DNA of 47,263 bases, from IMG/VR virus record IMGVR_UViG_3300006789_006867, positions 1 through 47,263 of that record; one strand, written 5' to 3'. This document shows, in pieces, positions 1-47,263 of this stretch. The notes below the pieces were generated by a model. That model worked only from the letters and a program-made list of their open reading frames with translations. It did not search any database and had not been told where the DNA came from. This DNA is from a virus. The translations under genes and the position numbers were made by a program. The stretch's first letter is position 1. The number at the start of each line of letters is the position of its first letter.

Positions 1-192
1 GCTGCTGATGATTTGGCAGTTTATGTGTTTACATCTTATATATTGACTACTATGGGACCTGGAAGCGACAATTATAAAGCATTAACCGCTGCTGGCTCCG
101 TTGGTAAACTTTATGAGTTAACAATGAGTGCGATTACAATGTATACTAATCTTCTTGAAATCCTAGATGAAACTGCATGTGGCGGTAAATAG
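1..192 (+). CDS. C-terminal fragment of an unidentified protein (5' end outside window)
   Basis: The frame is open from the first base to a TAG at 190-192 and gives 63 residues. The fragment is mixed alpha-helical in character and ends in a Cys-Gly-Gly-Lys tail; I recognise no motif. Because the start lies outside the window, neither length nor family can be judged. A short GTG-started reading frame overlaps its stop codon by one base (192-194). That it is a real gene end is supported by the open frame and by compact packing on the same strand. Function unknown. Confidence 0.6.
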   Translation, partial: AADDLAVYVFTSYILTTMGPGSDNYKALTAAGSVGKLYELTMSAITMYTNLLEILDETACGGK

Positions 193-281
193 TGGGTCTA
201 CTGTTTTGTACTTTAGGGCTTCTCGGCGGTCTTTCGGTTGTTGGGTTAACAATGTTAATTAGCTGGTGTGTTTTTAAATAA
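192..281 (+). CDS. Possible 29-residue single-span membrane peptide
   Basis: A GTG start overlaps the upstream TAG (TAGTG) and a 29-codon frame runs to TAA. Almost the whole peptide is hydrophobic: Leu/Gly/Val/Phe run over residues 2-24, then a Trp-Cys-Val-Phe-Lys end. This would form one transmembrane helix. No clear Shine-Dalgarno sequence is visible, but the stop/start overlap would allow re-initiation. It could be a small phage membrane peptide, or chance in a 124-base intergenic gap. An internal ATG at 252 would leave too little to matter. Confidence 0.3.
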   Translation: MGLLFCTLGLLGGLSVVGLTMLISWCVFK

Positions 282-316
282 ATGTATTATACTACAAGAA
301 CTAACTACTTATAAAT

Positions 317-1435
317 ATGAAATTACTATTTGAAAATTGGCGAAAGTTTATTAAAGAAGTCGAAAGCGAAGAAGTGCCCGTTCCAGAGGAAACCCCAGAG
401 GAAACCCCAGAAGATAACGTATTAGATCTATCTAAAGAATTGGACTCTGGTTTTTGTAAATATAATCCTCTCATCAACGAATACGCACAATACTCTCCAG
501 ATCAATTGGCCAATGTATTCATGTTTGTAATTGGGACTCAACAAATGAGATGGTATGATGTGGTACCAAAATTTCCATTGTTAATGAACTTTGTGCATAA
601 AAATGATGGTTTAATGACTGATGCTAATTTACAAAATCCTGGTGAAGCTAAACCTAGATATGATTTTCCTGGGTTTGGACAGTTAGTTATGGGACCGCGA
701 AAACATGCAATTGATTATTTGTGGAAAAACAGAGAAAACATATATTCTAGTTTTAGTAGCTTGTTCAGTGAATATAATAATTCTAGTGGGCTAAAAAAAG
801 AAGAAGCATTGTTTAATATTTATTTGCAAGCATTAACATTACCAGGATTTGGCTTACCAAAAGCGGCGTTTGCAACTCAATTAGTTATTGGACGCTTAGG
901 TTGTATTGACTCTATCAACCTCAACATATATAAAGGAATATCAAAAAAATTTAACATATTGACACCTGGAGGTAAAGGATTTCGAACACCTAAAGTTACT
1001 ACATCTGGTAAAAAAGTTATTCAAGCGGGGGAATTCGATAGCAACATAATTAAACTCGGACCTAGGGGCATTGAATTGGCCGAAGAATACTTAGAATTTT
1101 TAAGACAGATTGCAAAAGAAACTGATGCAAAAAATATATCTCAAAAATTATGGGATTCTTGGGTAGAGTTAGTGGCTAAAAAAATTAATATTAAAGATGA
1201 TCTTAAAGTAATAATGCCAGATGGTTCTGAACATGTTGTGCCAAATGATTATTCCAAGAATGTTAAAGGCGCAGAAAAAAATCCTGCAGCTGCTTTTAGA
1301 AAGAAGTATATAGGCAAAATAACCGGATCAGAAGTTTCTAGACAACACCATATCCCAACAATGTATGAAAGCAAAAAAGAACAATTGTTGTTTGAAAATT
1401 GGTCTAAATATTTTTACAGTTTAATAAAAAAGTAG
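317..1435 (+). CDS. Phage protein with HhH-GPD-like signature and LLFENW motifs at both ends
   Basis: The protein has 372 residues and starts at ATG 317. Around residues 175-200 it carries LPGFGLPKAAF, then a hydrophobic stretch, then GCIDSINL. This resembles the helix-hairpin-helix plus catalytic Asp of the endonuclease III/AlkA DNA glycosylase superfamily (LPGVGRKTA ... VDTH). The rest of that fold is not obvious by eye and no Fe-S cysteine loop is visible. The N-terminus (MKLLFENWRKFIKEVE) and C-terminus (LLFENWSKYFY) share an LLFENW motif. The N-terminal peptide also resembles the short targeting peptides of T4 capsid-packaged proteins, and I-K-E at 12-14 fits the gp21-type (L/I)xE cleavage site. 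An acidic Pro/Glu linker follows. A packaged DNA-repair-like protein is an inference; hypothetical phage protein is the safe call. Confidence 0.55.
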   Translation: MKLLFENWRKFIKEVESEEVPVPEETPEETPEDNVLDLSKELDSGFCKYNPLINEYAQYSPDQLANVFMFVIGTQQMRWYDVVPKFPLLMNFVHKNDGLMTDANLQNPGEAKPRYDFPGFGQLVMGPRKHAIDYLWKNRENIYSSFSSLFSEYNNSSGLKKEEALFNIYLQALTLPGFGLPKAAFATQLVIGRLGCIDSINLNIYKGISKKFNILTPGGKGFRTPKVTTSGKKVIQAGEFDSNIIKLGPRGIELAEEYLEFLRQIAKETDAKNISQKLWDSWVELVAKKINIKDDLKVIMPDGSEHVVPNDYSKNVKGAEKNPAAAFRKKYIGKITGSEVSRQHHIPTMYESKKEQLLFENWSKYFYSLIKK

Positions 1436-1458
1436 TAAACGTTTAATCTAAAATATAG

Positions 1459-1474
1459 TAATATGATCATATTA
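1459..1474 (+). promoter_or_regulatory. 16-bp perfect palindrome just upstream of the adenylosuccinate synthetase ribosome binding site
   Basis: TAATATGATCATATTA is identical to its reverse complement. It lies directly before the Shine-Dalgarno GGAGG (1479-1483) of the next gene. A -10-like TATAGT (1454-1459) abuts its left end, but no convincing -35 was found. It could be an operator or an RNA hairpin influencing translation, or chance in AT-rich DNA. Confidence 0.3.
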
Positions 1475-1488
1475 ACTTGGAGGTTTTT

Positions 1489-2502
1489 ATGTTAGCAGAT
1501 GTTGTTGTCGATCTTCAATACGGAGATTGTGGCAAAGGCAAGGTAACACACCACTTATGCAGAAACGGGGACTATACTCATGTCATACGATATAATGGTG
1601 GGTGTAATGCGGGGCACACTATTTATCACCATGGAAGGCAATATATTACTCATCATATCCCTGCTGGTGTTTTTTTCGGTATTAAATCTATCATTGGTTC
1701 TGGTTGCGTTGTATATCCTGAACAATTTTTTAGAGAAATACACGAACTCGAAAGAGGAGATATTAGAACAGAAGGACTCATCTACATCGCAAAAAACGCC
1801 CACGTCATCACAGGAGAACACCTAAAAGAAGATGAGAAAGACACTTCAATCGGCACCACTAAACGTGGAAATGGTCCAGCATATCGTGACAAATATAATA
1901 GAACGGGCGTTAGAGCAGAAGATGTCCCAGAGCTTCGTCCTTATTTAATCGATCTATATAAAGAGTTACATACAAAAGATAGTACAGTAAAAATATTATT
2001 TGAAGGCGCGCAAGGGTTTGGTTTGGATGTTGATTGGGGCGATTATCCTTATGTCACTTCTTCTAATTGTATTTCAGGTGCAGCTGTAATGAACGGTGTT
2101 CCACCTCAAGCAATCCGCAATGTTTGGGGTGTTGCAAAAGCATATGAAACTTATGTCGGTGCAAAACAATTTCAACCTGCAGGTGAAATATTTAATAAGA
2201 TACAAAGAGTGGGTGAAGAGTTTGGCGCAACAACCGGACGTAAAAGACAAGTTAATTGGATGAATATAGATTTTCTTAAGAAAGCTATTAATATTAATGG
2301 CGTTACTCATCTTGTCATAAATAAAATGGACGTTTTAGAAGAAGTGCGGCGGTGGGTTCTTTTTGATAAGGCACACAAAAAGTTCTTTCAAAATAAAGAT
2401 GATTTTAAACGCTTTATCCTTCAAGCTATCGAGCCAGAACATAAATTTGGTTGGAATGAAATAAAGAGCGTTTATTTTTCAGAACATAAAGATAAAATTT
2501 AA
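1489..2502 (+). CDS. Adenylosuccinate synthetase family protein (PurA/PurZ-like, short form)
   Basis: The family joins IMP (PurA) or dGMP (PurZ of aminoadenine phages) to aspartate using a nucleotide triphosphate. The start is set at ATG 1489, 337 residues, because GGAGG at 1479-1483 precedes it; a TTG four codons upstream overlaps that site. The P-loop GDCGKGK (residues 12-18) keeps the catalytic Asp13. The general acid His is present in GGCNAGHT (His43), and the nucleotide-binding loop appears as GATTGRKRQ near residue 250. At 337 residues it is much shorter than bacterial PurA (about 430) and matches the compact archaeal PurA/PurZ class. As I recall it, characterised PurZ proteins replace the P-loop Asp, so its presence points to PurA-type or intermediate chemistry. 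The exact substrate is unresolved. Confidence 0.88.
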   Translation: MLADVVVDLQYGDCGKGKVTHHLCRNGDYTHVIRYNGGCNAGHTIYHHGRQYITHHIPAGVFFGIKSIIGSGCVVYPEQFFREIHELERGDIRTEGLIYIAKNAHVITGEHLKEDEKDTSIGTTKRGNGPAYRDKYNRTGVRAEDVPELRPYLIDLYKELHTKDSTVKILFEGAQGFGLDVDWGDYPYVTSSNCISGAAVMNGVPPQAIRNVWGVAKAYETYVGAKQFQPAGEIFNKIQRVGEEFGATTGRKRQVNWMNIDFLKKAININGVTHLVINKMDVLEEVRRWVLFDKAHKKFFQNKDDFKRFILQAIEPEHKFGWNEIKSVYFSEHKDKI

Positions 2503-2570
2503 CTTCAATTACTCTCCTTTTAAAATAAAACGACTATTTATTGTACAAATCTTTAAAAGGGGACTATAGT

Positions 2571-4985
2571 ATGTCACGCAAGTTCACAAAAAATGAAGCA
2601 ATATTAATTAAAAAGATCCTTAATCAAAAGTTGCAGCAAGAAGGAATGGCTGACAAATATAAGGCTTGGCGAGAAAAGAAAAAAGCAAAAAAAGCCGCAA
2701 AAAAAGCCGCAAAAAAAGCCCCTTCGGGCACAGGCACGCCAGTCAAGGGTGATGTTAAAGATCCTCCTGGTGGAGAGGCAGCGGAATCAACTGGACGTGG
2801 TGATTGGTCTGAAAGATCGGGCGAAGAGTGGCGCACCGGCAAACATAGAAAAGATACAGAAATGTGGAGTCGTGGCGGTGTTGATAAAACAATACAACCT
2901 TCTGGTAAAGGATATCATACTAAAAAATTGGGTGGAAGTGACACAATGCGCGCTCTTAAACAGCAGCAAGCAGGAGAAGATAAGGACCAAGAACTACGTA
3001 AAAAGCCGCCGAAGGATCCCACTGATTCTGGTGGTGGTGGAGATGACGACGGCAAGGGTGGCGACGGACAACAAACTGTCACACTTCCGAACGGCATGGT
3101 GCTTAACGTTGTAATTAATAATAGCAATCAAATAGTGAGCGCTGAGACGGAATCAGGCAAACCAGTCGATCCAGCGAAGATACCAGATGAGGTAAAACCG
3201 GATGAAGGTGGAGGTGGTACAGGTGGAGGCGGCGCAGGTTCTAAGTTTGCAGTGCCAGTATTTAAAAAATTTAGCGGAAAAGAACAAGAGGCGGGAGCAC
3301 CACAAAGAAGTCTTTCAAGTCAATTAATGAAGCTATTTCCTGATATTCCAAAAGGCGCTATTACTCAAATGTTAAAAGATGTTGCTAGCCAACTCAAGAA
3401 CAATGGAGTGAACATTCAAGAAAATGCAAAATTAATTGCTAAAATACTTCTTGAACGATTGTCACACTATAATCAGAAAATGATTATTGAAGGTAGAAAA
3501 TCTCAAGGTGAGGTTTCTAGCGCTGAGGTGGGCGCGGGAGAAGCTGGAAATATCCTGCAGCAACTAGATCAGTTTTTAGACTCTCTTAAATCTGCCGAAG
3601 AAGTAAAGAAATTTCTAAAATACGTACAGAATGGATTTGAACCAGAAGGATTTGCAGAATATTGGGATAAGGTTGGGACAGGAGAGGTTGAAGATAAAGT
3701 TAAATGGAGTCCAGGCAGTCAACAGCCTGCAGCCAAGGCTGCAGCTGGTGAGGAGCCTGCAGCTGGCGCAGAGCCTGCAGCTGGCGAATCTGCAGATGAA
3801 ATAGAACAAAAAAAGATTGCTGCAGCGAAGCGCCGAGCAACACGAAAAGCAGCACGAAAAAAGAAAGGGAAAAGAAGAGAAAGTCTCATTAGAGAAGCCG
3901 CAGGAGAACCATTTTCAGGTGGAGGCAGAAAAAAAGTAAGCACCTATTATGGTAAAGGTGGGGCAGGCTTTAAAAAGATACAAGATAAATTAGCTTCTTT
4001 TTCGAAAGGTTCTCCATGTGATGAATTGAAACAAGAGTTAAAAAATCAAGATTTAGATTCACCAGAAGGTAGAGCTGGTGCGACTAAAGACGATCAAGCA
4101 TATTTGGGCGCATATAAGATTTATAAAAAAATCACTAAAGCGCTTCCAAAACTTGCTGCAGATCCAGACTGCGAGGCTTGGGCTAAGGAGCAAATAAAAT
4201 TCTTTAAAATTGGTAAGCTTACAGATTCCGACAGGGCGGTTAAAGCTTCTAGAGCAGCTAGAGGGGTTAAAGAACCAAAAGAGAAAGAATATGCACCAGA
4301 AAAAATAACAAATGTAAAAGGAAAAGTCAACTTAAGACAGTCAATTGGACCAAATCTTAAGAAAGCTGGTATTGAGCTTAATAGCCCAGAAGGATCAAAG
4401 CTTCATAACAAACTTCAGAAAGTTATAAGAAGATTCTTGGTTAAAAACTTAACAAGAGTCACTGGGCAATCTGAAGAGGAAGTTAGAAGCATGATCATAG
4501 CACAACCAACAGGAGTCGATAAAAGAAAGGCTCAAGCCGCCCAAGCAATGAAAGAGAGTATTGAGGAAATTAGAAGTATTTTAGAAGCGGAAGGCTATGT
4601 AGTTACCGAGTCTGCCATCGGATCCGCCATCGGCGGCAGAATAAAAGGACTGGTAAAATCAATCTTTGGCAAGTCTCGTTTGAAGGCTGGGGGTGGATTC
4701 AAAAAATCTGGATCTGCCTTCGCAAGAACTATGAAGCATCTAAGAAAAACTAATCCGGAACTTTACAGGGATCAAATGAAAGATCTAACTGATTCCGGCG
4801 CAGTGGATGAAGAAGATCCGCCTCGGAAAAAGAAGCAAGATGGAGAAAAGAAGCAAGATGGAGAAAAGAAGCAAGCTATAAAAGAATCATTTAACAATTA
4901 CCTTATTCATGAAGTATTAAAGCAAGAGAAGGTGCTTCTAGAAAAGACAATAAACGTTTTAAGGGAACGTGGTACTATTAAATGA
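2571..4985 (+). CDS. Large Lys/Ala/Gly-rich phage protein, probably virion-associated
   Basis: Start chosen at ATG 2571, preceded by AAAGGGG at 2556-2562; 804 residues. A TTG ten codons upstream lacks such a site. The N-terminal third is low-complexity: a histone-H1-like run of Lys/Ala repeats around residues 38-50, then Gly/Asp/Pro-rich linkers. The middle and C-terminal parts contain predicted-looking helices and basic patches, Glu-Pro-Ala-Ala-Gly repeats near residues 395-410, and a Lys-Gln-Asp-Gly-Glu-Lys repeat near the end. No catalytic motif is recognised. It overlaps the next gene by 4 bases (ATGA). Its setting among capsid-like genes and its basic composition suggest a head-internal or DNA-contacting role, which is inference. 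Confidence 0.6.
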   Translation: MSRKFTKNEAILIKKILNQKLQQEGMADKYKAWREKKKAKKAAKKAAKKAPSGTGTPVKGDVKDPPGGEAAESTGRGDWSERSGEEWRTGKHRKDTEMWSRGGVDKTIQPSGKGYHTKKLGGSDTMRALKQQQAGEDKDQELRKKPPKDPTDSGGGGDDDGKGGDGQQTVTLPNGMVLNVVINNSNQIVSAETESGKPVDPAKIPDEVKPDEGGGGTGGGGAGSKFAVPVFKKFSGKEQEAGAPQRSLSSQLMKLFPDIPKGAITQMLKDVASQLKNNGVNIQENAKLIAKILLERLSHYNQKMIIEGRKSQGEVSSAEVGAGEAGNILQQLDQFLDSLKSAEEVKKFLKYVQNGFEPEGFAEYWDKVGTGEVEDKVKWSPGSQQPAAKAAAGEEPAAGAEPAAGESADEIEQKKIAAAKRRATRKAARKKKGKRRESLIREAAGEPFSGGGRKKVSTYYGKGGAGFKKIQDKLASFSKGSPCDELKQELKNQDLDSPEGRAGATKDDQAYLGAYKIYKKITKALPKLAADPDCEAWAKEQIKFFKIGKLTDSDRAVKASRAARGVKEPKEKEYAPEKITNVKGKVNLRQSIGPNLKKAGIELNSPEGSKLHNKLQKVIRRFLVKNLTRVTGQSEEEVRSMIIAQPTGVDKRKAQAAQAMKESIEEIRSILEAEGYVVTESAIGSAIGGRIKGLVKSIFGKSRLKAGGGFKKSGSAFARTMKHLRKTNPELYRDQMKDLTDSGAVDEEDPPRKKKQDGEKKQDGEKKQAIKESFNNYLIHEVLKQEKVLLEKTINVLRERGTIK
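4833..4876 (+). repeat. 18-bp in-frame tandem repeat (about 2.4 copies)
   Basis: The unit AAGCAAGATGGAGAAAAG occurs at 4833-4850 and 4851-4868 and is followed by a partial copy. It encodes repeated Lys-Gln-Asp-Gly-Glu-Lys near the end of the preceding gene and is probably variable in length between relatives. Confidence 0.75.
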
Positions 4986-5785
4986 CATACAAGATAACAA
5001 ACAAGTCTTCTTATAACACTTCCCCAATAGAAGATAAAATGAAAAACTTTTATCCTTATGCTCAAAAGCAACTTGGGTTTGATAAAACACCCTCATTTGT
5101 ATTTGATTCAGATCCTGAAAATGCTCAAAATATTTTAGGTAAAACAGCGCAATATGAGCCAAACACAATGACAATTACTGTTTTTGTTGATTCTAGACAC
5201 CCAAAAGACATCTTAAGATCACTTGCGCACGAGCTAGTACACCATGCACAAAACTGCAGGGGTGAGTTTAAAAATCCTACTTCCACACACTTAGGATACG
5301 CGCAAGAAGATGAACACATGCAGGAAATGGAACGAGAAGCCTATGAACAGGGGAATATGTGTTTTAGATCGTGGGAAGATGGATATAAAAAGAAATTTGG
5401 TATACAAGAAACTAATTATAAAGCGCTCAAGCTTAAAGGAGAAACTACAATGGGACTTAAAGATTGGAAAAATCAGGAAATTAATGCCATGTTAATGGAA
5501 AAGTTCGGATACAATATTCCAAAACCAACCAAAAAAGTATTAAATGAAGGAGGCGGGTTACAAGCACCAGATTTTAAATCTAATTATAGGACACTGGATT
5601 TAGATAATCAGGATTTGGAAAAGCTTGATCAAGCTGAAGAGGACGAGGATGTTGATTTAAACCTCAACCCACATTCTGTAGAATCTAGAAAGGATAAACT
5701 AGAGCTAGATGATGACAAAGAACTTAATGAAGAACAGCTTCGCTCAATGATCGATTCAATATTAAACAATATTATTTCTAACTAA
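4982..5785 (+). CDS. HExxH zinc metalloprotease-like phage protein
   Basis: The protein has 267 residues; its ATG overlaps the upstream TGA (ATGA), indicating translational coupling. A zincin signature HELVHH sits at residues 83-88 inside a hydrophobic helix (SLAHELVHHAQ). A downstream acidic helix near residues 117-125 contains MEREAYEQG and could supply the third zinc ligand. Hydrophobic strands before the HExxH (TITVFVDSRH) fit the usual metallopeptidase layout. The C-terminal 80 residues are acidic and low-complexity. There is no signal peptide, so it should act inside the cell or capsid. Candidates are prohead maturation or processing of a packaged protein, but the substrate is unknown. 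T4-type phages normally use the unrelated serine protease gp21. Confidence 0.7.
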   Translation: MTYKITNKSSYNTSPIEDKMKNFYPYAQKQLGFDKTPSFVFDSDPENAQNILGKTAQYEPNTMTITVFVDSRHPKDILRSLAHELVHHAQNCRGEFKNPTSTHLGYAQEDEHMQEMEREAYEQGNMCFRSWEDGYKKKFGIQETNYKALKLKGETTMGLKDWKNQEINAMLMEKFGYNIPKPTKKVLNEGGGLQAPDFKSNYRTLDLDNQDLEKLDQAEEDEDVDLNLNPHSVESRKDKLELDDDKELNEEQLRSMIDSILNNIISN

Positions 5786-5796
5786 GGAGATTATAA

Positions 5797-8298
5797 ATGG
5801 GTGGTGTTGCAGGACATTTAGCGCATCTTTATGACAACCGTGATTTAACTTATACTGAAATGGCAGAAATTTTAACTGCCGCATCACAAGGCGAATTAAT
5901 TGGTACAGAAAAAACAGATGGTTATAACATATATCTAGGCTATGTTGATGGGCGAGTTCGCGCTGCCAGGAATAAAGGTGATATGAGTCGCGGTGGCATG
6001 ACTTTAGAAGATTTGGTTAATCGCACTTTTAAAGGTGGTGAGAAAACTAAAAAAGCTTATGTTACCGCATTCAAAGCTTATAAACAAGCAGTAGATTCCC
6101 TTTCAGATGAAGAGCGTAATTCCATTTTCGGTTTAGAGGGTGATATCTTTTATAATACTGAAATTCAGGGACCAATTGCTCCAAATGTTGTTAATTATGA
6201 TGAAAATATTGTTTCCATTCACCACATGGGACATAAAAGATATAATAAAGAAACAAATGATTTAGAAATCGTTGAAGCGGTACAAGAATCTCAAGTGCTA
6301 GATCAGGTTATTGATCGGTTTGAAGAAATGAAAACAGAAGAATCATTTTCTGTTAAAAGAACTGCATTTTTAAAACTCAATCAATTAGACGACGATGTAC
6401 ATTTAAAAACAGTTTTATCAAAAATACGCAATACCGGATTTCAAGGTGATATGACAATTGGTGATTATTTATACGTCAATCTAATGAGACAAATTCGGCA
6501 GCAATTAAGATTGCCCCCATCAATAACAAAGCTTGTCGCCAATAGGGTGCTTAAAAGCCCTGGCTATTTAAGCTTAACAAAATTAAAGAAGATATTAAAA
6601 GAACGTGGTACTGAAGAGTCGTATCCGGTTGTAAAAGACTTTGTTGATAATTCTAATACAGAAATAAAAAAATTAATTTGGCCAATTGAGTTAGCAATAC
6701 ATGATTTCGCTGTCGAATTATTGAGAAGTTTGAGAAGCGCTTATATCTTAGATAGTGACGCCGAGCTTGATAGAATTAAAAAAGACGTTGAACAAGCTAT
6801 CAACTCTATTCATAAATATGATGGACCTCACAAAGACGAGGCTCATGAAATATTAGCTAAACAATTAGACAAGCTTAAAACTCACGACGATATCGATACA
6901 GTTGTAGAAGGGTTTGTTTTTCAGTGGAAAGGGCAAATGTATAAATTTACCGGTAATTTTGCTCCTATAAATCAATTGTTAGGGCTTTTTAGATACGGTA
7001 GGGGGCATATGCCTCCAATGTCGTTAAACGCTCTTAAAGAGGCATTTACGGGCGTTCCAGAGGGTGTTACTAATAGGGTTATAGCTATATACCCAGGAAG
7101 GTTTCAACCCATGGGTGCACATCACGCCGAAGTGTTTAAAATAATACAAGAAAAATTTGGAGAGGAAAACACCTTTATCTCCACTTCTCCAGTAGTAGAC
7201 GCGAGCGATAAAGGTGGTGTCCCTAAATCACCATTCAATTTTGAAGAAAAGAAAGCCATTATGGTTCGATACGAGATCCCAGAAAATAACATTGTCATGA
7301 CTAAAAATCCATATATAGCAAAAGAGATATTAGAGGATTTTGATCCAGAAACAACCTCAGTCGTCTTTTTTGTTGGTAAAAAAGATATGCAAGAAAGTCC
7401 TAGATTCAATGTGGGCACTACAAAAAAAGGAAAACCAACTTATTTTCAATATTATGAAGGGCATTTAGACGATCTTAAAACATATTCAGAAAATGGTTAT
7501 TTAGCAATTGCTCCTCATATTTCAATTAACATTCCAGGTATTGGCGAGATGTCTGGTACGAATATTCGTCTTGCACTAAAAGGTACTGAGGGCAATCCAA
7601 AGGGATTTAAAGATATAATGGGGTGGTATGATGAGACATTACATAATATGATTGTTAATAAATTAAAAAACGCTGAGTTGAAGGAGGATTCCCAGTTTCA
7701 TGTGGGAATATTTCTTAGGCTAATAGAAGAAGAAATTGATAGAACTTTGTCTGAGGGCTTGGATTTCGAAAAAATGACGACTCAAGATAAAGCTAAATAT
7801 TTTCTACAACAAGCAGGTAATGAAACAAAAGGCATAGCCGCACTTCAGGCGCTGCAAAAACAAGCAAAAGATCTTTTTAATCAAGCAGCTGCCAGAGATG
7901 AAATGTTTAAAGCCTTAAGTAGTGATTTCGTTGTTAAGGCTAAACAAGAAGAAGAAGCTAGAAAAGTAGCAGAAGAAACTCAAGACACAGCAGAAGAAGA
8001 AGCTCAAGACACAGCAGAAGAAGAAGCTCAAGACACAGCAGAAGAAGAAGCACCGGCTATGGAAGCAGAAGCCGAATCATCAGTGGCAGAAAAAGGCGAA
8101 GCATTAGAAGAGATGTCCAGCGGCGGCGGGGGGGCAGCTGCAGGTTTTTCTGGCGGGTTTGGTACCACAGAGGTTAAGCCGGTACGTAGAAGAAAAATAA
8201 AAAGAAAGAAAAAGAAAAAAAAGAAAACAAAGCTAGAAGAACAGTTTATTGATGAAGTATATAACTATTTAATTAAAACAATGAGGCGCGCAATATGA
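5797..8298 (+). CDS. Two-domain fusion: ligase-like KxDG nucleotidyltransferase plus NMNAT-like nucleotidylyltransferase
   Basis: The protein has 833 residues; ATG 5797 follows AAGGAG. Residues about 30-420 carry ATP-dependent ligase motifs: EKTDGYN with candidate nucleophile Lys39, a RAARNKGD segment, EGFVF at 371-375 (motif IV) and YKFTG at 382-386 with Lys383 (motif V). Residues about 428-640 form a second domain with GRFQPMGAHH (434-443) and SGTNIR (586-591), the start and end signatures of HxGH-type nucleotidylyltransferases such as NMNAT/NadM. Here the first His of HxGH is Gly440 while His443 remains, so activity is not assured. The C-terminus has acidic repeats, a Gly-rich hinge and a long Lys run. 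Candidate roles are RNA/DNA end joining or adenylylation with NAD-type nucleotide synthesis, or a structural remnant. The domain calls are stronger than the function. Confidence 0.7.
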   Translation: MGGVAGHLAHLYDNRDLTYTEMAEILTAASQGELIGTEKTDGYNIYLGYVDGRVRAARNKGDMSRGGMTLEDLVNRTFKGGEKTKKAYVTAFKAYKQAVDSLSDEERNSIFGLEGDIFYNTEIQGPIAPNVVNYDENIVSIHHMGHKRYNKETNDLEIVEAVQESQVLDQVIDRFEEMKTEESFSVKRTAFLKLNQLDDDVHLKTVLSKIRNTGFQGDMTIGDYLYVNLMRQIRQQLRLPPSITKLVANRVLKSPGYLSLTKLKKILKERGTEESYPVVKDFVDNSNTEIKKLIWPIELAIHDFAVELLRSLRSAYILDSDAELDRIKKDVEQAINSIHKYDGPHKDEAHEILAKQLDKLKTHDDIDTVVEGFVFQWKGQMYKFTGNFAPINQLLGLFRYGRGHMPPMSLNALKEAFTGVPEGVTNRVIAIYPGRFQPMGAHHAEVFKIIQEKFGEENTFISTSPVVDASDKGGVPKSPFNFEEKKAIMVRYEIPENNIVMTKNPYIAKEILEDFDPETTSVVFFVGKKDMQESPRFNVGTTKKGKPTYFQYYEGHLDDLKTYSENGYLAIAPHISINIPGIGEMSGTNIRLALKGTEGNPKGFKDIMGWYDETLHNMIVNKLKNAELKEDSQFHVGIFLRLIEEEIDRTLSEGLDFEKMTTQDKAKYFLQQAGNETKGIAALQALQKQAKDLFNQAAARDEMFKALSSDFVVKAKQEEEARKVAEETQDTAEEEAQDTAEEEAQDTAEEEAPAMEAEAESSVAEKGEALEEMSSGGGGAAAGFSGGFGTTEVKPVRRRKIKRKKKKKKKTKLEEQFIDEVYNYLIKTMRRAI
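7979..8050 (+). repeat. Three exact 24-bp in-frame tandem repeats
   Basis: Three 24-bp units (7979-8002, 8003-8026, 8027-8050) each begin CTCAAGACACAG and continue into a GAA-rich stretch. They encode a repeated Gln-Asp-Thr-Ala-Glu-Glu-Glu-Ala segment in the acidic tail of the fusion protein. The exact identity suggests recent slippage or expansion. Confidence 0.85.
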
Positions 8299-9089
8299 TT
8301 GATAGAAAAGAATTTATATCAGAAATGCAAGAGGAGATGACAGTACGAAAATTTGTACGTTATGGAATTAAAGCAATATATGAAAAAAAATTAAAACAAG
8401 CTAAAAAAGAATATCTAGAAGAAACTGTTTTGAGAAACATGATACGTAGGCTAATTTCTGAAGATGCTAGCACGAGTGTTGCTAGCGGCGTACAACACAA
8501 AAACACCGGTATTGTAGAATTAGATAAAGTGCTTAAAGCTACTATAGTGCAAGTGGAAGAGGAATACAAGACTTTAACAACCAAAAAAGAACAACGAGAT
8601 TCTTTTGCCGCTCACTTCCTTGCCACTTTAGATGCAGCTTTAGCCCCTGTTGATGCAAATCGATTTGCGCCGGGTGGAAAAGAAACAGACGAGGAAGCTT
8701 CAATTGAAGATAGAATAAAAGAAGCTATCATGGAAGTAATTGGTGTTGAAGTGGATGAGGAAGAGGCAGAAGAAGCGAAATTTATTCCCGCACGCCCACA
8801 AGATGAAGAAGAGGCAAAGGAAGAAGCAGAAAAAGAAGAAAAAACGTTTCAAGATCTGCCGGGAGCAAATAGAACTGGACGCAACTTTGCAGAAAGGGCA
8901 TGGAATAAAGTTGAAAAACAGATCATTAGCGCATATGAAGATCTAGAAGATGAAGAAGATGCAGACGCATATCGCGATTATATTATTACTAACTTTAAGC
9001 TATATTTCAGAAAATTTGAACAAGAACTAGCTGACGATCTAGATGTACCTGTTGGTGCAGAAGAGGTAGAAGAAGAAGAAGGAGTCTAG
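8295..9089 (+). CDS. Acidic phage protein, probable head/virion component
   Basis: The protein has 264 residues; the ATG overlaps the upstream TGA (ATGA). The N-terminus MIDRKEFISEMQEEM resembles the xxEFIxEx targeting peptides of T4 internal head proteins. A basic amphipathic region, an STG-type segment (HKNTGIVELDKVLK, residues about 72-85), an EEEYKTLTTKKEQRDSF helix and an Ala-rich helix follow. From about residue 145 the chain is very acidic, with Glu runs, then a last helical region before an acidic tail. From memory, similar sequences occur in other marine T4-type phages as uncharacterised proteins. No enzyme motif is seen. A core/scaffold or capsid-packaged role is inferred from composition and neighbours. 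Confidence 0.55.
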   Translation: MIDRKEFISEMQEEMTVRKFVRYGIKAIYEKKLKQAKKEYLEETVLRNMIRRLISEDASTSVASGVQHKNTGIVELDKVLKATIVQVEEEYKTLTTKKEQRDSFAAHFLATLDAALAPVDANRFAPGGKETDEEASIEDRIKEAIMEVIGVEVDEEEAEEAKFIPARPQDEEEAKEEAEKEEKTFQDLPGANRTGRNFAERAWNKVEKQIISAYEDLEDEEDADAYRDYIITNFKLYFRKFEQELADDLDVPVGAEEVEEEEGV

Positions 9090-9230
9090 CTAGTACTGTT
9101 GCAATCCATCATATCTAATATTTCATTTAAATAATATAAAGAATAAAATATAATAAAGATTATAATAGATTGGATTGATTAATTAATCAAACTATGAATT
9201 TATTGTATCATATCTAGAGAGAAAATTTAA
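9090..9230 (+). promoter_or_regulatory. 141-base AT-rich gap with a 16-bp palindrome and -10-like boxes
   Basis: The gap separates the virion block from the Fis-like gene. It contains TATAAT at 9161-9166, a perfect palindrome TTGATTAATTAATCAA at 9175-9190, and a purine-rich AGAGAG shortly before the GTG start at 9231. No -35 pairs well with the -10 box. A promoter/operator for the downstream gene is plausible but not proven. Confidence 0.3.
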
Positions 9231-9581
9231 GTGGTCTGGAAAAAAAGAAAAGTCTCTGGGAAAAATAAAAATTATAGCATCGCAAAGAAACTCCGCAACG
9301 ATCTGAAAAGTAACGAAGAATTTGAGGTAATGTTAAATTCTTTGACACTTGAGGAAGCAATTGCACTCAAGCTTGAATTAGCTTCTAAAGTATTTGGCAA
9401 TAAATTATATGGCATGCCAATATGGTATAGTGCAAAAGAAATTGTACAAGATGCATTATTAAAGTATGCCCTAAGCGCGACAAAATCCAAAAGAGAAGCA
9501 GCAAGATTCTTAGGAATAGCGCCAAGAGAATTGCGAAAACTCTTAAGAAAATTTAAAGTTGAAGATTATTTCGAAAAATAG
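9231..9581 (+). CDS. Small protein with Fis-type helix-turn-helix
   Basis: The protein has 116 residues with a GTG start at 9231. The C-terminal part reads ALSATKSKREAARFLGIAPR followed by ELRKLLRKF. This matches the Fis/NtrC-type DNA-binding helix-turn-helix (x-GNxxxAAxxLGIxRxxLxxxLxxxG). The N-terminus is strongly basic. There is no ATPase or receiver domain, so it is a stand-alone DNA-binding protein, likely a phage transcription factor or nucleoid-type protein. It sits immediately before the tmRNA promoter and could act there. The function is inferred from the HTH alone. Confidence 0.6.
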   Translation: MVWKKRKVSGKNKNYSIAKKLRNDLKSNEEFEVMLNSLTLEEAIALKLELASKVFGNKLYGMPIWYSAKEIVQDALLKYALSATKSKREAARFLGIAPRELRKLLRKFKVEDYFEK

Positions 9582-9582
9582 C

Positions 9583-9611
9583 TTAACATCTTATATACAA
9601 TTGTATATACT
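9583..9611 (+). promoter_or_regulatory. Sigma70-like promoter of the tmRNA, overlapping an 18-bp palindrome
   Basis: TTAACA at 9583-9588 and TATACT at 9606-9611 are separated by exactly 17 bases. Transcription would begin near 9618, a few bases before the mature tmRNA 5' end at 9624. A perfect palindrome TATATACAATTGTATATA (9592-9609) fills the spacer and overlaps the -10, so a dimeric regulator bound there would block the promoter. Spacing and position support a host-polymerase promoter. Confidence 0.6.
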
Positions 9612-9623
9612 AATAGCAATAAT

Positions 9624-9937
9624 GGGGGTGAAAAGGTTTCGACGGAGAATGGATAAAATAAACGTGCAAGGCTGTGTGGGTAGCACAGTAAAAATACTCA
9701 ATTTTTATAAAAGCCAACGATAATGTTGAACTTGATTACGCCTTAGCTGCGTAATTTGGAGTTTCTAGCACTCCATTAAGGAAGCTAGGCAGCTTTCCAG
9801 TTTTTCAAGAAAGTCACAAAACTGGTGGTACGCGCATGCAGGGTTTGAGTTTGTCAGAGTTCAAATAACTGACTAATCTTGTGAATGACGTTGTTTTTGA
9901 GGTTTTTCGGACTCGGGTTCGACTCCCGACACTTCCA
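9624..9937 (+). ncRNA. ssrA: Transfer-messenger RNA (tmRNA, one-piece form)
   Basis: The 5' end GGGGGTGAAAAGGTTTCGACGG and the 3' T-arm TCGGGTTCGACTCCCGA are the classic tmRNA ends. The acceptor stem pairs GGGGGTG (9624-9630) with CACTTCC (9930-9936), including G-U at the third pair, the identity element for alanyl-tRNA synthetase. Base 9937 is the discriminator A. CCA is not encoded (CTG follows), so it must be added after transcription. The internal frame from GCC 9713 gives ANDNVELDYALAA and stops at TAA 9752. The roughly 175 bases after the tag include pairable segments expected for pseudoknots. The RNA would rescue stalled ribosomes and mark proteins for ClpXP-type proteases. The next gene begins 17 bases downstream, so the 3' end probably needs processing. 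Confidence 0.96.
9713..9754 (+). other. tmRNA tag reading frame: ANDNVELDYALAA
   Basis: The resume codon is GCC at 9713-9715 and the stop is TAA at 9752-9754, giving 13 residues. Starting with Ala-Asn-Asp and ending in Ala-Leu-Ala-Ala is typical of bacterial tags recognised by ClpX through the C-terminal LAA. The central NVELDY is not a tag I recognise from a specific genus. Confidence 0.9.
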
Positions 9938-9954
9938 CTGATATAGGAGATCAT

Positions 9955-10212
9955 ATGAATAAATCTGATGAATCAAATAATAAAAAGTGGGTTAACGTTG
10001 GTATGTTTAATACATACGAGGAGGCAAGAGATGCAGCTATGACTTATGATGATGATGCAGAAACCATTCATTTAAAGATTAAGAGAGGCACATCTTCAAA
10101 TAGAGAAATATTCAGATTAAAACTCTGGGTTAAACCAGAAGAAAAACCAAAATCTAATAAAAAAAAGAGCCGAGGAAAGAAAAATGAAAACAACAAGAAG
10201 ATTCACAATTGA
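9955..10212 (+). CDS. Small hypothetical protein with basic C-terminal tail
   Basis: The protein has 85 residues; ATG 9955 follows TAGGAGA (9945-9951). The central part alternates strand-like and helical segments (VNVGMFNTYEEARDAAMTYD, then HLKIKRG and FRLKLWVKP) and looks like a small alpha/beta fold. The last 20 residues are almost all Lys/Asn/Arg/Ser. It begins 17 bases after the tmRNA 3' end and overlaps the next gene by 29 bases, suggesting co-transcription. No family recognised. Confidence 0.6.
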   Translation: MNKSDESNNKKWVNVGMFNTYEEARDAAMTYDDDAETIHLKIKRGTSSNREIFRLKLWVKPEEKPKSNKKKSRGKKNENNKKIHN

Positions 10213-10390
10213 TAAAAGAGGTAGAAAAGCTTACGTAGGAAGCAGAGTGTTGTTTCGAAATAGAACATGGCTTATTGAAGATATTGATTATTTAAGTTGG
10301 AACACAAATCAGTATTTAACACTAACTGATCCTAGAAATAAAACTAGTAAATTGCAATTTATATCTCCTAAAGAAGTGAGCACTATATAA
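10184..10390 (+). CDS. Small basic beta-rich hypothetical protein
   Basis: The protein has 68 residues; ATG 10184 follows a GAGG-containing site inside the preceding gene. The sequence is strand-rich (KAYVGSRVLFRNRTWLIEDI, then QYLTLTDPRN) and may form a small SH3- or KOW-like barrel, which is a guess from the pattern. It ends in TAATG overlap with the next start. No signal peptide, cysteines or catalytic motif. Confidence 0.55.
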   Translation: MKTTRRFTIDKRGRKAYVGSRVLFRNRTWLIEDIDYLSWNTNQYLTLTDPRNKTSKLQFISPKEVSTI

Positions 10391-10740
10391 TGAATACTAA
10401 ATTATATGCAGATGAGGTACGTTATGTATGTAACCCTCAAACGTTCAGTATTGTAATGTGCTATAAGGTGCCTAGTATGAATAATAAAGGAGATTATGTT
10501 GATGTTTCCTTTTATGAAAATCAGAATTTGTCTTTTACATGCGAGGACATGATGAAATTTCCAACTAAACGTATACATTTTGACGATCAATTATCTCACA
10601 TGTTGTATAACATCTTTTCGAATTATGATAGAGATGAATTTCAAAGTTATGTGTTGTATGACGAGATACAAGGCATGCAATTTTATGATAGGTTAACTGC
10701 AGTGAAAAACACATTGGGATCAATTATTTGGGAAAAGTAG
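10390..10740 (+). CDS. Hypothetical phage protein
   Basis: The protein has 116 residues and its start overlaps the preceding stop (TAATG). It is mixed alpha/beta with several aromatic residues and a central DDQLSHMLYNIFSNYDRDEF helix. No motif is recognised. Its stop codon (TAG 10738-10740) directly abuts the stop codon of the converging minus-strand gene, so nothing separates the two transcripts here. It is the last gene of the small run that follows the tmRNA. Confidence 0.55.
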   Translation: MNTKLYADEVRYVCNPQTFSIVMCYKVPSMNNKGDYVDVSFYENQNLSFTCEDMMKFPTKRIHFDDQLSHMLYNIFSNYDRDEFQSYVLYDEIQGMQFYDRLTAVKNTLGSIIWEK

Positions 10741-11478
10741 CTATAAATTTGAATATTTTTCTACATTAGTTTCAATGAAGTGCTTTATTTCTTCATAAGT
10801 TGGTCCAATTGTAATCATGGGAAAAGCTACATGTACAGAGTGGATCAATCCTACTATTTGCATGTGACTGTTTAATACTGGAGATCCAGAACTTCCACCA
10901 GCAGCAGGAATGCTATATACAGCTGCACCGCTACTAACTCCATTGTAAAAACCTTCTAATATTGGCATCATATTGATATCAAATATACCTGCAGGCGCTG
11001 CTAGATTATATAATCTATCTCCAGGTTTTGGTTCATTTGGGGAAACTGTTAATGCCCTTTTGTTTGTCAATCCAGTTGCATACATAAGGCAAATATCGGC
11101 TTGGATATCATAAGCCAGTGTTATTCCAACATGTTCGTTACCATCTAGATCGACTATTTTATGTTCTAAAAGTCTGTTAGCGTCCTCATCACGATCTCTG
11201 CATACATGTGCAGCAGTCATGACAAAGGATCCTCTTTCTCCAACACCAACAATAAAACCAGATCCTGCATATGACAATGTACGTCTAGAGCACATTCCAG
11301 CTACACAATTTTTAATTGTGATTTTAGATTTTATTTTTATAAAAGCTTCTCTTGGGAGATTGCTTTGCATATATTCATCATGGCGACTAACATGGTGAGA
11401 AAAAGGAGGATTACTACAGCTGCTGATGTGAGAAAAAATGAAAATTATTAATAGAAACATTGTTTTTTTGTATTTCAT
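10741..11478 (-). CDS. Secreted lipoprotein trypsin-like serine protease
   Basis: The protein has 245 residues and is the only minus-strand gene. A strong Shine-Dalgarno (AGGAGG on the minus strand, about 11488-11493) precedes ATG 11478. The N-terminus is a lipoprotein signal: Lys-rich start, hydrophobic core, lipobox Ile-Ser-Ser-Cys with Cys21. The mature part has a chymotrypsin/HtrA-type triad: TAAHVC with His91, QADICLM with Asp128, and GGSSGSP with Ser197. There is no PDZ domain. A Cys58/Cys63 pair may form a disulfide. It should be anchored in the envelope and face the periplasm or outside. Its separate strand and own regulatory region suggest expression independent of the phage operons. 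Plausible roles are superinfection exclusion, cleavage of envelope proteins or defence against host proteins. Confidence 0.85.
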   Translation of the reverse strand: MKYKKTMFLLIIFIFSHISSCSNPPFSHHVSRHDEYMQSNLPREAFIKIKSKITIKNCVAGMCSRRTLSYAGSGFIVGVGERGSFVMTAAHVCRDRDEDANRLLEHKIVDLDGNEHVGITLAYDIQADICLMYATGLTNKRALTVSPNEPKPGDRLYNLAAPAGIFDINMMPILEGFYNGVSSGAAVYSIPAAGGSSGSPVLNSHMQIVGLIHSVHVAFPMITIGPTYEEIKHFIETNVEKYSNL

Positions 11479-11501
11479 GCGATGCGCCTCCTAAAATAAC
11501 T

Positions 11502-11530
11502 AGTATAGAACAGCTTAAAAGCAGCTGTTC
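11502..11530 (-). promoter_or_regulatory. Inverted repeat and -10-like box upstream of the minus-strand protease gene
   Basis: GAACAGCT (11508-11515) and AGCTGTTC (11523-11530) form a perfect 8-bp inverted repeat with a 7-base spacer. On the minus strand a TATACT -10-like box (11502-11507) lies immediately downstream, 25-30 bases before the start codon. The repeat therefore covers the -35 region and could be a repressor site. Read as RNA it could also be a hairpin, but no T-run follows on either strand, so a terminator is less likely. Confidence 0.4.
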
Positions 11531-11582
11531 GGTTTTAAAACAGATCCCCCAATACTGGTGAATTTCGAAATATCTATCTATT

Positions 11583-11590
11583 TATAATAA
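11583..11590 (+). promoter_or_regulatory. Candidate -10 / late-type promoter box for the phoH operon
   Basis: TATAATAA stands 24 bases before the PhoH start codon in the divergent intergenic gap (11479-11613). It resembles both a sigma70 -10 and the T4 late box TATAAATA. No clear -35 lies 16-18 bases upstream. Since the left neighbour runs on the other strand, a + promoter must lie in this gap. Confidence 0.4.
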
Positions 11591-11613
11591 TATTCCTGCG
11601 CAAAGGGAAATAC

Positions 11614-12939
11614 ATGGCTAAAAAAATATATGTTCTCGACACCAGCGTATATCTAACTGACGCGAACTCTTTAACCTCATATGGAAATAACGATATTGTA
11701 ATTCCATTTAAAGTTTTAGAGGAAGTAGACAATCATAAAAAAAGACAAGATAGTGTTGGATCTAATGCTAGAAATGTTATTCGTAAATTAGACTCTCTCA
11801 GAGAAAAAGGAAGTTTATTCAAAGGAGTGAGAATAGATAAAGGTAAAGGTTTAATAACAGTTAAAAATTTTAAGTTTGCAAATTTACCTGAAGATATTGA
11901 TTATAAAATACCAGATAATGAAATCATTGGTGTCGCCATGGCGGAAAAAAGATTAAGTTTAAATAGAAAGGTAATTGTAGTTTCACGCGACATCAACATG
12001 CGCGTTAAGTGTGATGCTTTGGGACTCTTAACCGAGGATTATATAACCAATCAAGTTGTAAAGGACACAACTCATATATATGATGGATACGTAACTCACT
12101 TGGTAGATGATCAAACAATTGATCAATTTTATAGTGGGGAAGATATTTTCTTAGAAAAGGAGGATATTAAATTATTTCCTAATCAATATATGATGTTGGT
12201 GTCAAACTCTAATGATAAAAAAACTGCGCTGGCAAGATTTATAAATTATACATCTCCATTACAAAGAGTGAATGGAATCAATTCTAAGAAAAAAATATGG
12301 GGAATTAGAGCAAGAAATAAAGAGCAGACATTTGCATTAGATTTGTTGATGGATCCCAATGTGCATGTGGTGACGTTGGTTGGAAAAGCTGGGAGCGGCA
12401 AAACATTAATGGCTATAGCTGCCGGATTAGAACAAGTTGTTGAAGAGACGACAGCAGCTAGATATAAAAGATTGGTAGTTTCCAGACCTATTCAGCCTAT
12501 GGGTAAAGATATTGGTTATTTGCCTGGTTCCATGGAAGAAAAAATGAGCCCATGGTTGATGCCAATACAAGACAATTTACGATTTCTAATGGGGAATGAT
12601 AAAGAAACACTTAAAATGTATACAGAGAACGGTACGATCGAAATTGAAGCTTTAACTTATATAAGGGGGCGTTCTCTTGCAGATTCTTATATAATCATTG
12701 ATGAGGCACAAAATTTGTCTGCTCATGAACTTAAAACAATCATTACGAGAGTGGGGGAAAATACTAAAATTATATTAACAGGCGACGTCGAGCAAATCGA
12801 TAATGCATATGTTGACGAAACCTCTAATGGACTAACTTATGCAATTGAAAAATTTAAATATTATGAGTTAGCAGGACATATCACCTTAACTAAGGGTGAA
12901 AGATCTAAAGTAGCTACGTTAGCAGCAAAAATACTTTAA
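11614..12939 (+). CDS. phoH: PIN domain-PhoH ATPase fusion
   Basis: The protein has 441 residues; ATG 11614 follows AAAGGGAAA. Residues 1-150 are a PIN-type ribonuclease domain: KIYVLDTSVYLTD at the start, an acidic EEVDNHK near residue 40, DNEIIGVA near residue 105 and VSRDINMR near residue 125 carry the expected acidic residues. Residues about 225-441 are the PhoH P-loop ATPase: GKAGSGKT (257-264), SRPIQPMGKDIGYLPGS, IIIDEAQN (Walker B, Asp363/Glu364) and LTGDVEQID. The PIN-PhoH arrangement is the PhoH2 type, which couples RNA unwinding to cleavage. Phage phoH genes are common, but many lack the PIN part. It probably acts on RNA in the infected cell. The phosphate-starvation link is historical and not shown here. 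Confidence 0.92.
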   Translation: MAKKIYVLDTSVYLTDANSLTSYGNNDIVIPFKVLEEVDNHKKRQDSVGSNARNVIRKLDSLREKGSLFKGVRIDKGKGLITVKNFKFANLPEDIDYKIPDNEIIGVAMAEKRLSLNRKVIVVSRDINMRVKCDALGLLTEDYITNQVVKDTTHIYDGYVTHLVDDQTIDQFYSGEDIFLEKEDIKLFPNQYMMLVSNSNDKKTALARFINYTSPLQRVNGINSKKKIWGIRARNKEQTFALDLLMDPNVHVVTLVGKAGSGKTLMAIAAGLEQVVEETTAARYKRLVVSRPIQPMGKDIGYLPGSMEEKMSPWLMPIQDNLRFLMGNDKETLKMYTENGTIEIEALTYIRGRSLADSYIIIDEAQNLSAHELKTIITRVGENTKIILTGDVEQIDNAYVDETSNGLTYAIEKFKYYELAGHITLTKGERSKVATLAAKIL

Positions 12940-12982
12940 ATTAAAAATGAAACTAATTTAGTATATAAAACAGGAGAATGTT

Positions 12983-13315
12983 ATGACTGATACGTTGAAA
13001 GAGGAAGATTTTAAACCAGATATTTTACAGCCAATTGGTTTAGATAATGAGATGAAGAAGTGGTTGGTTAATTATGTGGGAGAAAAATTGCAACCTGAAG
13101 ATGATGAAGTGAATGTTGAAATGGTAATTCAAGTTATGGCTAAGGAATTTCCAGAATTCTTATTGCCTGTTGCTGAAGAAAATTTTATTAGAGGCTACAA
13201 GCAGGGGTTAAATGATGCGGAAATTGCGCAAAAAGAGTGGCAGGAAAATTTGCAAAAGCAATTAGATGAAAGAGGAATAACGTTACAAATAAACAATGAG
13301 AATAGATTATATTAA
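12983..13315 (+). CDS. Conserved small phage protein of unknown function
   Basis: The protein has 110 residues; ATG 12983 follows AGGAGA. It is acidic and helical. The segment FPEFLLPVAEENFIRGYKQG (residues about 54-73) is of a type I recall from uncharacterised proteins of marine T4-type phages next to similar genes. There are no cysteines, membrane segment or catalytic motif. It overlaps the following metalloprotease gene by 20 bases, so the two are probably co-translated and may act together. Confidence 0.6.
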   Translation: MTDTLKEEDFKPDILQPIGLDNEMKKWLVNYVGEKLQPEDDEVNVEMVIQVMAKEFPEFLLPVAEENFIRGYKQGLNDAEIAQKEWQENLQKQLDERGITLQINNENRLY

Positions 13316-13973
13316 AAAATCTGCTATTAAAGCTTTAAGAGAAAGGAAAGAAAAATTTTTATTTAACAACATATTAGTTTTTCTTAAGGACGATCTTCCG
13401 GAAACTGTTGATATAGAAGTAGTGCTGAAAAAAATTGAAGAAACGGTACCGAAGCACTTCTTTTATTTAATAGATGCGATATATGTCGGACATTTTGATA
13501 TATTTGTTCAAAATCAAACCAACGCTGCCTATAAAGATGGCGCAATTTATGTTTCAAACGCGCAAGATGACGCGAATGACATGGTTAATGATATTGTACA
13601 TGAAATCGCTCATTCAGCCGAAGAAATATATGGAGAAGATCTATATGGAGATAACGTTATAGAGTTGGAGTTTCTTGGGAAAAGAAAAAGACTATATCAA
13701 ATATTAGATTATGAAGGGTATAAAGTAAATTTGACAGACTTTTATAATACTGAATATTCAGAAAAGTTTGATGAGCTGTTGTATCGTGAAATTGGGTATA
13801 ATATATTACAAAGCTTTACTTCTGGTTTGTTTGTGTCTCCATATGGCGCCACTAGCTTGCGAGAGTATTTTGCTAATTGCTTTGAACATTACTACTTATA
13901 TAACAGACAATTAGTGAAAAAGCTAAGTCCCACGGTATATAATAAATTAGAAAATATAGGAGATCTTACATGA
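13296..13973 (+). CDS. HExxH metalloprotease (gluzincin, lethal-factor-like pattern)
   Basis: The protein has 225 residues and its ATG lies within the end of the previous gene. The zinc site is HEIAH at 102-106 in the helix DIVHEIAHSAEE. A second helix about 85 residues later, REYFANCFEHYYL, starts with Glu190. HExxH followed by an EYFA-type helix resembles the anthrax lethal-factor/Pro-Pro endopeptidase group of gluzincins. No signal peptide, so intracellular. It is unrelated by eye to the other metalloprotease at 4982-5785 outside the zinc motif. The substrate is unknown; candidates are a host regulatory protein or a virion precursor. Confidence 0.72.
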   Translation: MRIDYIKKSAIKALRERKEKFLFNNILVFLKDDLPETVDIEVVLKKIEETVPKHFFYLIDAIYVGHFDIFVQNQTNAAYKDGAIYVSNAQDDANDMVNDIVHEIAHSAEEIYGEDLYGDNVIELEFLGKRKRLYQILDYEGYKVNLTDFYNTEYSEKFDELLYREIGYNILQSFTSGLFVSPYGATSLREYFANCFEHYYLYNRQLVKKLSPTVYNKLENIGDLT

Positions 13974-14416
13974 GCTATAAACAAGGAAAATATGATAGTT
14001 ATTTAAAATGGACAGTGGATAAAAAAGCTGGCACGGTAACGGTTACTGCTAATATTAAATATAATGATGGAGCTAAAAGCGCTAGCAAGCGAATAGAAAT
14101 TGATGCATCAACAGTCAGAAGGGTGCTTTTAGGTGCAGGTATTGAAGCTGAACGATTAATATCAGGCACTTCCAAGGTTAATAGCCACCAACCGAATAGT
14201 CAAACAGGGCAGTGGGTGTGGACAACCAAAGGACACAATGAAAATACAACTCGCACTGTAAATGCTCCTAGAAAAACCACTAGAAAAACCACTAGAAAAG
14301 CCACTAGAAAAACTGTAGCAACCCGCACACGCACCAGCGCAAAAAAAACATTGACAAATGAAAAAACAACAGTTACACTGGATCCAAAGAATACTAATAC
14401 ACAAGAAGGTGGATAA
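13970..14416 (+). CDS. Small protein with arginine/lysine/threonine-repeat tail
   Basis: The protein has 148 residues and its start overlaps the previous stop (ATGA). Residues 1-90 are strand-rich (YLKWTVDKKAGTVTVTANI), suggesting a small beta fold. Residues about 98-122 are a highly basic repeat of Thr-Arg-Lys encoded by a 12-bp tandem repeat, followed by a Thr/Asn-rich end. The tail is typical of nonspecific nucleic-acid contact. A DNA- or RNA-binding role is inferred, and the neighbouring nuclease gene (stop/start overlap TAATG) suggests a joint task. Confidence 0.55.
   Translation: MSYKQGKYDSYLKWTVDKKAGTVTVTANIKYNDGAKSASKRIEIDASTVRRVLLGAGIEAERLISGTSKVNSHQPNSQTGQWVWTTKGHNENTTRTVNAPRKTTRKTTRKATRKTVATRTRTSAKKTLTNEKTTVTLDPKNTNTQEGG
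14268..14315 (+). repeat. Four 12-bp in-frame tandem repeats
   Basis: Units of the form CTAGAAAAACCA at 14268-14279, 14280-14291, 14292-14303 (one change) and 14304-14315 (end diverged) encode Thr-Arg-Lys-Thr type repeats in the basic tail of the preceding protein. Confidence 0.8.
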
Positions 14417-15195
14417 TGAGTCATGTTTCGTTTTCAGAGCTTAAAATATGGAATGAGTGTGCCTGGAAGCATAAATTAGCATATATAGACAATGTAACAA
14501 GCTTTGAAGGTAATGAATATACTGCTTTTGGCACCGCCATGCACAGTACGTGTGAAAGGCTGGTTACAGAAGCCAAATTTCAAGAGAAAGCAAAAATATA
14601 TTTTTTAACTGAGTTTAGAGATAATCTTAAGAAATTGCCAGATGAAAATGCTCTAAATATCGACTTGATTAAGAAGATGAAGGATCAAGGCGGTATATTA
14701 ATTGATTATGTACTACCAGCCCTTAAGGACTACTTTGGTTCATATAAGGTTTATTCCGTAGAAGAGCAGTTGTATGAGCCCATAGAAAATGAATCTGAAT
14801 ATCAATTTAAAGGTTTTGTGGACTTGGTTGTACAAACTCCTGATGGTAAATATCACGTTATAGATTGGAAGACATGTTCGTGGGGTTGGGATTCTAGAAG
14901 AAAAGCCGAAAGGATGACAACCTACCAGTTAACTTTTTATAAGCATTTTTTCTGCAAGAAACACAATTTAGATCCTAGTACTGTTGAAACTCATTTTGCC
15001 CTATTAAAGAGAACGGCAAAAAAGAACAATATTGAAATTTTTAGAGTCACTAGTGGCAATAAAAAGATTAAAAATGCCCTTAATTTATTATACAAAGCTT
15101 TGTATAATATAAAAAGTAAAAACTTTATTAAGAACAAGCTCTCTTGTACGAGAGGCTATGGTTGTGAATTTTACAAAACAAAACATTGTCCATAA
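14416..15195 (+). CDS. Cas4/RecB-type PD-(D/E)XK nuclease with probable Fe-S cluster
   Basis: The protein has 259 residues; the ATG overlaps the previous TAA (TAATG). The nuclease core is seen as GTAMHS near residue 40, FKGFVDLV with Asp136, and VIDWKT with Asp150 and Lys152, followed by a QLTFYKHFF helix. This is the PD-(D/E)XK order of Cas4/AddB/RecB-family exonucleases. Cys15 near the N-terminus and Cys244, Cys250 and Cys258 at the C-terminus match the four-cysteine 4Fe-4S arrangement of Cas4. There is no CRISPR array or cas gene nearby, so a role in phage recombination, DNA-end processing or host DNA degradation is more likely than spacer acquisition. It is the last gene before the glycan cassette. 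Confidence 0.85.
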   Translation: MSHVSFSELKIWNECAWKHKLAYIDNVTSFEGNEYTAFGTAMHSTCERLVTEAKFQEKAKIYFLTEFRDNLKKLPDENALNIDLIKKMKDQGGILIDYVLPALKDYFGSYKVYSVEEQLYEPIENESEYQFKGFVDLVVQTPDGKYHVIDWKTCSWGWDSRRKAERMTTYQLTFYKHFFCKKHNLDPSTVETHFALLKRTAKKNNIEIFRVTSGNKKIKNALNLLYKALYNIKSKNFIKNKLSCTRGYGCEFYKTKHCP

Positions 15196-15209
15196 ATTGG
15201 AGAAGTACA

Positions 15210-16499
15210 TTGAAAAAAATTAAAATAATGACAATAAGCGACATGCCGTTGTCTCCATCTGGTGTGGGCACTCAAACTAGGTATGTTATTGAGGGGCTTT
15301 TACGTACCGGCAAATATAAGGTAATTAGCTTAGGTGGAGCTATTAAGCACCCTCATAATAAGCCCATCAAAACGGAAGAGTACAAAGATGATTGGGTAAT
15401 ATTTCCTGTTGAAGGATATGGGAATCAAGAGATAGTCAGATCTATGATTCGTAATGAGAAGCCTGATATTCTTTGGTTTATGACAGATCCTCGCTTTTGG
15501 GGGTGGTTGTGGGAAATGGAAAATGAAATCCGTCCTCTTATGCCGATGGTTTATTATCATGTATGGGACAACTATCCTTACCCCACATATAATAAGGCAT
15601 ATTATGAGTCAAATGATTTTATTGCTGCAATCTCTAAAGTTACTGATGATATTGTAAAAACTGTCGCTCCAAATGTTATGAGTCAATACGTGCCTCATGC
15701 TGTAAATTCAGATATATTTCGAAATTTAAAAAATGATTCAAACTATTCTAAGTCTAATGCAAGAAAAGAGATGTATAGCATCTTTCCAGATCTAGAAGAA
15801 GACGACATACAAAACAAATTTATTTGCTTTTGGAACAATAGAAACGCCAGACGTAAACAAAGTGGTAGTTTATTATTTTGGTTTAAGAAATTTTTAGATA
15901 AGGTTGGACATGATAAAGCAACGTTAATAATGCACACAGAACCCAAAGATCATCATGGACAGGATCTTATTAAGATTGTTGAACACTTGGAACTACAAGA
16001 TGGACAAGTACTGTTTTCAACTCAAAAAATGCCACCAGAACAGCTAGCTGGATTTTATAACGCAGTCGACTGCACGATCAATATATCAGATGCTGAAGGG
16101 TTTGGTTTATCTACTCTGGAATCTCTATCATGTGAGGTGCCTATTGTTGTTAATATGACAGGCGGTTTGCAAGAGCAAGTGACAGATGGAGAAAATTGGT
16201 TTGGTATTGGGATTGAACCATCCTCAAAGTCGATCATTGGTTCACAAGAAATTCCATGGATTAGAGAAGATAGAATTAATGAAGATGATTTCATTAATGC
16301 GCTGATAAAAATATATGAAATGAAGTCCGAAGAAAGAGAGCAGCTTGGCGCAAAAGGAAGACAACACGTAGTTGAAAACTATAATTTTGCAAAATATGTA
16401 AAAACATGGGATGAACTACTTACAAACCTTCATACTGAATTGGGTTCGTGGGAGACTCGCCGGGGCTATGCTAACTGGCATTTAGAGGAGCTTAAATGA
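15210..16499 (+). CDS. Glycosyltransferase family 4-like (GT-B)
   Basis: TTG 15210 is chosen as start (429 residues) because GGAG at 15199-15202 precedes it by 7 bases and the frame then lies after the upstream stop; ATG 15228 is an alternative. The N-terminal domain begins KIMTISDMPLSPSGVGTQTR, the nucleotide-sugar glycosyltransferase opening with a Gly-rich loop. The C-terminal domain has EGFGLSTLE (Glu296 and Glu304), the EX7E motif of retaining GT4 enzymes, followed by GGLQEQV. No membrane segment, so cytosolic. First gene of the glycan cassette; overlaps the next gene by 4 bases. Donor and acceptor unknown. Confidence 0.85.
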   Translation: MKKIKIMTISDMPLSPSGVGTQTRYVIEGLLRTGKYKVISLGGAIKHPHNKPIKTEEYKDDWVIFPVEGYGNQEIVRSMIRNEKPDILWFMTDPRFWGWLWEMENEIRPLMPMVYYHVWDNYPYPTYNKAYYESNDFIAAISKVTDDIVKTVAPNVMSQYVPHAVNSDIFRNLKNDSNYSKSNARKEMYSIFPDLEEDDIQNKFICFWNNRNARRKQSGSLLFWFKKFLDKVGHDKATLIMHTEPKDHHGQDLIKIVEHLELQDGQVLFSTQKMPPEQLAGFYNAVDCTINISDAEGFGLSTLESLSCEVPIVVNMTGGLQEQVTDGENWFGIGIEPSSKSIIGSQEIPWIREDRINEDDFINALIKIYEMKSEEREQLGAKGRQHVVENYNFAKYVKTWDELLTNLHTELGSWETRRGYANWHLEELK

Positions 16500-17779
16500 A
16501 AAAAATAATAGTTAGAGGACCGGTATTAACTAGAACTGGATATGGGGAGCATGCTAGATTTGTTTTACGCTCTTTGAGAACGGTAGAAGATAGATATGAT
16601 ATTTATGTAATGCCTGTAACTTGGGGAAAGTCCAATTGGATTTGGGAAGATAATGAGGAAAGACAATGGTTAGACGCTTTAATAAAGAAGACAGCACTCT
16701 ATCAACATAAAAATGGTACTTATGATGCTAGCATACAAGTGACAATTCCAAATGAATGGCAAAAAATGGCTCCTGTTAATATTGGAGTTACTGCGGGTAT
16801 AGAGACAACCAGAGTATCCCCTGATTGGATCCAGAAGACTCATGAAGTTGATAGAATGGTTGTGGTTTCAAACCATTCTAAAAATGTATTTGACAATACA
16901 GCATATGAAGCAGTAAATAACGAAACAGGAGAAAAGCTGCTTCTACAAAACTCTGTTCCAATCGATGTTGTGCATTACCCAGTTAAAAAATATAAAAAGA
17001 TTGATTTAGATTTTAAACTTGACACTCCTTTTAACTTTTTAACCGTGGCACAGTGGGGACCAAGAAAAAATATGCCGAACACTGTTAAGTGGTTTGTTGA
17101 GGAGATTTTTGACAATCCAGAAGTTGGTTTGGTTGTTAAGACGTTTAAGAAGGGAGGATCTGTATTAGACAGAAAGTCAGTAACCAATTCTTTGCAAACA
17201 ATTTTAGAAAAATATAAAGATAGAAAATGTAAAATTTATTTATTACATGGCGATTTGAAAGAACAAGAAATGCATTCTCTTTACAAGCACCCTAAAATAA
17301 AGGCTTTTATTTCTTTAAGTCACGGTGAGGGTTTTGGCTTGCCGCACTTTGAGGCTGCATATTCAGGATTACCAGTTATAGCTCCAGAATGGAGTGGATA
17401 CACAGATTTTCTTACTATGCCTGTAAAAGACAAAAAAGGAAGAATTAAGAATAAGCCACACTTTGTTCGTGTTGAATACGATTTGAAGCCTATTCAGAAA
17501 GAGGCTGTGTGGAAAAGCGTGTTAGAGGAAGATTCAATGTGGTGCTACCCGCAGCAAGGGAGCTATAAGATGAGACTGCGCGAAGTATATAAAGATTTTG
17601 GCAGATTTAAAAAACAAGCCAAGGACTTGCAATCGTGGGTATTAGAGAATTTCTCTGAAAAGAAACAATATAGCAAATTTGTAGAATCAATCGATTCTGT
17701 AAACATATTTGATTCTCAAGAATCTGTTGAAGATGAGATAAATACAATGTTTGATGAATTATTACAAAAGAGTGAGTAA
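16496..17779 (+). CDS. Glycosyltransferase family 4-like (GT-B)
   Basis: The protein has 427 residues and its ATG overlaps the upstream TGA (ATGA). It opens KKIIVRGPVLTRTGYGEHAR, again with a Gly-rich donor-side loop. It has VGVTAGIETTRV-like strands near residue 100, a FLTVAQWGPRKN linker strand, and GEGFGLPHFEAAYSGLPVI with the EX7E pattern in the second domain. It is a relative of the preceding enzyme, similar in length and layout but clearly diverged. Probably adds a sugar in the same glycan. A family 4-like call is safe; the sugar is unknown. Confidence 0.83.
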   Translation: MKKIIVRGPVLTRTGYGEHARFVLRSLRTVEDRYDIYVMPVTWGKSNWIWEDNEERQWLDALIKKTALYQHKNGTYDASIQVTIPNEWQKMAPVNIGVTAGIETTRVSPDWIQKTHEVDRMVVVSNHSKNVFDNTAYEAVNNETGEKLLLQNSVPIDVVHYPVKKYKKIDLDFKLDTPFNFLTVAQWGPRKNMPNTVKWFVEEIFDNPEVGLVVKTFKKGGSVLDRKSVTNSLQTILEKYKDRKCKIYLLHGDLKEQEMHSLYKHPKIKAFISLSHGEGFGLPHFEAAYSGLPVIAPEWSGYTDFLTMPVKDKKGRIKNKPHFVRVEYDLKPIQKEAVWKSVLEEDSMWCYPQQGSYKMRLREVYKDFGRFKKQAKDLQSWVLENFSEKKQYSKFVESIDSVNIFDSQESVEDEINTMFDELLQKSE

Positions 17780-17781
17780 AA

Positions 17782-19416
17782 GTGATAATATTTGTATCTG
17801 ATCTTTTCGGAGAACAGTATAATAAAGGCGGTGCCGAGCTAACAACGCGAGCTATAATTAAAAGCTCTCTCTTTCCTTGTGGGTTCACCAGGCTCAATTC
17901 ATTTAATCCAAAGTTGTTATCTATTATGAAAGAATATAAACACGCATTTTGGGTGTTTGGTAATTTTTCTCTAGTTTCAGCTGAGTGTCTAATGTACGCA
18001 ACTAAGAATTTAAACTATAGCGTATTAGAATATGATTATAAATATTGCCGGTTTAGATCTCCAGGGAAACACAAGTCAGAAGAAGGTGAATGTGATTGTT
18101 CTACGCACTCCATGGCAAAATTAATTTCTATGTTTTTGTATAATGCAGATATTACATGGTGGATGTCTCACAAACAATTAGAGATCTACCAATCAGAGTA
18201 TCCTTTTTTAAGAAATGATAATAATAGAGTTTTAAGTTCTGTTTTTGCAGATAAAACTTTGGATTATATAGAGTCTTTGGACACTTCTAACAAAGAAGAT
18301 ACGTGGTTGATATTGAATTCTAAATCATGGGTTAAGGGCGTTGAAGACGCTGTAGAGTATGCTGTAGAGAATAATTTAAATTATGAATTGGTTTGGGGAC
18401 TTGAACATTTTGATCTTCTAGAAAAATTGGCAAAATCAAAAGGTATCATCTTCTTTCCCCGCGCTGATGATACATGTCCAAGAATGACGATTGAAGCTAA
18501 ATTGTTGGACTGTGAGATGATATTGAATGAGCATGTACAACATAAAGATGAAGATTGGTTCACCAACAAACATAGCGCCATAAAATATCTAAGGAAGAGT
18601 ACTAAAAGATTTTGGAATGAAATAGAAAAAACGGCGCAGCAATCTACAAATATACCAGTTTGTGAAGCTGTTGAAAACCCCAACCCTCCAAAATTTAAAT
18701 TTATAATCCCATTTTACAACTGTGAAGAGTGGATATCTAAAACCATAGGAAGTCTTAAAAGACAAAAATATGAGAAATTTGATTGTGTCTTAATTGATGA
18801 CATTTCAACAGATAAATCTGTTGAAGTAGTTAAACGTAGTATAGAAGGAGATGCGCGATTTTCTTTGATAGAGAATAGTGAAAAGAAGTATGCTCTTGCC
18901 AATATCGTGCTAGGGATCGAACAGACTAATTGCGACGATGATGATGTGATAATCTTGTTGGATGGTGATGATTGGTTGGCGTCTACTAGAACGTTAACTA
19001 AACTTTGTAATGTGTATGTGGGTGACACATTGATGACATATGGGAGTTATGTACTTAGTCCAGAAGGCTTAAGAGGTCCAGAACCCTCACAATACCCAGA
19101 AAGGGTGATTAGAGACAATGCTTATAGAAAAGATCAGTGGAGAGCCTCTCACCTAAGAACGTTTAAGCACAAGCTGTGGAGGCAAATCAAACATGAAGAT
19201 CTTAAAGATGCATCTGGAAACTATTATGAGATGACATATGATCAAGCCATAATGCTCCCACTGTTGGAAATGGCTCAAGAACGCGCCAAATTTATTCCAG
19301 AGGTGCTTCATGTATATAACAAAGAAAACCCTCTTAATGTTGACAAGATTAAAGCTAAAAAACAGTTTGAGTTAGCACAAGAAATTAGAGGTAAGCAATC
19401 ATATGAAAGAATATAA
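17782..19416 (+). CDS. Bimodular glycosyltransferase: GT-B-like N-terminus plus GT2 C-terminus
   Basis: The protein has 544 residues with GTG 17782 as start, two bases after the previous stop. Residues 1-290 look like a GT-B protein: IIFVSDLFG then a NKGGAELTTR loop, and ARADDTCPRM-type ribosome-like strands near residue 225 reading IIFFPRADDTCPRMTIEAK. Residues about 300-520 are a GT2 (GT-A) domain: FKFIIPFYNCEEWISKTIGS, VLIDDISTD and ILLDGDDWLA, whose DGDD is the metal-binding DxD. Two catalytic modules in one chain suggest sequential addition of two sugars. The N-terminal module lacks a clear EX7E, so it may be weak or accept a different donor. Confidence 0.75.
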   Translation: MIIFVSDLFGEQYNKGGAELTTRAIIKSSLFPCGFTRLNSFNPKLLSIMKEYKHAFWVFGNFSLVSAECLMYATKNLNYSVLEYDYKYCRFRSPGKHKSEEGECDCSTHSMAKLISMFLYNADITWWMSHKQLEIYQSEYPFLRNDNNRVLSSVFADKTLDYIESLDTSNKEDTWLILNSKSWVKGVEDAVEYAVENNLNYELVWGLEHFDLLEKLAKSKGIIFFPRADDTCPRMTIEAKLLDCEMILNEHVQHKDEDWFTNKHSAIKYLRKSTKRFWNEIEKTAQQSTNIPVCEAVENPNPPKFKFIIPFYNCEEWISKTIGSLKRQKYEKFDCVLIDDISTDKSVEVVKRSIEGDARFSLIENSEKKYALANIVLGIEQTNCDDDDVIILLDGDDWLASTRTLTKLCNVYVGDTLMTYGSYVLSPEGLRGPEPSQYPERVIRDNAYRKDQWRASHLRTFKHKLWRQIKHEDLKDASGNYYEMTYDQAIMLPLLEMAQERAKFIPEVLHVYNKENPLNVDKIKAKKQFELAQEIRGKQSYERI

Positions 19417-20362
19417 CAATTTTAATTTTTTAATTGAAAATTATAGTGTCGGACTACAGGATGACATGTCGACATCCATTCACTCTATAAATGGAGATAG
19501 TCCTTCACTATCTTCAACAGAAAAAACTTTGTATTTGTTGTGGAATCATATAAGCAACAAATTGCTAACAGATAAATTGTTGAGCACAGACTTTACTTTA
19601 GAAAAAGAAAAATTTAATAATTTTTGGAACAAAATAAAGGGTACCCCATCACCTAGCAGAGCTATGGGTGACATGTTTTGGATGAACTTGCCTTGGGGTG
19701 ATATAAAGAAAAATTTAGGAGAAGTCAATATATTGGATATTGGTTGCGGTACCGGTGGGTATTGCAAGAAACTGCAGAATTGGTCTAATGGCATTATAAC
19801 TTCATATAAGGGCTTGGATATATATCAATCTCCTAAGTGGCATGACAACATTAGCTGGGGTAAGGAAAAGGATATTAATGTAAGCTTCGAACAGGCAAAT
19901 CTAGATAGTGATGCAATATTTGATATCCCAACAAATATAAACTTTCTCATGTCTCAGTCTGCGATTGAACATATAAAAAACGATTTAGGTACATTTAAGC
20001 AGTTAAAGAAGTTTATGTATCAAAAGGACGAGCCTTGTATACAAGTGCACCTTTTCCCAGGTCCAGCTTCTCTTGATTTATACCTTTTGCACGGATATAG
20101 ACAATATGGAGATTTTGCAATAAATAAAATAGTTGACTTGTTTAGTGATTGTGATGTAGAATTATATAAAATATGCGGAGAGGCTTCTAATAAATTGCAC
20201 TTTGACTACATTACAAAGCCAATATATTTAGATAATTTGGGGGATAAAAGAAATTCTAATCCTGAACAATATAGAGAATTGCTGCACGCTGCGTTATTAA
20301 CAGATCTGCAAAAAGAGATAGAAAATCCTGCCTTTTGGGCATTAAAAATCTACAAAGGATGA
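19403..20362 (+). CDS. SAM-dependent methyltransferase
   Basis: The protein has 319 residues and overlaps the previous gene by 14 bases. Motif I of class I methyltransferases is VNILDIGCGTGGY near residue 115, then YKGLDIYQS as the acidic strand-2 end, and NFLMSQSAIEHIKND as the post-motif region. A long N-terminal extension precedes the Rossmann domain. Its location inside the glycan cassette suggests O- or N-methylation of a sugar, possibly a cap on the chain. A small-molecule or protein substrate cannot be excluded. Confidence 0.75.
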   Translation: MKEYNNFNFLIENYSVGLQDDMSTSIHSINGDSPSLSSTEKTLYLLWNHISNKLLTDKLLSTDFTLEKEKFNNFWNKIKGTPSPSRAMGDMFWMNLPWGDIKKNLGEVNILDIGCGTGGYCKKLQNWSNGIITSYKGLDIYQSPKWHDNISWGKEKDINVSFEQANLDSDAIFDIPTNINFLMSQSAIEHIKNDLGTFKQLKKFMYQKDEPCIQVHLFPGPASLDLYLLHGYRQYGDFAINKIVDLFSDCDVELYKICGEASNKLHFDYITKPIYLDNLGDKRNSNPEQYRELLHAALLTDLQKEIENPAFWALKIYKG

Positions 20363-20364
20363 AT

Positions 20365-21273
20365 ATGAATATTCATTTTGAAAATGTCAACACACAGAGC
20401 ACCTCTGGACCAAACCACTTCGCTTCTAAATTGATTAAATATATAGATGCGGACACCGATGGCTCTAAAAAGCCAGATGCTAGGTTGTGTTTTATAGAAT
20501 CTCAAAGAAGACAGTTTGATGATGTGCCGCTATTCCAGAGGTTAGATGGAATCTACTTTAATAAGGCACAAGACTATAAAAAGCAGAATAGAAATATAAA
20601 GAGAACTTATGATAATGCAGATGGGGTTATATTTCAGTCTGAGTTCAACAAACAGCTTATAACTAAATATTTTGGAGAACACAAGAATTCTACTGTCATA
20701 CACAATGGTGCTGATGTAGAGCATATTGAATCAATCAAGCCCTTGCGAGGGATGCTGGATAATTACGAACATGTTTGGTGTTGTGCTTCGTCTTGGCGTC
20801 CTCACAAAAGGTTGAATGAAAATATCAAATATTTTTTAAAGCATTCTTCGAAAAATGATTGTTTGGTTGTTGCTGGAGGAAACCTTGAATATCTTGAACA
20901 AGCAAAAATTGCGAGAACTCCTAATCTTTTTTATGTTGGCGAACTAAACATAAGGTATCTTACCGCTCTCTATAAACGCGCAGATTATTTTATCCATTTG
21001 GCTTGGCTCGATCATTGTCCTAACGTGGTTGTTGATGCACGCGCTAGCGGGTGCCAAATTATATGTTCTTCTGCTGGTGGAACAAAAGAAATAGCTGGAT
21101 TAGATGCGGTTGTAATTGAAGAAGATGAGTGGGATTTTGAGCCGGTTGAGTTATATAAACCACCTAAGATGGATTTTTATAAAAAGGTGAAAAATAATAT
21201 TGAAGTAGATTATAATATGAAAACAGTTGCAGAGAAGTACAGGAACTTTATAAAAGAGACAATTAATGAATAA
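20365..21273 (+). CDS. Glycosyltransferase family 4-like (GT-B)
   Basis: ATG 20365 is preferred (302 residues) because AAAGGA at 20354-20359 is correctly spaced; ATG 20359 and TTG 20335 are alternatives. The N-terminal domain is short. The middle reads NADGVIFQSEFNKQLITKYF and STVIHNGADVEHI, typical of family 4. The C-terminal part has RADYFIHLAWLDHCPNVVVD, where the usual EX7E glutamates are replaced by Asp-His-Cys-Pro, then GGTKEIAGLDAVVIEED. The final 40 residues are consistent with a closing helix. It is slightly shorter than most family members. Sugar unknown. Confidence 0.8.
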   Translation: MNIHFENVNTQSTSGPNHFASKLIKYIDADTDGSKKPDARLCFIESQRRQFDDVPLFQRLDGIYFNKAQDYKKQNRNIKRTYDNADGVIFQSEFNKQLITKYFGEHKNSTVIHNGADVEHIESIKPLRGMLDNYEHVWCCASSWRPHKRLNENIKYFLKHSSKNDCLVVAGGNLEYLEQAKIARTPNLFYVGELNIRYLTALYKRADYFIHLAWLDHCPNVVVDARASGCQIICSSAGGTKEIAGLDAVVIEEDEWDFEPVELYKPPKMDFYKKVKNNIEVDYNMKTVAEKYRNFIKETINE

Positions 21274-21415
21274 TGCAGAAATATTATCATGGGTTGAATG
21301 GGAAAAACATTCTACTTTAGAAGAAAAGGCTATTCTAAATCTTAATGAATTAATAGTTCCAAATGCTGCTAGTGGAAATCCGAATCATCAAGTCGTGATT
21401 TATGGAAAGTTATGA
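21266..21415 (+). CDS. Putative 49-residue peptide bridging two glycosyltransferase genes
   Basis: An ATG at 21266 lies inside the end of the previous gene. The 49-codon frame stops at TGA 21413-21415, overlapping the next start (ATGA). This end-to-end coupling fills the only gap in this part of the cassette and matches the style of neighbouring genes. The peptide is acidic and helical first (EILSWVEWEKHSTLEEKAI), then has a Pro/Asn-rich end. It has no homology I recognise; it could be the remains of a larger gene. Confidence 0.5.
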   Translation: MNNAEILSWVEWEKHSTLEEKAILNLNELIVPNAASGNPNHQVVIYGKL

Positions 21416-22407
21416 TTATGAAAGTTTTGTTTGTTTCCAACAACCGTGATATTAGCGTTGGTTCTTATAGAATTTGGGTTAATGATTTAAATGATTATTT
21501 TCGTGATTGTGGATATCAATCTGAGATAGCAACCAATAAGACAGATGTATTAGATTATGATGTTGTTATCTGCGGCAAAAACGATGTTGCAACTGCCATT
21601 GGCATTAAGAAAGCATATCCAAATAAGAAAGTGGGTGTTATAAATTTGGCAGCCGACGCTAGAAACCTACCAATAGACTTTGTAATTGTTGGCTCCATAG
21701 AAGAGATGGATAGTTTATCTCATTATAAGAATGTGTTCCTTTTTCCTTTGATTGAAAAAATGTATCAAGGCGATGACTATAAAACTCATTCTAAGAAATC
21801 TAGGTTAAGGATAGGTTTTCATGGACATTATCCGCATTTAAGCAAGTTTGCGCCTAATCTTAAAAGAGCTATAGAAGAGGTTAACAAAGCGTGTGATATA
21901 GAATTGTTTGTTGTGACGTCCAACACATCATTTAAATGGAAGGTTGGAAAACCAAATATTGAAAACATTATTATGAAACCGTGGAACATTAAAACCATAA
22001 AACAAGATTTGTTAAGTTGCGATATTGGTATTGTTCCCAATGTGACTCATATACCATTGGACTTAAGCAAGCATAAAACCTCTACAGATCTTGGTTTATA
22101 TAACACGGATTTTATAGTGAGAATGAAAAACAAATCTAATGCAGGTAGGGCTTTTGTTTTCCATCAATTGGGGATCCCTGTGATTGCTGATTTTACTCCT
22201 AGTAATTTTCATATTATGGGTGATCCTGAATGCGGGATTATTGCAAACAACTACGAAGGCTGGAAAAAAGGTATATTAAAGTTACAAGACTTTAGATTAA
22301 GGCAAAAAATGGCAGATCGCGCAAAGAGAGAATTTGATAAATTATATAGTCCATATGCATGGGCTTCTAAATTGTATAATGACATATTGGGGATAAGTTA
22401 TGAATAA
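21412..22407 (+). CDS. GT-B fold glycosyltransferase-like protein
   Basis: The protein has 331 residues; ATG 21412 overlaps the stop of the 49-residue frame, and ATG 21418 is equally possible. It starts KVLFVSNNRDISVGSYRIWV, the donor-side beta-strand and loop of GT-B enzymes. It continues with VVICGKND and VIVGSIEEM strands, RIGFHGHYPHLSKFAP at the second domain start, LSCDIGIVPN, and NKSNAGRAFVFHQLGIPVIA in the donor-binding region. No clean EX7E. It is a probable glycosyltransferase of a divergent family. Overlaps the next gene by 8 bases. Confidence 0.65.
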   Translation: MIMKVLFVSNNRDISVGSYRIWVNDLNDYFRDCGYQSEIATNKTDVLDYDVVICGKNDVATAIGIKKAYPNKKVGVINLAADARNLPIDFVIVGSIEEMDSLSHYKNVFLFPLIEKMYQGDDYKTHSKKSRLRIGFHGHYPHLSKFAPNLKRAIEEVNKACDIELFVVTSNTSFKWKVGKPNIENIIMKPWNIKTIKQDLLSCDIGIVPNVTHIPLDLSKHKTSTDLGLYNTDFIVRMKNKSNAGRAFVFHQLGIPVIADFTPSNFHIMGDPECGIIANNYEGWKKGILKLQDFRLRQKMADRAKREFDKLYSPYAWASKLYNDILGISYE

Positions 22408-23143
22408 AGGTGTATTGTATATTGCTTTTGGTAAGCATTTTATTAAAGAGATGTTGTTCTCTGCAGAGTCTGTTAAAAAACATAATCCAGACTTACACAT
22501 AACTGCGTTTATAGATAAACAGATTGAGTCTGAGTATATTGATGAGGTTAAGATAATTAAAGTCGCTCATTTGCGTCCTAAAATAGATTATATAGCTTTA
22601 ACTCCCTATGAGCAGACGTTGTTTTTAGATACAGACACTATAGTTGATCGCAACATAGAGGATCTGTTTGAGTTGCTAGACAACGTTGATTTTGCCGGCA
22701 CTCATGATTTGGCGAGAAAAAGAAAGAAATATTCAACTGTCATGCCTGAGTATAGAAATATTCCTTATGCGTTTTCTGAAATTAATACTGGCGTGCTCGT
22801 ATTCAAGAAAAACGAAAAAGTCTTAAAGCTTTTTAAGGATTGGAGAGAGTGTTTTTACCATTATCGGCATTATTGTCCTTGGGATCAGGCTTCATTCAGA
22901 ATTTCTCTTTGGAAAGCCATTCAAGAGGGGTTACAGTTCTATGTTTTCCCTGTAGAATATAATATTAGAAGTAAGGCGAATAGAGAAAAACAACATATTT
23001 TTCATCATGAGTTTGGAGAAGAACATCTTGCGCCAAGAATATACCACATGCATGCTGATCCACGAATAAACAAAGGTACATATGAAATTGAATCGCTTGA
23101 TGAAGCGTTAAAAATTTGCAAAGAGAACTTTATGGAATATTAG
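22400..23143 (+). CDS. GT-A glycosyltransferase, GT8-like
   Basis: The protein has 247 residues. It opens with GVLYIAFGKHFIKEMLFSAES, a pattern of GT8/glycogenin-type enzymes. LFLDTDTIVDRNIEDLFE gives the DxD metal motif, NTGVLVFKK the acceptor loop and CPWDQASFR a typical later motif. A YHMHADPR strand closes the fold. These retaining enzymes transfer glucose, galactose or similar from UDP-sugars, and bacterial members often build LPS outer core. It overlaps the previous gene by 8 bases and ends one base before the next. Confidence 0.8.
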   Translation: MNKGVLYIAFGKHFIKEMLFSAESVKKHNPDLHITAFIDKQIESEYIDEVKIIKVAHLRPKIDYIALTPYEQTLFLDTDTIVDRNIEDLFELLDNVDFAGTHDLARKRKKYSTVMPEYRNIPYAFSEINTGVLVFKKNEKVLKLFKDWRECFYHYRHYCPWDQASFRISLWKAIQEGLQFYVFPVEYNIRSKANREKQHIFHHEFGEEHLAPRIYHMHADPRINKGTYEIESLDEALKICKENFMEY

Positions 23144-23144
23144 G

Positions 23145-23726
23145 ATGAATTTTAAAACGCTTATAAAAGATATGAAAGCTTCTGGTAAGGGATTAATGTC
23201 TCAGACTCAATATATGAATGTTGGTTACGTTTTGGACTTATTGTCTCCATGTAATTTTTTAGTTTTCGGATTAGGAGAGGACTCTTATATTTGGGAGCAG
23301 ATAAATGCTGGCGGCAAGACTGTGTTTCTGGAGGATGATTTAGAATGGATTGAAAAATTTAAAGATCCAGACGTCAATATTAAAATACATCCAGTGAAGT
23401 ACGATACTAAAGCACAAGAGCATGCTGATATTGGGTTTGATATCGAGAAGCTTAAAATGAAGCTTCCAGACGAAGTTACTAGTATAGAGTGGGATATGAT
23501 TCTTGTCGACGGACCTCTTGGACACAACCCCCCTAGACCATATAAAGGTCCAGGTAGGATGCAAAGCATTTATACGGCACACTATCTTTTAAAGAATAAT
23601 GGTATTTGCGTAGTTGATGATATGGGTCGGCTTATTGAAGAGAAATATGCTAGTCATTTTTTTGGCAAAGAGAATCTTTATAACATTGTTGAAAATAAGG
23701 TTGGGATATTTAAAAAAAGAAAATGA
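23145..23726 (+). CDS. DUF579-like polysaccharide O-methyltransferase (Polysacc_synt_4 family)
   Basis: The protein has 193 residues and starts one base after the previous stop. LVFGLGEDSYIWEQINAGGK followed by TVFLEDD, and later VDGPLGHNPP with GPGRMQSIYTAH, are the characteristic segments of DUF579. That family includes plant glucuronoxylan 4-O-methyltransferases (GXMT) and uncharacterised bacterial relatives. The DGPxG and PGRMxxIYTA signatures and FGLG loop suggest SAM and acceptor binding. A UDP-sugar 6-dehydrogenase at the end of the cassette could supply glucuronate. A role in methylating a uronic acid is inferred from that pairing. Confidence 0.72.
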   Translation: MNFKTLIKDMKASGKGLMSQTQYMNVGYVLDLLSPCNFLVFGLGEDSYIWEQINAGGKTVFLEDDLEWIEKFKDPDVNIKIHPVKYDTKAQEHADIGFDIEKLKMKLPDEVTSIEWDMILVDGPLGHNPPRPYKGPGRMQSIYTAHYLLKNNGICVVDDMGRLIEEKYASHFFGKENLYNIVENKVGIFKKRK

Positions 23727-24472
23727 TTGATAATTCTCTTTTTAAAAGCATTATACACGGAAAAACAGTTGCTTTGGTCGGTCCAGCAAAATATATGGTT
23801 GGCTCTTGTTTGGGTGAAGAAATTGATCAACATGACGTGGTTGTTAGAATCAATAGAAGCATTGAAACCACTAAACAATATTCAGCTGATGTGGGGGTAA
23901 AAACCGATGTTTTATATTCTTGTTTGATAGAAACAGCACAAAATGCTGGGAAGTTAGACGTTCTTGAGTTAAAAAATGATTATGGTGTTAAGTTCGTGTG
24001 CGCCCCTCCACAATCTGATTATAAAGGGATCTCCCAAAGAACAACGTTTCATGAGATGGTTAATATGAAAACTGTTAAACATATAATTAAAGTATTACCA
24101 CTTAGAATTGTTGATCATCAGATGCATACAGAATTGGCAAAAAAGGTTCAATGTAGACCAAATACTGGATTTCTTGCAATATATGACTTATTAAATTTTA
24201 ATCCAAGCATGTTGTCAATATATGGATTTAGTTTTTATTTGGATGGTTTTATACCCGGCTGTAAGTCTGGTGTTGAAAAAGAAAAAAACGTAACAGAAGA
24301 TGAATTTGCTACGATGGCATTTAACTCAAAGAGACATGTACAAAAAAACATATGGCAATATGCTAAAGATACTTTGAGAGACAACCCTTCTGTTAAATTA
24401 GACAGTGTATTAGATGTGATTTTAAATTTAGAAAAGCTCGACAAGAAGCTTTTTAGTGATGCTATAAAATGA
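23723..24472 (+). CDS. GT29-like sialyltransferase-type protein
   Basis: The protein has 249 residues and overlaps the previous gene by 4 bases. Near residues 15-45, TVALVGPAKYMVGSCLGEEI followed by DQHDVVVRIN matches the eukaryotic-type sialylmotif L (VVGNSxxLxGSxxGxxID-HDxVxRxN). Near residues 143-170, CRPNTGFLAIYDLLNF and LSIYGFSFY match sialylmotif S (xPSTGxxxxxxAL ... YGF). These motifs bind the CMP-sugar donor. The next gene encodes a CMP-sugar synthetase, which makes the call coherent. No membrane anchor is present, so it would act in the cytosol. The sugar may be sialic acid or another CMP-activated ulosonate. Confidence 0.78.
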   Translation: MIDNSLFKSIIHGKTVALVGPAKYMVGSCLGEEIDQHDVVVRINRSIETTKQYSADVGVKTDVLYSCLIETAQNAGKLDVLELKNDYGVKFVCAPPQSDYKGISQRTTFHEMVNMKTVKHIIKVLPLRIVDHQMHTELAKKVQCRPNTGFLAIYDLLNFNPSMLSIYGFSFYLDGFIPGCKSGVEKEKNVTEDEFATMAFNSKRHVQKNIWQYAKDTLRDNPSVKLDSVLDVILNLEKLDKKLFSDAIK

Positions 24473-25155
24473 AAATTTTTATTCCAATAAAAGAGCAATC
24501 ACAACGGGTGCCAAAAAAGAACTTTAGATTATTTGCAAATTTGCCGTTATATAAACATACGCTTTATAAACTAAAAGATTTTGAAGTATATGTTGACACA
24601 GACAGTGAAGAAATCATCAAGGAAGTAAAAAAAGATAAAAACCTATCACATGTTACTGCTTATAAAAGAAGCTCAGCGCTTGTCGATCATAATACTTCTG
24701 TGTGTAAGTTAATTAAACACTTCATTGTTCATGAACAACAAAGTGTAGAAAACGATATAATATGCCAGATTCACGTCACTTCTCCGTTTTTAGGTGTCGC
24801 AACGCTAACTGCAGCGGCGAAAAAGTTTGATGAAGGATATGATTCTATCACCTCTTGCATATCAACTCAAAAAAGATTTTGGAGGAAAGAGGAATACGGT
24901 GTGTGCCCCGTCAATCACAATCCAATGATTCTGCAACAGACACAAGATCTACCAGTATATTATGAAGAGAACTCTTTATTTTATATGTTCTATTCCGACA
25001 TTGTGTTAAATAGTGGAAATAGAATTGGTAAAAATCCATATTTTTATCCTACAAGTTTTTTGGAGAGCTTAGATATCGATACTGAAGATGATTGGGAATT
25101 TGTGAACGTAATACAAAGCAGCACCAAAACAAAAAAATATAGGAGATTTTTATAG
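24469..25155 (+). CDS. CMP-sugar synthetase-like cytidylyltransferase (NeuA/KdsB type)
   Basis: The protein has 228 residues and its ATG overlaps the upstream TGA. The N-terminus IFIPIKEQSQRVPKKNFRLF follows the family opening AxIPARxGSxRxPxKN, with Glu-Gln in place of the usual Arg-Gly. It continues with VYVDTDSEEI, HVTSPFLGVATLTAA and a DSITSCISTQKRFW stretch, as in acylneuraminate cytidylyltransferases. DIDTEDDWEF close to the end is the usual metal-binding acidic segment. The enzyme would couple CTP to a 2-keto-3-deoxy sugar acid. Its partner GT29-like gene precedes it and an aldolase that could make such an acid follows. Confidence 0.82.
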   Translation: MKIFIPIKEQSQRVPKKNFRLFANLPLYKHTLYKLKDFEVYVDTDSEEIIKEVKKDKNLSHVTAYKRSSALVDHNTSVCKLIKHFIVHEQQSVENDIICQIHVTSPFLGVATLTAAAKKFDEGYDSITSCISTQKRFWRKEEYGVCPVNHNPMILQQTQDLPVYYEENSLFYMFYSDIVLNSGNRIGKNPYFYPTSFLESLDIDTEDDWEFVNVIQSSTKTKKYRRFL

Positions 25156-25865
25156 TGGTAAGGAGATTGGCATGGCAGCAAATACCATCAACTGTTGTAT
25201 CTGATATACTTTGTCAAAATAAATTAGATGGTGTTGTAATCGACACTGAACACGGTTGCTTTAATAATGAAACGTTATATAGCTGTATACAAATAGTCAC
25301 AGCCAACAATAAACAGTGCTTTGTTCGACTAGGAAATCTAGATCTACACATGGTTAAATATTGTTTAGATGCTGGGGCAACTGGGTTAATTTTTTCAACA
25401 GTAGAAACTAGAAAACAAGCCGAACAAATTCATGAATATTGCAAATACCCAGTAGCTTATGGTAAAGAAGGTTACGCAACCTCTAGTAGACGTGGCTTAG
25501 GACTAGTTAGACAAAACAAGTGGGGAAATAATAAAGCTTTAATAGCAAAACCGCCCATAATAGTTGCTCAAATTGAAACTAGAAGGGGTGTTGAAAACAT
25601 TGGCGACATTAAGGGTTTTGACTTTTACATGATTGGTCCTTATGACTTGTCTACTAGTCTTGGTATACCTGGACAATTTAATAACTCTTTGTATCTAGAA
25701 GCGGTAGAAAAGGTAAAAAATATGGTATCAATCAAAAAAATGGCAGTTCACATTCCGAAAGATGTTAAAAAAGAGATTAAAAAATATGATGACTATGGTA
25801 TAATTGCAGTGGGTATGGATACAACTGCCTTAATTGAATCATATAAAGAAATGCAAAATGCTTGA
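25155..25865 (+). CDS. HpcH/HpaI-family aldolase
   Basis: GTG 25155 overlaps the upstream TAG; AGGAG at 25141-25145 is a good ribosome site. The protein has 236 residues, close to the family norm of about 250. Typical segments are DGVVIDTEHGCFN (metal and base region), FVRLGNLDLHMVKYCLDAGA followed by TGLIFSTVET, SRRGLGL, IIVAQIETRRGVEN with the metal-ligand Glu, and FDFYMIGPYDLSTSLGIPG. Members split or form 2-keto-3-deoxy sugar acids from pyruvate and an aldehyde. In this position it could build the sugar acid activated by the preceding cytidylyltransferase, replacing the PEP-dependent NeuB/KdsA step, which I do not see here. Confidence 0.88.
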   Translation: MVRRLAWQQIPSTVVSDILCQNKLDGVVIDTEHGCFNNETLYSCIQIVTANNKQCFVRLGNLDLHMVKYCLDAGATGLIFSTVETRKQAEQIHEYCKYPVAYGKEGYATSSRRGLGLVRQNKWGNNKALIAKPPIIVAQIETRRGVENIGDIKGFDFYMIGPYDLSTSLGIPGQFNNSLYLEAVEKVKNMVSIKKMAVHIPKDVKKEIKKYDDYGIIAVGMDTTALIESYKEMQNA

Positions 25866-26853
25866 TTTTGAAAATATTGATGACAAAAAATTGTCAAACA
25901 TTGTTGTTACGACATTTCCGTATGGGTCAAAAAATAGCGATCCCCGAGAATTGTTGGAACGTCTGTGTCTAGACAATAATATGAAAGTCTCGTACAATGA
26001 AACGGGAAGAAAATACTCGCGAGAAGAGCTTTTGCAAGTACTTCAGAATAAACGGCCTGAAATTATTGTTGCCGGAACTGAAAAATATGACGTCAGCATT
26101 TTAGACGCATGCCCAAATCTTAGGATGATATCCAGAGTAGGAATTGGTCTAGATTCTGTTGATTTAGATGAATGTAAAAAGAGAGGAATATGTGTAACGT
26201 ATACACCAGATGCTCCTACTAATGCAGTCGCAGAGTTAACAATAGGGCAAATAATATCATTACTAAGAAAAACATGGATTGTTGATTCTGAAATGAAGGC
26301 TGGCAGGTGGTCCCGAATTATCGGAAGAGAATTGTCAAGCTGTACTATTGGTATTATAGGGGTTGGAAGAATAGGAACATCAGTCTTAAGAAAGCTGGAG
26401 TCGCTACAGCCAAAAAGAATATTGTACACAGACACTGATTCATCTAGAGCAATATTTCCCTCATACGAGTGGTCATCTAAAAATAGAATTTTAGCGGAGT
26501 GCGATATCGTCTCTTTGCACATCCCACTAAATGAAGCTAACATAGGTTACATCGGAACAAAAGAGCTATCATTGCTCAAGAAAAATGCATGCATAATTAA
26601 CACGTCTCGCGCCGGCATAGTTGATGAAGCTGCTTTGTACGATTGGCTAACAAAAAATAGTGACGCATCTGCATCAATTGACGTTTTTGAAAAAGAACCC
26701 TATGATGGAAATCTATTGTCTCTTAATAATATTCTGATGTCACCTCATCTCGGGAGTTGCTCAAAAATTAGTAGGCTTGAAATGGAAGTAGGCGCAGCAA
26801 AATCAGTTAACAACTATCTTGAATCAAGAGATATGATTAACAGGGTTATATAA
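25858..26853 (+). CDS. D-isomer-specific 2-hydroxyacid dehydrogenase
   Basis: ATG 25858 is preferred (331 residues), overlapping the previous gene by 8 bases; a TTG eight codons upstream would lengthen the overlap. The NAD-binding loop is TIGIIGVGRIGTSVLRKLES near residue 155. Catalytic features include NTSRAGIVDEAALYDWL (Arg), a later FEKEPYD (Glu) and SPHLGSCSKIS (His), in the order seen in SerA-like enzymes. It would interconvert a 2-keto acid and its D-2-hydroxy form. Next to an HpcH/HpaI aldolase, it could supply or remove a 2-keto acid intermediate of the sugar pathway. Confidence 0.9.
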   Translation: MLDFENIDDKKLSNIVVTTFPYGSKNSDPRELLERLCLDNNMKVSYNETGRKYSREELLQVLQNKRPEIIVAGTEKYDVSILDACPNLRMISRVGIGLDSVDLDECKKRGICVTYTPDAPTNAVAELTIGQIISLLRKTWIVDSEMKAGRWSRIIGRELSSCTIGIIGVGRIGTSVLRKLESLQPKRILYTDTDSSRAIFPSYEWSSKNRILAECDIVSLHIPLNEANIGYIGTKELSLLKKNACIINTSRAGIVDEAALYDWLTKNSDASASIDVFEKEPYDGNLLSLNNILMSPHLGSCSKISRLEMEVGAAKSVNNYLESRDMINRVI

Positions 26854-27746
26854 TGAAAAAAGTAGTTGTATTTGGCGGCGCCGGCTTTCTTGGAAGATAT
26901 ACAGTACGAAGACTGATAAGGGAAAACAAATATGTTGTCTACTCATTTGATCAAGCTCCTTCACCAGATCTAAAAAAGAAGTATTCAATAGTAGGAAATG
27001 TTCTTAACAGGGAAGATGTTAGAAGTATCGTAAAAGACGCGCATATAGTTTTTAATTATGCAGCAATTGCAGATATTGAAGCATGTATTGATGATCCAGT
27101 TAAAGCAGTAGAAACAAATATTTTGGGTAACACAATTATTTTAGATGAGTGTGCAAAAGCTAAAGTAAATAGATTTGTCTTGGCTAGTAGTGTTTATTCT
27201 GAGTCTGGTTTAGGAGGAGTTTATCGCTCTACAAAAAATGTCTGTGAGTCTCTTACAAAAGACTATAAGAAGTATTATAATCTTAACTATACAATATTAA
27301 GATATGGAACAATTTACGGTCCAGGCGCAGATAAAAACAACAGTGTTTATAGATTTTTAGATCAAGCCCTTGATGGTAAAATAACATATCAAGGGACAGG
27401 GTGCGAACGCCGCGATTATATTCATGCGTCTGATGCAGCAGACTTAACTATAAAGTCTTTAGGCTCTAAATATAAAAATCGTTGTATGATCCTTACAGGC
27501 GAACGATCGTTTCGAACATCAGGAATATTAACAATTATATCTGAAATAATGAATAAAGATGTGGAAATAAAATATAATCAAAGCAAAAATAAAAGTCTGA
27601 TTACTTCACATTATCAAACTACTCCGTATAAATATGGCGAAGATATTCCTAAAAAAATGTTAGCATCAGAGTATATTGATATTGGGCTTGGTCTTGTGGG
27701 TTGTCTAGGAGAGATTAGCGACAAGAGAAAAGAGAGCAAACAATGA
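26853..27746 (+). CDS. NAD-dependent sugar epimerase/dehydratase (extended SDR)
   Basis: The protein has 297 residues and its ATG overlaps the previous TAA. The Rossmann opening is KKVVVFGGAGFLGRYTVRRL (GGxGFLG). Asp-Ile-Glu-Ala-Cys replaces the usual His-like loop (NYAAIADIEACIDDP). The active site VYRSTKNVCE supplies Tyr and Lys (YxxxK), and RYGTIYGPGAD with GCERRDYIHASDAADL fits nucleotide-sugar epimerases. It would act on a nucleotide sugar in the cytosol. Substrate unknown. It ends 4 bases into the SIS-HAD gene. Confidence 0.88.
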   Translation: MKKVVVFGGAGFLGRYTVRRLIRENKYVVYSFDQAPSPDLKKKYSIVGNVLNREDVRSIVKDAHIVFNYAAIADIEACIDDPVKAVETNILGNTIILDECAKAKVNRFVLASSVYSESGLGGVYRSTKNVCESLTKDYKKYYNLNYTILRYGTIYGPGADKNNSVYRFLDQALDGKITYQGTGCERRDYIHASDAADLTIKSLGSKYKNRCMILTGERSFRTSGILTIISEIMNKDVEIKYNQSKNKSLITSHYQTTPYKYGEDIPKKMLASEYIDIGLGLVGCLGEISDKRKESKQ

Positions 27747-28669
27747 ATGTAGAACATCTATATGAAAAAACAATTCTCTCGGATGAGTGGAAAGATATTG
27801 AAAAATTATTCGAAAGACACAGCGAAGTATACTTGGCATGTCATGGCGGAAATTTGTCGATTTGCCGACACATAGCTACAGATCTTACAAGGCTCACTGG
27901 AGGCAAGAAATTAATATGTGCTCCAGATACTGATACAGTTTCTATCTGGCATGGCGATTTTGATTATCAAAAGTGGCTGATAGAATGGCTCAGACCTCGA
28001 CTTTCTAATTCGAATAAAATGCCGTTAGTCATCGGCGTGTCATCATCCGGAGCATCACCCGATGTTGATGCTGCCTTGATATTTGCAGCATCAACCGGAT
28101 GTGATACATGTTACATTACATCTCAATCGGTCAACAATGAATGGGGTAGCATAGAAGTATCAACAGGTGCAACACATTATTATTCTTCTGAAGTGCTGAC
28201 CATCATGCTTTTTCATCGATTAATGAACGCTTCAGGGTTCGAATCACCAATGATAAAGACCGTTCCGAATGAACAACCCGCGAGCCCTCGTCTTCACTCT
28301 AATGATGACGAAACTTATCAAATCGGCATCGACTTCGACGGTGTGATTCATAAGTGCTCAAAAGGGTACTATGACGGAACAATTTATGATGAACCAGTTC
28401 CTGGCTCTAGAGAGGCTTTGCAAGCGTTGTCTGAAAAATACAATGTTATCATGTATACCTGTAAAGCAAAGCCTGATCGCGGTTTGGTAGATGGTAAAAC
28501 TGGTATAGAGTTGGTGTGGGAATGGCTTAAGAAATATGATATGGATAAGCTTGTAACAAAGGTTACAGCCGAAAAGCCAAGAGCGGTGGCATATATTGAT
28601 GATAAAGGGTTCCGTTTTACTAATTGGAATTCTTGTATGGAGCAATTGAGAATTGCCGGGATTGTATAA
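27743..28669 (+). CDS. SIS isomerase (GmhA-like) fused to HAD phosphatase
   Basis: The protein has 308 residues and its start overlaps the previous stop. Residues about 20-180 match the GmhA sedoheptulose-7-phosphate isomerase pattern: CHGGNLSICRHIATDLTRL, then APDTDTVSIWHGDFDYQ, VIGVSSSGASPDVDAAL and a following DTCYITSQ. Residues about 195-308 are HAD-like: IGIDFDGVIHKC (catalytic Asp-x-Asp), YTCKAKPDRG and AVAYIDDKGFRF. Joining a sugar-phosphate isomerase and a phosphatase in one chain suggests two successive steps, as in heptose (GmhA/GmhB) or KDO (KdsD/KdsC) synthesis. The exact sugar is unclear. Confidence 0.82.
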   Translation: MNVEHLYEKTILSDEWKDIEKLFERHSEVYLACHGGNLSICRHIATDLTRLTGGKKLICAPDTDTVSIWHGDFDYQKWLIEWLRPRLSNSNKMPLVIGVSSSGASPDVDAALIFAASTGCDTCYITSQSVNNEWGSIEVSTGATHYYSSEVLTIMLFHRLMNASGFESPMIKTVPNEQPASPRLHSNDDETYQIGIDFDGVIHKCSKGYYDGTIYDEPVPGSREALQALSEKYNVIMYTCKAKPDRGLVDGKTGIELVWEWLKKYDMDKLVTKVTAEKPRAVAYIDDKGFRFTNWNSCMEQLRIAGIV

Positions 28670-28670
28670 T

Positions 28671-29564
28671 ATGAAAAAAATGAAAATCTATATTGTGACT
28701 TATAAGCGCTCTGACATACTAAATGATACGTTGGAGAAGCTTTTTGCTTCGGATTTTTCAAGTATTCCAAATACAGAGGTTAATATTATTAACAATCATT
28801 CTGAGTTTTATTTAAAGCCAGAATATGAAAACAAGGTTAACGTACTACACAATGTTTTGCGCCCCGATTGGTCAAATGGAAATCTAGCAGAAAACTGGAA
28901 CCAAGCTTTAATCAACGGTTTTAAAAGTCTTAATAAGCCTGATTGTGAGTATGTGGTTACATTACAGAACGATACATCGGTGCACCCTAATTGGTATAGC
29001 AATCTGATGAAGATGCATGAGAAGTTTAATTTTGTGGTTGGAAAATATGGAGACAATTTGGTTAGCTATACACCTGAAGCTATTAAAAATATTGGCATGT
29101 GGGATGAAAACTTTTTTGGTGTGCAATATAAAGAAGCAGATTACTGGATTAGGGCGCTTATTTTTAATAAGGAAAAATCATGTATTAATGATACGCTTCA
29201 TGGTTTAGAATTAAACAATGAGAGTGCGTTAGAGTTGGATACCATTATCGACAGGAATTTTATAGAAGAGCCTGGATTCGCTGGTGATCACACTTTAAAA
29301 AGAAGAGCAGATGACGCGGAGCATCAAAGTATATGGAAAACCCGAAGTGGGATATATAAGGAATATTCTTGGAACTATTTTTATACAAAGTGGAGTGGAA
29401 CGTGGAAATCTAACCCCACAAAGCAAGGTTGGGTAAAGAATTGGAGCGGCGAGTTTATAAGCAATCCCCCGGATATAAGAAGCTCGCGCATTAAAAATGT
29501 GATAAAATATCTGTATTTCGAAAAGGATATAAAGAATCTAGATTTAAAAAATTATTTGGTGTAA
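28671..29564 (+). CDS. GT-A fold glycosyltransferase (GT2-like)
   Basis: ATG 28671 is preferred (297 residues), one base after the previous stop; a TTG six codons upstream is the alternative. It opens MKIYIVTYKRSDILNDTLEK, the GT2 beginning. It continues TEVNIINNHSEF, WNQALINGFKSLNK and CEYVVTLQNDTSVHPNW, where QNDTS takes the place of the DxD. The C-terminal 100 residues are rich in Trp and Tyr and may bind the acceptor or membrane. The sugar is unknown. The phosphatase gene follows after one base. Confidence 0.72.
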   Translation: MKKMKIYIVTYKRSDILNDTLEKLFASDFSSIPNTEVNIINNHSEFYLKPEYENKVNVLHNVLRPDWSNGNLAENWNQALINGFKSLNKPDCEYVVTLQNDTSVHPNWYSNLMKMHEKFNFVVGKYGDNLVSYTPEAIKNIGMWDENFFGVQYKEADYWIRALIFNKEKSCINDTLHGLELNNESALELDTIIDRNFIEEPGFAGDHTLKRRADDAEHQSIWKTRSGIYKEYSWNYFYTKWSGTWKSNPTKQGWVKNWSGEFISNPPDIRSSRIKNVIKYLYFEKDIKNLDLKNYLV

Positions 29565-29565
29565 T

Positions 29566-30183
29566 ATGAGTGTTGAATTAGTTATATTCGATTTAGATGG
29601 TGTCTTGGTTGATGCATGTGAGTGGCATCGAGTTGCTCTAAACGAAGCTTTAAAAGAGGTGTGCAATTATGAAATTTCTTTAGAAGACCACTATAACAAA
29701 TATAATGGGCTTCCAACAAAAGTTAAACTAGCAGCACTCACAGAGATAAATATATTAAGTGAAGATGAGCATATAGATGTTTATGATTTAAAACAAGAAA
29801 AAACGAAAGAAATTATTGAATCCAATGCAAAAATTAGGCAAGAAAAAATTGATTTATTAGAATGGTTGGTTCAAGATAAAAATTTGAAAGTCGCATGTTT
29901 TACAAACAGCATTAGAGAAACAGCATATATGATGTTAGATAAAACTGGTATTTTGAATTATTTCGACATGGTACTAACCAATCAAGATGTTGAAAAACCT
30001 AAACCAGATCCAGAGGGTTATATAAAAACACTTAAAGAACTTGATATTTCTAACAAGAACACTATAATAGTGGAAGATTCACCCAAAGGTTTACAAGCAG
30101 CGAAAGAGTCTGGATGCCATGTAATTTCTGTTAAAAATGCTGATGAAGTGACAATTGAATTGTTTAAAGAGGTTTTAAAATGA
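29566..30183 (+). CDS. HAD phosphatase, beta-phosphoglucomutase type
   Basis: The protein has 205 residues. Motif 1 is IFDLDGVLVDACEWH (nucleophile Asp and general acid Asp), followed by a helical cap region. Motif 2 is VACFTNSIRETAYMML, the Lys is in VEKPKPDPEGY, and motif 4 is TIIVEDSPKGLQAAKESGC. The length and cap are typical of the beta-PGM/phosphatase subfamily. It would dephosphorylate or isomerise a sugar phosphate. It overlaps the following nucleotidyltransferase gene by 4 bases, so both may work on the same sugar. Confidence 0.88.
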   Translation: MSVELVIFDLDGVLVDACEWHRVALNEALKEVCNYEISLEDHYNKYNGLPTKVKLAALTEINILSEDEHIDVYDLKQEKTKEIIESNAKIRQEKIDLLEWLVQDKNLKVACFTNSIRETAYMMLDKTGILNYFDMVLTNQDVEKPKPDPEGYIKTLKELDISNKNTIIVEDSPKGLQAAKESGCHVISVKNADEVTIELFKEVLK

Positions 30184-30896
30184 AAATATTGATTCCAATG
30201 GCTGGCGAAGGAAGTAGGTTTGTCAAGGAAGGTTACACCTTCCCAAAGCCGCTTATTGATGTTAATGGAAAGCCCATGATTCAAAAGGTTGTAGAAAACT
30301 TAGATTTTGATTGTGAATATATTTTTTTGATTCGAAAAAAACATGTCGAAGAATATGAAGGTTTGTTGGGCACACTTTCACAAATAACAAACAATAATTT
30401 TAAATATCTTGTTGTTGACAAATTAACTGAGGGTGCAGCATGTACCGCATTGTTAGCTAGAGAATATATAAATAATGATGATGATTTACTTATTGCTAAT
30501 TCAGATCAATATGTTGATTACGAGTCAGAGAACTTCAGATCATTGAAGAATTTAACCAATTGTGATGCAATGGTATTTACTTTTAATGCAGTGCACCCTA
30601 AATGGTCTTTTGTCAAAACGAACTCTAGAGGATTCATTACAGAAGTTGCCGAAAAAAAGCCAATATCCAATATTGCAACATGTGGGATTTATTGGTACCG
30701 CCATGGTTCTGATTTTGTAAAATATGCAGAACAAATGATTGAAAAAGATATTCGTGTTAATAATGAGTTTTATATAGCTCCAGTTTATAACGAGTTAATA
30801 GCTGATGGCAAAACTCTTATTCCATTTTATGTGCACAAGATGTGTGGTCTTGGCACTCCCGAAGATTTAAGATCTTTTTTGGAGAACTATAAGTGA
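30180..30896 (+). CDS. Sugar-1-phosphate nucleotidyltransferase
   Basis: The protein has 238 residues. The signature MKILIPMAGEGSRFVKEGYTF followed by KPLIDVNGKPMI is the G-x-G-x-R ... K-P motif of nucleotidyltransferases that make NDP-sugars. LIANSDQYVDY gives the metal-binding Asp strand, and TCGIYWYRHGSDF and NEFYIAPVYNEL are typical later segments. There is no acyltransferase extension. With a GmhA-like isomerase and HAD phosphatases nearby, an HddC-type heptose guanylyltransferase is one candidate, but glucose- or mannose-type substrates are also possible. It ends with a GTGA overlap into the next gene. Confidence 0.85.
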   Translation: MKILIPMAGEGSRFVKEGYTFPKPLIDVNGKPMIQKVVENLDFDCEYIFLIRKKHVEEYEGLLGTLSQITNNNFKYLVVDKLTEGAACTALLAREYINNDDDLLIANSDQYVDYESENFRSLKNLTNCDAMVFTFNAVHPKWSFVKTNSRGFITEVAEKKPISNIATCGIYWYRHGSDFVKYAEQMIEKDIRVNNEFYIAPVYNELIADGKTLIPFYVHKMCGLGTPEDLRSFLENYK

Positions 30897-31345
30897 TTTT
30901 GATATCTCACAGAGGCAACGTTAATGGCAAGAATCCAGAAAGAGAAAATTCTCCTGATTATATTTTAGAGGCTATGAAATCCGGCTACAATGTGGAGATA
31001 GACGTTTGGTATAAAAACAATTGCTTGTATCTTGGTCATGACAAGCCTGAATATAAAATAAATATTTCTTTTTTAAACAACGATAAACTGTGGTGTCATT
31101 GTAAAAATCCGGAAGCATTGGCGAAATTGATTAATCCTCGGCCACCTCAAGAGATACATTGTTTTTTTCACAAAACAGATGACGTTACTTTAACATCTAA
31201 AGGATATATGTGGGGTTTTCCTAAGAAGAGAATATTAAAAGGTTCAATTTGTGTGCTTCCGGAAGTCGCACAATATAAAAAGGAAGATATTCAACAATGT
31301 GTTGGGATATGTAGCGATTATATTGAAAACTATGAAGATTTTTAA
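30893..31345 (+). CDS. GDPD-like phosphodiesterase-type protein
   Basis: The protein has 150 residues; GTG 30893 overlaps the upstream TGA. It starts MILISHRGNVNGKNPERENS, then YNVEIDVWYKNNCLYLGHD. The His-Arg-Gly, Glu-Ile-Asp and later His patterns match the metal site of glycerophosphodiester phosphodiesterases (HRG ... E-x-D ... H). It is shorter than the usual 240 or so residues and ends where the TIM barrel would continue, so it is a compact or partial version. Such short forms occur in bacterial capsule and LPS loci. Enzyme activity is not assured. Confidence 0.68.
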   Translation: MILISHRGNVNGKNPERENSPDYILEAMKSGYNVEIDVWYKNNCLYLGHDKPEYKINISFLNNDKLWCHCKNPEALAKLINPRPPQEIHCFFHKTDDVTLTSKGYMWGFPKKRILKGSICVLPEVAQYKKEDIQQCVGICSDYIENYEDF

Positions 31346-32003
31346 AGAAGAAATATGTAATTTAAGTAGATTGCCATTTGCTATTGGTGATAATCCTTGT
31401 TACTTAACGGCGTTGCAATTGCTAAAATCTAATCAAACATTAGAGAATACTGTTTTGCATGATCATTATAAATCTTTTAATTTAAAGACACTATATGACA
31501 TTTACAACGTTGGTGAAAATTTAAAGCGATATTCTTATAAATCTATTTTTCTTCCATGGATTCATACAAGCCCCGTCACAGAGTTTGTGGATGTTGCTTT
31601 TATGCGACGAGATAAAAAATTTATTGATGCACAAATAGATAAAATGAAAAACCTTGTCTTATCTATTAAAGAATTTGGGTATACGCCAGATGCTTTTTTA
31701 GATAGGAAAAAAGGTCATATTACTGGATATTTTTTAGAGAATCACACAGGAAAAAATTTTTATGTAGTCAGTGGCAATCATCGTGTGGCAACATTGTCTG
31801 CTTTATTTCCTGATTTGCCCATACCGGTTGTTTATGAGGAACAGAAACATTTGAAACCGCGAGATAAAAAAAACCGAATTGAACCACCGCGCAAAATATA
31901 TAGTTCTAAAAATGTTGATAAATGGCCATCTGTTACAAGTGGTTTTCTAGATGAGTATGTTGCTATAAAAATTATGGAGAGATATATAAATGGAATATCA
32001 TAA
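31332..32003 (+). CDS. ParB-like (NHR-motif) protein of the glycan cassette
   Basis: ATG 31332 is chosen (223 residues), overlapping the previous gene by 14 bases; the longer frame to 31251 would extend far into that gene. The segment FYVVSGNHRVATLSALFPDL (residues about 140-160) carries the Gly-Asn-His-Arg pattern of ParB/sulfiredoxin-type folds, which in some members use CTP or ATP. The rest is alpha/beta with a basic, Pro-rich C-terminus. Proteins with this motif appear in polysaccharide loci, but the role is unknown. Confidence 0.5.
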   Translation: MKIFKEEICNLSRLPFAIGDNPCYLTALQLLKSNQTLENTVLHDHYKSFNLKTLYDIYNVGENLKRYSYKSIFLPWIHTSPVTEFVDVAFMRRDKKFIDAQIDKMKNLVLSIKEFGYTPDAFLDRKKGHITGYFLENHTGKNFYVVSGNHRVATLSALFPDLPIPVVYEEQKHLKPRDKKNRIEPPRKIYSSKNVDKWPSVTSGFLDEYVAIKIMERYINGIS

Positions 32004-32676
32004 ATGGATACAACAGAAAGTCTCAGATTTATCCAAAAAGGAAGATTGGAATCATCAATATAATCTCCCAGGTTTAATAAAAACAAGAAAAACCGATATT
32101 AATAGTCCGGGGTACAATATCAACAAATGGGCTAGATTAAATCCAATAATAGATAAGTTAAATTTAAAAGGAAAAAAAGCTTTGGACATTGGATGCAGCG
32201 ACGGTTATTATTCTGTAAAATGCGCAATGGATTATGATATGCAAGTTGTTGGAATAGATCCAGATCCATTGAGAATCGAAAGGGCGAATTTCATAAAACA
32301 AATATTTAAGCTTGATAATGTCCAATTTGAAGTCGGGGATTTATATGAGTTAAAAGAAAACAAAAATTATGATATGATTTTAGGGTTGGGATTATTACAT
32401 AGAATACCAAACGTGCTACAATGTTTACAAAAAATGTCTAAACTTTCAAATTTATTAATCTTAGAGTTTAAAACATACGATTCGTTAGATGATCTTTGTG
32501 TCTCTGGGGGACATAAAAGTAAATCTAATAAATATAATAAACTTCACTCAATTCCAACACAAACATATGTTAATAATAGAATGAAAGAATTAGGATTCAA
32601 TAACAATACATTTTATAATGATGAAAGTCATTTAAATTATAAAAGAACAATTCTTGTTTCTTCAAGGGAAAAATAA
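31990..32676 (+). CDS. SAM-dependent methyltransferase
   Basis: The protein has 228 residues and overlaps the previous gene by 14 bases. Motif I is KALDIGCSDGYYSVKCAM near residue 63 and motif II VVGIDPDPLRIERANF. Post-I segments are FEVGDLYEL and YDMILGLGLLHRIPN. The layout resembles the CmoB-type/UbiG-like Rossmann methyltransferases. The long N-terminal segment before motif I contains NSPGYNINKW. A sugar or lipid acceptor is likely from the neighbours; a tRNA substrate is possible but less so. Confidence 0.78.
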   Translation: MEYHKWIQQKVSDLSKKEDWNHQYNLPGLIKTRKTDINSPGYNINKWARLNPIIDKLNLKGKKALDIGCSDGYYSVKCAMDYDMQVVGIDPDPLRIERANFIKQIFKLDNVQFEVGDLYELKENKNYDMILGLGLLHRIPNVLQCLQKMSKLSNLLILEFKTYDSLDDLCVSGGHKSKSNKYNKLHSIPTQTYVNNRMKELGFNNNTFYNDESHLNYKRTILVSSREK

Positions 32677-32680
32677 TATC

Positions 32681-33529
32681 ATGAAAAATGCTGTATTTGA
32701 TAAGTATAAGGACTTACATAAAGGCGAAAGAGTATTTCTTATTGCCAATGGACCAAGCTTGGCGAATACGAATTTAAACCTTCTTAAGAATGAAAATACA
32801 ATTGCTATGAATCGTATATCTCTTATATATGATAAAAACCCAGAATGGAAGCCTACGTATTATTTGTTTTCGTCTACTAATGTTAGACACCCAGAGTGGG
32901 GCAGGGCGTGGACAGGCTCTGTTCGTAACGCTGTGAAAGAATCAGACACGACGTCTTTTATTGCAAAAATGTTTAAGCCCACAATTGATTCAAATGATGA
33001 TTACCCGCATATTAATTGGTTTGATTCTATGAGTGAGAGGAAACCGCCCATGGATGGTAGAATATCAGAAACATGTTTTTCTACAGATATTGTCGAACGG
33101 ATAGATAAAACCGGCACGACAATGAATCTAGCTTTACAATTAACATACCACATGGGTTTTAGTGAGGTTGTGATTGTTGGAGCAGATTTGGGTTGGACTG
33201 GCGATAGAGGTAGCGAAAGTGATCCAAATCATTTTGACAAATCATATCGAGCAGATATTCCTCATGAAAAGCTTTATAAAATCAATCATCAGATGAGAAA
33301 TGTACATTCTTTAGCATTAAAGAATTTCATAGAGAGAGGCAGAGATACAAAGTTTTACAATGCATCGCTAAAAACTTACTTAGATGTATACCCAATTATA
33401 GATTATGAGAAATATATTTTGAACAATGAGGTAGTGTTGCAAGAAAACAGACTTAAAAGCGCGAAACAATTTTGGGATATGCCACCACAATTTTTTGAAG
33501 GAGGAGAAGAAAAATGGCTAGATGCTTAG
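32681..33529 (+). CDS. DUF115/MptE-like protein (Maf-type glycan gene)
   Basis: ATG 32681 is chosen (282 residues); a TTG nine codons upstream overlaps the previous gene. Residues about 12-45 read KGERVFLIANGPSLANTNLN then LLKNENTIAMNRIS. This GNGPSLxxxDLxxL ... AxNR pattern is typical of the DUF115/6-hydroxymethylpterin pyrophosphokinase MptE-like fold and of Maf glycosyltransferases that add pseudaminic acid to flagellin. GFSEVVIVGADLGWTG closes the core strand. In glycan loci such proteins are thought to transfer or process nonulosonic acids, which would suit the CMP-sugar genes here. The assignment to a reaction is inference. Confidence 0.66.
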   Translation: MKNAVFDKYKDLHKGERVFLIANGPSLANTNLNLLKNENTIAMNRISLIYDKNPEWKPTYYLFSSTNVRHPEWGRAWTGSVRNAVKESDTTSFIAKMFKPTIDSNDDYPHINWFDSMSERKPPMDGRISETCFSTDIVERIDKTGTTMNLALQLTYHMGFSEVVIVGADLGWTGDRGSESDPNHFDKSYRADIPHEKLYKINHQMRNVHSLALKNFIERGRDTKFYNASLKTYLDVYPIIDYEKYILNNEVVLQENRLKSAKQFWDMPPQFFEGGEEKWLDA

Positions 33530-34398
33530 TAACAGGACATAGAGGATACATTGGTTCCCATTTGTATGAAACATTACAAGAATTGGGACACGAAGTGCAA
33601 GGAATTGATTTATTTGAGGGGCATGATATTAATAAAGATCTTCGCGAATACAATGAACCAATGCGTGGAGATTTTCACCCACATTATTTTAATTTCAAGC
33701 CTGAATATATTTTTCACTTAGCGTGCTTTCCCAGGGTAACATATAGTGTGGAAAACCCTGTTCGAACAATGGAAAATAATGTTTTATGTACAAGTAATAT
33801 ACTTAATTTTGCAAAACATGTTGGCGCAAAGCGTGTAATATATTCTAGTTCTTCATCAGTTGTTGGCGATGGAGATGGACCAACAAACCCATATGGGTTA
33901 CAAAAGCTAGTTAGTGAAATGGAGTGCAAGCTTTATTCAGAGCTTTATGGAATTGATACTGTTAGTTTGCGTTATTTTAATGTTTATTCGGAAGATCAGG
34001 AAGCAGATGGTCCATATGCTACTGCAATTGCGAATTGGATGAAATATATTCGAAAAGGCAAGACTCCCTTTATTACAGGTACCGGAGAACAACGAAGAGA
34101 TATGTTGCACGTTTCTGATGCTATCAGTGCAAACATATTTGCAATGGAGCGCGACGATAAATTCAATGGAGCGCATTTTGATGTTGGAACTGGCGACAAT
34201 ATTTCTTTAAATGAAGTGAAGGATATTGTTCAAAAATACTTCACCGATATTGCATTTGAGTATATAGAAGAAAGACAGGGCGATGTCATGGTAACGTTAG
34301 CAGATGTTTTACCTTTGCAAGACTTAGGTTGGAAGGCGGAAATCGGTGCAGAAGCTGGTGTTGATAGATGTTTTAAAAAGTTGTTTTGGGAATTTTAA
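33514..34398 (+). CDS. NAD-dependent nucleotide-sugar epimerase (GalE-like)
   Basis: The protein has 294 residues; GGAGGAG precedes ATG 33514, and the gene overlaps the previous one by 16 bases. It opens ARCLVTGHRGYIGSHLYETL (GxxGxIG). IFHLACFPRVTYSVENPVRT is the substrate-side loop and the active site is NPYGLQKLVSE, with Tyr and Lys. RYFNVYSEDQEADGPYATAI and GEQRRDMLHVSDA complete the GalE/WbpP signature. It likely epimerises UDP-glucose/galactose or the N-acetyl forms. Confidence 0.9.
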   Translation: MARCLVTGHRGYIGSHLYETLQELGHEVQGIDLFEGHDINKDLREYNEPMRGDFHPHYFNFKPEYIFHLACFPRVTYSVENPVRTMENNVLCTSNILNFAKHVGAKRVIYSSSSSVVGDGDGPTNPYGLQKLVSEMECKLYSELYGIDTVSLRYFNVYSEDQEADGPYATAIANWMKYIRKGKTPFITGTGEQRRDMLHVSDAISANIFAMERDDKFNGAHFDVGTGDNISLNEVKDIVQKYFTDIAFEYIEERQGDVMVTLADVLPLQDLGWKAEIGAEAGVDRCFKKLFWEF

Positions 34399-35268
34399 AT
34401 GAGAAAAACTAATATTGGTATAGTTGGACAGGGTTTTGTTGGCACAGCTGTGTACGAAGGGTTTAAGGGTGTCCGTGGTGTACATGTTGATACGTATGAC
34501 AAGTTCAAAGCACGCGCATCAACATGTACATCTTTGCAACAACTAAGTCAACAAGCTGGTATAATTTTTATATGCCTTCCAACACCGATGAAGCGAAATG
34601 GTGTATGTGATTTATCTATTGTAACAGACACAATAATGAAGTTGGATAGTTATAATAACGACAATATTGCAGTGATTAAATCTACAGTCCCTCCTGGGAC
34701 AACTGAAAAGTTTAACCAAGAGTGCAATAATTTGAAAGTTATTTTTAATCCTGAATTTTTAACTGAAGCAAATTTTGTTGAAGATTTTAAAAATCAAACA
34801 AGAATTATAATTGGTGGACCTAGACCAGCATCAACAAAAGTAAAAAATCTTTATAGAAAAGCATTTCCAGAAACGACATTGGTGAAAACTGGTTCAAATA
34901 CAGCTGAGATGGTGAAATATTTTACCAATTGTTTTCTTGCAACCAAAGTTAGTTTTTCTAATGAAATCAAACAAATATGTGAAAAAATTAATGTAGACTA
35001 TGATAAGATAGTAGAATATGGTTTATATGACAAGCGTTTAGGTAGATCCCATTTTTCTGTTCCAGGTCCAGATGGTAAGTTTGGTTTTGGTGGTTCGTGC
35101 TTTCCAAAGGATTTAAATGCGATGATAAAATATGCAGAGAATCTAAATATAAATCCGGCGGTATTAAAAGCTGCGTGGAATAAAAACTTGGAAGTACGCC
35201 CAGAAAGAGATTGGGAAGCGCTTGAAGGTAGAGCCATTAGCAAAGAAGGAGAAATTAATGAGCGATAG
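34399..35268 (+). CDS. UDP-glucose/GDP-mannose 6-dehydrogenase family, short form
   Basis: The protein has 289 residues and starts directly after the previous stop. The NAD-binding loop is NIGIVGQGFVGTAVYEGF. The middle has IFICLPTPMKRNG, VIKSTVPPGTTEKF and FNPEFLTEANFVEDF. Catalytic Cys234 lies in FGFGGSCFPKDLNAM. The chain ends soon after and lacks the C-terminal UDP-binding domain of standard 390-430 residue enzymes, so donor binding may be altered or provided by another subunit. It would produce a UDP-uronic acid, the natural precursor for the DUF579-like methyltransferase in this cassette. Last gene of the cassette. Confidence 0.87.
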   Translation: MRKTNIGIVGQGFVGTAVYEGFKGVRGVHVDTYDKFKARASTCTSLQQLSQQAGIIFICLPTPMKRNGVCDLSIVTDTIMKLDSYNNDNIAVIKSTVPPGTTEKFNQECNNLKVIFNPEFLTEANFVEDFKNQTRIIIGGPRPASTKVKNLYRKAFPETTLVKTGSNTAEMVKYFTNCFLATKVSFSNEIKQICEKINVDYDKIVEYGLYDKRLGRSHFSVPGPDGKFGFGGSCFPKDLNAMIKYAENLNINPAVLKAAWNKNLEVRPERDWEALEGRAISKEGEINER

Positions 35269-35497
35269 AGAAGTAAACATGTCAGATCAGGCTGTGGGGG
35301 CTGTTATGATGGCTCTGCAGAAAAGCTTAATGGAGCAAAGTGATATTGTTCCTGTTTTAAAAGAGTTCAGATTTAGAACCTCGGATCAGGGGCTGGTAGT
35401 TATGAACCCGCCATTGGTTAAGTTTAATGATGAGTTTGAAGAGAATTTGCAACAGCAATCATTTGATTTTGACACTGTTGACACCCAATCGGAATAA
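35258..35497 (+). CDS. Conserved small T4-type phage protein
   Basis: ATG 35258 is chosen (79 residues), preceded by AAGGAGA; a longer frame from 35222 overlaps the previous gene without a ribosome site. The N-terminus MSDREVNMSDQAVGAVMMAL followed by QKSLMEQSDIVPVLKEFRF resembles small proteins I recall next to the late sigma factor gene in marine T4-type phages. There is no catalytic motif. It marks the return to the phage core gene order after the glycan cassette. Confidence 0.6.
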   Translation: MSDREVNMSDQAVGAVMMALQKSLMEQSDIVPVLKEFRFRTSDQGLVVMNPPLVKFNDEFEENLQQQSFDFDTVDTQSE

Positions 35498-35500
35498 TAT

Positions 35501-35758
35501 ATGCCGATTTATGTATATCACTGTGATACATGCAAAACAGAATTTAAAGAGAAACACTCTATACACGATAAACTAACTGATTGCACGATATGTGAAACTG
35601 TTGGTTCTTTAGTTAGAATACCTTCAATGATGGGGATCCCTTTTAAAGCTCCTTCGAAAAAAAGAGCTGGTGAATTAGTTGATTCCTACATAAAAGAAAC
35701 TAAACGAGAGGTGGAAGAGGCTAAAAAAAGGCTTAAAGAAAAGGAGTACACTCAATGA
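35501..35758 (+). CDS. FmdB-type zinc-ribbon protein
   Basis: The protein has 85 residues. It starts MPIYVYHCDTCKTEFKEKHS and has a second CTIC pair at residues about 31-34, giving a four-cysteine zinc ribbon of the FmdB/CxxC regulatory family. A charged helical C-terminal tail follows. Such proteins are frequent beside the late sigma factor in T4-type marine phages. It could contact RNA polymerase or another nucleic-acid enzyme. It overlaps the next gene by 4 bases. Confidence 0.75.
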   Translation: MPIYVYHCDTCKTEFKEKHSIHDKLTDCTICETVGSLVRIPSMMGIPFKAPSKKRAGELVDSYIKETKREVEEAKKRLKEKEYTQ

Positions 35759-36078
35759 TGTGGATCTGGCTAGTACTATCATTATTAGTTAATGTCTTGC
35801 TTGGGTATGCGTTCTATCAAAGCTTGAAGAGACTTATATTTGTATCTGAAAACATTGAAGACGTGAGCGAAATGTTGGAAAGGTATACAAAATATGTAGA
35901 AGATCTTCATGAACTAGAAATGTATTATGGAGATGAGATGATAGCACAATTATTGGAGTATTCAAAACATGTAGCAGATGAGATTGAATCATTTAGAAAA
36001 TCTTATGATTTTGAGGCGCCGATTTTGCTTTCTGATATAGAAGAGGAGGAGCGTATGGATGCGGAAAAAGAAGTCTAA
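35755..36078 (+). CDS. Small membrane-anchored phage protein
   Basis: The protein has 107 residues. It has a single N-terminal hydrophobic segment (residues 2-21, Trp-Ile-Trp-Leu-Val then Leu/Val-rich), followed by a long acidic helical, coiled-coil-like region. No lipobox or catalytic motif. The hydrophobic helix and short N-terminal side suggest an inner-membrane anchor with the helical part in the cytosol. Function unknown. It overlaps the sigma-factor gene by 20 bases. Confidence 0.65.
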   Translation: MMWIWLVLSLLVNVLLGYAFYQSLKRLIFVSENIEDVSEMLERYTKYVEDLHELEMYYGDEMIAQLLEYSKHVADEIESFRKSYDFEAPILLSDIEEEERMDAEKEV

Positions 36079-36763
36079 TTATTATTTTACCTCTGTTCAT
36101 GAAAAAGCAATTGTAGAATATGCCAACACAGAAGACAAAAAGAGAAGATCTGAATTATATATTGCTTTAATTGGTCCTGCGTTTGATGAATTGGTTGATA
36201 AAATAGTGTACACCTATAAGTTCACTAGCTTGCCTAATATAGATTATTTAAAAGAAGATTGCAAAGTGTGGTTAACCACAATATTAGATAAATATGATCC
36301 CAATAAAGGTTCAAAAGCTTTTTCATATTTTAGTGTAATTACAAAAAATTGGTTTATTCACAAGGTTAAGCTCAATGCCACTAGAAATAGAAGGGAAGTT
36401 GATTATGAAGAATATCGTTCAACATACAGCAACAACGCCGCACTGGTTGAGAATGCGAATTTAGTTACATATAACCCTTATCTAAAAGCCAGAGCTGATT
36501 TTGAATTTTGGCAAAAGTTTTGGAAAGAATTTTCTGAATGGGATTCTGAACATTTAAAGGAGAATGAACGTAAAGTTATGCAAGCAGTAAAGATCTTATT
36601 TGAAAGTAGCGATGAAATAGAGATTTTTAATAAAAAAGCTATTTATCTATATTTGAGGGAAATAACAGGCTTGAACACAAAACAAGTTGTTAATAACCTG
36701 CAAAAGCTAAGATCTAAATATAAGGACTTTAAAATTAAATGGGACAACGGAGAACAAAATTAG
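36059..36763 (+). CDS. 55: Late transcription sigma factor, T4 gp55-like
   Basis: The protein has 234 residues; GAGGAGG (36043-36049) precedes ATG 36059. Residues about 33-105 read IGPAFDELVDKIVYTYKFTS, LPNIDYLKEDCKVWLTTIL and DKYDPNKGSKAFSYFSVITK, then NWFIHKVK. This matches the sigma region-2-like segment of gp55 (LxxDCxxxLxxxxxKYDPxKGKAFSYFxxIxxNxxI). In T4-type phages gp55 redirects host RNA polymerase to TATAAATA late promoters with gp33 and the sliding clamp. The C-terminal part is helical and charged. Its presence supports T4-like late gene control and makes TATAAATA boxes in the window worth considering. Confidence 0.85.
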   Translation: MRKKKSNYYFTSVHEKAIVEYANTEDKKRRSELYIALIGPAFDELVDKIVYTYKFTSLPNIDYLKEDCKVWLTTILDKYDPNKGSKAFSYFSVITKNWFIHKVKLNATRNRREVDYEEYRSTYSNNAALVENANLVTYNPYLKARADFEFWQKFWKEFSEWDSEHLKENERKVMQAVKILFESSDEIEIFNKKAIYLYLREITGLNTKQVVNNLQKLRSKYKDFKIKWDNGEQN

Positions 36764-37047
36764 AAAATTATATTAATGAGGCAATAAACAATATAAGAGA
36801 TGATAGAGATAGGACAACGACACTACTTTCTGATGTGATGTCAGAACTTCAAGCGCCAACCTCTACTTATGAGTCTCATAAAGATTTGGGATTAATTGCC
36901 GCCAAATACTTAGAAACCCTACAAAGATCAAATGAACAATTAGTTAAACTAACGTCAATGATGCAGAAAAACATTGGTTCTGGTTCTGAGTCTTTATCTG
37001 AAAAAGACAAAAATGAGCTATTTGATATACTACAAGGGGCTGGCTAA
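36739..37047 (+). CDS. Small helical phage protein
   Basis: The protein has 102 residues and overlaps the sigma-factor gene by 25 bases. It is strongly helical with charged patches. The segment LGLIAAKYLETLQRSNEQLV (residues about 51-70) is typical of small conserved proteins next to baseplate genes in marine T4-type phages, from memory. No enzyme motif. It could be a chaperone or terminase-like regulator, but there is no firm evidence. Confidence 0.58.
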   Translation: MGQRRTKLENYINEAINNIRDDRDRTTTLLSDVMSELQAPTSTYESHKDLGLIAAKYLETLQRSNEQLVKLTSMMQKNIGSGSESLSEKDKNELFDILQGAG

Positions 37048-37049
37048 AC

Positions 37050-40000
37050 GTGGCTGGAGAGCAACAAACCCCACCGGCAGCGGGGACCTCTGTAGAACAA
37101 GCAATTGATCAAATAGCAAATAGTGGGGATATCTGCGCTCAATATCCACCCGGCGCTTTAAACCCCTCTATTCAAAAACAGTCGCCATTTGCAGCAACTC
37201 ACGATCCTCAAAGACACAGCAACATGGCTGCATTAAGTGATGTTATGAGAAGTTCTAATTCTGGTGATGCACCTTCTGCCGTACAAGGTCCATTTTTGGC
37301 GATTGTTGTTGCAATAAAATCAAAGAAAACAGATGACAAAAAAGAACCTCTACAATTAGCATCTAGATTAGTTTCTATGCTCGATCCCCCCGATACTAAG
37401 CCCCCTAAATTAGTTGAAATTAAGGCTTACATTCCAGAATTAAACTATTGGGGGTGTCCACCTGGAGACTTGGACAATCCAAGTCCAGAAGCGATTAACA
37501 TAATTGAATCTCTTCCGACATATACAGCCAAAAATGAATCGATTCCAGAACCAGCAATATATGATTTAGTTTGGGTTAATTTCCAACGCATGGGTGATTT
37601 TACCACTGGTATTTATATAGAGCCTACTGGTGATTACCTTCCCAAGGCAGCTGGTGTGAATGCAGCGGGTGCTTTTGGCACTTGCGGAGCGGGCACACCA
37701 GGGACATCGGGAGCCCCAGGTAGTTCTCTGCCAAATACTGGTCCTGGTGGGTTAAACTATCCTCTTACGCATGCGGGGCTTGAATTGCCTCCACGCCGCG
37801 ATCCTATTGATCCGAATAGCGTGCGCGGAGTTAAGCCAATAGGAAAAGGAATGTGGATGTTTCATGGTGGCAATGTGGAAACAAAAGCTGCTCAGTGTGC
37901 TGCAGCGGGCATAAATTATATTTTAGTATCTAGTATTATTCAAAAAGAAGGAGCAACTCCTTCAAAAATATCACCTGTGGAAAAATTGAAGAAATATGCA
38001 GAGGTCTTTTTAGCAAAGGGGATATATGTTTATCATTGGGGTTGGCCAATGCCCGGTAAAGAAGAGGAATTTGTTAATACCATGGTAACTTTAGCTTTAC
38101 AAGCAGGCGCTAGTGGCATTGTTGCAGATCCAGAAGCAGCTTATGAAAAAATGTCTCCACAAGATGGCTATGCAGCAGCTTTAACGTGTGGGCAGCTTTT
38201 TATAGCAGAAGCTCAAAAGAATGGATTGGTAACTGGGTTTACAAGTTATGGCGCCGTATACGATCCGCCATATCTGTTACAACAAAATCCAAATAAAAGA
38301 GTTACATGGTATTCAGGTTTTAAAGGTGTGGATATGTGTTTTCCACAATTATATGGGGGTAAAGGGCACGTGGCGCAAGCCAACCCTCGCACCCGCGCAG
38401 ATTATTGGACAAAAAACGTGCAAGCATATGGTGATATATTTGGTGCGGAAACTGTAATGCCTATTTTAGGAGCTTATGGTAGATCTTATAATGATTACCC
38501 TGGTGGGGGTGGAGGGACATATGTTGCTGGTACACCAACAGCCGGTTCTGAAACCACTTCGAAGCCACCTCAAAGGATGAAAGAAGAGTTTAATATGTGT
38601 CCAATACCAAACAATTCGGTGTCTTGGTGGTCTTATCACAATCTTAAAAAAAGACCTGAACGGTGGGATGTTGTTAGAAATGCAGGAAATAGTGAAGGTG
38701 ATGCTTTGGCAATGTCTGGTGTCGCTGCGGAGCAGCAATGTGAAGATGGAAGTACTGCTCTTATGGGGCAGTGCCCGCCCGCTTCTGGAACAGCCCAACC
38801 TGCTCCAAATGTAACAAACCCGACACCTCCCCCACCAGGAGGAGGAACATCTATTGCAAAGCAAGCAGATCTCCTCTCTCAGATAAAAGCAGCAGAGGCT
38901 AAGGTAGAGGAGCTGTCCGTCCTGTACGATGCGATTGAAAGAGAAGACTTAAAAGCAAAGATTGCTGAACTATATAAAGATTTGCATGCGCTCCAGGCTG
39001 CGGGCTCACAACCAGGCGATCCAAAGGGTTCTCCATCTGTAAGCATATTTAATGAAATCAAAGTAATCAAAAATAAATTAGATGATTTAAATTTACAATT
39101 GCAAGCAACACAACTCAAACAAGAGCAGGCAAAAGAATCTCTAGCCATGGCTTCTAATCCTTCTTTGAATGATACTCAGACAGCAGCGCTCCAACCTTAT
39201 GTGGAAGAGCTTACAAAAATCATAGAATTGAGAACACAACAGAGCACAGAACTAGCTGCTCAAATCTCCACAGAGTCAGTAAATTTAGAAACAAAAATAA
39301 CTGAAGCGGGGCTTTCTGAGGAGTTTAAAGCGGCGCTATTTAAATATGACGAAGCTCGGGCAACATATGCCAGCAAGGCTGCCGCTTTCGATCCTGCCGA
39401 GAATGCTCAATATGTAACACCGCAAGAACATCCGGATATTGCACCTTTTTGGGCACTAGCGGAAGAAGCCAAACAAGTATATATGCAGATAATCGACACA
39501 GAAATAGAGTCTTTAGAAAATAAAATAGATCCAGATCAATTACCTCAAGCCCCCGAAGGTGGCTCTAGTAACGCTTCCTCGGCTAATGCAGATGCAACAA
39601 CTCCAGGCGACGCAGCGTCTCCAACCCCTCCTGTTCCCGCTCTACCCTCTCCATCTTCACCAGTTGCCTGTGGTGTTATGGGTGGTCCAGGCGCGCTCCC
39701 AGGCGCCGCAGGAGGAGGCGCAACGACACCATGGACTGGTGCAACCGGTGGCACTGCTTTCCAGGCTTCTAGGGCTGGTTTTGGAGGGAAAATAGTGAAT
39801 ACTAGTCATATTTGTGATGGACACCGTTGGAGCAAATCATCCAGAACCTTTAGTAAAGCAAGTAAAAGGCGCAAAGTGACAATGTTTGTCATTCATGAAA
39901 CTGCTAGTGGGATTAGAAAGACTTGTCCTGGTTATAATAGTATTGTAAATCAGAATAGAAAGCCGAGTTCTTATTGTAACGTTATGTTTTGGCTAGCCAG

Positions 40001-40994
40001 AAATGGTGATGTTTTGCAGACACAACCACCGGAGATAAAGGCGCCACACGCTAATTGGTCGAATGCCTGTAGTATTGGTTGTGAGATGGTTGTTCCTTGT
40101 TTTGGTTATGTTGATGGAAACTATTCTCAAGCTGCTCAGAAACAAGCAGCAATTGGCGTTGTTGTTATTGGTCCGCATGCAGATCCAGTAAAAGGACTTA
40201 AAACTTCCAAAAAAGCTGCAGCATGGCATGGGCACTTTTGCATGCCAGCAGAAATACAAATGAGAAGAATGTGGGAGTTAATTCAATCGTATATATCCAA
40301 CCCAACGGATGTTGTACAAATACCAGCAAAATTTCCAGCAATTAATGAATCTGAAGGGTTTTATAAAAGCGGCCCCTATCCAAACTCAGCACAAGCAACA
40401 GGCACAAATGGTTATTGGTGGAGTGGCGAGAACAGCAAGGGCACCCCGTCTTGTACAAAACCAAATCACCAAGGCGTGGTTGCACATGCTCGTTGGCCAA
40501 GACATTCAGATGGATGTGCAGCAGAGTATTATTGTTTCGCTAGAACAAAAGGTTTTTCTAGTCACGATGCTTATAAAATGGCAGCTTTAATGATGGCAGT
40601 TTGTGGAGGAAACGTTATTAATGGCATAAGAAGCCCAGGTGGTTATAGGACTTGCCCCCTTCCCGGTCCAGAGATGTCGGCTGCAGCTAAATCGTGGTGG
40701 GGCAATAGACCTTTGAACGCATGCGCTGATTCTGTTGCAATCACAGGTGCCCCGGTAACAGATGGAATTCCTCCCGCCCCTGAAGAAACAGCGGCTGTTG
40801 GTGATGGACCTCCATGTGATGGTTGTGATCCTTGCGCGCAGAGTTGTCCAGAATCTTGTGGTAAATGCCTGTCTTCAAGTGATGGTGATGGTACACCTTC
40901 TCCCCCACCAGCTGATCCGCCACAAGAATCTGGTGGTGGTTCTAGTGATGAAGGGTTCCTGCCCGAGCTGGCGGCTTTTCCCGAATACGAATGA
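37050..40994 (+). CDS. Modular baseplate hub/tail lysin (gp5-like) with two wall-degrading domains
   Basis: The protein has 1314 residues; GTG 37050 follows AAGGGG. Residues about 80-200 form an OB-type region resembling the gp5 hub N-terminus (FLAIVVAIKSKK, VEIKAYIPELN, DLVWVNFQRMGDF, TGIYIEP). Residues about 265-560 look like a TIM-barrel glycosidase-type domain (GKGMWMFHGGN, IYVYHWGWPMP, GIVADPEAAY, GFTSYGAVYDPP, VDMCFPQLYG). A coiled coil spans about 600-780 and a Pro/Ala-rich linker follows. Residues about 930-1080 are an amidase_2-type peptidoglycan amidase: MFVIHETAS (His949), KAPHANWS (His1000) and AWHGHFC (His1060, His1062). The C-terminus is Cys-rich (eight Cys within about 22 residues near 1253-1274). 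It would puncture and degrade the cell wall during entry. Confidence 0.82.
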   Translation: MAGEQQTPPAAGTSVEQAIDQIANSGDICAQYPPGALNPSIQKQSPFAATHDPQRHSNMAALSDVMRSSNSGDAPSAVQGPFLAIVVAIKSKKTDDKKEPLQLASRLVSMLDPPDTKPPKLVEIKAYIPELNYWGCPPGDLDNPSPEAINIIESLPTYTAKNESIPEPAIYDLVWVNFQRMGDFTTGIYIEPTGDYLPKAAGVNAAGAFGTCGAGTPGTSGAPGSSLPNTGPGGLNYPLTHAGLELPPRRDPIDPNSVRGVKPIGKGMWMFHGGNVETKAAQCAAAGINYILVSSIIQKEGATPSKISPVEKLKKYAEVFLAKGIYVYHWGWPMPGKEEEFVNTMVTLALQAGASGIVADPEAAYEKMSPQDGYAAALTCGQLFIAEAQKNGLVTGFTSYGAVYDPPYLLQQNPNKRVTWYSGFKGVDMCFPQLYGGKGHVAQANPRTRADYWTKNVQAYGDIFGAETVMPILGAYGRSYNDYPGGGGGTYVAGTPTAGSETTSKPPQRMKEEFNMCPIPNNSVSWWSYHNLKKRPERWDVVRNAGNSEGDALAMSGVAAEQQCEDGSTALMGQCPPASGTAQPAPNVTNPTPPPPGGGTSIAKQADLLSQIKAAEAKVEELSVLYDAIEREDLKAKIAELYKDLHALQAAGSQPGDPKGSPSVSIFNEIKVIKNKLDDLNLQLQATQLKQEQAKESLAMASNPSLNDTQTAALQPYVEELTKIIELRTQQSTELAAQISTESVNLETKITEAGLSEEFKAALFKYDEARATYASKAAAFDPAENAQYVTPQEHPDIAPFWALAEEAKQVYMQIIDTEIESLENKIDPDQLPQAPEGGSSNASSANADATTPGDAASPTPPVPALPSPSSPVACGVMGGPGALPGAAGGGATTPWTGATGGTAFQASRAGFGGKIVNTSHICDGHRWSKSSRTFSKASKRRKVTMFVIHETASGIRKTCPGYNSIVNQNRKPSSYCNVMFWLARNGDVLQTQPPEIKAPHANWSNACSIGCEMVVPCFGYVDGNYSQAAQKQAAIGVVVIGPHADPVKGLKTSKKAAAWHGHFCMPAEIQMRRMWELIQSYISNPTDVVQIPAKFPAINESEGFYKSGPYPNSAQATGTNGYWWSGENSKGTPSCTKPNHQGVVAHARWPRHSDGCAAEYYCFARTKGFSSHDAYKMAALMMAVCGGNVINGIRSPGGYRTCPLPGPEMSAAAKSWWGNRPLNACADSVAITGAPVTDGIPPAPEETAAVGDGPPCDGCDPCAQSCPESCGKCLSSSDGDGTPSPPPADPPQESGGGSSDEGFLPELAAFPEYE

Positions 40995-41009
40995 TAAGGA
41001 ATTAATATT

Positions 41010-41981
41010 ATGGATTTTTTAAAACAAGCCATTAACACTGCTGGCTCCATTCCAGGTGTTGAACAGGCTTTGCAGGTTGCTAAATCAGATAGAGCTAGTT
41101 CTTTGGGAGTTGCTGGGGATAAGCTAATGGAAGCGATTCCTGGCTTTATAGAAACTCCATCTGAAAAAGTAATTGCTAATCAAAATGGTGCCTCGATAGT
41201 ATTAGGTAGAGATCGCCCAGCTTCTAGGCTAAGTGGTTATGGTGGGAAAGGGGATACTCAATGCGCTTCGATAGATATTGTAACAGGAAGATTAGGTGCT
41301 GACACTGTTGCAGTTACTGTAAATAACGAATCAATATATGTGGATCCACACTTTCAAAAAGATGCTGCAAGAATATATATTAGTCAAAAAACTGATATTG
41401 ATACAAATTTTGGATTAACTCCCGGCAAAATAGGGGAGTCTAAAGCTAAATCTGGAATTGCAATAAAGGCAGATGCTTTGAGATTCATAGCTCGTGAAGG
41501 AATTAAATTAATAACAAGAACAGATATAAAAAATTCTCAAGGTGCCGACGTAAGTAGCGTGCTTGGTATTGATTTAATAGCTGGCAACAATGATGAAGAT
41601 TTGCAACCAATGGTTAAAGGTGAAAACTTGAACAAAGCTTTAAATAAGATGGTAGAACATGTTGATGCTTTAAGTGGTATTGTCGATGCATTTTTAACTT
41701 ATCAAACCAGTTTTAATACTGCAGTAATGAACCACACTCATAATGTTATTGGTTCTGGTACCGGTGGAAATGCCGGTGGACCTGTTGTAACAGTTGTTAC
41801 TGCCATGACTCAACCATCCATCGCTGCAACCACGTCTGGAGGAACCAATATTCCTGCTTTACTAACTCAAGTCAAATCGTCGATTGCATCTTTTAAATCT
41901 AATTTGGTTATGTATAAGAAGAATTTTTATATGGTTGCTGGTAGTGAGTATATAAATAGTAGATTTAATAATACAAACTAA
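41010..41981 (+). CDS. Conserved tail/baseplate structural protein
   Basis: The protein has 323 residues; AAGGAATTA precedes ATG 41010. The core SIVLGRDRPASRLSGYGGKG, then DTQCASIDIVTGRLG, DAARIYISQKTDIDTNFG and GIAIKADALRFIAREGIKL is a strand-rich pattern I associate with T4-type marine phage baseplate proteins. The C-terminal half is helical, then Gly/Thr-rich with a His-containing NHTHNV segment that could bind metal. It lies directly after the hub gene, so it likely belongs to the hub or central spike. The exact gp number is not assigned. Confidence 0.7.
   Translation: MDFLKQAINTAGSIPGVEQALQVAKSDRASSLGVAGDKLMEAIPGFIETPSEKVIANQNGASIVLGRDRPASRLSGYGGKGDTQCASIDIVTGRLGADTVAVTVNNESIYVDPHFQKDAARIYISQKTDIDTNFGLTPGKIGESKAKSGIAIKADALRFIAREGIKLITRTDIKNSQGADVSSVLGIDLIAGNNDEDLQPMVKGENLNKALNKMVEHVDALSGIVDAFLTYQTSFNTAVMNHTHNVIGSGTGGNAGGPVVTVVTAMTQPSIAATTSGGTNIPALLTQVKSSIASFKSNLVMYKKNFYMVAGSEYINSRFNNTN
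41951..41958 (+). promoter_or_regulatory. Candidate T4-type late promoter (exact TATAAATA)
   Basis: TATAAATA is an exact match to the T4 late promoter box. It lies in the last codons of the preceding gene, 46 bases upstream of ATG 42004, a usual distance. A gp55-like sigma factor is encoded at 36059-36763, so such boxes could be read. AT-rich sequence makes chance matches common. Confidence 0.35.
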
Positions 41982-42003
41982 ATATTAGGAAAGGAGAAGC
42001 GTA

Positions 42004-42876
42004 ATGTCAGTAGAAAGTTTACAATCTGAATTGGCAGGATTAAAGCAAAAGAAAGGGGAAATTCAACATATTTTGTCAGGATATGATGATCAAACGACTG
42101 ATGTTGATTATCGTTTATCATTGGGGCAGGAATTAAAGGCAACTAAAGCTGAAATCAAACAATTAGAGGAACAGATTGCTTACTATCAAGAAGAAGCAGA
42201 AGCAGAAGCGCTTGCATCTGAAAAATCACCAAGCCCAACAGCTAAGCGTCCAATGCGTTCAGCCTTGAGTCAGGCTGTAGAAGATAGTCAAAATTCAGCC
42301 CAAGCTGGTTTAATTAAAGTAGACGGTATATATGGACCAAAAACAGAAGCAGCAACTAAAAGGTTGATTGATGATATAAAGGTGACACTGCAGCAGTATG
42401 AAGAATATACTAAAACCGCATTTACACCGCTCCACGTGTCAGGTGCAATCTCTTCTACAGAGAGTGAAGCAGCTGCAGCCGCTGAAGAAGCACTACCGCC
42501 CGAATTGGTGGATTTACAAAAGAATACGAAATCAGCTACAGAATTTGCAAAATGGCCTTCCCAAAAGGAAGCCGAACCGTTCTATGATTCCGAAGCCGAT
42601 GAGTATTACGTGGTTGTACGCACAGAGCACAGCAACTTAGTTGGAAAAACTACGGCTGATTTTGGAGCTATAATTACAGAGGCAAAAAAAACTGGACTAA
42701 CTAAAATATTAGAATATTATAATAAACAAACCGGTTCGGCATCATATCTATTAGAAGCTTCTAGCGAGGAACAAATGAAGATAGAGTCTACTGTGGTGAA
42801 CTATGGTGATTTAGATTCACAACAGAAAGATACAAAAGATAAAATTTCTCAAATTATAGCTGGAGGAGAGGCATAA
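42004..42876 (+). CDS. Coiled-coil structural protein with peptidoglycan-binding-like motif
   Basis: The protein has 290 residues; AAAGGAGAAG precedes ATG 42004. Residues 1-70 are a coiled coil (LQSELAGLKQKKGEI; IKQLEEQIAYYQEEAEAEAL). Residues about 100-125 contain VDGIYGPKTEAATKRLI, like the end of a peptidoglycan_binding_1 repeat (DGxxGPxT). The second half is mixed, ending with a helical region. The N-terminal coiled coil is paralogous to that of the next gene. The two genes overlap by one base (TAATG). Probably a tail or baseplate component. Confidence 0.7.
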   Translation: MSVESLQSELAGLKQKKGEIQHILSGYDDQTTDVDYRLSLGQELKATKAEIKQLEEQIAYYQEEAEAEALASEKSPSPTAKRPMRSALSQAVEDSQNSAQAGLIKVDGIYGPKTEAATKRLIDDIKVTLQQYEEYTKTAFTPLHVSGAISSTESEAAAAAEEALPPELVDLQKNTKSATEFAKWPSQKEAEPFYDSEADEYYVVVRTEHSNLVGKTTADFGAIITEAKKTGLTKILEYYNKQTGSASYLLEASSEEQMKIESTVVNYGDLDSQQKDTKDKISQIIAGGEA

Positions 42877-45800
42877 TGTCAATTGCAAATCTAATGGCGG
42901 AATTGGCAGAATTAAAGAGGAAGAAAGCGAGCCTCAAGAGCAATCTTCAGAGTATGGATCAATTTATTGAACATGAACAGTACAAACAGTTATATCAACT
43001 CTATGACGACACTAAAAGAGAAATCCACCAATTAGAGGAACAGATCGCAGCTGCCGAGGTGGGCGGCATGTCACAAGAGGGCGGCATGTCCATACCAGAA
43101 GATCAAGTTCAGTGTATTGATGGTTCTACAGCGCCTCTTGGACAATGCCCGCCAGAGTCTCCAGCTTCAAGTGGCTCTGGAGGTTCTGGGCGGCGCAGAA
43201 GAAGTAATGCTTCAGGCGGGGGTGACCCACCAACAAAAATAATATTGAAAAGAGGCAAGCGAGGTGCTAAAGTTAAAAAGTGGCAGCGCACTCTTAATGT
43301 GCATGCAATTAATCGATTGAATTACGGGGTTGGTGAACATGGAGGAGTGGCGACAAAAAATAAAGAACAATTTAATCATTTAGAAGCAATGCTAAAAATG
43401 ATGCCAAGCCATACCGACGTTGGAGAATATAAAGAATCTGATTTCAATAAGTCAACTGATGGCGTGAATACAGGAGTTCAAGGTGATTGGATCGGTCCCC
43501 CTGGGGCGCCAGCTGGTGGTTCCGGATCCGGTCCAGCTGTAGGAGACGAAAGTGAAGGTGATCTAACACCAGGAGAAAAAGCAGCAGAAGCAAAAGCAGC
43601 TGCAGCTGAAACGTTGCAATGCCCAGCTGGTTATACTAAAATTGTTGAAGAAGGGATCCCAGATCCTATGTGCGTCCACAGCCAAACTGGTGAAATACTC
43701 CCTCCACCACCTCCACCACCTCCAGAAGCAGTTACAGATTTGCTGCAAGAATCTTTAACCATAGGTGAATTAGATATAAACAAAATAGTTGAAAAACTAA
43801 TGGAACATTCGGCGGCAACCGATTGGCACTTAGAGGAACGTCCAGCACCTGAAGGTAAATTATTAATATTAGTTAAAGTGCCTGGACAACATTTACAAAT
43901 AATGCCAAAAAAGGGAGAAGGGTTTGCTTTTGATGGACTTTTTAAGAAAAGTGTTGTTTTTAAAGCAAATGATATGGCAGAAATGCTTACTTTGGCAGCC
44001 GATAAAATAAAAATGTATGGTGAAGCAATTAACGATTCTGGTGTGAATATAGAGGGTTTAGATTTAGTAGAAGAATCTTCTAGAGTGGAAAAATATATTA
44101 ATGGTTTTAATGAATTTTTGGTGAAAAACAGTTATGCTAAACTAGGCGAGCCGTCAAAAACAAGTGGAGTTTCTGATTTTACGGCTGAAGCTGCGGCACA
44201 ACAAGCAACTCCACCTGATTCGCCAACTGCTGACGCAACAGGTGATGAAGCAGCCAATGCAGAAGCAACCAATGCAGAAGCAACTGAAGAGGCAGAAACT
44301 CAATCTACAACTACCAGTGAACAGATTTCAGCAGCAACAGAATCTGATAGAATAGTCGAACTTGGATTTGACGGTGAGTTTAACTATACACACATTGTTG
44401 TAGATCGTGGATTTGGAGGACAACCGTTAAGAGTTGGATTTGACGCATTTAAAGATTCTGATCCCTTCAATAGACCTCGGACTAATGCTTTTGTATTTTA
44501 TTCTTGGAAAATATTAGAACTTTTGGGGACGCGCTCTAGAGATATGCCGTGGACTCAGTTTGTTTCATTCTTTACATATCCGATACCAGAGATCAAGCCT
44601 TCAGATCAGAAAAAAGGATTTTTAGATGAAGTTAAATCTATAGAAGGTGAATTTAATAATAGGCTAGTGAAGACTTCACGAGAGCTACAGCGCGAGTCGA
44701 AGGCTATAACAAACGAGTTTAAAGAGAAAATATCTGGCGCAAGAGAAAGTGTTAATGAATTTGTTGGCGATGAAGTTTTAGATCAAATAAGAACAATAAC
44801 TGATCAAATAGATGGACTTTCTTTCGAAAAGCTTTATGATGTGGTGTTGAATAAGATTGGAATTGATACTCTAATGAGTATAGGTATTGATTCTATAACA
44901 GAAGAATTGGGTATACCAGATAGTGTTGATGCTTTATTAGCTGGCGGCTTACAGGCGTTTTCTGGTAAAGAATTAATGAGTTTGATTATTAATAGACTGC
45001 CGGCAGACATATTGAATAAAATTCTTCTTGAATTACAGATAGATACCCTTCCTATAGATAATATTGTTGATTTTATAAAGAAAGGTAGAGTGCCAGACGA
45101 ATTTTTGGTGGGGATGATTTCTCAGGCGTCCCCATATATTCTGAAAAAAATATTTGGTAACATACAAATACCAACAGATTTTATTTCTGATATGATAGAT
45201 AAATATGGGCTTCCCGATGATGTAATTGAAATGATACTGTGCCAAGCTCCTATTGATGATGTGGGGTTGGTTAAAAAGCTTGTTAAGAACATAAACTATT
45301 ATGATTTGCCGCAATTAATTAAAGATGATTTTATGTCTTTCATGCCAAATGAAATGGCAAATATAAATCAATTGACTGATACTTTAGATACGCTATATGA
45401 TCAATATGTAAACTTTTGGGAAGATACAAAAAATAAAATTTCCACAACAACAGGAAAAGCTACTGAATTTGCAACTGGTAACAAGTTTATACGTAAAATA
45501 TTTAATATTTCTTGTAGTCCTGCCCCATATGAAAGTTTGTTGGGTGGAGCAACTCAGTGGAATTTTTCTAGAATTGTAGAGCAGTTTTCAATTGATATAT
45601 CTCCAGAAAATATTTTTGGCAAAAATGCTTTTGGTAAAATAGATTATAGTGTGCTCTTGGAGGGTAAGCCTGCTGAAGGTGGTAATGTCGCAATTGCACC
45701 GACTTTTACATCTAAAATGAGAAATGATTGGTTTTTTGATAAATTCAAAAAAGTATCAAATGATTTAAATCCCACTTTAGATAGAGTGATAGATGACGCT

Positions 45801-47263
45801 GATATAGGAAAGTTTTTAAGTTCTGCTGGGGTTCAAGTCTTGCAAGGTTTGAAAGAGGCAGACGCGAATTCGCTTACAGAATTAGCTTCTTCGCTTCCGC
45901 TTGATAGTTTAATGGAGGCGTTGCCGGTACAAGACTTACTAAGTGATTTGTCAACCAATGAGTTACAAACACTGTTGTTAAACTTGCCTGATAAGCATCT
46001 TCCCACAGAACAGCTACTTGAATTGATAGAAAGCCATGTAGACGTAGCAGAAGATTATGCCAAAGATTTACTTCAAACTGTTTCTGACACACTTGGTAGT
46101 ATGGGGCTTCCAGATCTTGGATTGGGAGATTATGTTAATAATTTAGATTTAAATCAATTATCTGATTCGTTTGGGGAGTCGTTTCCACCAAATTGGAAAG
46201 ATTTGCCAAGCATTGATGCACTTACGTTACCACGTTTAGATGATTTATTGCCGGTAGTTGATTATATGGCTATGATCTCTAAAGCAGTTGAAAAAATTGT
46301 AGAAATGATAATTGATGAAATTATAATTGGAATAGTAAAAATAGTATTAGATGAGGTGGCTGCAGCAATTGATAAAATTATTACTTTTGGTACAGACGCT
46401 CTGAGCGAGTTGGAAGATACTGTGAAAGCCGGCATGGATTATGGCACTCAAAACATCAATGAGCTGTTGGAGAGTTCGGATCTATTAGACGATGCTAAAG
46501 CTTTTGTGAATAAGACTGTAAAGAAATTTGCTAGTGGTGATATAAGTCTTGATATGAATGGGGTTACTGGTATCTTTGATGAAATTTCGAATAATATATC
46601 CAGCAAAGAAATGATTGAACTATTAGAAGGGCGCCCGACTAAAAAAACGAAAGATGCCATTAATTCTGTTGCCATTACTAGAAAAATGAGAACGGCAGCT
46701 GGCTCAGCGGGGTTATCTTTTGCAGAAACAGTATCAAAGGGTAGCAACAGAAAAAAAGGTAAGAATCCAACTAATGTTATGATTGATATATTTTCTGAAT
46801 TTGGTAAAGTGGTAAACATTGAAAAAGTTAAACGAAATGCGCGAATGCTTTCTGGTGAAGGTTGGATAAAAGATTTAGGGCATATTGTTGATTTAGATCT
46901 TTGCGCTCCGCACCCAGAAGAAGATTTAATGAACAAGATGCTTAGCACCAAGGCAGATTCAAACATAATAGCAGATCAAGTAGAAAAGAAAAGACAGAGA
47001 AGAAAACAAAGATTAAAAGCCTTGGCATCGGTTTTAGCAAGCCAGAGGCAGCTGCAAAGTGGAAAATTAAGTAAGCAATTATCAAAAACTGCAGCACAAA
47101 TAGCAATGACTAGCCCTGCTATGGATTTTTCTGCATCACAAATAATTGATGGTATTTATGACAGTCCCAGAATGTTTTTTAGTGCAACTCTAGCTGAAAT
47201 AATGACACTTTTGACAGTCAACACAAATATATCGGTTGCCGCAGATCCTTCTACGTGGACTAA
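42876..47263 (+). CDS. Giant baseplate/tail structural protein (3' end outside window)
   Basis: ATG 42876 overlaps the preceding stop. The frame stays open to the window end, over 1460 residues. It begins with a coiled coil (MSIANLMAELAELKRKKASL ... IHQLEEQIAAAE) related to that of the previous gene. A short Cys motif CIDGSTAPLGQCPP follows, then a peptidoglycan-binding-like segment (KRGKRGAKVKKWQRTLN) and a second Cys motif (LQCPAGYTKI). An eight-Pro run, acidic/Ala-Thr-Glu repeats (about residues 440-490) and a long helical rod-like region with LPDLGLGD-type segments complete what is visible. A short membrane-like helix near residue 1150 is rich in Ile/Val. Likely a large baseplate or tail-tip protein; the true length cannot be known here. 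Confidence 0.75.
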   Translation, partial: MSIANLMAELAELKRKKASLKSNLQSMDQFIEHEQYKQLYQLYDDTKREIHQLEEQIAAAEVGGMSQEGGMSIPEDQVQCIDGSTAPLGQCPPESPASSGSGGSGRRRRSNASGGGDPPTKIILKRGKRGAKVKKWQRTLNVHAINRLNYGVGEHGGVATKNKEQFNHLEAMLKMMPSHTDVGEYKESDFNKSTDGVNTGVQGDWIGPPGAPAGGSGSGPAVGDESEGDLTPGEKAAEAKAAAAETLQCPAGYTKIVEEGIPDPMCVHSQTGEILPPPPPPPPEAVTDLLQESLTIGELDINKIVEKLMEHSAATDWHLEERPAPEGKLLILVKVPGQHLQIMPKKGEGFAFDGLFKKSVVFKANDMAEMLTLAADKIKMYGEAINDSGVNIEGLDLVEESSRVEKYINGFNEFLVKNSYAKLGEPSKTSGVSDFTAEAAAQQATPPDSPTADATGDEAANAEATNAEATEEAETQSTTTSEQISAATESDRIVELGFDGEFNYTHIVVDRGFGGQPLRVGFDAFKDSDPFNRPRTNAFVFYSWKILELLGTRSRDMPWTQFVSFFTYPIPEIKPSDQKKGFLDEVKSIEGEFNNRLVKTSRELQRESKAITNEFKEKISGARESVNEFVGDEVLDQIRTITDQIDGLSFEKLYDVVLNKIGIDTLMSIGIDSITEELGIPDSVDALLAGGLQAFSGKELMSLIINRLPADILNKILLELQIDTLPIDNIVDFIKKGRVPDEFLVGMISQASPYILKKIFGNIQIPTDFISDMIDKYGLPDDVIEMILCQAPIDDVGLVKKLVKNINYYDLPQLIKDDFMSFMPNEMANINQLTDTLDTLYDQYVNFWEDTKNKISTTTGKATEFATGNKFIRKIFNISCSPAPYESLLGGATQWNFSRIVEQFSIDISPENIFGKNAFGKIDYSVLLEGKPAEGGNVAIAPTFTSKMRNDWFFDKFKKVSNDLNPTLDRVIDDADIGKFLSSAGVQVLQGLKEADANSLTELASSLPLDSLMEALPVQDLLSDLSTNELQTLLLNLPDKHLPTEQLLELIESHVDVAEDYAKDLLQTVSDTLGSMGLPDLGLGDYVNNLDLNQLSDSFGESFPPNWKDLPSIDALTLPRLDDLLPVVDYMAMISKAVEKIVEMIIDEIIIGIVKIVLDEVAAAIDKIITFGTDALSELEDTVKAGMDYGTQNINELLESSDLLDDAKAFVNKTVKKFASGDISLDMNGVTGIFDEISNNISSKEMIELLEGRPTKKTKDAINSVAITRKMRTAAGSAGLSFAETVSKGSNRKKGKNPTNVMIDIFSEFGKVVNIEKVKRNARMLSGEGWIKDLGHIVDLDLCAPHPEEDLMNKMLSTKADSNIIADQVEKKRQRRKQRLKALASVLASQRQLQSGKLSKQLSKTAAQIAMTSPAMDFSASQIIDGIYDSPRMFFSATLAEIMTLLTVNTNISVAADPSTWT

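Follow-up and report, generated by a model that had tools for sequence, protein, structure and literature searches.

A glycan island in T4-type phages combines two constant glycosyltransferase genes with exchangeable sugar cargo and may serve virion glycosylation

Maf and FlmG glycosylate flagellin in the cytoplasm with CMP-nonulosonates. FlmG flagellin glycosylation is among the subjects of PMC7591256, and in mycobacteriophages, according to parts of PMC12619734 that describe Freeman (2023), glycans occur on capsid and tail tube subunits; those parts do not mention a sugar-synthesis cassette of the size reported here. For large marine phages, sections of PMC7029224 interpret glycan islands as tools directed at the host surface. 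There, the pelagimyophage HRC appears as a big, hypervariable, glycosyltransferase-rich island of marine T4-like phages with a proposed glycan role, similar to the island described here, and its LPS-type genes include a UDP-glucose dehydrogenase, as ours do. However, the same sections place the HRC between VrlC and gp14 together with tail fibre genes, whereas our island extends from a nuclease gene to the region of gp55, and a scan of 23 of its ORFs yielded no match to a tail fibre family. A constant pair of GT4 genes at this site further sets it apart. Among the matches listed in the openly licensed PMC literature, we found no description of this island or of a phage GT29 enzyme.

The window, the whole stretch of DNA analyzed, comprises 47,263 nt of an uncultured T4-type phage (IMGVR_UViG_3300006789_006867). 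The original prediction of a 20-kb glycan locus on such a phage held: 24 ORFs, all on the + strand and mostly overlapping, fill positions 15186-35268 between a PD-(D/E)XK (Cas4-like) nuclease gene and a gp55-type sigma factor region. Twenty-two ORFs came from the gene list, to which we added 30893-31345 and a 49-aa ORF at 21266-21415. Between the nuclease and gp55 genes, 26 of 27 junctions measure between -95 and +3 bp, and the sole larger one, 138 bp, is occupied by the 49-aa ORF. When the other 23 ORFs were scanned against Pfam, 20 had a family match with E≤0.01 and 16 exceeded the curated cut-off; three (starts 21412, 30893, and 31251) matched no family. The features are listed with coordinates, strand, description, and evidence.

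14416..15195, +, PD-(D/E)XK (Cas4-like) nuclease (w15), left anchor; PF12705, 8.5e-16
15186..16499, +, GT4 glycosyltransferase (w16), constant gene 1; PF00534, 6.5e-13; EX7E motif
16496..17779, +, GT4 glycosyltransferase (w17), constant gene 2; PF00534, 1.6e-6; EX7E
17782..19416, +, protein with C-terminal GT2 domain (w18); PF00535, 4.7e-20; DGDDW
19403..20362, +, SAM methyltransferase-like protein (w19); PF13489, 1.5e-5, under cut-off
20335..21273, +, GT4 glycosyltransferase (w20); PF00534, 2e-8
21266..21415, +, 49-aa ORF in the sole apparent gap; translation; convincing homologue in none of three loci tried
21412..22407, +, probably a glycosyltransferase, judged from context (w21); no Pfam family; accompanies w22-w26 in other viruses
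22400..23143, +, GT8-like/nucleotide-diphospho-sugar transferase (w22); PF03407, 6.7e-6; LDTDT
23145..23726, +, IRX15/GXM-type (glucuronoxylan methyltransferase family) protein (w23); PF21729, 2.1e-34
23723..24472, +, predicted GT29 sialyltransferase-fold glycosyltransferase (w24); PF00777, 1.8e-12; predicted structure
24469..25155, +, CMP-sugar (nonulosonate-type) cytidylyltransferase (w25); PF02348, 4.8e-14
25155..25865, +, HpcH/HpaI pyruvate-type aldolase (w26); PF03328, 4.2e-18
25834..26853, +, D-2-hydroxyacid dehydrogenase (w27); PF02826, 5e-44
26853..27746, +, SDR nucleotide-sugar epimerase/dehydratase (w28); PF01370, 1.6e-34; YxxxK
27743..28669, +, SIS-like isomerase fused to a HAD-type domain (w29); SIS 0.0073, under cut-off; SSSG, DFDGVIH
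28653..29564, +, GT2-like glycosyltransferase (w30); PF00535, 9.3e-5, just under cut-off
29566..30183, +, HAD phosphatase/phosphomutase-like protein (w31); PF13419, 9.6e-34
30180..30896, +, sugar-1-phosphate nucleotidylyltransferase-like protein (w32); PF12804, 3.1e-5, under cut-off; GlmU/RmlA-type models from 3e-14, under cut-off
30893..31345, +, glycerophosphodiesterase-like by eye (w32b); no Pfam family; homologues accompany w26 in other viruses
31251..32003, +, ParB-like by eye, true start likely an internal ATG (w33); no Pfam family; homologues in L223 and L251
31990..32676, +, SAM methyltransferase (w34); PF13847, 5.5e-16
32654..33529, +, MptE-like/DUF115 protein, possible second CMP-sugar transferase (w35); PF01973, 3.5e-9
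33514..34398, +, SDR UDP-sugar 4-epimerase-type protein (w36); PF01370, 2.1e-44
34399..35268, +, short UDP-glucose/GDP-mannose dehydrogenase (w37); PF00984, 8.7e-26, and PF03721, 2.2e-21, C-terminal domain not matched in Pfam; GGSCFPKD
35222-35497, 35501-35758, and 35755-36078, +, three small genes, right anchor; the second a zinc ribbon, PF09723
36059..36763, +, gp55-type late sigma factor; phrog_234, E 6.8e-4, a weak PHROG match

The cassette had also been expected to include CMP-sugar chemistry, and w25 bears this out. It matched a PDB CMP-NeuAc synthetase (1.8e-12) and, under cut-off, the PseF model (6e-22), and represents the CMP-sugar cytidylyltransferase component of the NeuB-type nonulosonate pathway; the NeuB condensing enzyme had no match among the 23 cassette ORFs scanned. 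The aldolase w26 carries EHG, QIE, and GPYDLS, which are mostly invariant across 15 aligned sequences. A genome scan with two peptide patterns, which hit 29 stretches of which 2 were kept, placed its relatives in only two contigs, both archaeal MAGs, and since the scan depended on these patterns, wider bacterial relatives may be missed. The nearby w29 matched phrog_1238, "phosphoheptose isomerase" (7e-13), yet the match covers its C-terminal HAD-like half. Together with w29 or w30, w24, w25, and w26 recur in other viruses. Much of the block is also present in a different T4-like lineage (G052), and w30 reaches 78% identity in a T4-like lineage other than that of the window. As G052 contains no w16 match within 200 kb, the block can work without the GT4 pair.

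From its sequence and predicted structure (pLDDT 85), w24 is a GT29 sialyltransferase-fold glycosyltransferase. In a fold search, the 14 best VIA matches were animal sialyltransferases (ST6Gal1, ST3Gal1, ST8SiaIII, and ST6GalNAc2, all of which we take to be GT29 enzymes), with Z scores of 12.7-14.3; for ST6Gal1, Z was 14.3 and rmsd 3.2 over 198 aligned residues. The GT42 enzyme Cst-I, at Z 12.7, was level with the lowest of the 14. Like GT29 sialyltransferases, w24 contains Sialylmotifs L and S (IDQHDVVVRIN and PNTGF...YGF), whose core residues are invariant in seven aligned sequences including that of the window. His205 is also invariant (7/7), but the Glu at +5 is missing from the window protein, leaving HxxxxE, presumably motif VS of GT29, unmatched. 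The protein further differs from these enzymes in being phage-borne, only 249 aa long, and without a membrane anchor. When the GT29 alignment was compared with PDB profiles, designed PPR proteins ranked first; we took their repeated weak stretches as chance matches. A soluble phage GT29 enzyme beside a CMP-sugar pathway would bear on sialyltransferase-fold enzymes outside eukaryotes and is a possible enzyme source.

A possible second CMP-sugar transferase, w35, matched phrog_4603, an alpha-2,3-sialyltransferase (2.7e-5), and in an archaeal MAG its homologue lies ahead of w25-w26-w27 homologues. Compared with the GT29 alignment, its profile reached a probability of 9%. Its only PDB profile match, 5mu5, was not significant (E 0.73); 5mu5, which we take to be a Maf enzyme, has 666 residues versus 291 for w35. 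A structural route was dropped, as the DUF115 model was too poor (pLDDT 49) and the fold search was uninformative.

Whether the cassette is a variable island was examined in 50 viral records that had been picked for gp55 or the nuclease, 48 of which contain gp55. The 46 islands analyzed leave out G001, which is the same phage as the window, G022 and G033, in which gp55 was not matched, and G038, whose nuclease and gp55 are on opposite strands. Both GT4 genes, the w16 and w17 homologues, were present in all 46, and the nuclease lay immediately upstream of the pair in all 41 relatives whose fetched span contains it. The first small right-anchor gene (35222-35497) was present in 43 of 46. Among 65 nuclease loci followed by 3.2 kb or more of sequence, 64 likewise had the nuclease and then both GT4 genes; three of these loci belong to the same phage as the window. 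Outside the 46, G022 (L098) and G033 (L120) showed this order as well; in G038 (L133), the nuclease has no GT4 pair behind it, but a w16 homologue (64%) lies ~13 kb away.

Behind this constant start, the cargo is swapped. Islands ranged from 2.4 to 27.7 kb (40 measured, some of them as estimates based on gp55 when the small gene at the right had no match), and four of the 46 hold the GT4 pair and little or nothing else. The site is a swappable island in which differing sugar gene sets follow the same two glycosyltransferase genes. The cargo count left out G009, G010, G012, and G028, which had no anchor. Of the 568 cargo genes encoding 120 aa or more, 145 were drawn and one was lost at a piece boundary; the resulting sample of 144 contained NeuB in six and CTP_transf_3 in four, indicating that acidic ulosonates recur among relatives.

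The window ends short of gp23, so the T4-type assignment by gp23 rests on relatives: PF07068 scored above cut-off in 12 of 13 records, the single miss being a 64.5-kb fragment, and in all eight long (>180 kb) records from the gp55 and nuclease scans. In the window itself, the weak gp55 match agrees with the T4 type. Cyanomyoviruses, the comparison originally offered, proved not to be the closest. By the capsid of a relative and by the island, the nearest annotated phages are Flavobacterium phage immuto, Microcystis phage Mel-JY01, and Rhodothermus phage RM378, which places the phage near their branch; with the relative's capsid closer to immuto than to cyanophages, we set aside cyanomyovirus or pelagimyophage kinship as a frame. 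A megablast of 15000-39000 against annotated phages found no DNA similarity. In immuto (NC_055915) and Mel-JY01 (PP395634), the anchors have the order seen here, and the nuclease and both GT4 proteins are homologous to w15-w17 (25%-35% identity); in immuto, the GT4 genes are gp181 and gp180. The cargo of immuto is annotated as aminotransferases, a methyltransferase, an epimerase, and glycosyltransferases. Unlike the window island, the stretches read in these two phages contain no GT29, cytidylyltransferase, or aldolase homologue. In Mel-JY01, a GuaB gene separates the nuclease from the glycosyltransferases, the first of which is split, and in both phages the gp55 homologue is farther from the nuclease-glycosyltransferase region than here. 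RM378 has a w16 homologue only; the gene downstream of it gave no match to w17, and a nuclease match was not found nearby.

Two constant glycosyltransferase genes followed by differing cargo suggest that the phages put changeable glycans on their own particles. The same arrangement, a constant two-gene start and swappable cargo without export genes, also points to a protein of the phage itself as acceptor. The start is shared by phages whose hosts belong to different phyla with no obvious common surface acceptor, while virion proteins are inherited with the phage, which favors a virion acceptor. We therefore consider the chances even that the island, with its constant start, is a phage-owned system that glycosylates virion proteins in the cytoplasm and attaches an exchangeable glycan, at times an acidic one. 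Against this reading speak the lone w16 match in RM378, the G038 nuclease without the pair behind it, the G052 block without a w16 match, and the late-promoter octamer TATAAATA, which was not enriched (8 found versus 6.3 expected). Among the outcomes originally envisaged, a glycosylated virion would fit best.

In such a system, the GT4 pair would initiate the glycan on an acceptor that the phage encodes, probably one of its virion proteins; cargo enzymes would then extend and cap it. Two branches are present in the island. The CMP-sugar branch, next to the GT29 sialyltransferase-fold enzyme, comprises the cytidylyltransferase, HpcH/HpaI aldolase, and SIS/HAD protein; the dehydrogenase, epimerase, and GXM-type methyltransferase form the UDP-sugar branch. 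In the window phage, the cap could be an acidic keto-deoxy sugar, with the pyruvate aldolase replacing NeuB or KdsA, a route that to our knowledge is unlike the known NeuB and KdsA routes. Transfer of such a CMP-activated ulosonate to protein by a soluble enzyme, as proposed here, would resemble Maf and FlmG. A changeable coat of this kind would protect particles or adjust how they adsorb. More tentatively, it is possible that T4-type phages across this branch, with hosts in several phyla, prime a phage protein with the GT4 pair while an exchangeable cassette writes the outer glycan, here a GT29-like cap with a CMP-activated keto-deoxy acid made by the aldolase route. If so, "serotype" cassettes would pass between phages much as they do between bacteria. 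The cultured members immuto and Mel-JY01 make the virion-acceptor reading directly testable.

A different target, the host surface, seems rather unlikely to us: during infection, phage enzymes would alter host LPS or capsule by soluble transfer onto intermediates that the host exports, thereby blocking competing phages. Such remodeling is suggested for glycosyltransferase-rich pelagimyophage islands in sections of PMC7029224. O-antigen loci typically contain the same epimerase, CMP-sugar, and aminotransferase families, and the w18 GT2 domain matches the PHROG "GtrB-like" (2.2e-9). However, the GT4 pair is constant across phages of different host phyla, and the islands lack a flippase, polymerase, ligase, or GtrA-like protein. 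A hydropathy scan, crude but finding seven segments in E. coli K-12 Wzx and six in Wzy, predicted no membrane segments in the 24 window ORFs; among 617 cargo genes of relatives, 599 had none, 17 had one, one had two, and none had three or more. Thus, no Wzx/Wzy-type flippase or polymerase and no GtrA flippase or membrane Gtr was seen in the islands, and Pfam likewise found no Wzx/Wzy-type protein in the 23 window ORFs. Serotype conversion, one of the outcomes first suggested, loses ground, its membrane parts being missing from the island, and the description "unusually complete" stands for sugar supply and transfer only, since the window island shows no exporter, polymerase, or ligase. As soluble glycosyltransferases can use host lipid-linked intermediates that the host exports, missing membrane genes are compatible with host-surface targets.

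T4 glucosylates hydroxymethylcytosine, and the GT4 pair and cargo could glycosylate phage DNA against restriction. T4 kinship, the cytoplasmic look of the enzymes, and an island that begins next to a nuclease gene are consistent with this idea. We nonetheless consider DNA glycosylation improbable, and less likely than virion-protein glycosylation: a dCMP/dUMP hydroxymethylase of the thymidylate synthase family (PF00303) was found in none of 10 long records other than the window, of unknown completeness (the control was positive in 9 of 14 genomes), and 20 kb of varied sugar chemistry would be excessive for a base mark. A TET/JBP search (0/13) was uninformative, as its control was also silent. 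Separately, a PurZ/Z-genome idea for 1477-2502 was dropped because PurA models scored better (281 versus 131 bits, all under cut-off).

A captured bacterial O-antigen locus without selected phage function, or an assembly chimera, shares enzyme families with this island but is very improbable, since catalytic motifs are intact where checked rather than decayed, the site and GT4 pair recur in 46 relatives, aldolase relatives appeared in only two archaeal MAG contigs in the pattern-limited scan, island G+C (34.6%) resembles that of the flanks (35.8% and 39.6%), and both junctions recur in another contig (IMGVR 3300025133_009446; 99.991% over 22,501 bp), so the chimera first raised as a concern is not what we found. 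The left part of the region is also present in two further contigs at 99.986%; the matching contigs could come from related samples.

The window, a linear IMG/VR fragment of 47,263 bp, carries an island of 24 ORFs on a single strand (15186-35268, +). Between the nuclease gene (w15) and gp55, 26 of 27 junctions overlap or are at most 3 bp, and the one larger junction is occupied by a 49-aa ORF. The original prediction of some two dozen tightly packed genes is thus borne out. Profile searches also agreed with the sugar functions it had proposed, CMP-sugar chemistry included: of the 23 island ORFs scanned, 20 matched a Pfam family (E ≤ 0.01), and in 16 a match exceeded the curated cut-off.

Island gene content (15186-35268, +) by Pfam
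GT4 glycosyltransferases, three
GT2 glycosyltransferases, two (one slightly below cut-off)
GT8-like glycosyltransferase, one
GT29 glycosyltransferase, one
MptE/DUF115 protein, one
Methyltransferases, three (one of GXM type, one below cut-off)
CMP-sugar cytidylyltransferase, one
HpcH/HpaI aldolase, one
2-hydroxyacid dehydrogenase, one
SDR epimerases, two
SIS/HAD protein, one (weak)
HAD phosphatase, one
Sugar nucleotidylyltransferase, one (weak)
UDP-sugar dehydrogenase, short, one

Catalytic motifs were present in 19 of 20 scripted pattern checks on island ORFs; w34 missed its motif pattern despite a strong Pfam match. The UDP-sugar dehydrogenase lacks a C-terminal domain match, and 22 of 25 members of its cluster are equally short. 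As the motif GG.CF.KD is kept in just 18 of the 25, the gene may be incomplete or its product inactive in some relatives. Assembly chimerism was ruled out, since contig 3300025133_009446 contains 14315-36815 at 99.991% identity; the left part of the region is in two further contigs (99.986%). ARAGORN reported a tRNA-Tyr (ata) within a methyltransferase gene (19433-19517, -), which Rfam did not report at gathering scores and which is probably spurious.

We compared the island with the same site in relatives, using the best 80 of 596 loci from a gp55 scan and the best 80 of 90 from a nuclease scan. Fifty records were examined for gp55, one being the window's own phage, and the region was fetched for 46 relatives. 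All 46 contained homologues of both GT4 genes that open the island (w16 and w17), and the order nuclease-GT4-GT4 was found in all 41 whose fetched span takes in the nuclease. Among 65 of the 80 nuclease loci, those with at least 3.2 kb downstream, both GT4 genes came within 4 kb after the nuclease in 64 (three from the window's own phage; this set overlaps the 46 relatives). In the sole exception, record G038, the nuclease gene and gp55 are encoded on different strands; the record also contains a w16 homologue (64%), at another place. The w16 homologue of another relative (G053:C1:31904-33202, 59% identity) contains an in-frame TAA and is a broken, mis-sequenced or recoded copy.

The remaining genes, or cargo, vary, as expected of the variable island that had been suggested. 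Measured in 40 relatives, the interval between the nuclease and the small conserved gene beyond the cargo is 2.4-27.7 kb long (20.0 kb in the window), and in four relatives the island is little more than the GT4 pair. The cargo of 38 relatives comprises 617 genes in 272 clusters, 188 of which occur in a single relative. Among 144 cargo genes sampled at random, the matches listed (25 of 115 families) included 18 epimerases, 10 GT2 enzymes, eight DegT aminotransferases, six NeuB proteins, five UDP-sugar dehydrogenases, five FkbM methyltransferases and four cytidylyltransferases. At the tblastn threshold used, w18, w36 and w37 matched 26, 25 and 20 of the 46 relatives; w24, w26 and w29 each matched one, and w25, w30 and w35 none. 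An APS kinase in one relative's cargo (L174, 11306-12037) hints at sulfated glycans.

The same start is recognizable in cultured phages. Flavobacterium phage immuto has a nuclease (26% identical to the window's) and two glycosyltransferases (34% each) in the same order, followed by a GT2, aminotransferases, a methyltransferase and an epimerase. Microcystis phage Mel-JY01 has a nuclease (25%), GuaB, a glycosyltransferase split in two and another glycosyltransferase (30%); Rhodothermus phage RM378 has one glycosyltransferase homologue (27%) and then a gene for which no match was found. Of 50,697 phage records, gp55 matched only six (four of immuto, Mel-JY01 and an unannotated 484-kb phage); w16 matched these six, RM378 and three synechophage records. 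The capsid protein gp23 was found in 12 of 13 records; the eight long records drawn from the gp55 and nuclease scans all have it. The gp23 of one relative, G015, gave its best matches, at 42-52% over aligned parts, with the 484-kb phage, immuto, Mel-JY01, RM378 and a second phage that lacks annotation; cyanophages reached about 33%.

Hypervariable, glycosyltransferase-rich islands are described for pelagimyophages (PMC7029224), so this kind of island is already known. The literature matches listed contain no description of the site, of the constant GT4 pair, of the clade or of the CMP/GT29 block.

The CMP-sugar block has a distribution of its own. Aldolase relatives occur at 28 viral loci, three from the window's own phage. 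One, L251, has 18 window genes in the same order (including w20-w26, w29-w30 and w33-w36), and seven contigs (L233, L234, L235, L237, L238, L239 and L243) carry w21-w26 and w30-w32b homologues rearranged, with w30 homologues at 72-78%; some contigs of this set end early. L237 is a 200-kb record (G052) whose gp23 is just 28% identical to the window group's in its best segment and in which no w16 homologue was found, which suggests that the block has travelled between lineages of T4-like phages. A pattern-limited scan of the genome collection placed the aldolase in two contigs, both archaeal MAGs. L253 has consecutive DUF115, cytidylyltransferase, aldolase and 2-hydroxyacid dehydrogenase homologues (2845-5814); L252 has adjacent aldolase and dehydrogenase homologues, with a cytidylyltransferase homologue 2 kb upstream (7454-11625 for the whole stretch). 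These are true archaeal loci or mis-binned viruses.

The GT29 protein of this block, w24, contains sialylmotifs L and S. Its AlphaFold model (pLDDT 85) best matches animal sialyltransferases (ST6Gal1: Z 14.3, rmsd 3.2, 198 residues), with GT42 next. It had one weak match among the 50,697 phage records. Twenty-three bacterial GT29 sequences have been published (PMC5811610), and the words "phage" and "virus" are absent from the available text of that paper. The homologue in L237 (4831-6429; also L233 and L234) lies inside a 532-aa ORF that starts with a 2-hydroxyacid dehydrogenase-like match; in L235 it is a separate 253-aa ORF.

For w26, w29 and w25 we infer a common sugar product: the SIS/HAD protein (w29) would provide or dephosphorylate a sugar, the aldolase (w26) would add pyruvate and the cytidylyltransferase (w25) would activate the result. 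In a crude scan with a control, no island protein examined had at least three membrane segments, so transfer is probably cytoplasmic or reliant on host export. What is glycosylated is best explained, with roughly an even chance, as virion protein: the constancy of the GT4 pair across phages of unlike hosts argues for an acceptor made by the phage. Glycosylation of the host surface ranks second and is rather unlikely. DNA glycosylation ranks third and is improbable; PF00303 was absent from 10 of 10 records. A candidate virion acceptor is gp23 itself. Its Pfam match is split in two in 11 of 12 records, indicating an insertion that could be an acceptor site. The gp23 frames of relatives outside G052 span 585-660 aa (e.g., L256, 190-1989).

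Four genes upstream of the island are also of note.
1477-2502 (+): adenylosuccinate synthetase
9624-9940 (+): one-piece tmRNA gene (Rfam, 108.5 bits; tag ANDNVELDYALAA)
10741-11478 (-): trypsin-like protease, N-terminus lipoprotein-like by eye
13296-13973 (+): zincin-type metallopeptidase, two genes ahead of the nuclease gene

PurZ was rejected for the synthetase: PurA models outscored PurZ, all below cut-off. M90 and ATLF Pfam matches to the metallopeptidase were sub-threshold, and the protease is the sole minus-strand entry of the window's gene list. Phage tmRNAs are known but rare, at 2.3% of genomes in a survey reported in PMC9004378; a search of 50 viral records, one of them from the window's own phage, gave a tmRNA above cut-off in 26.
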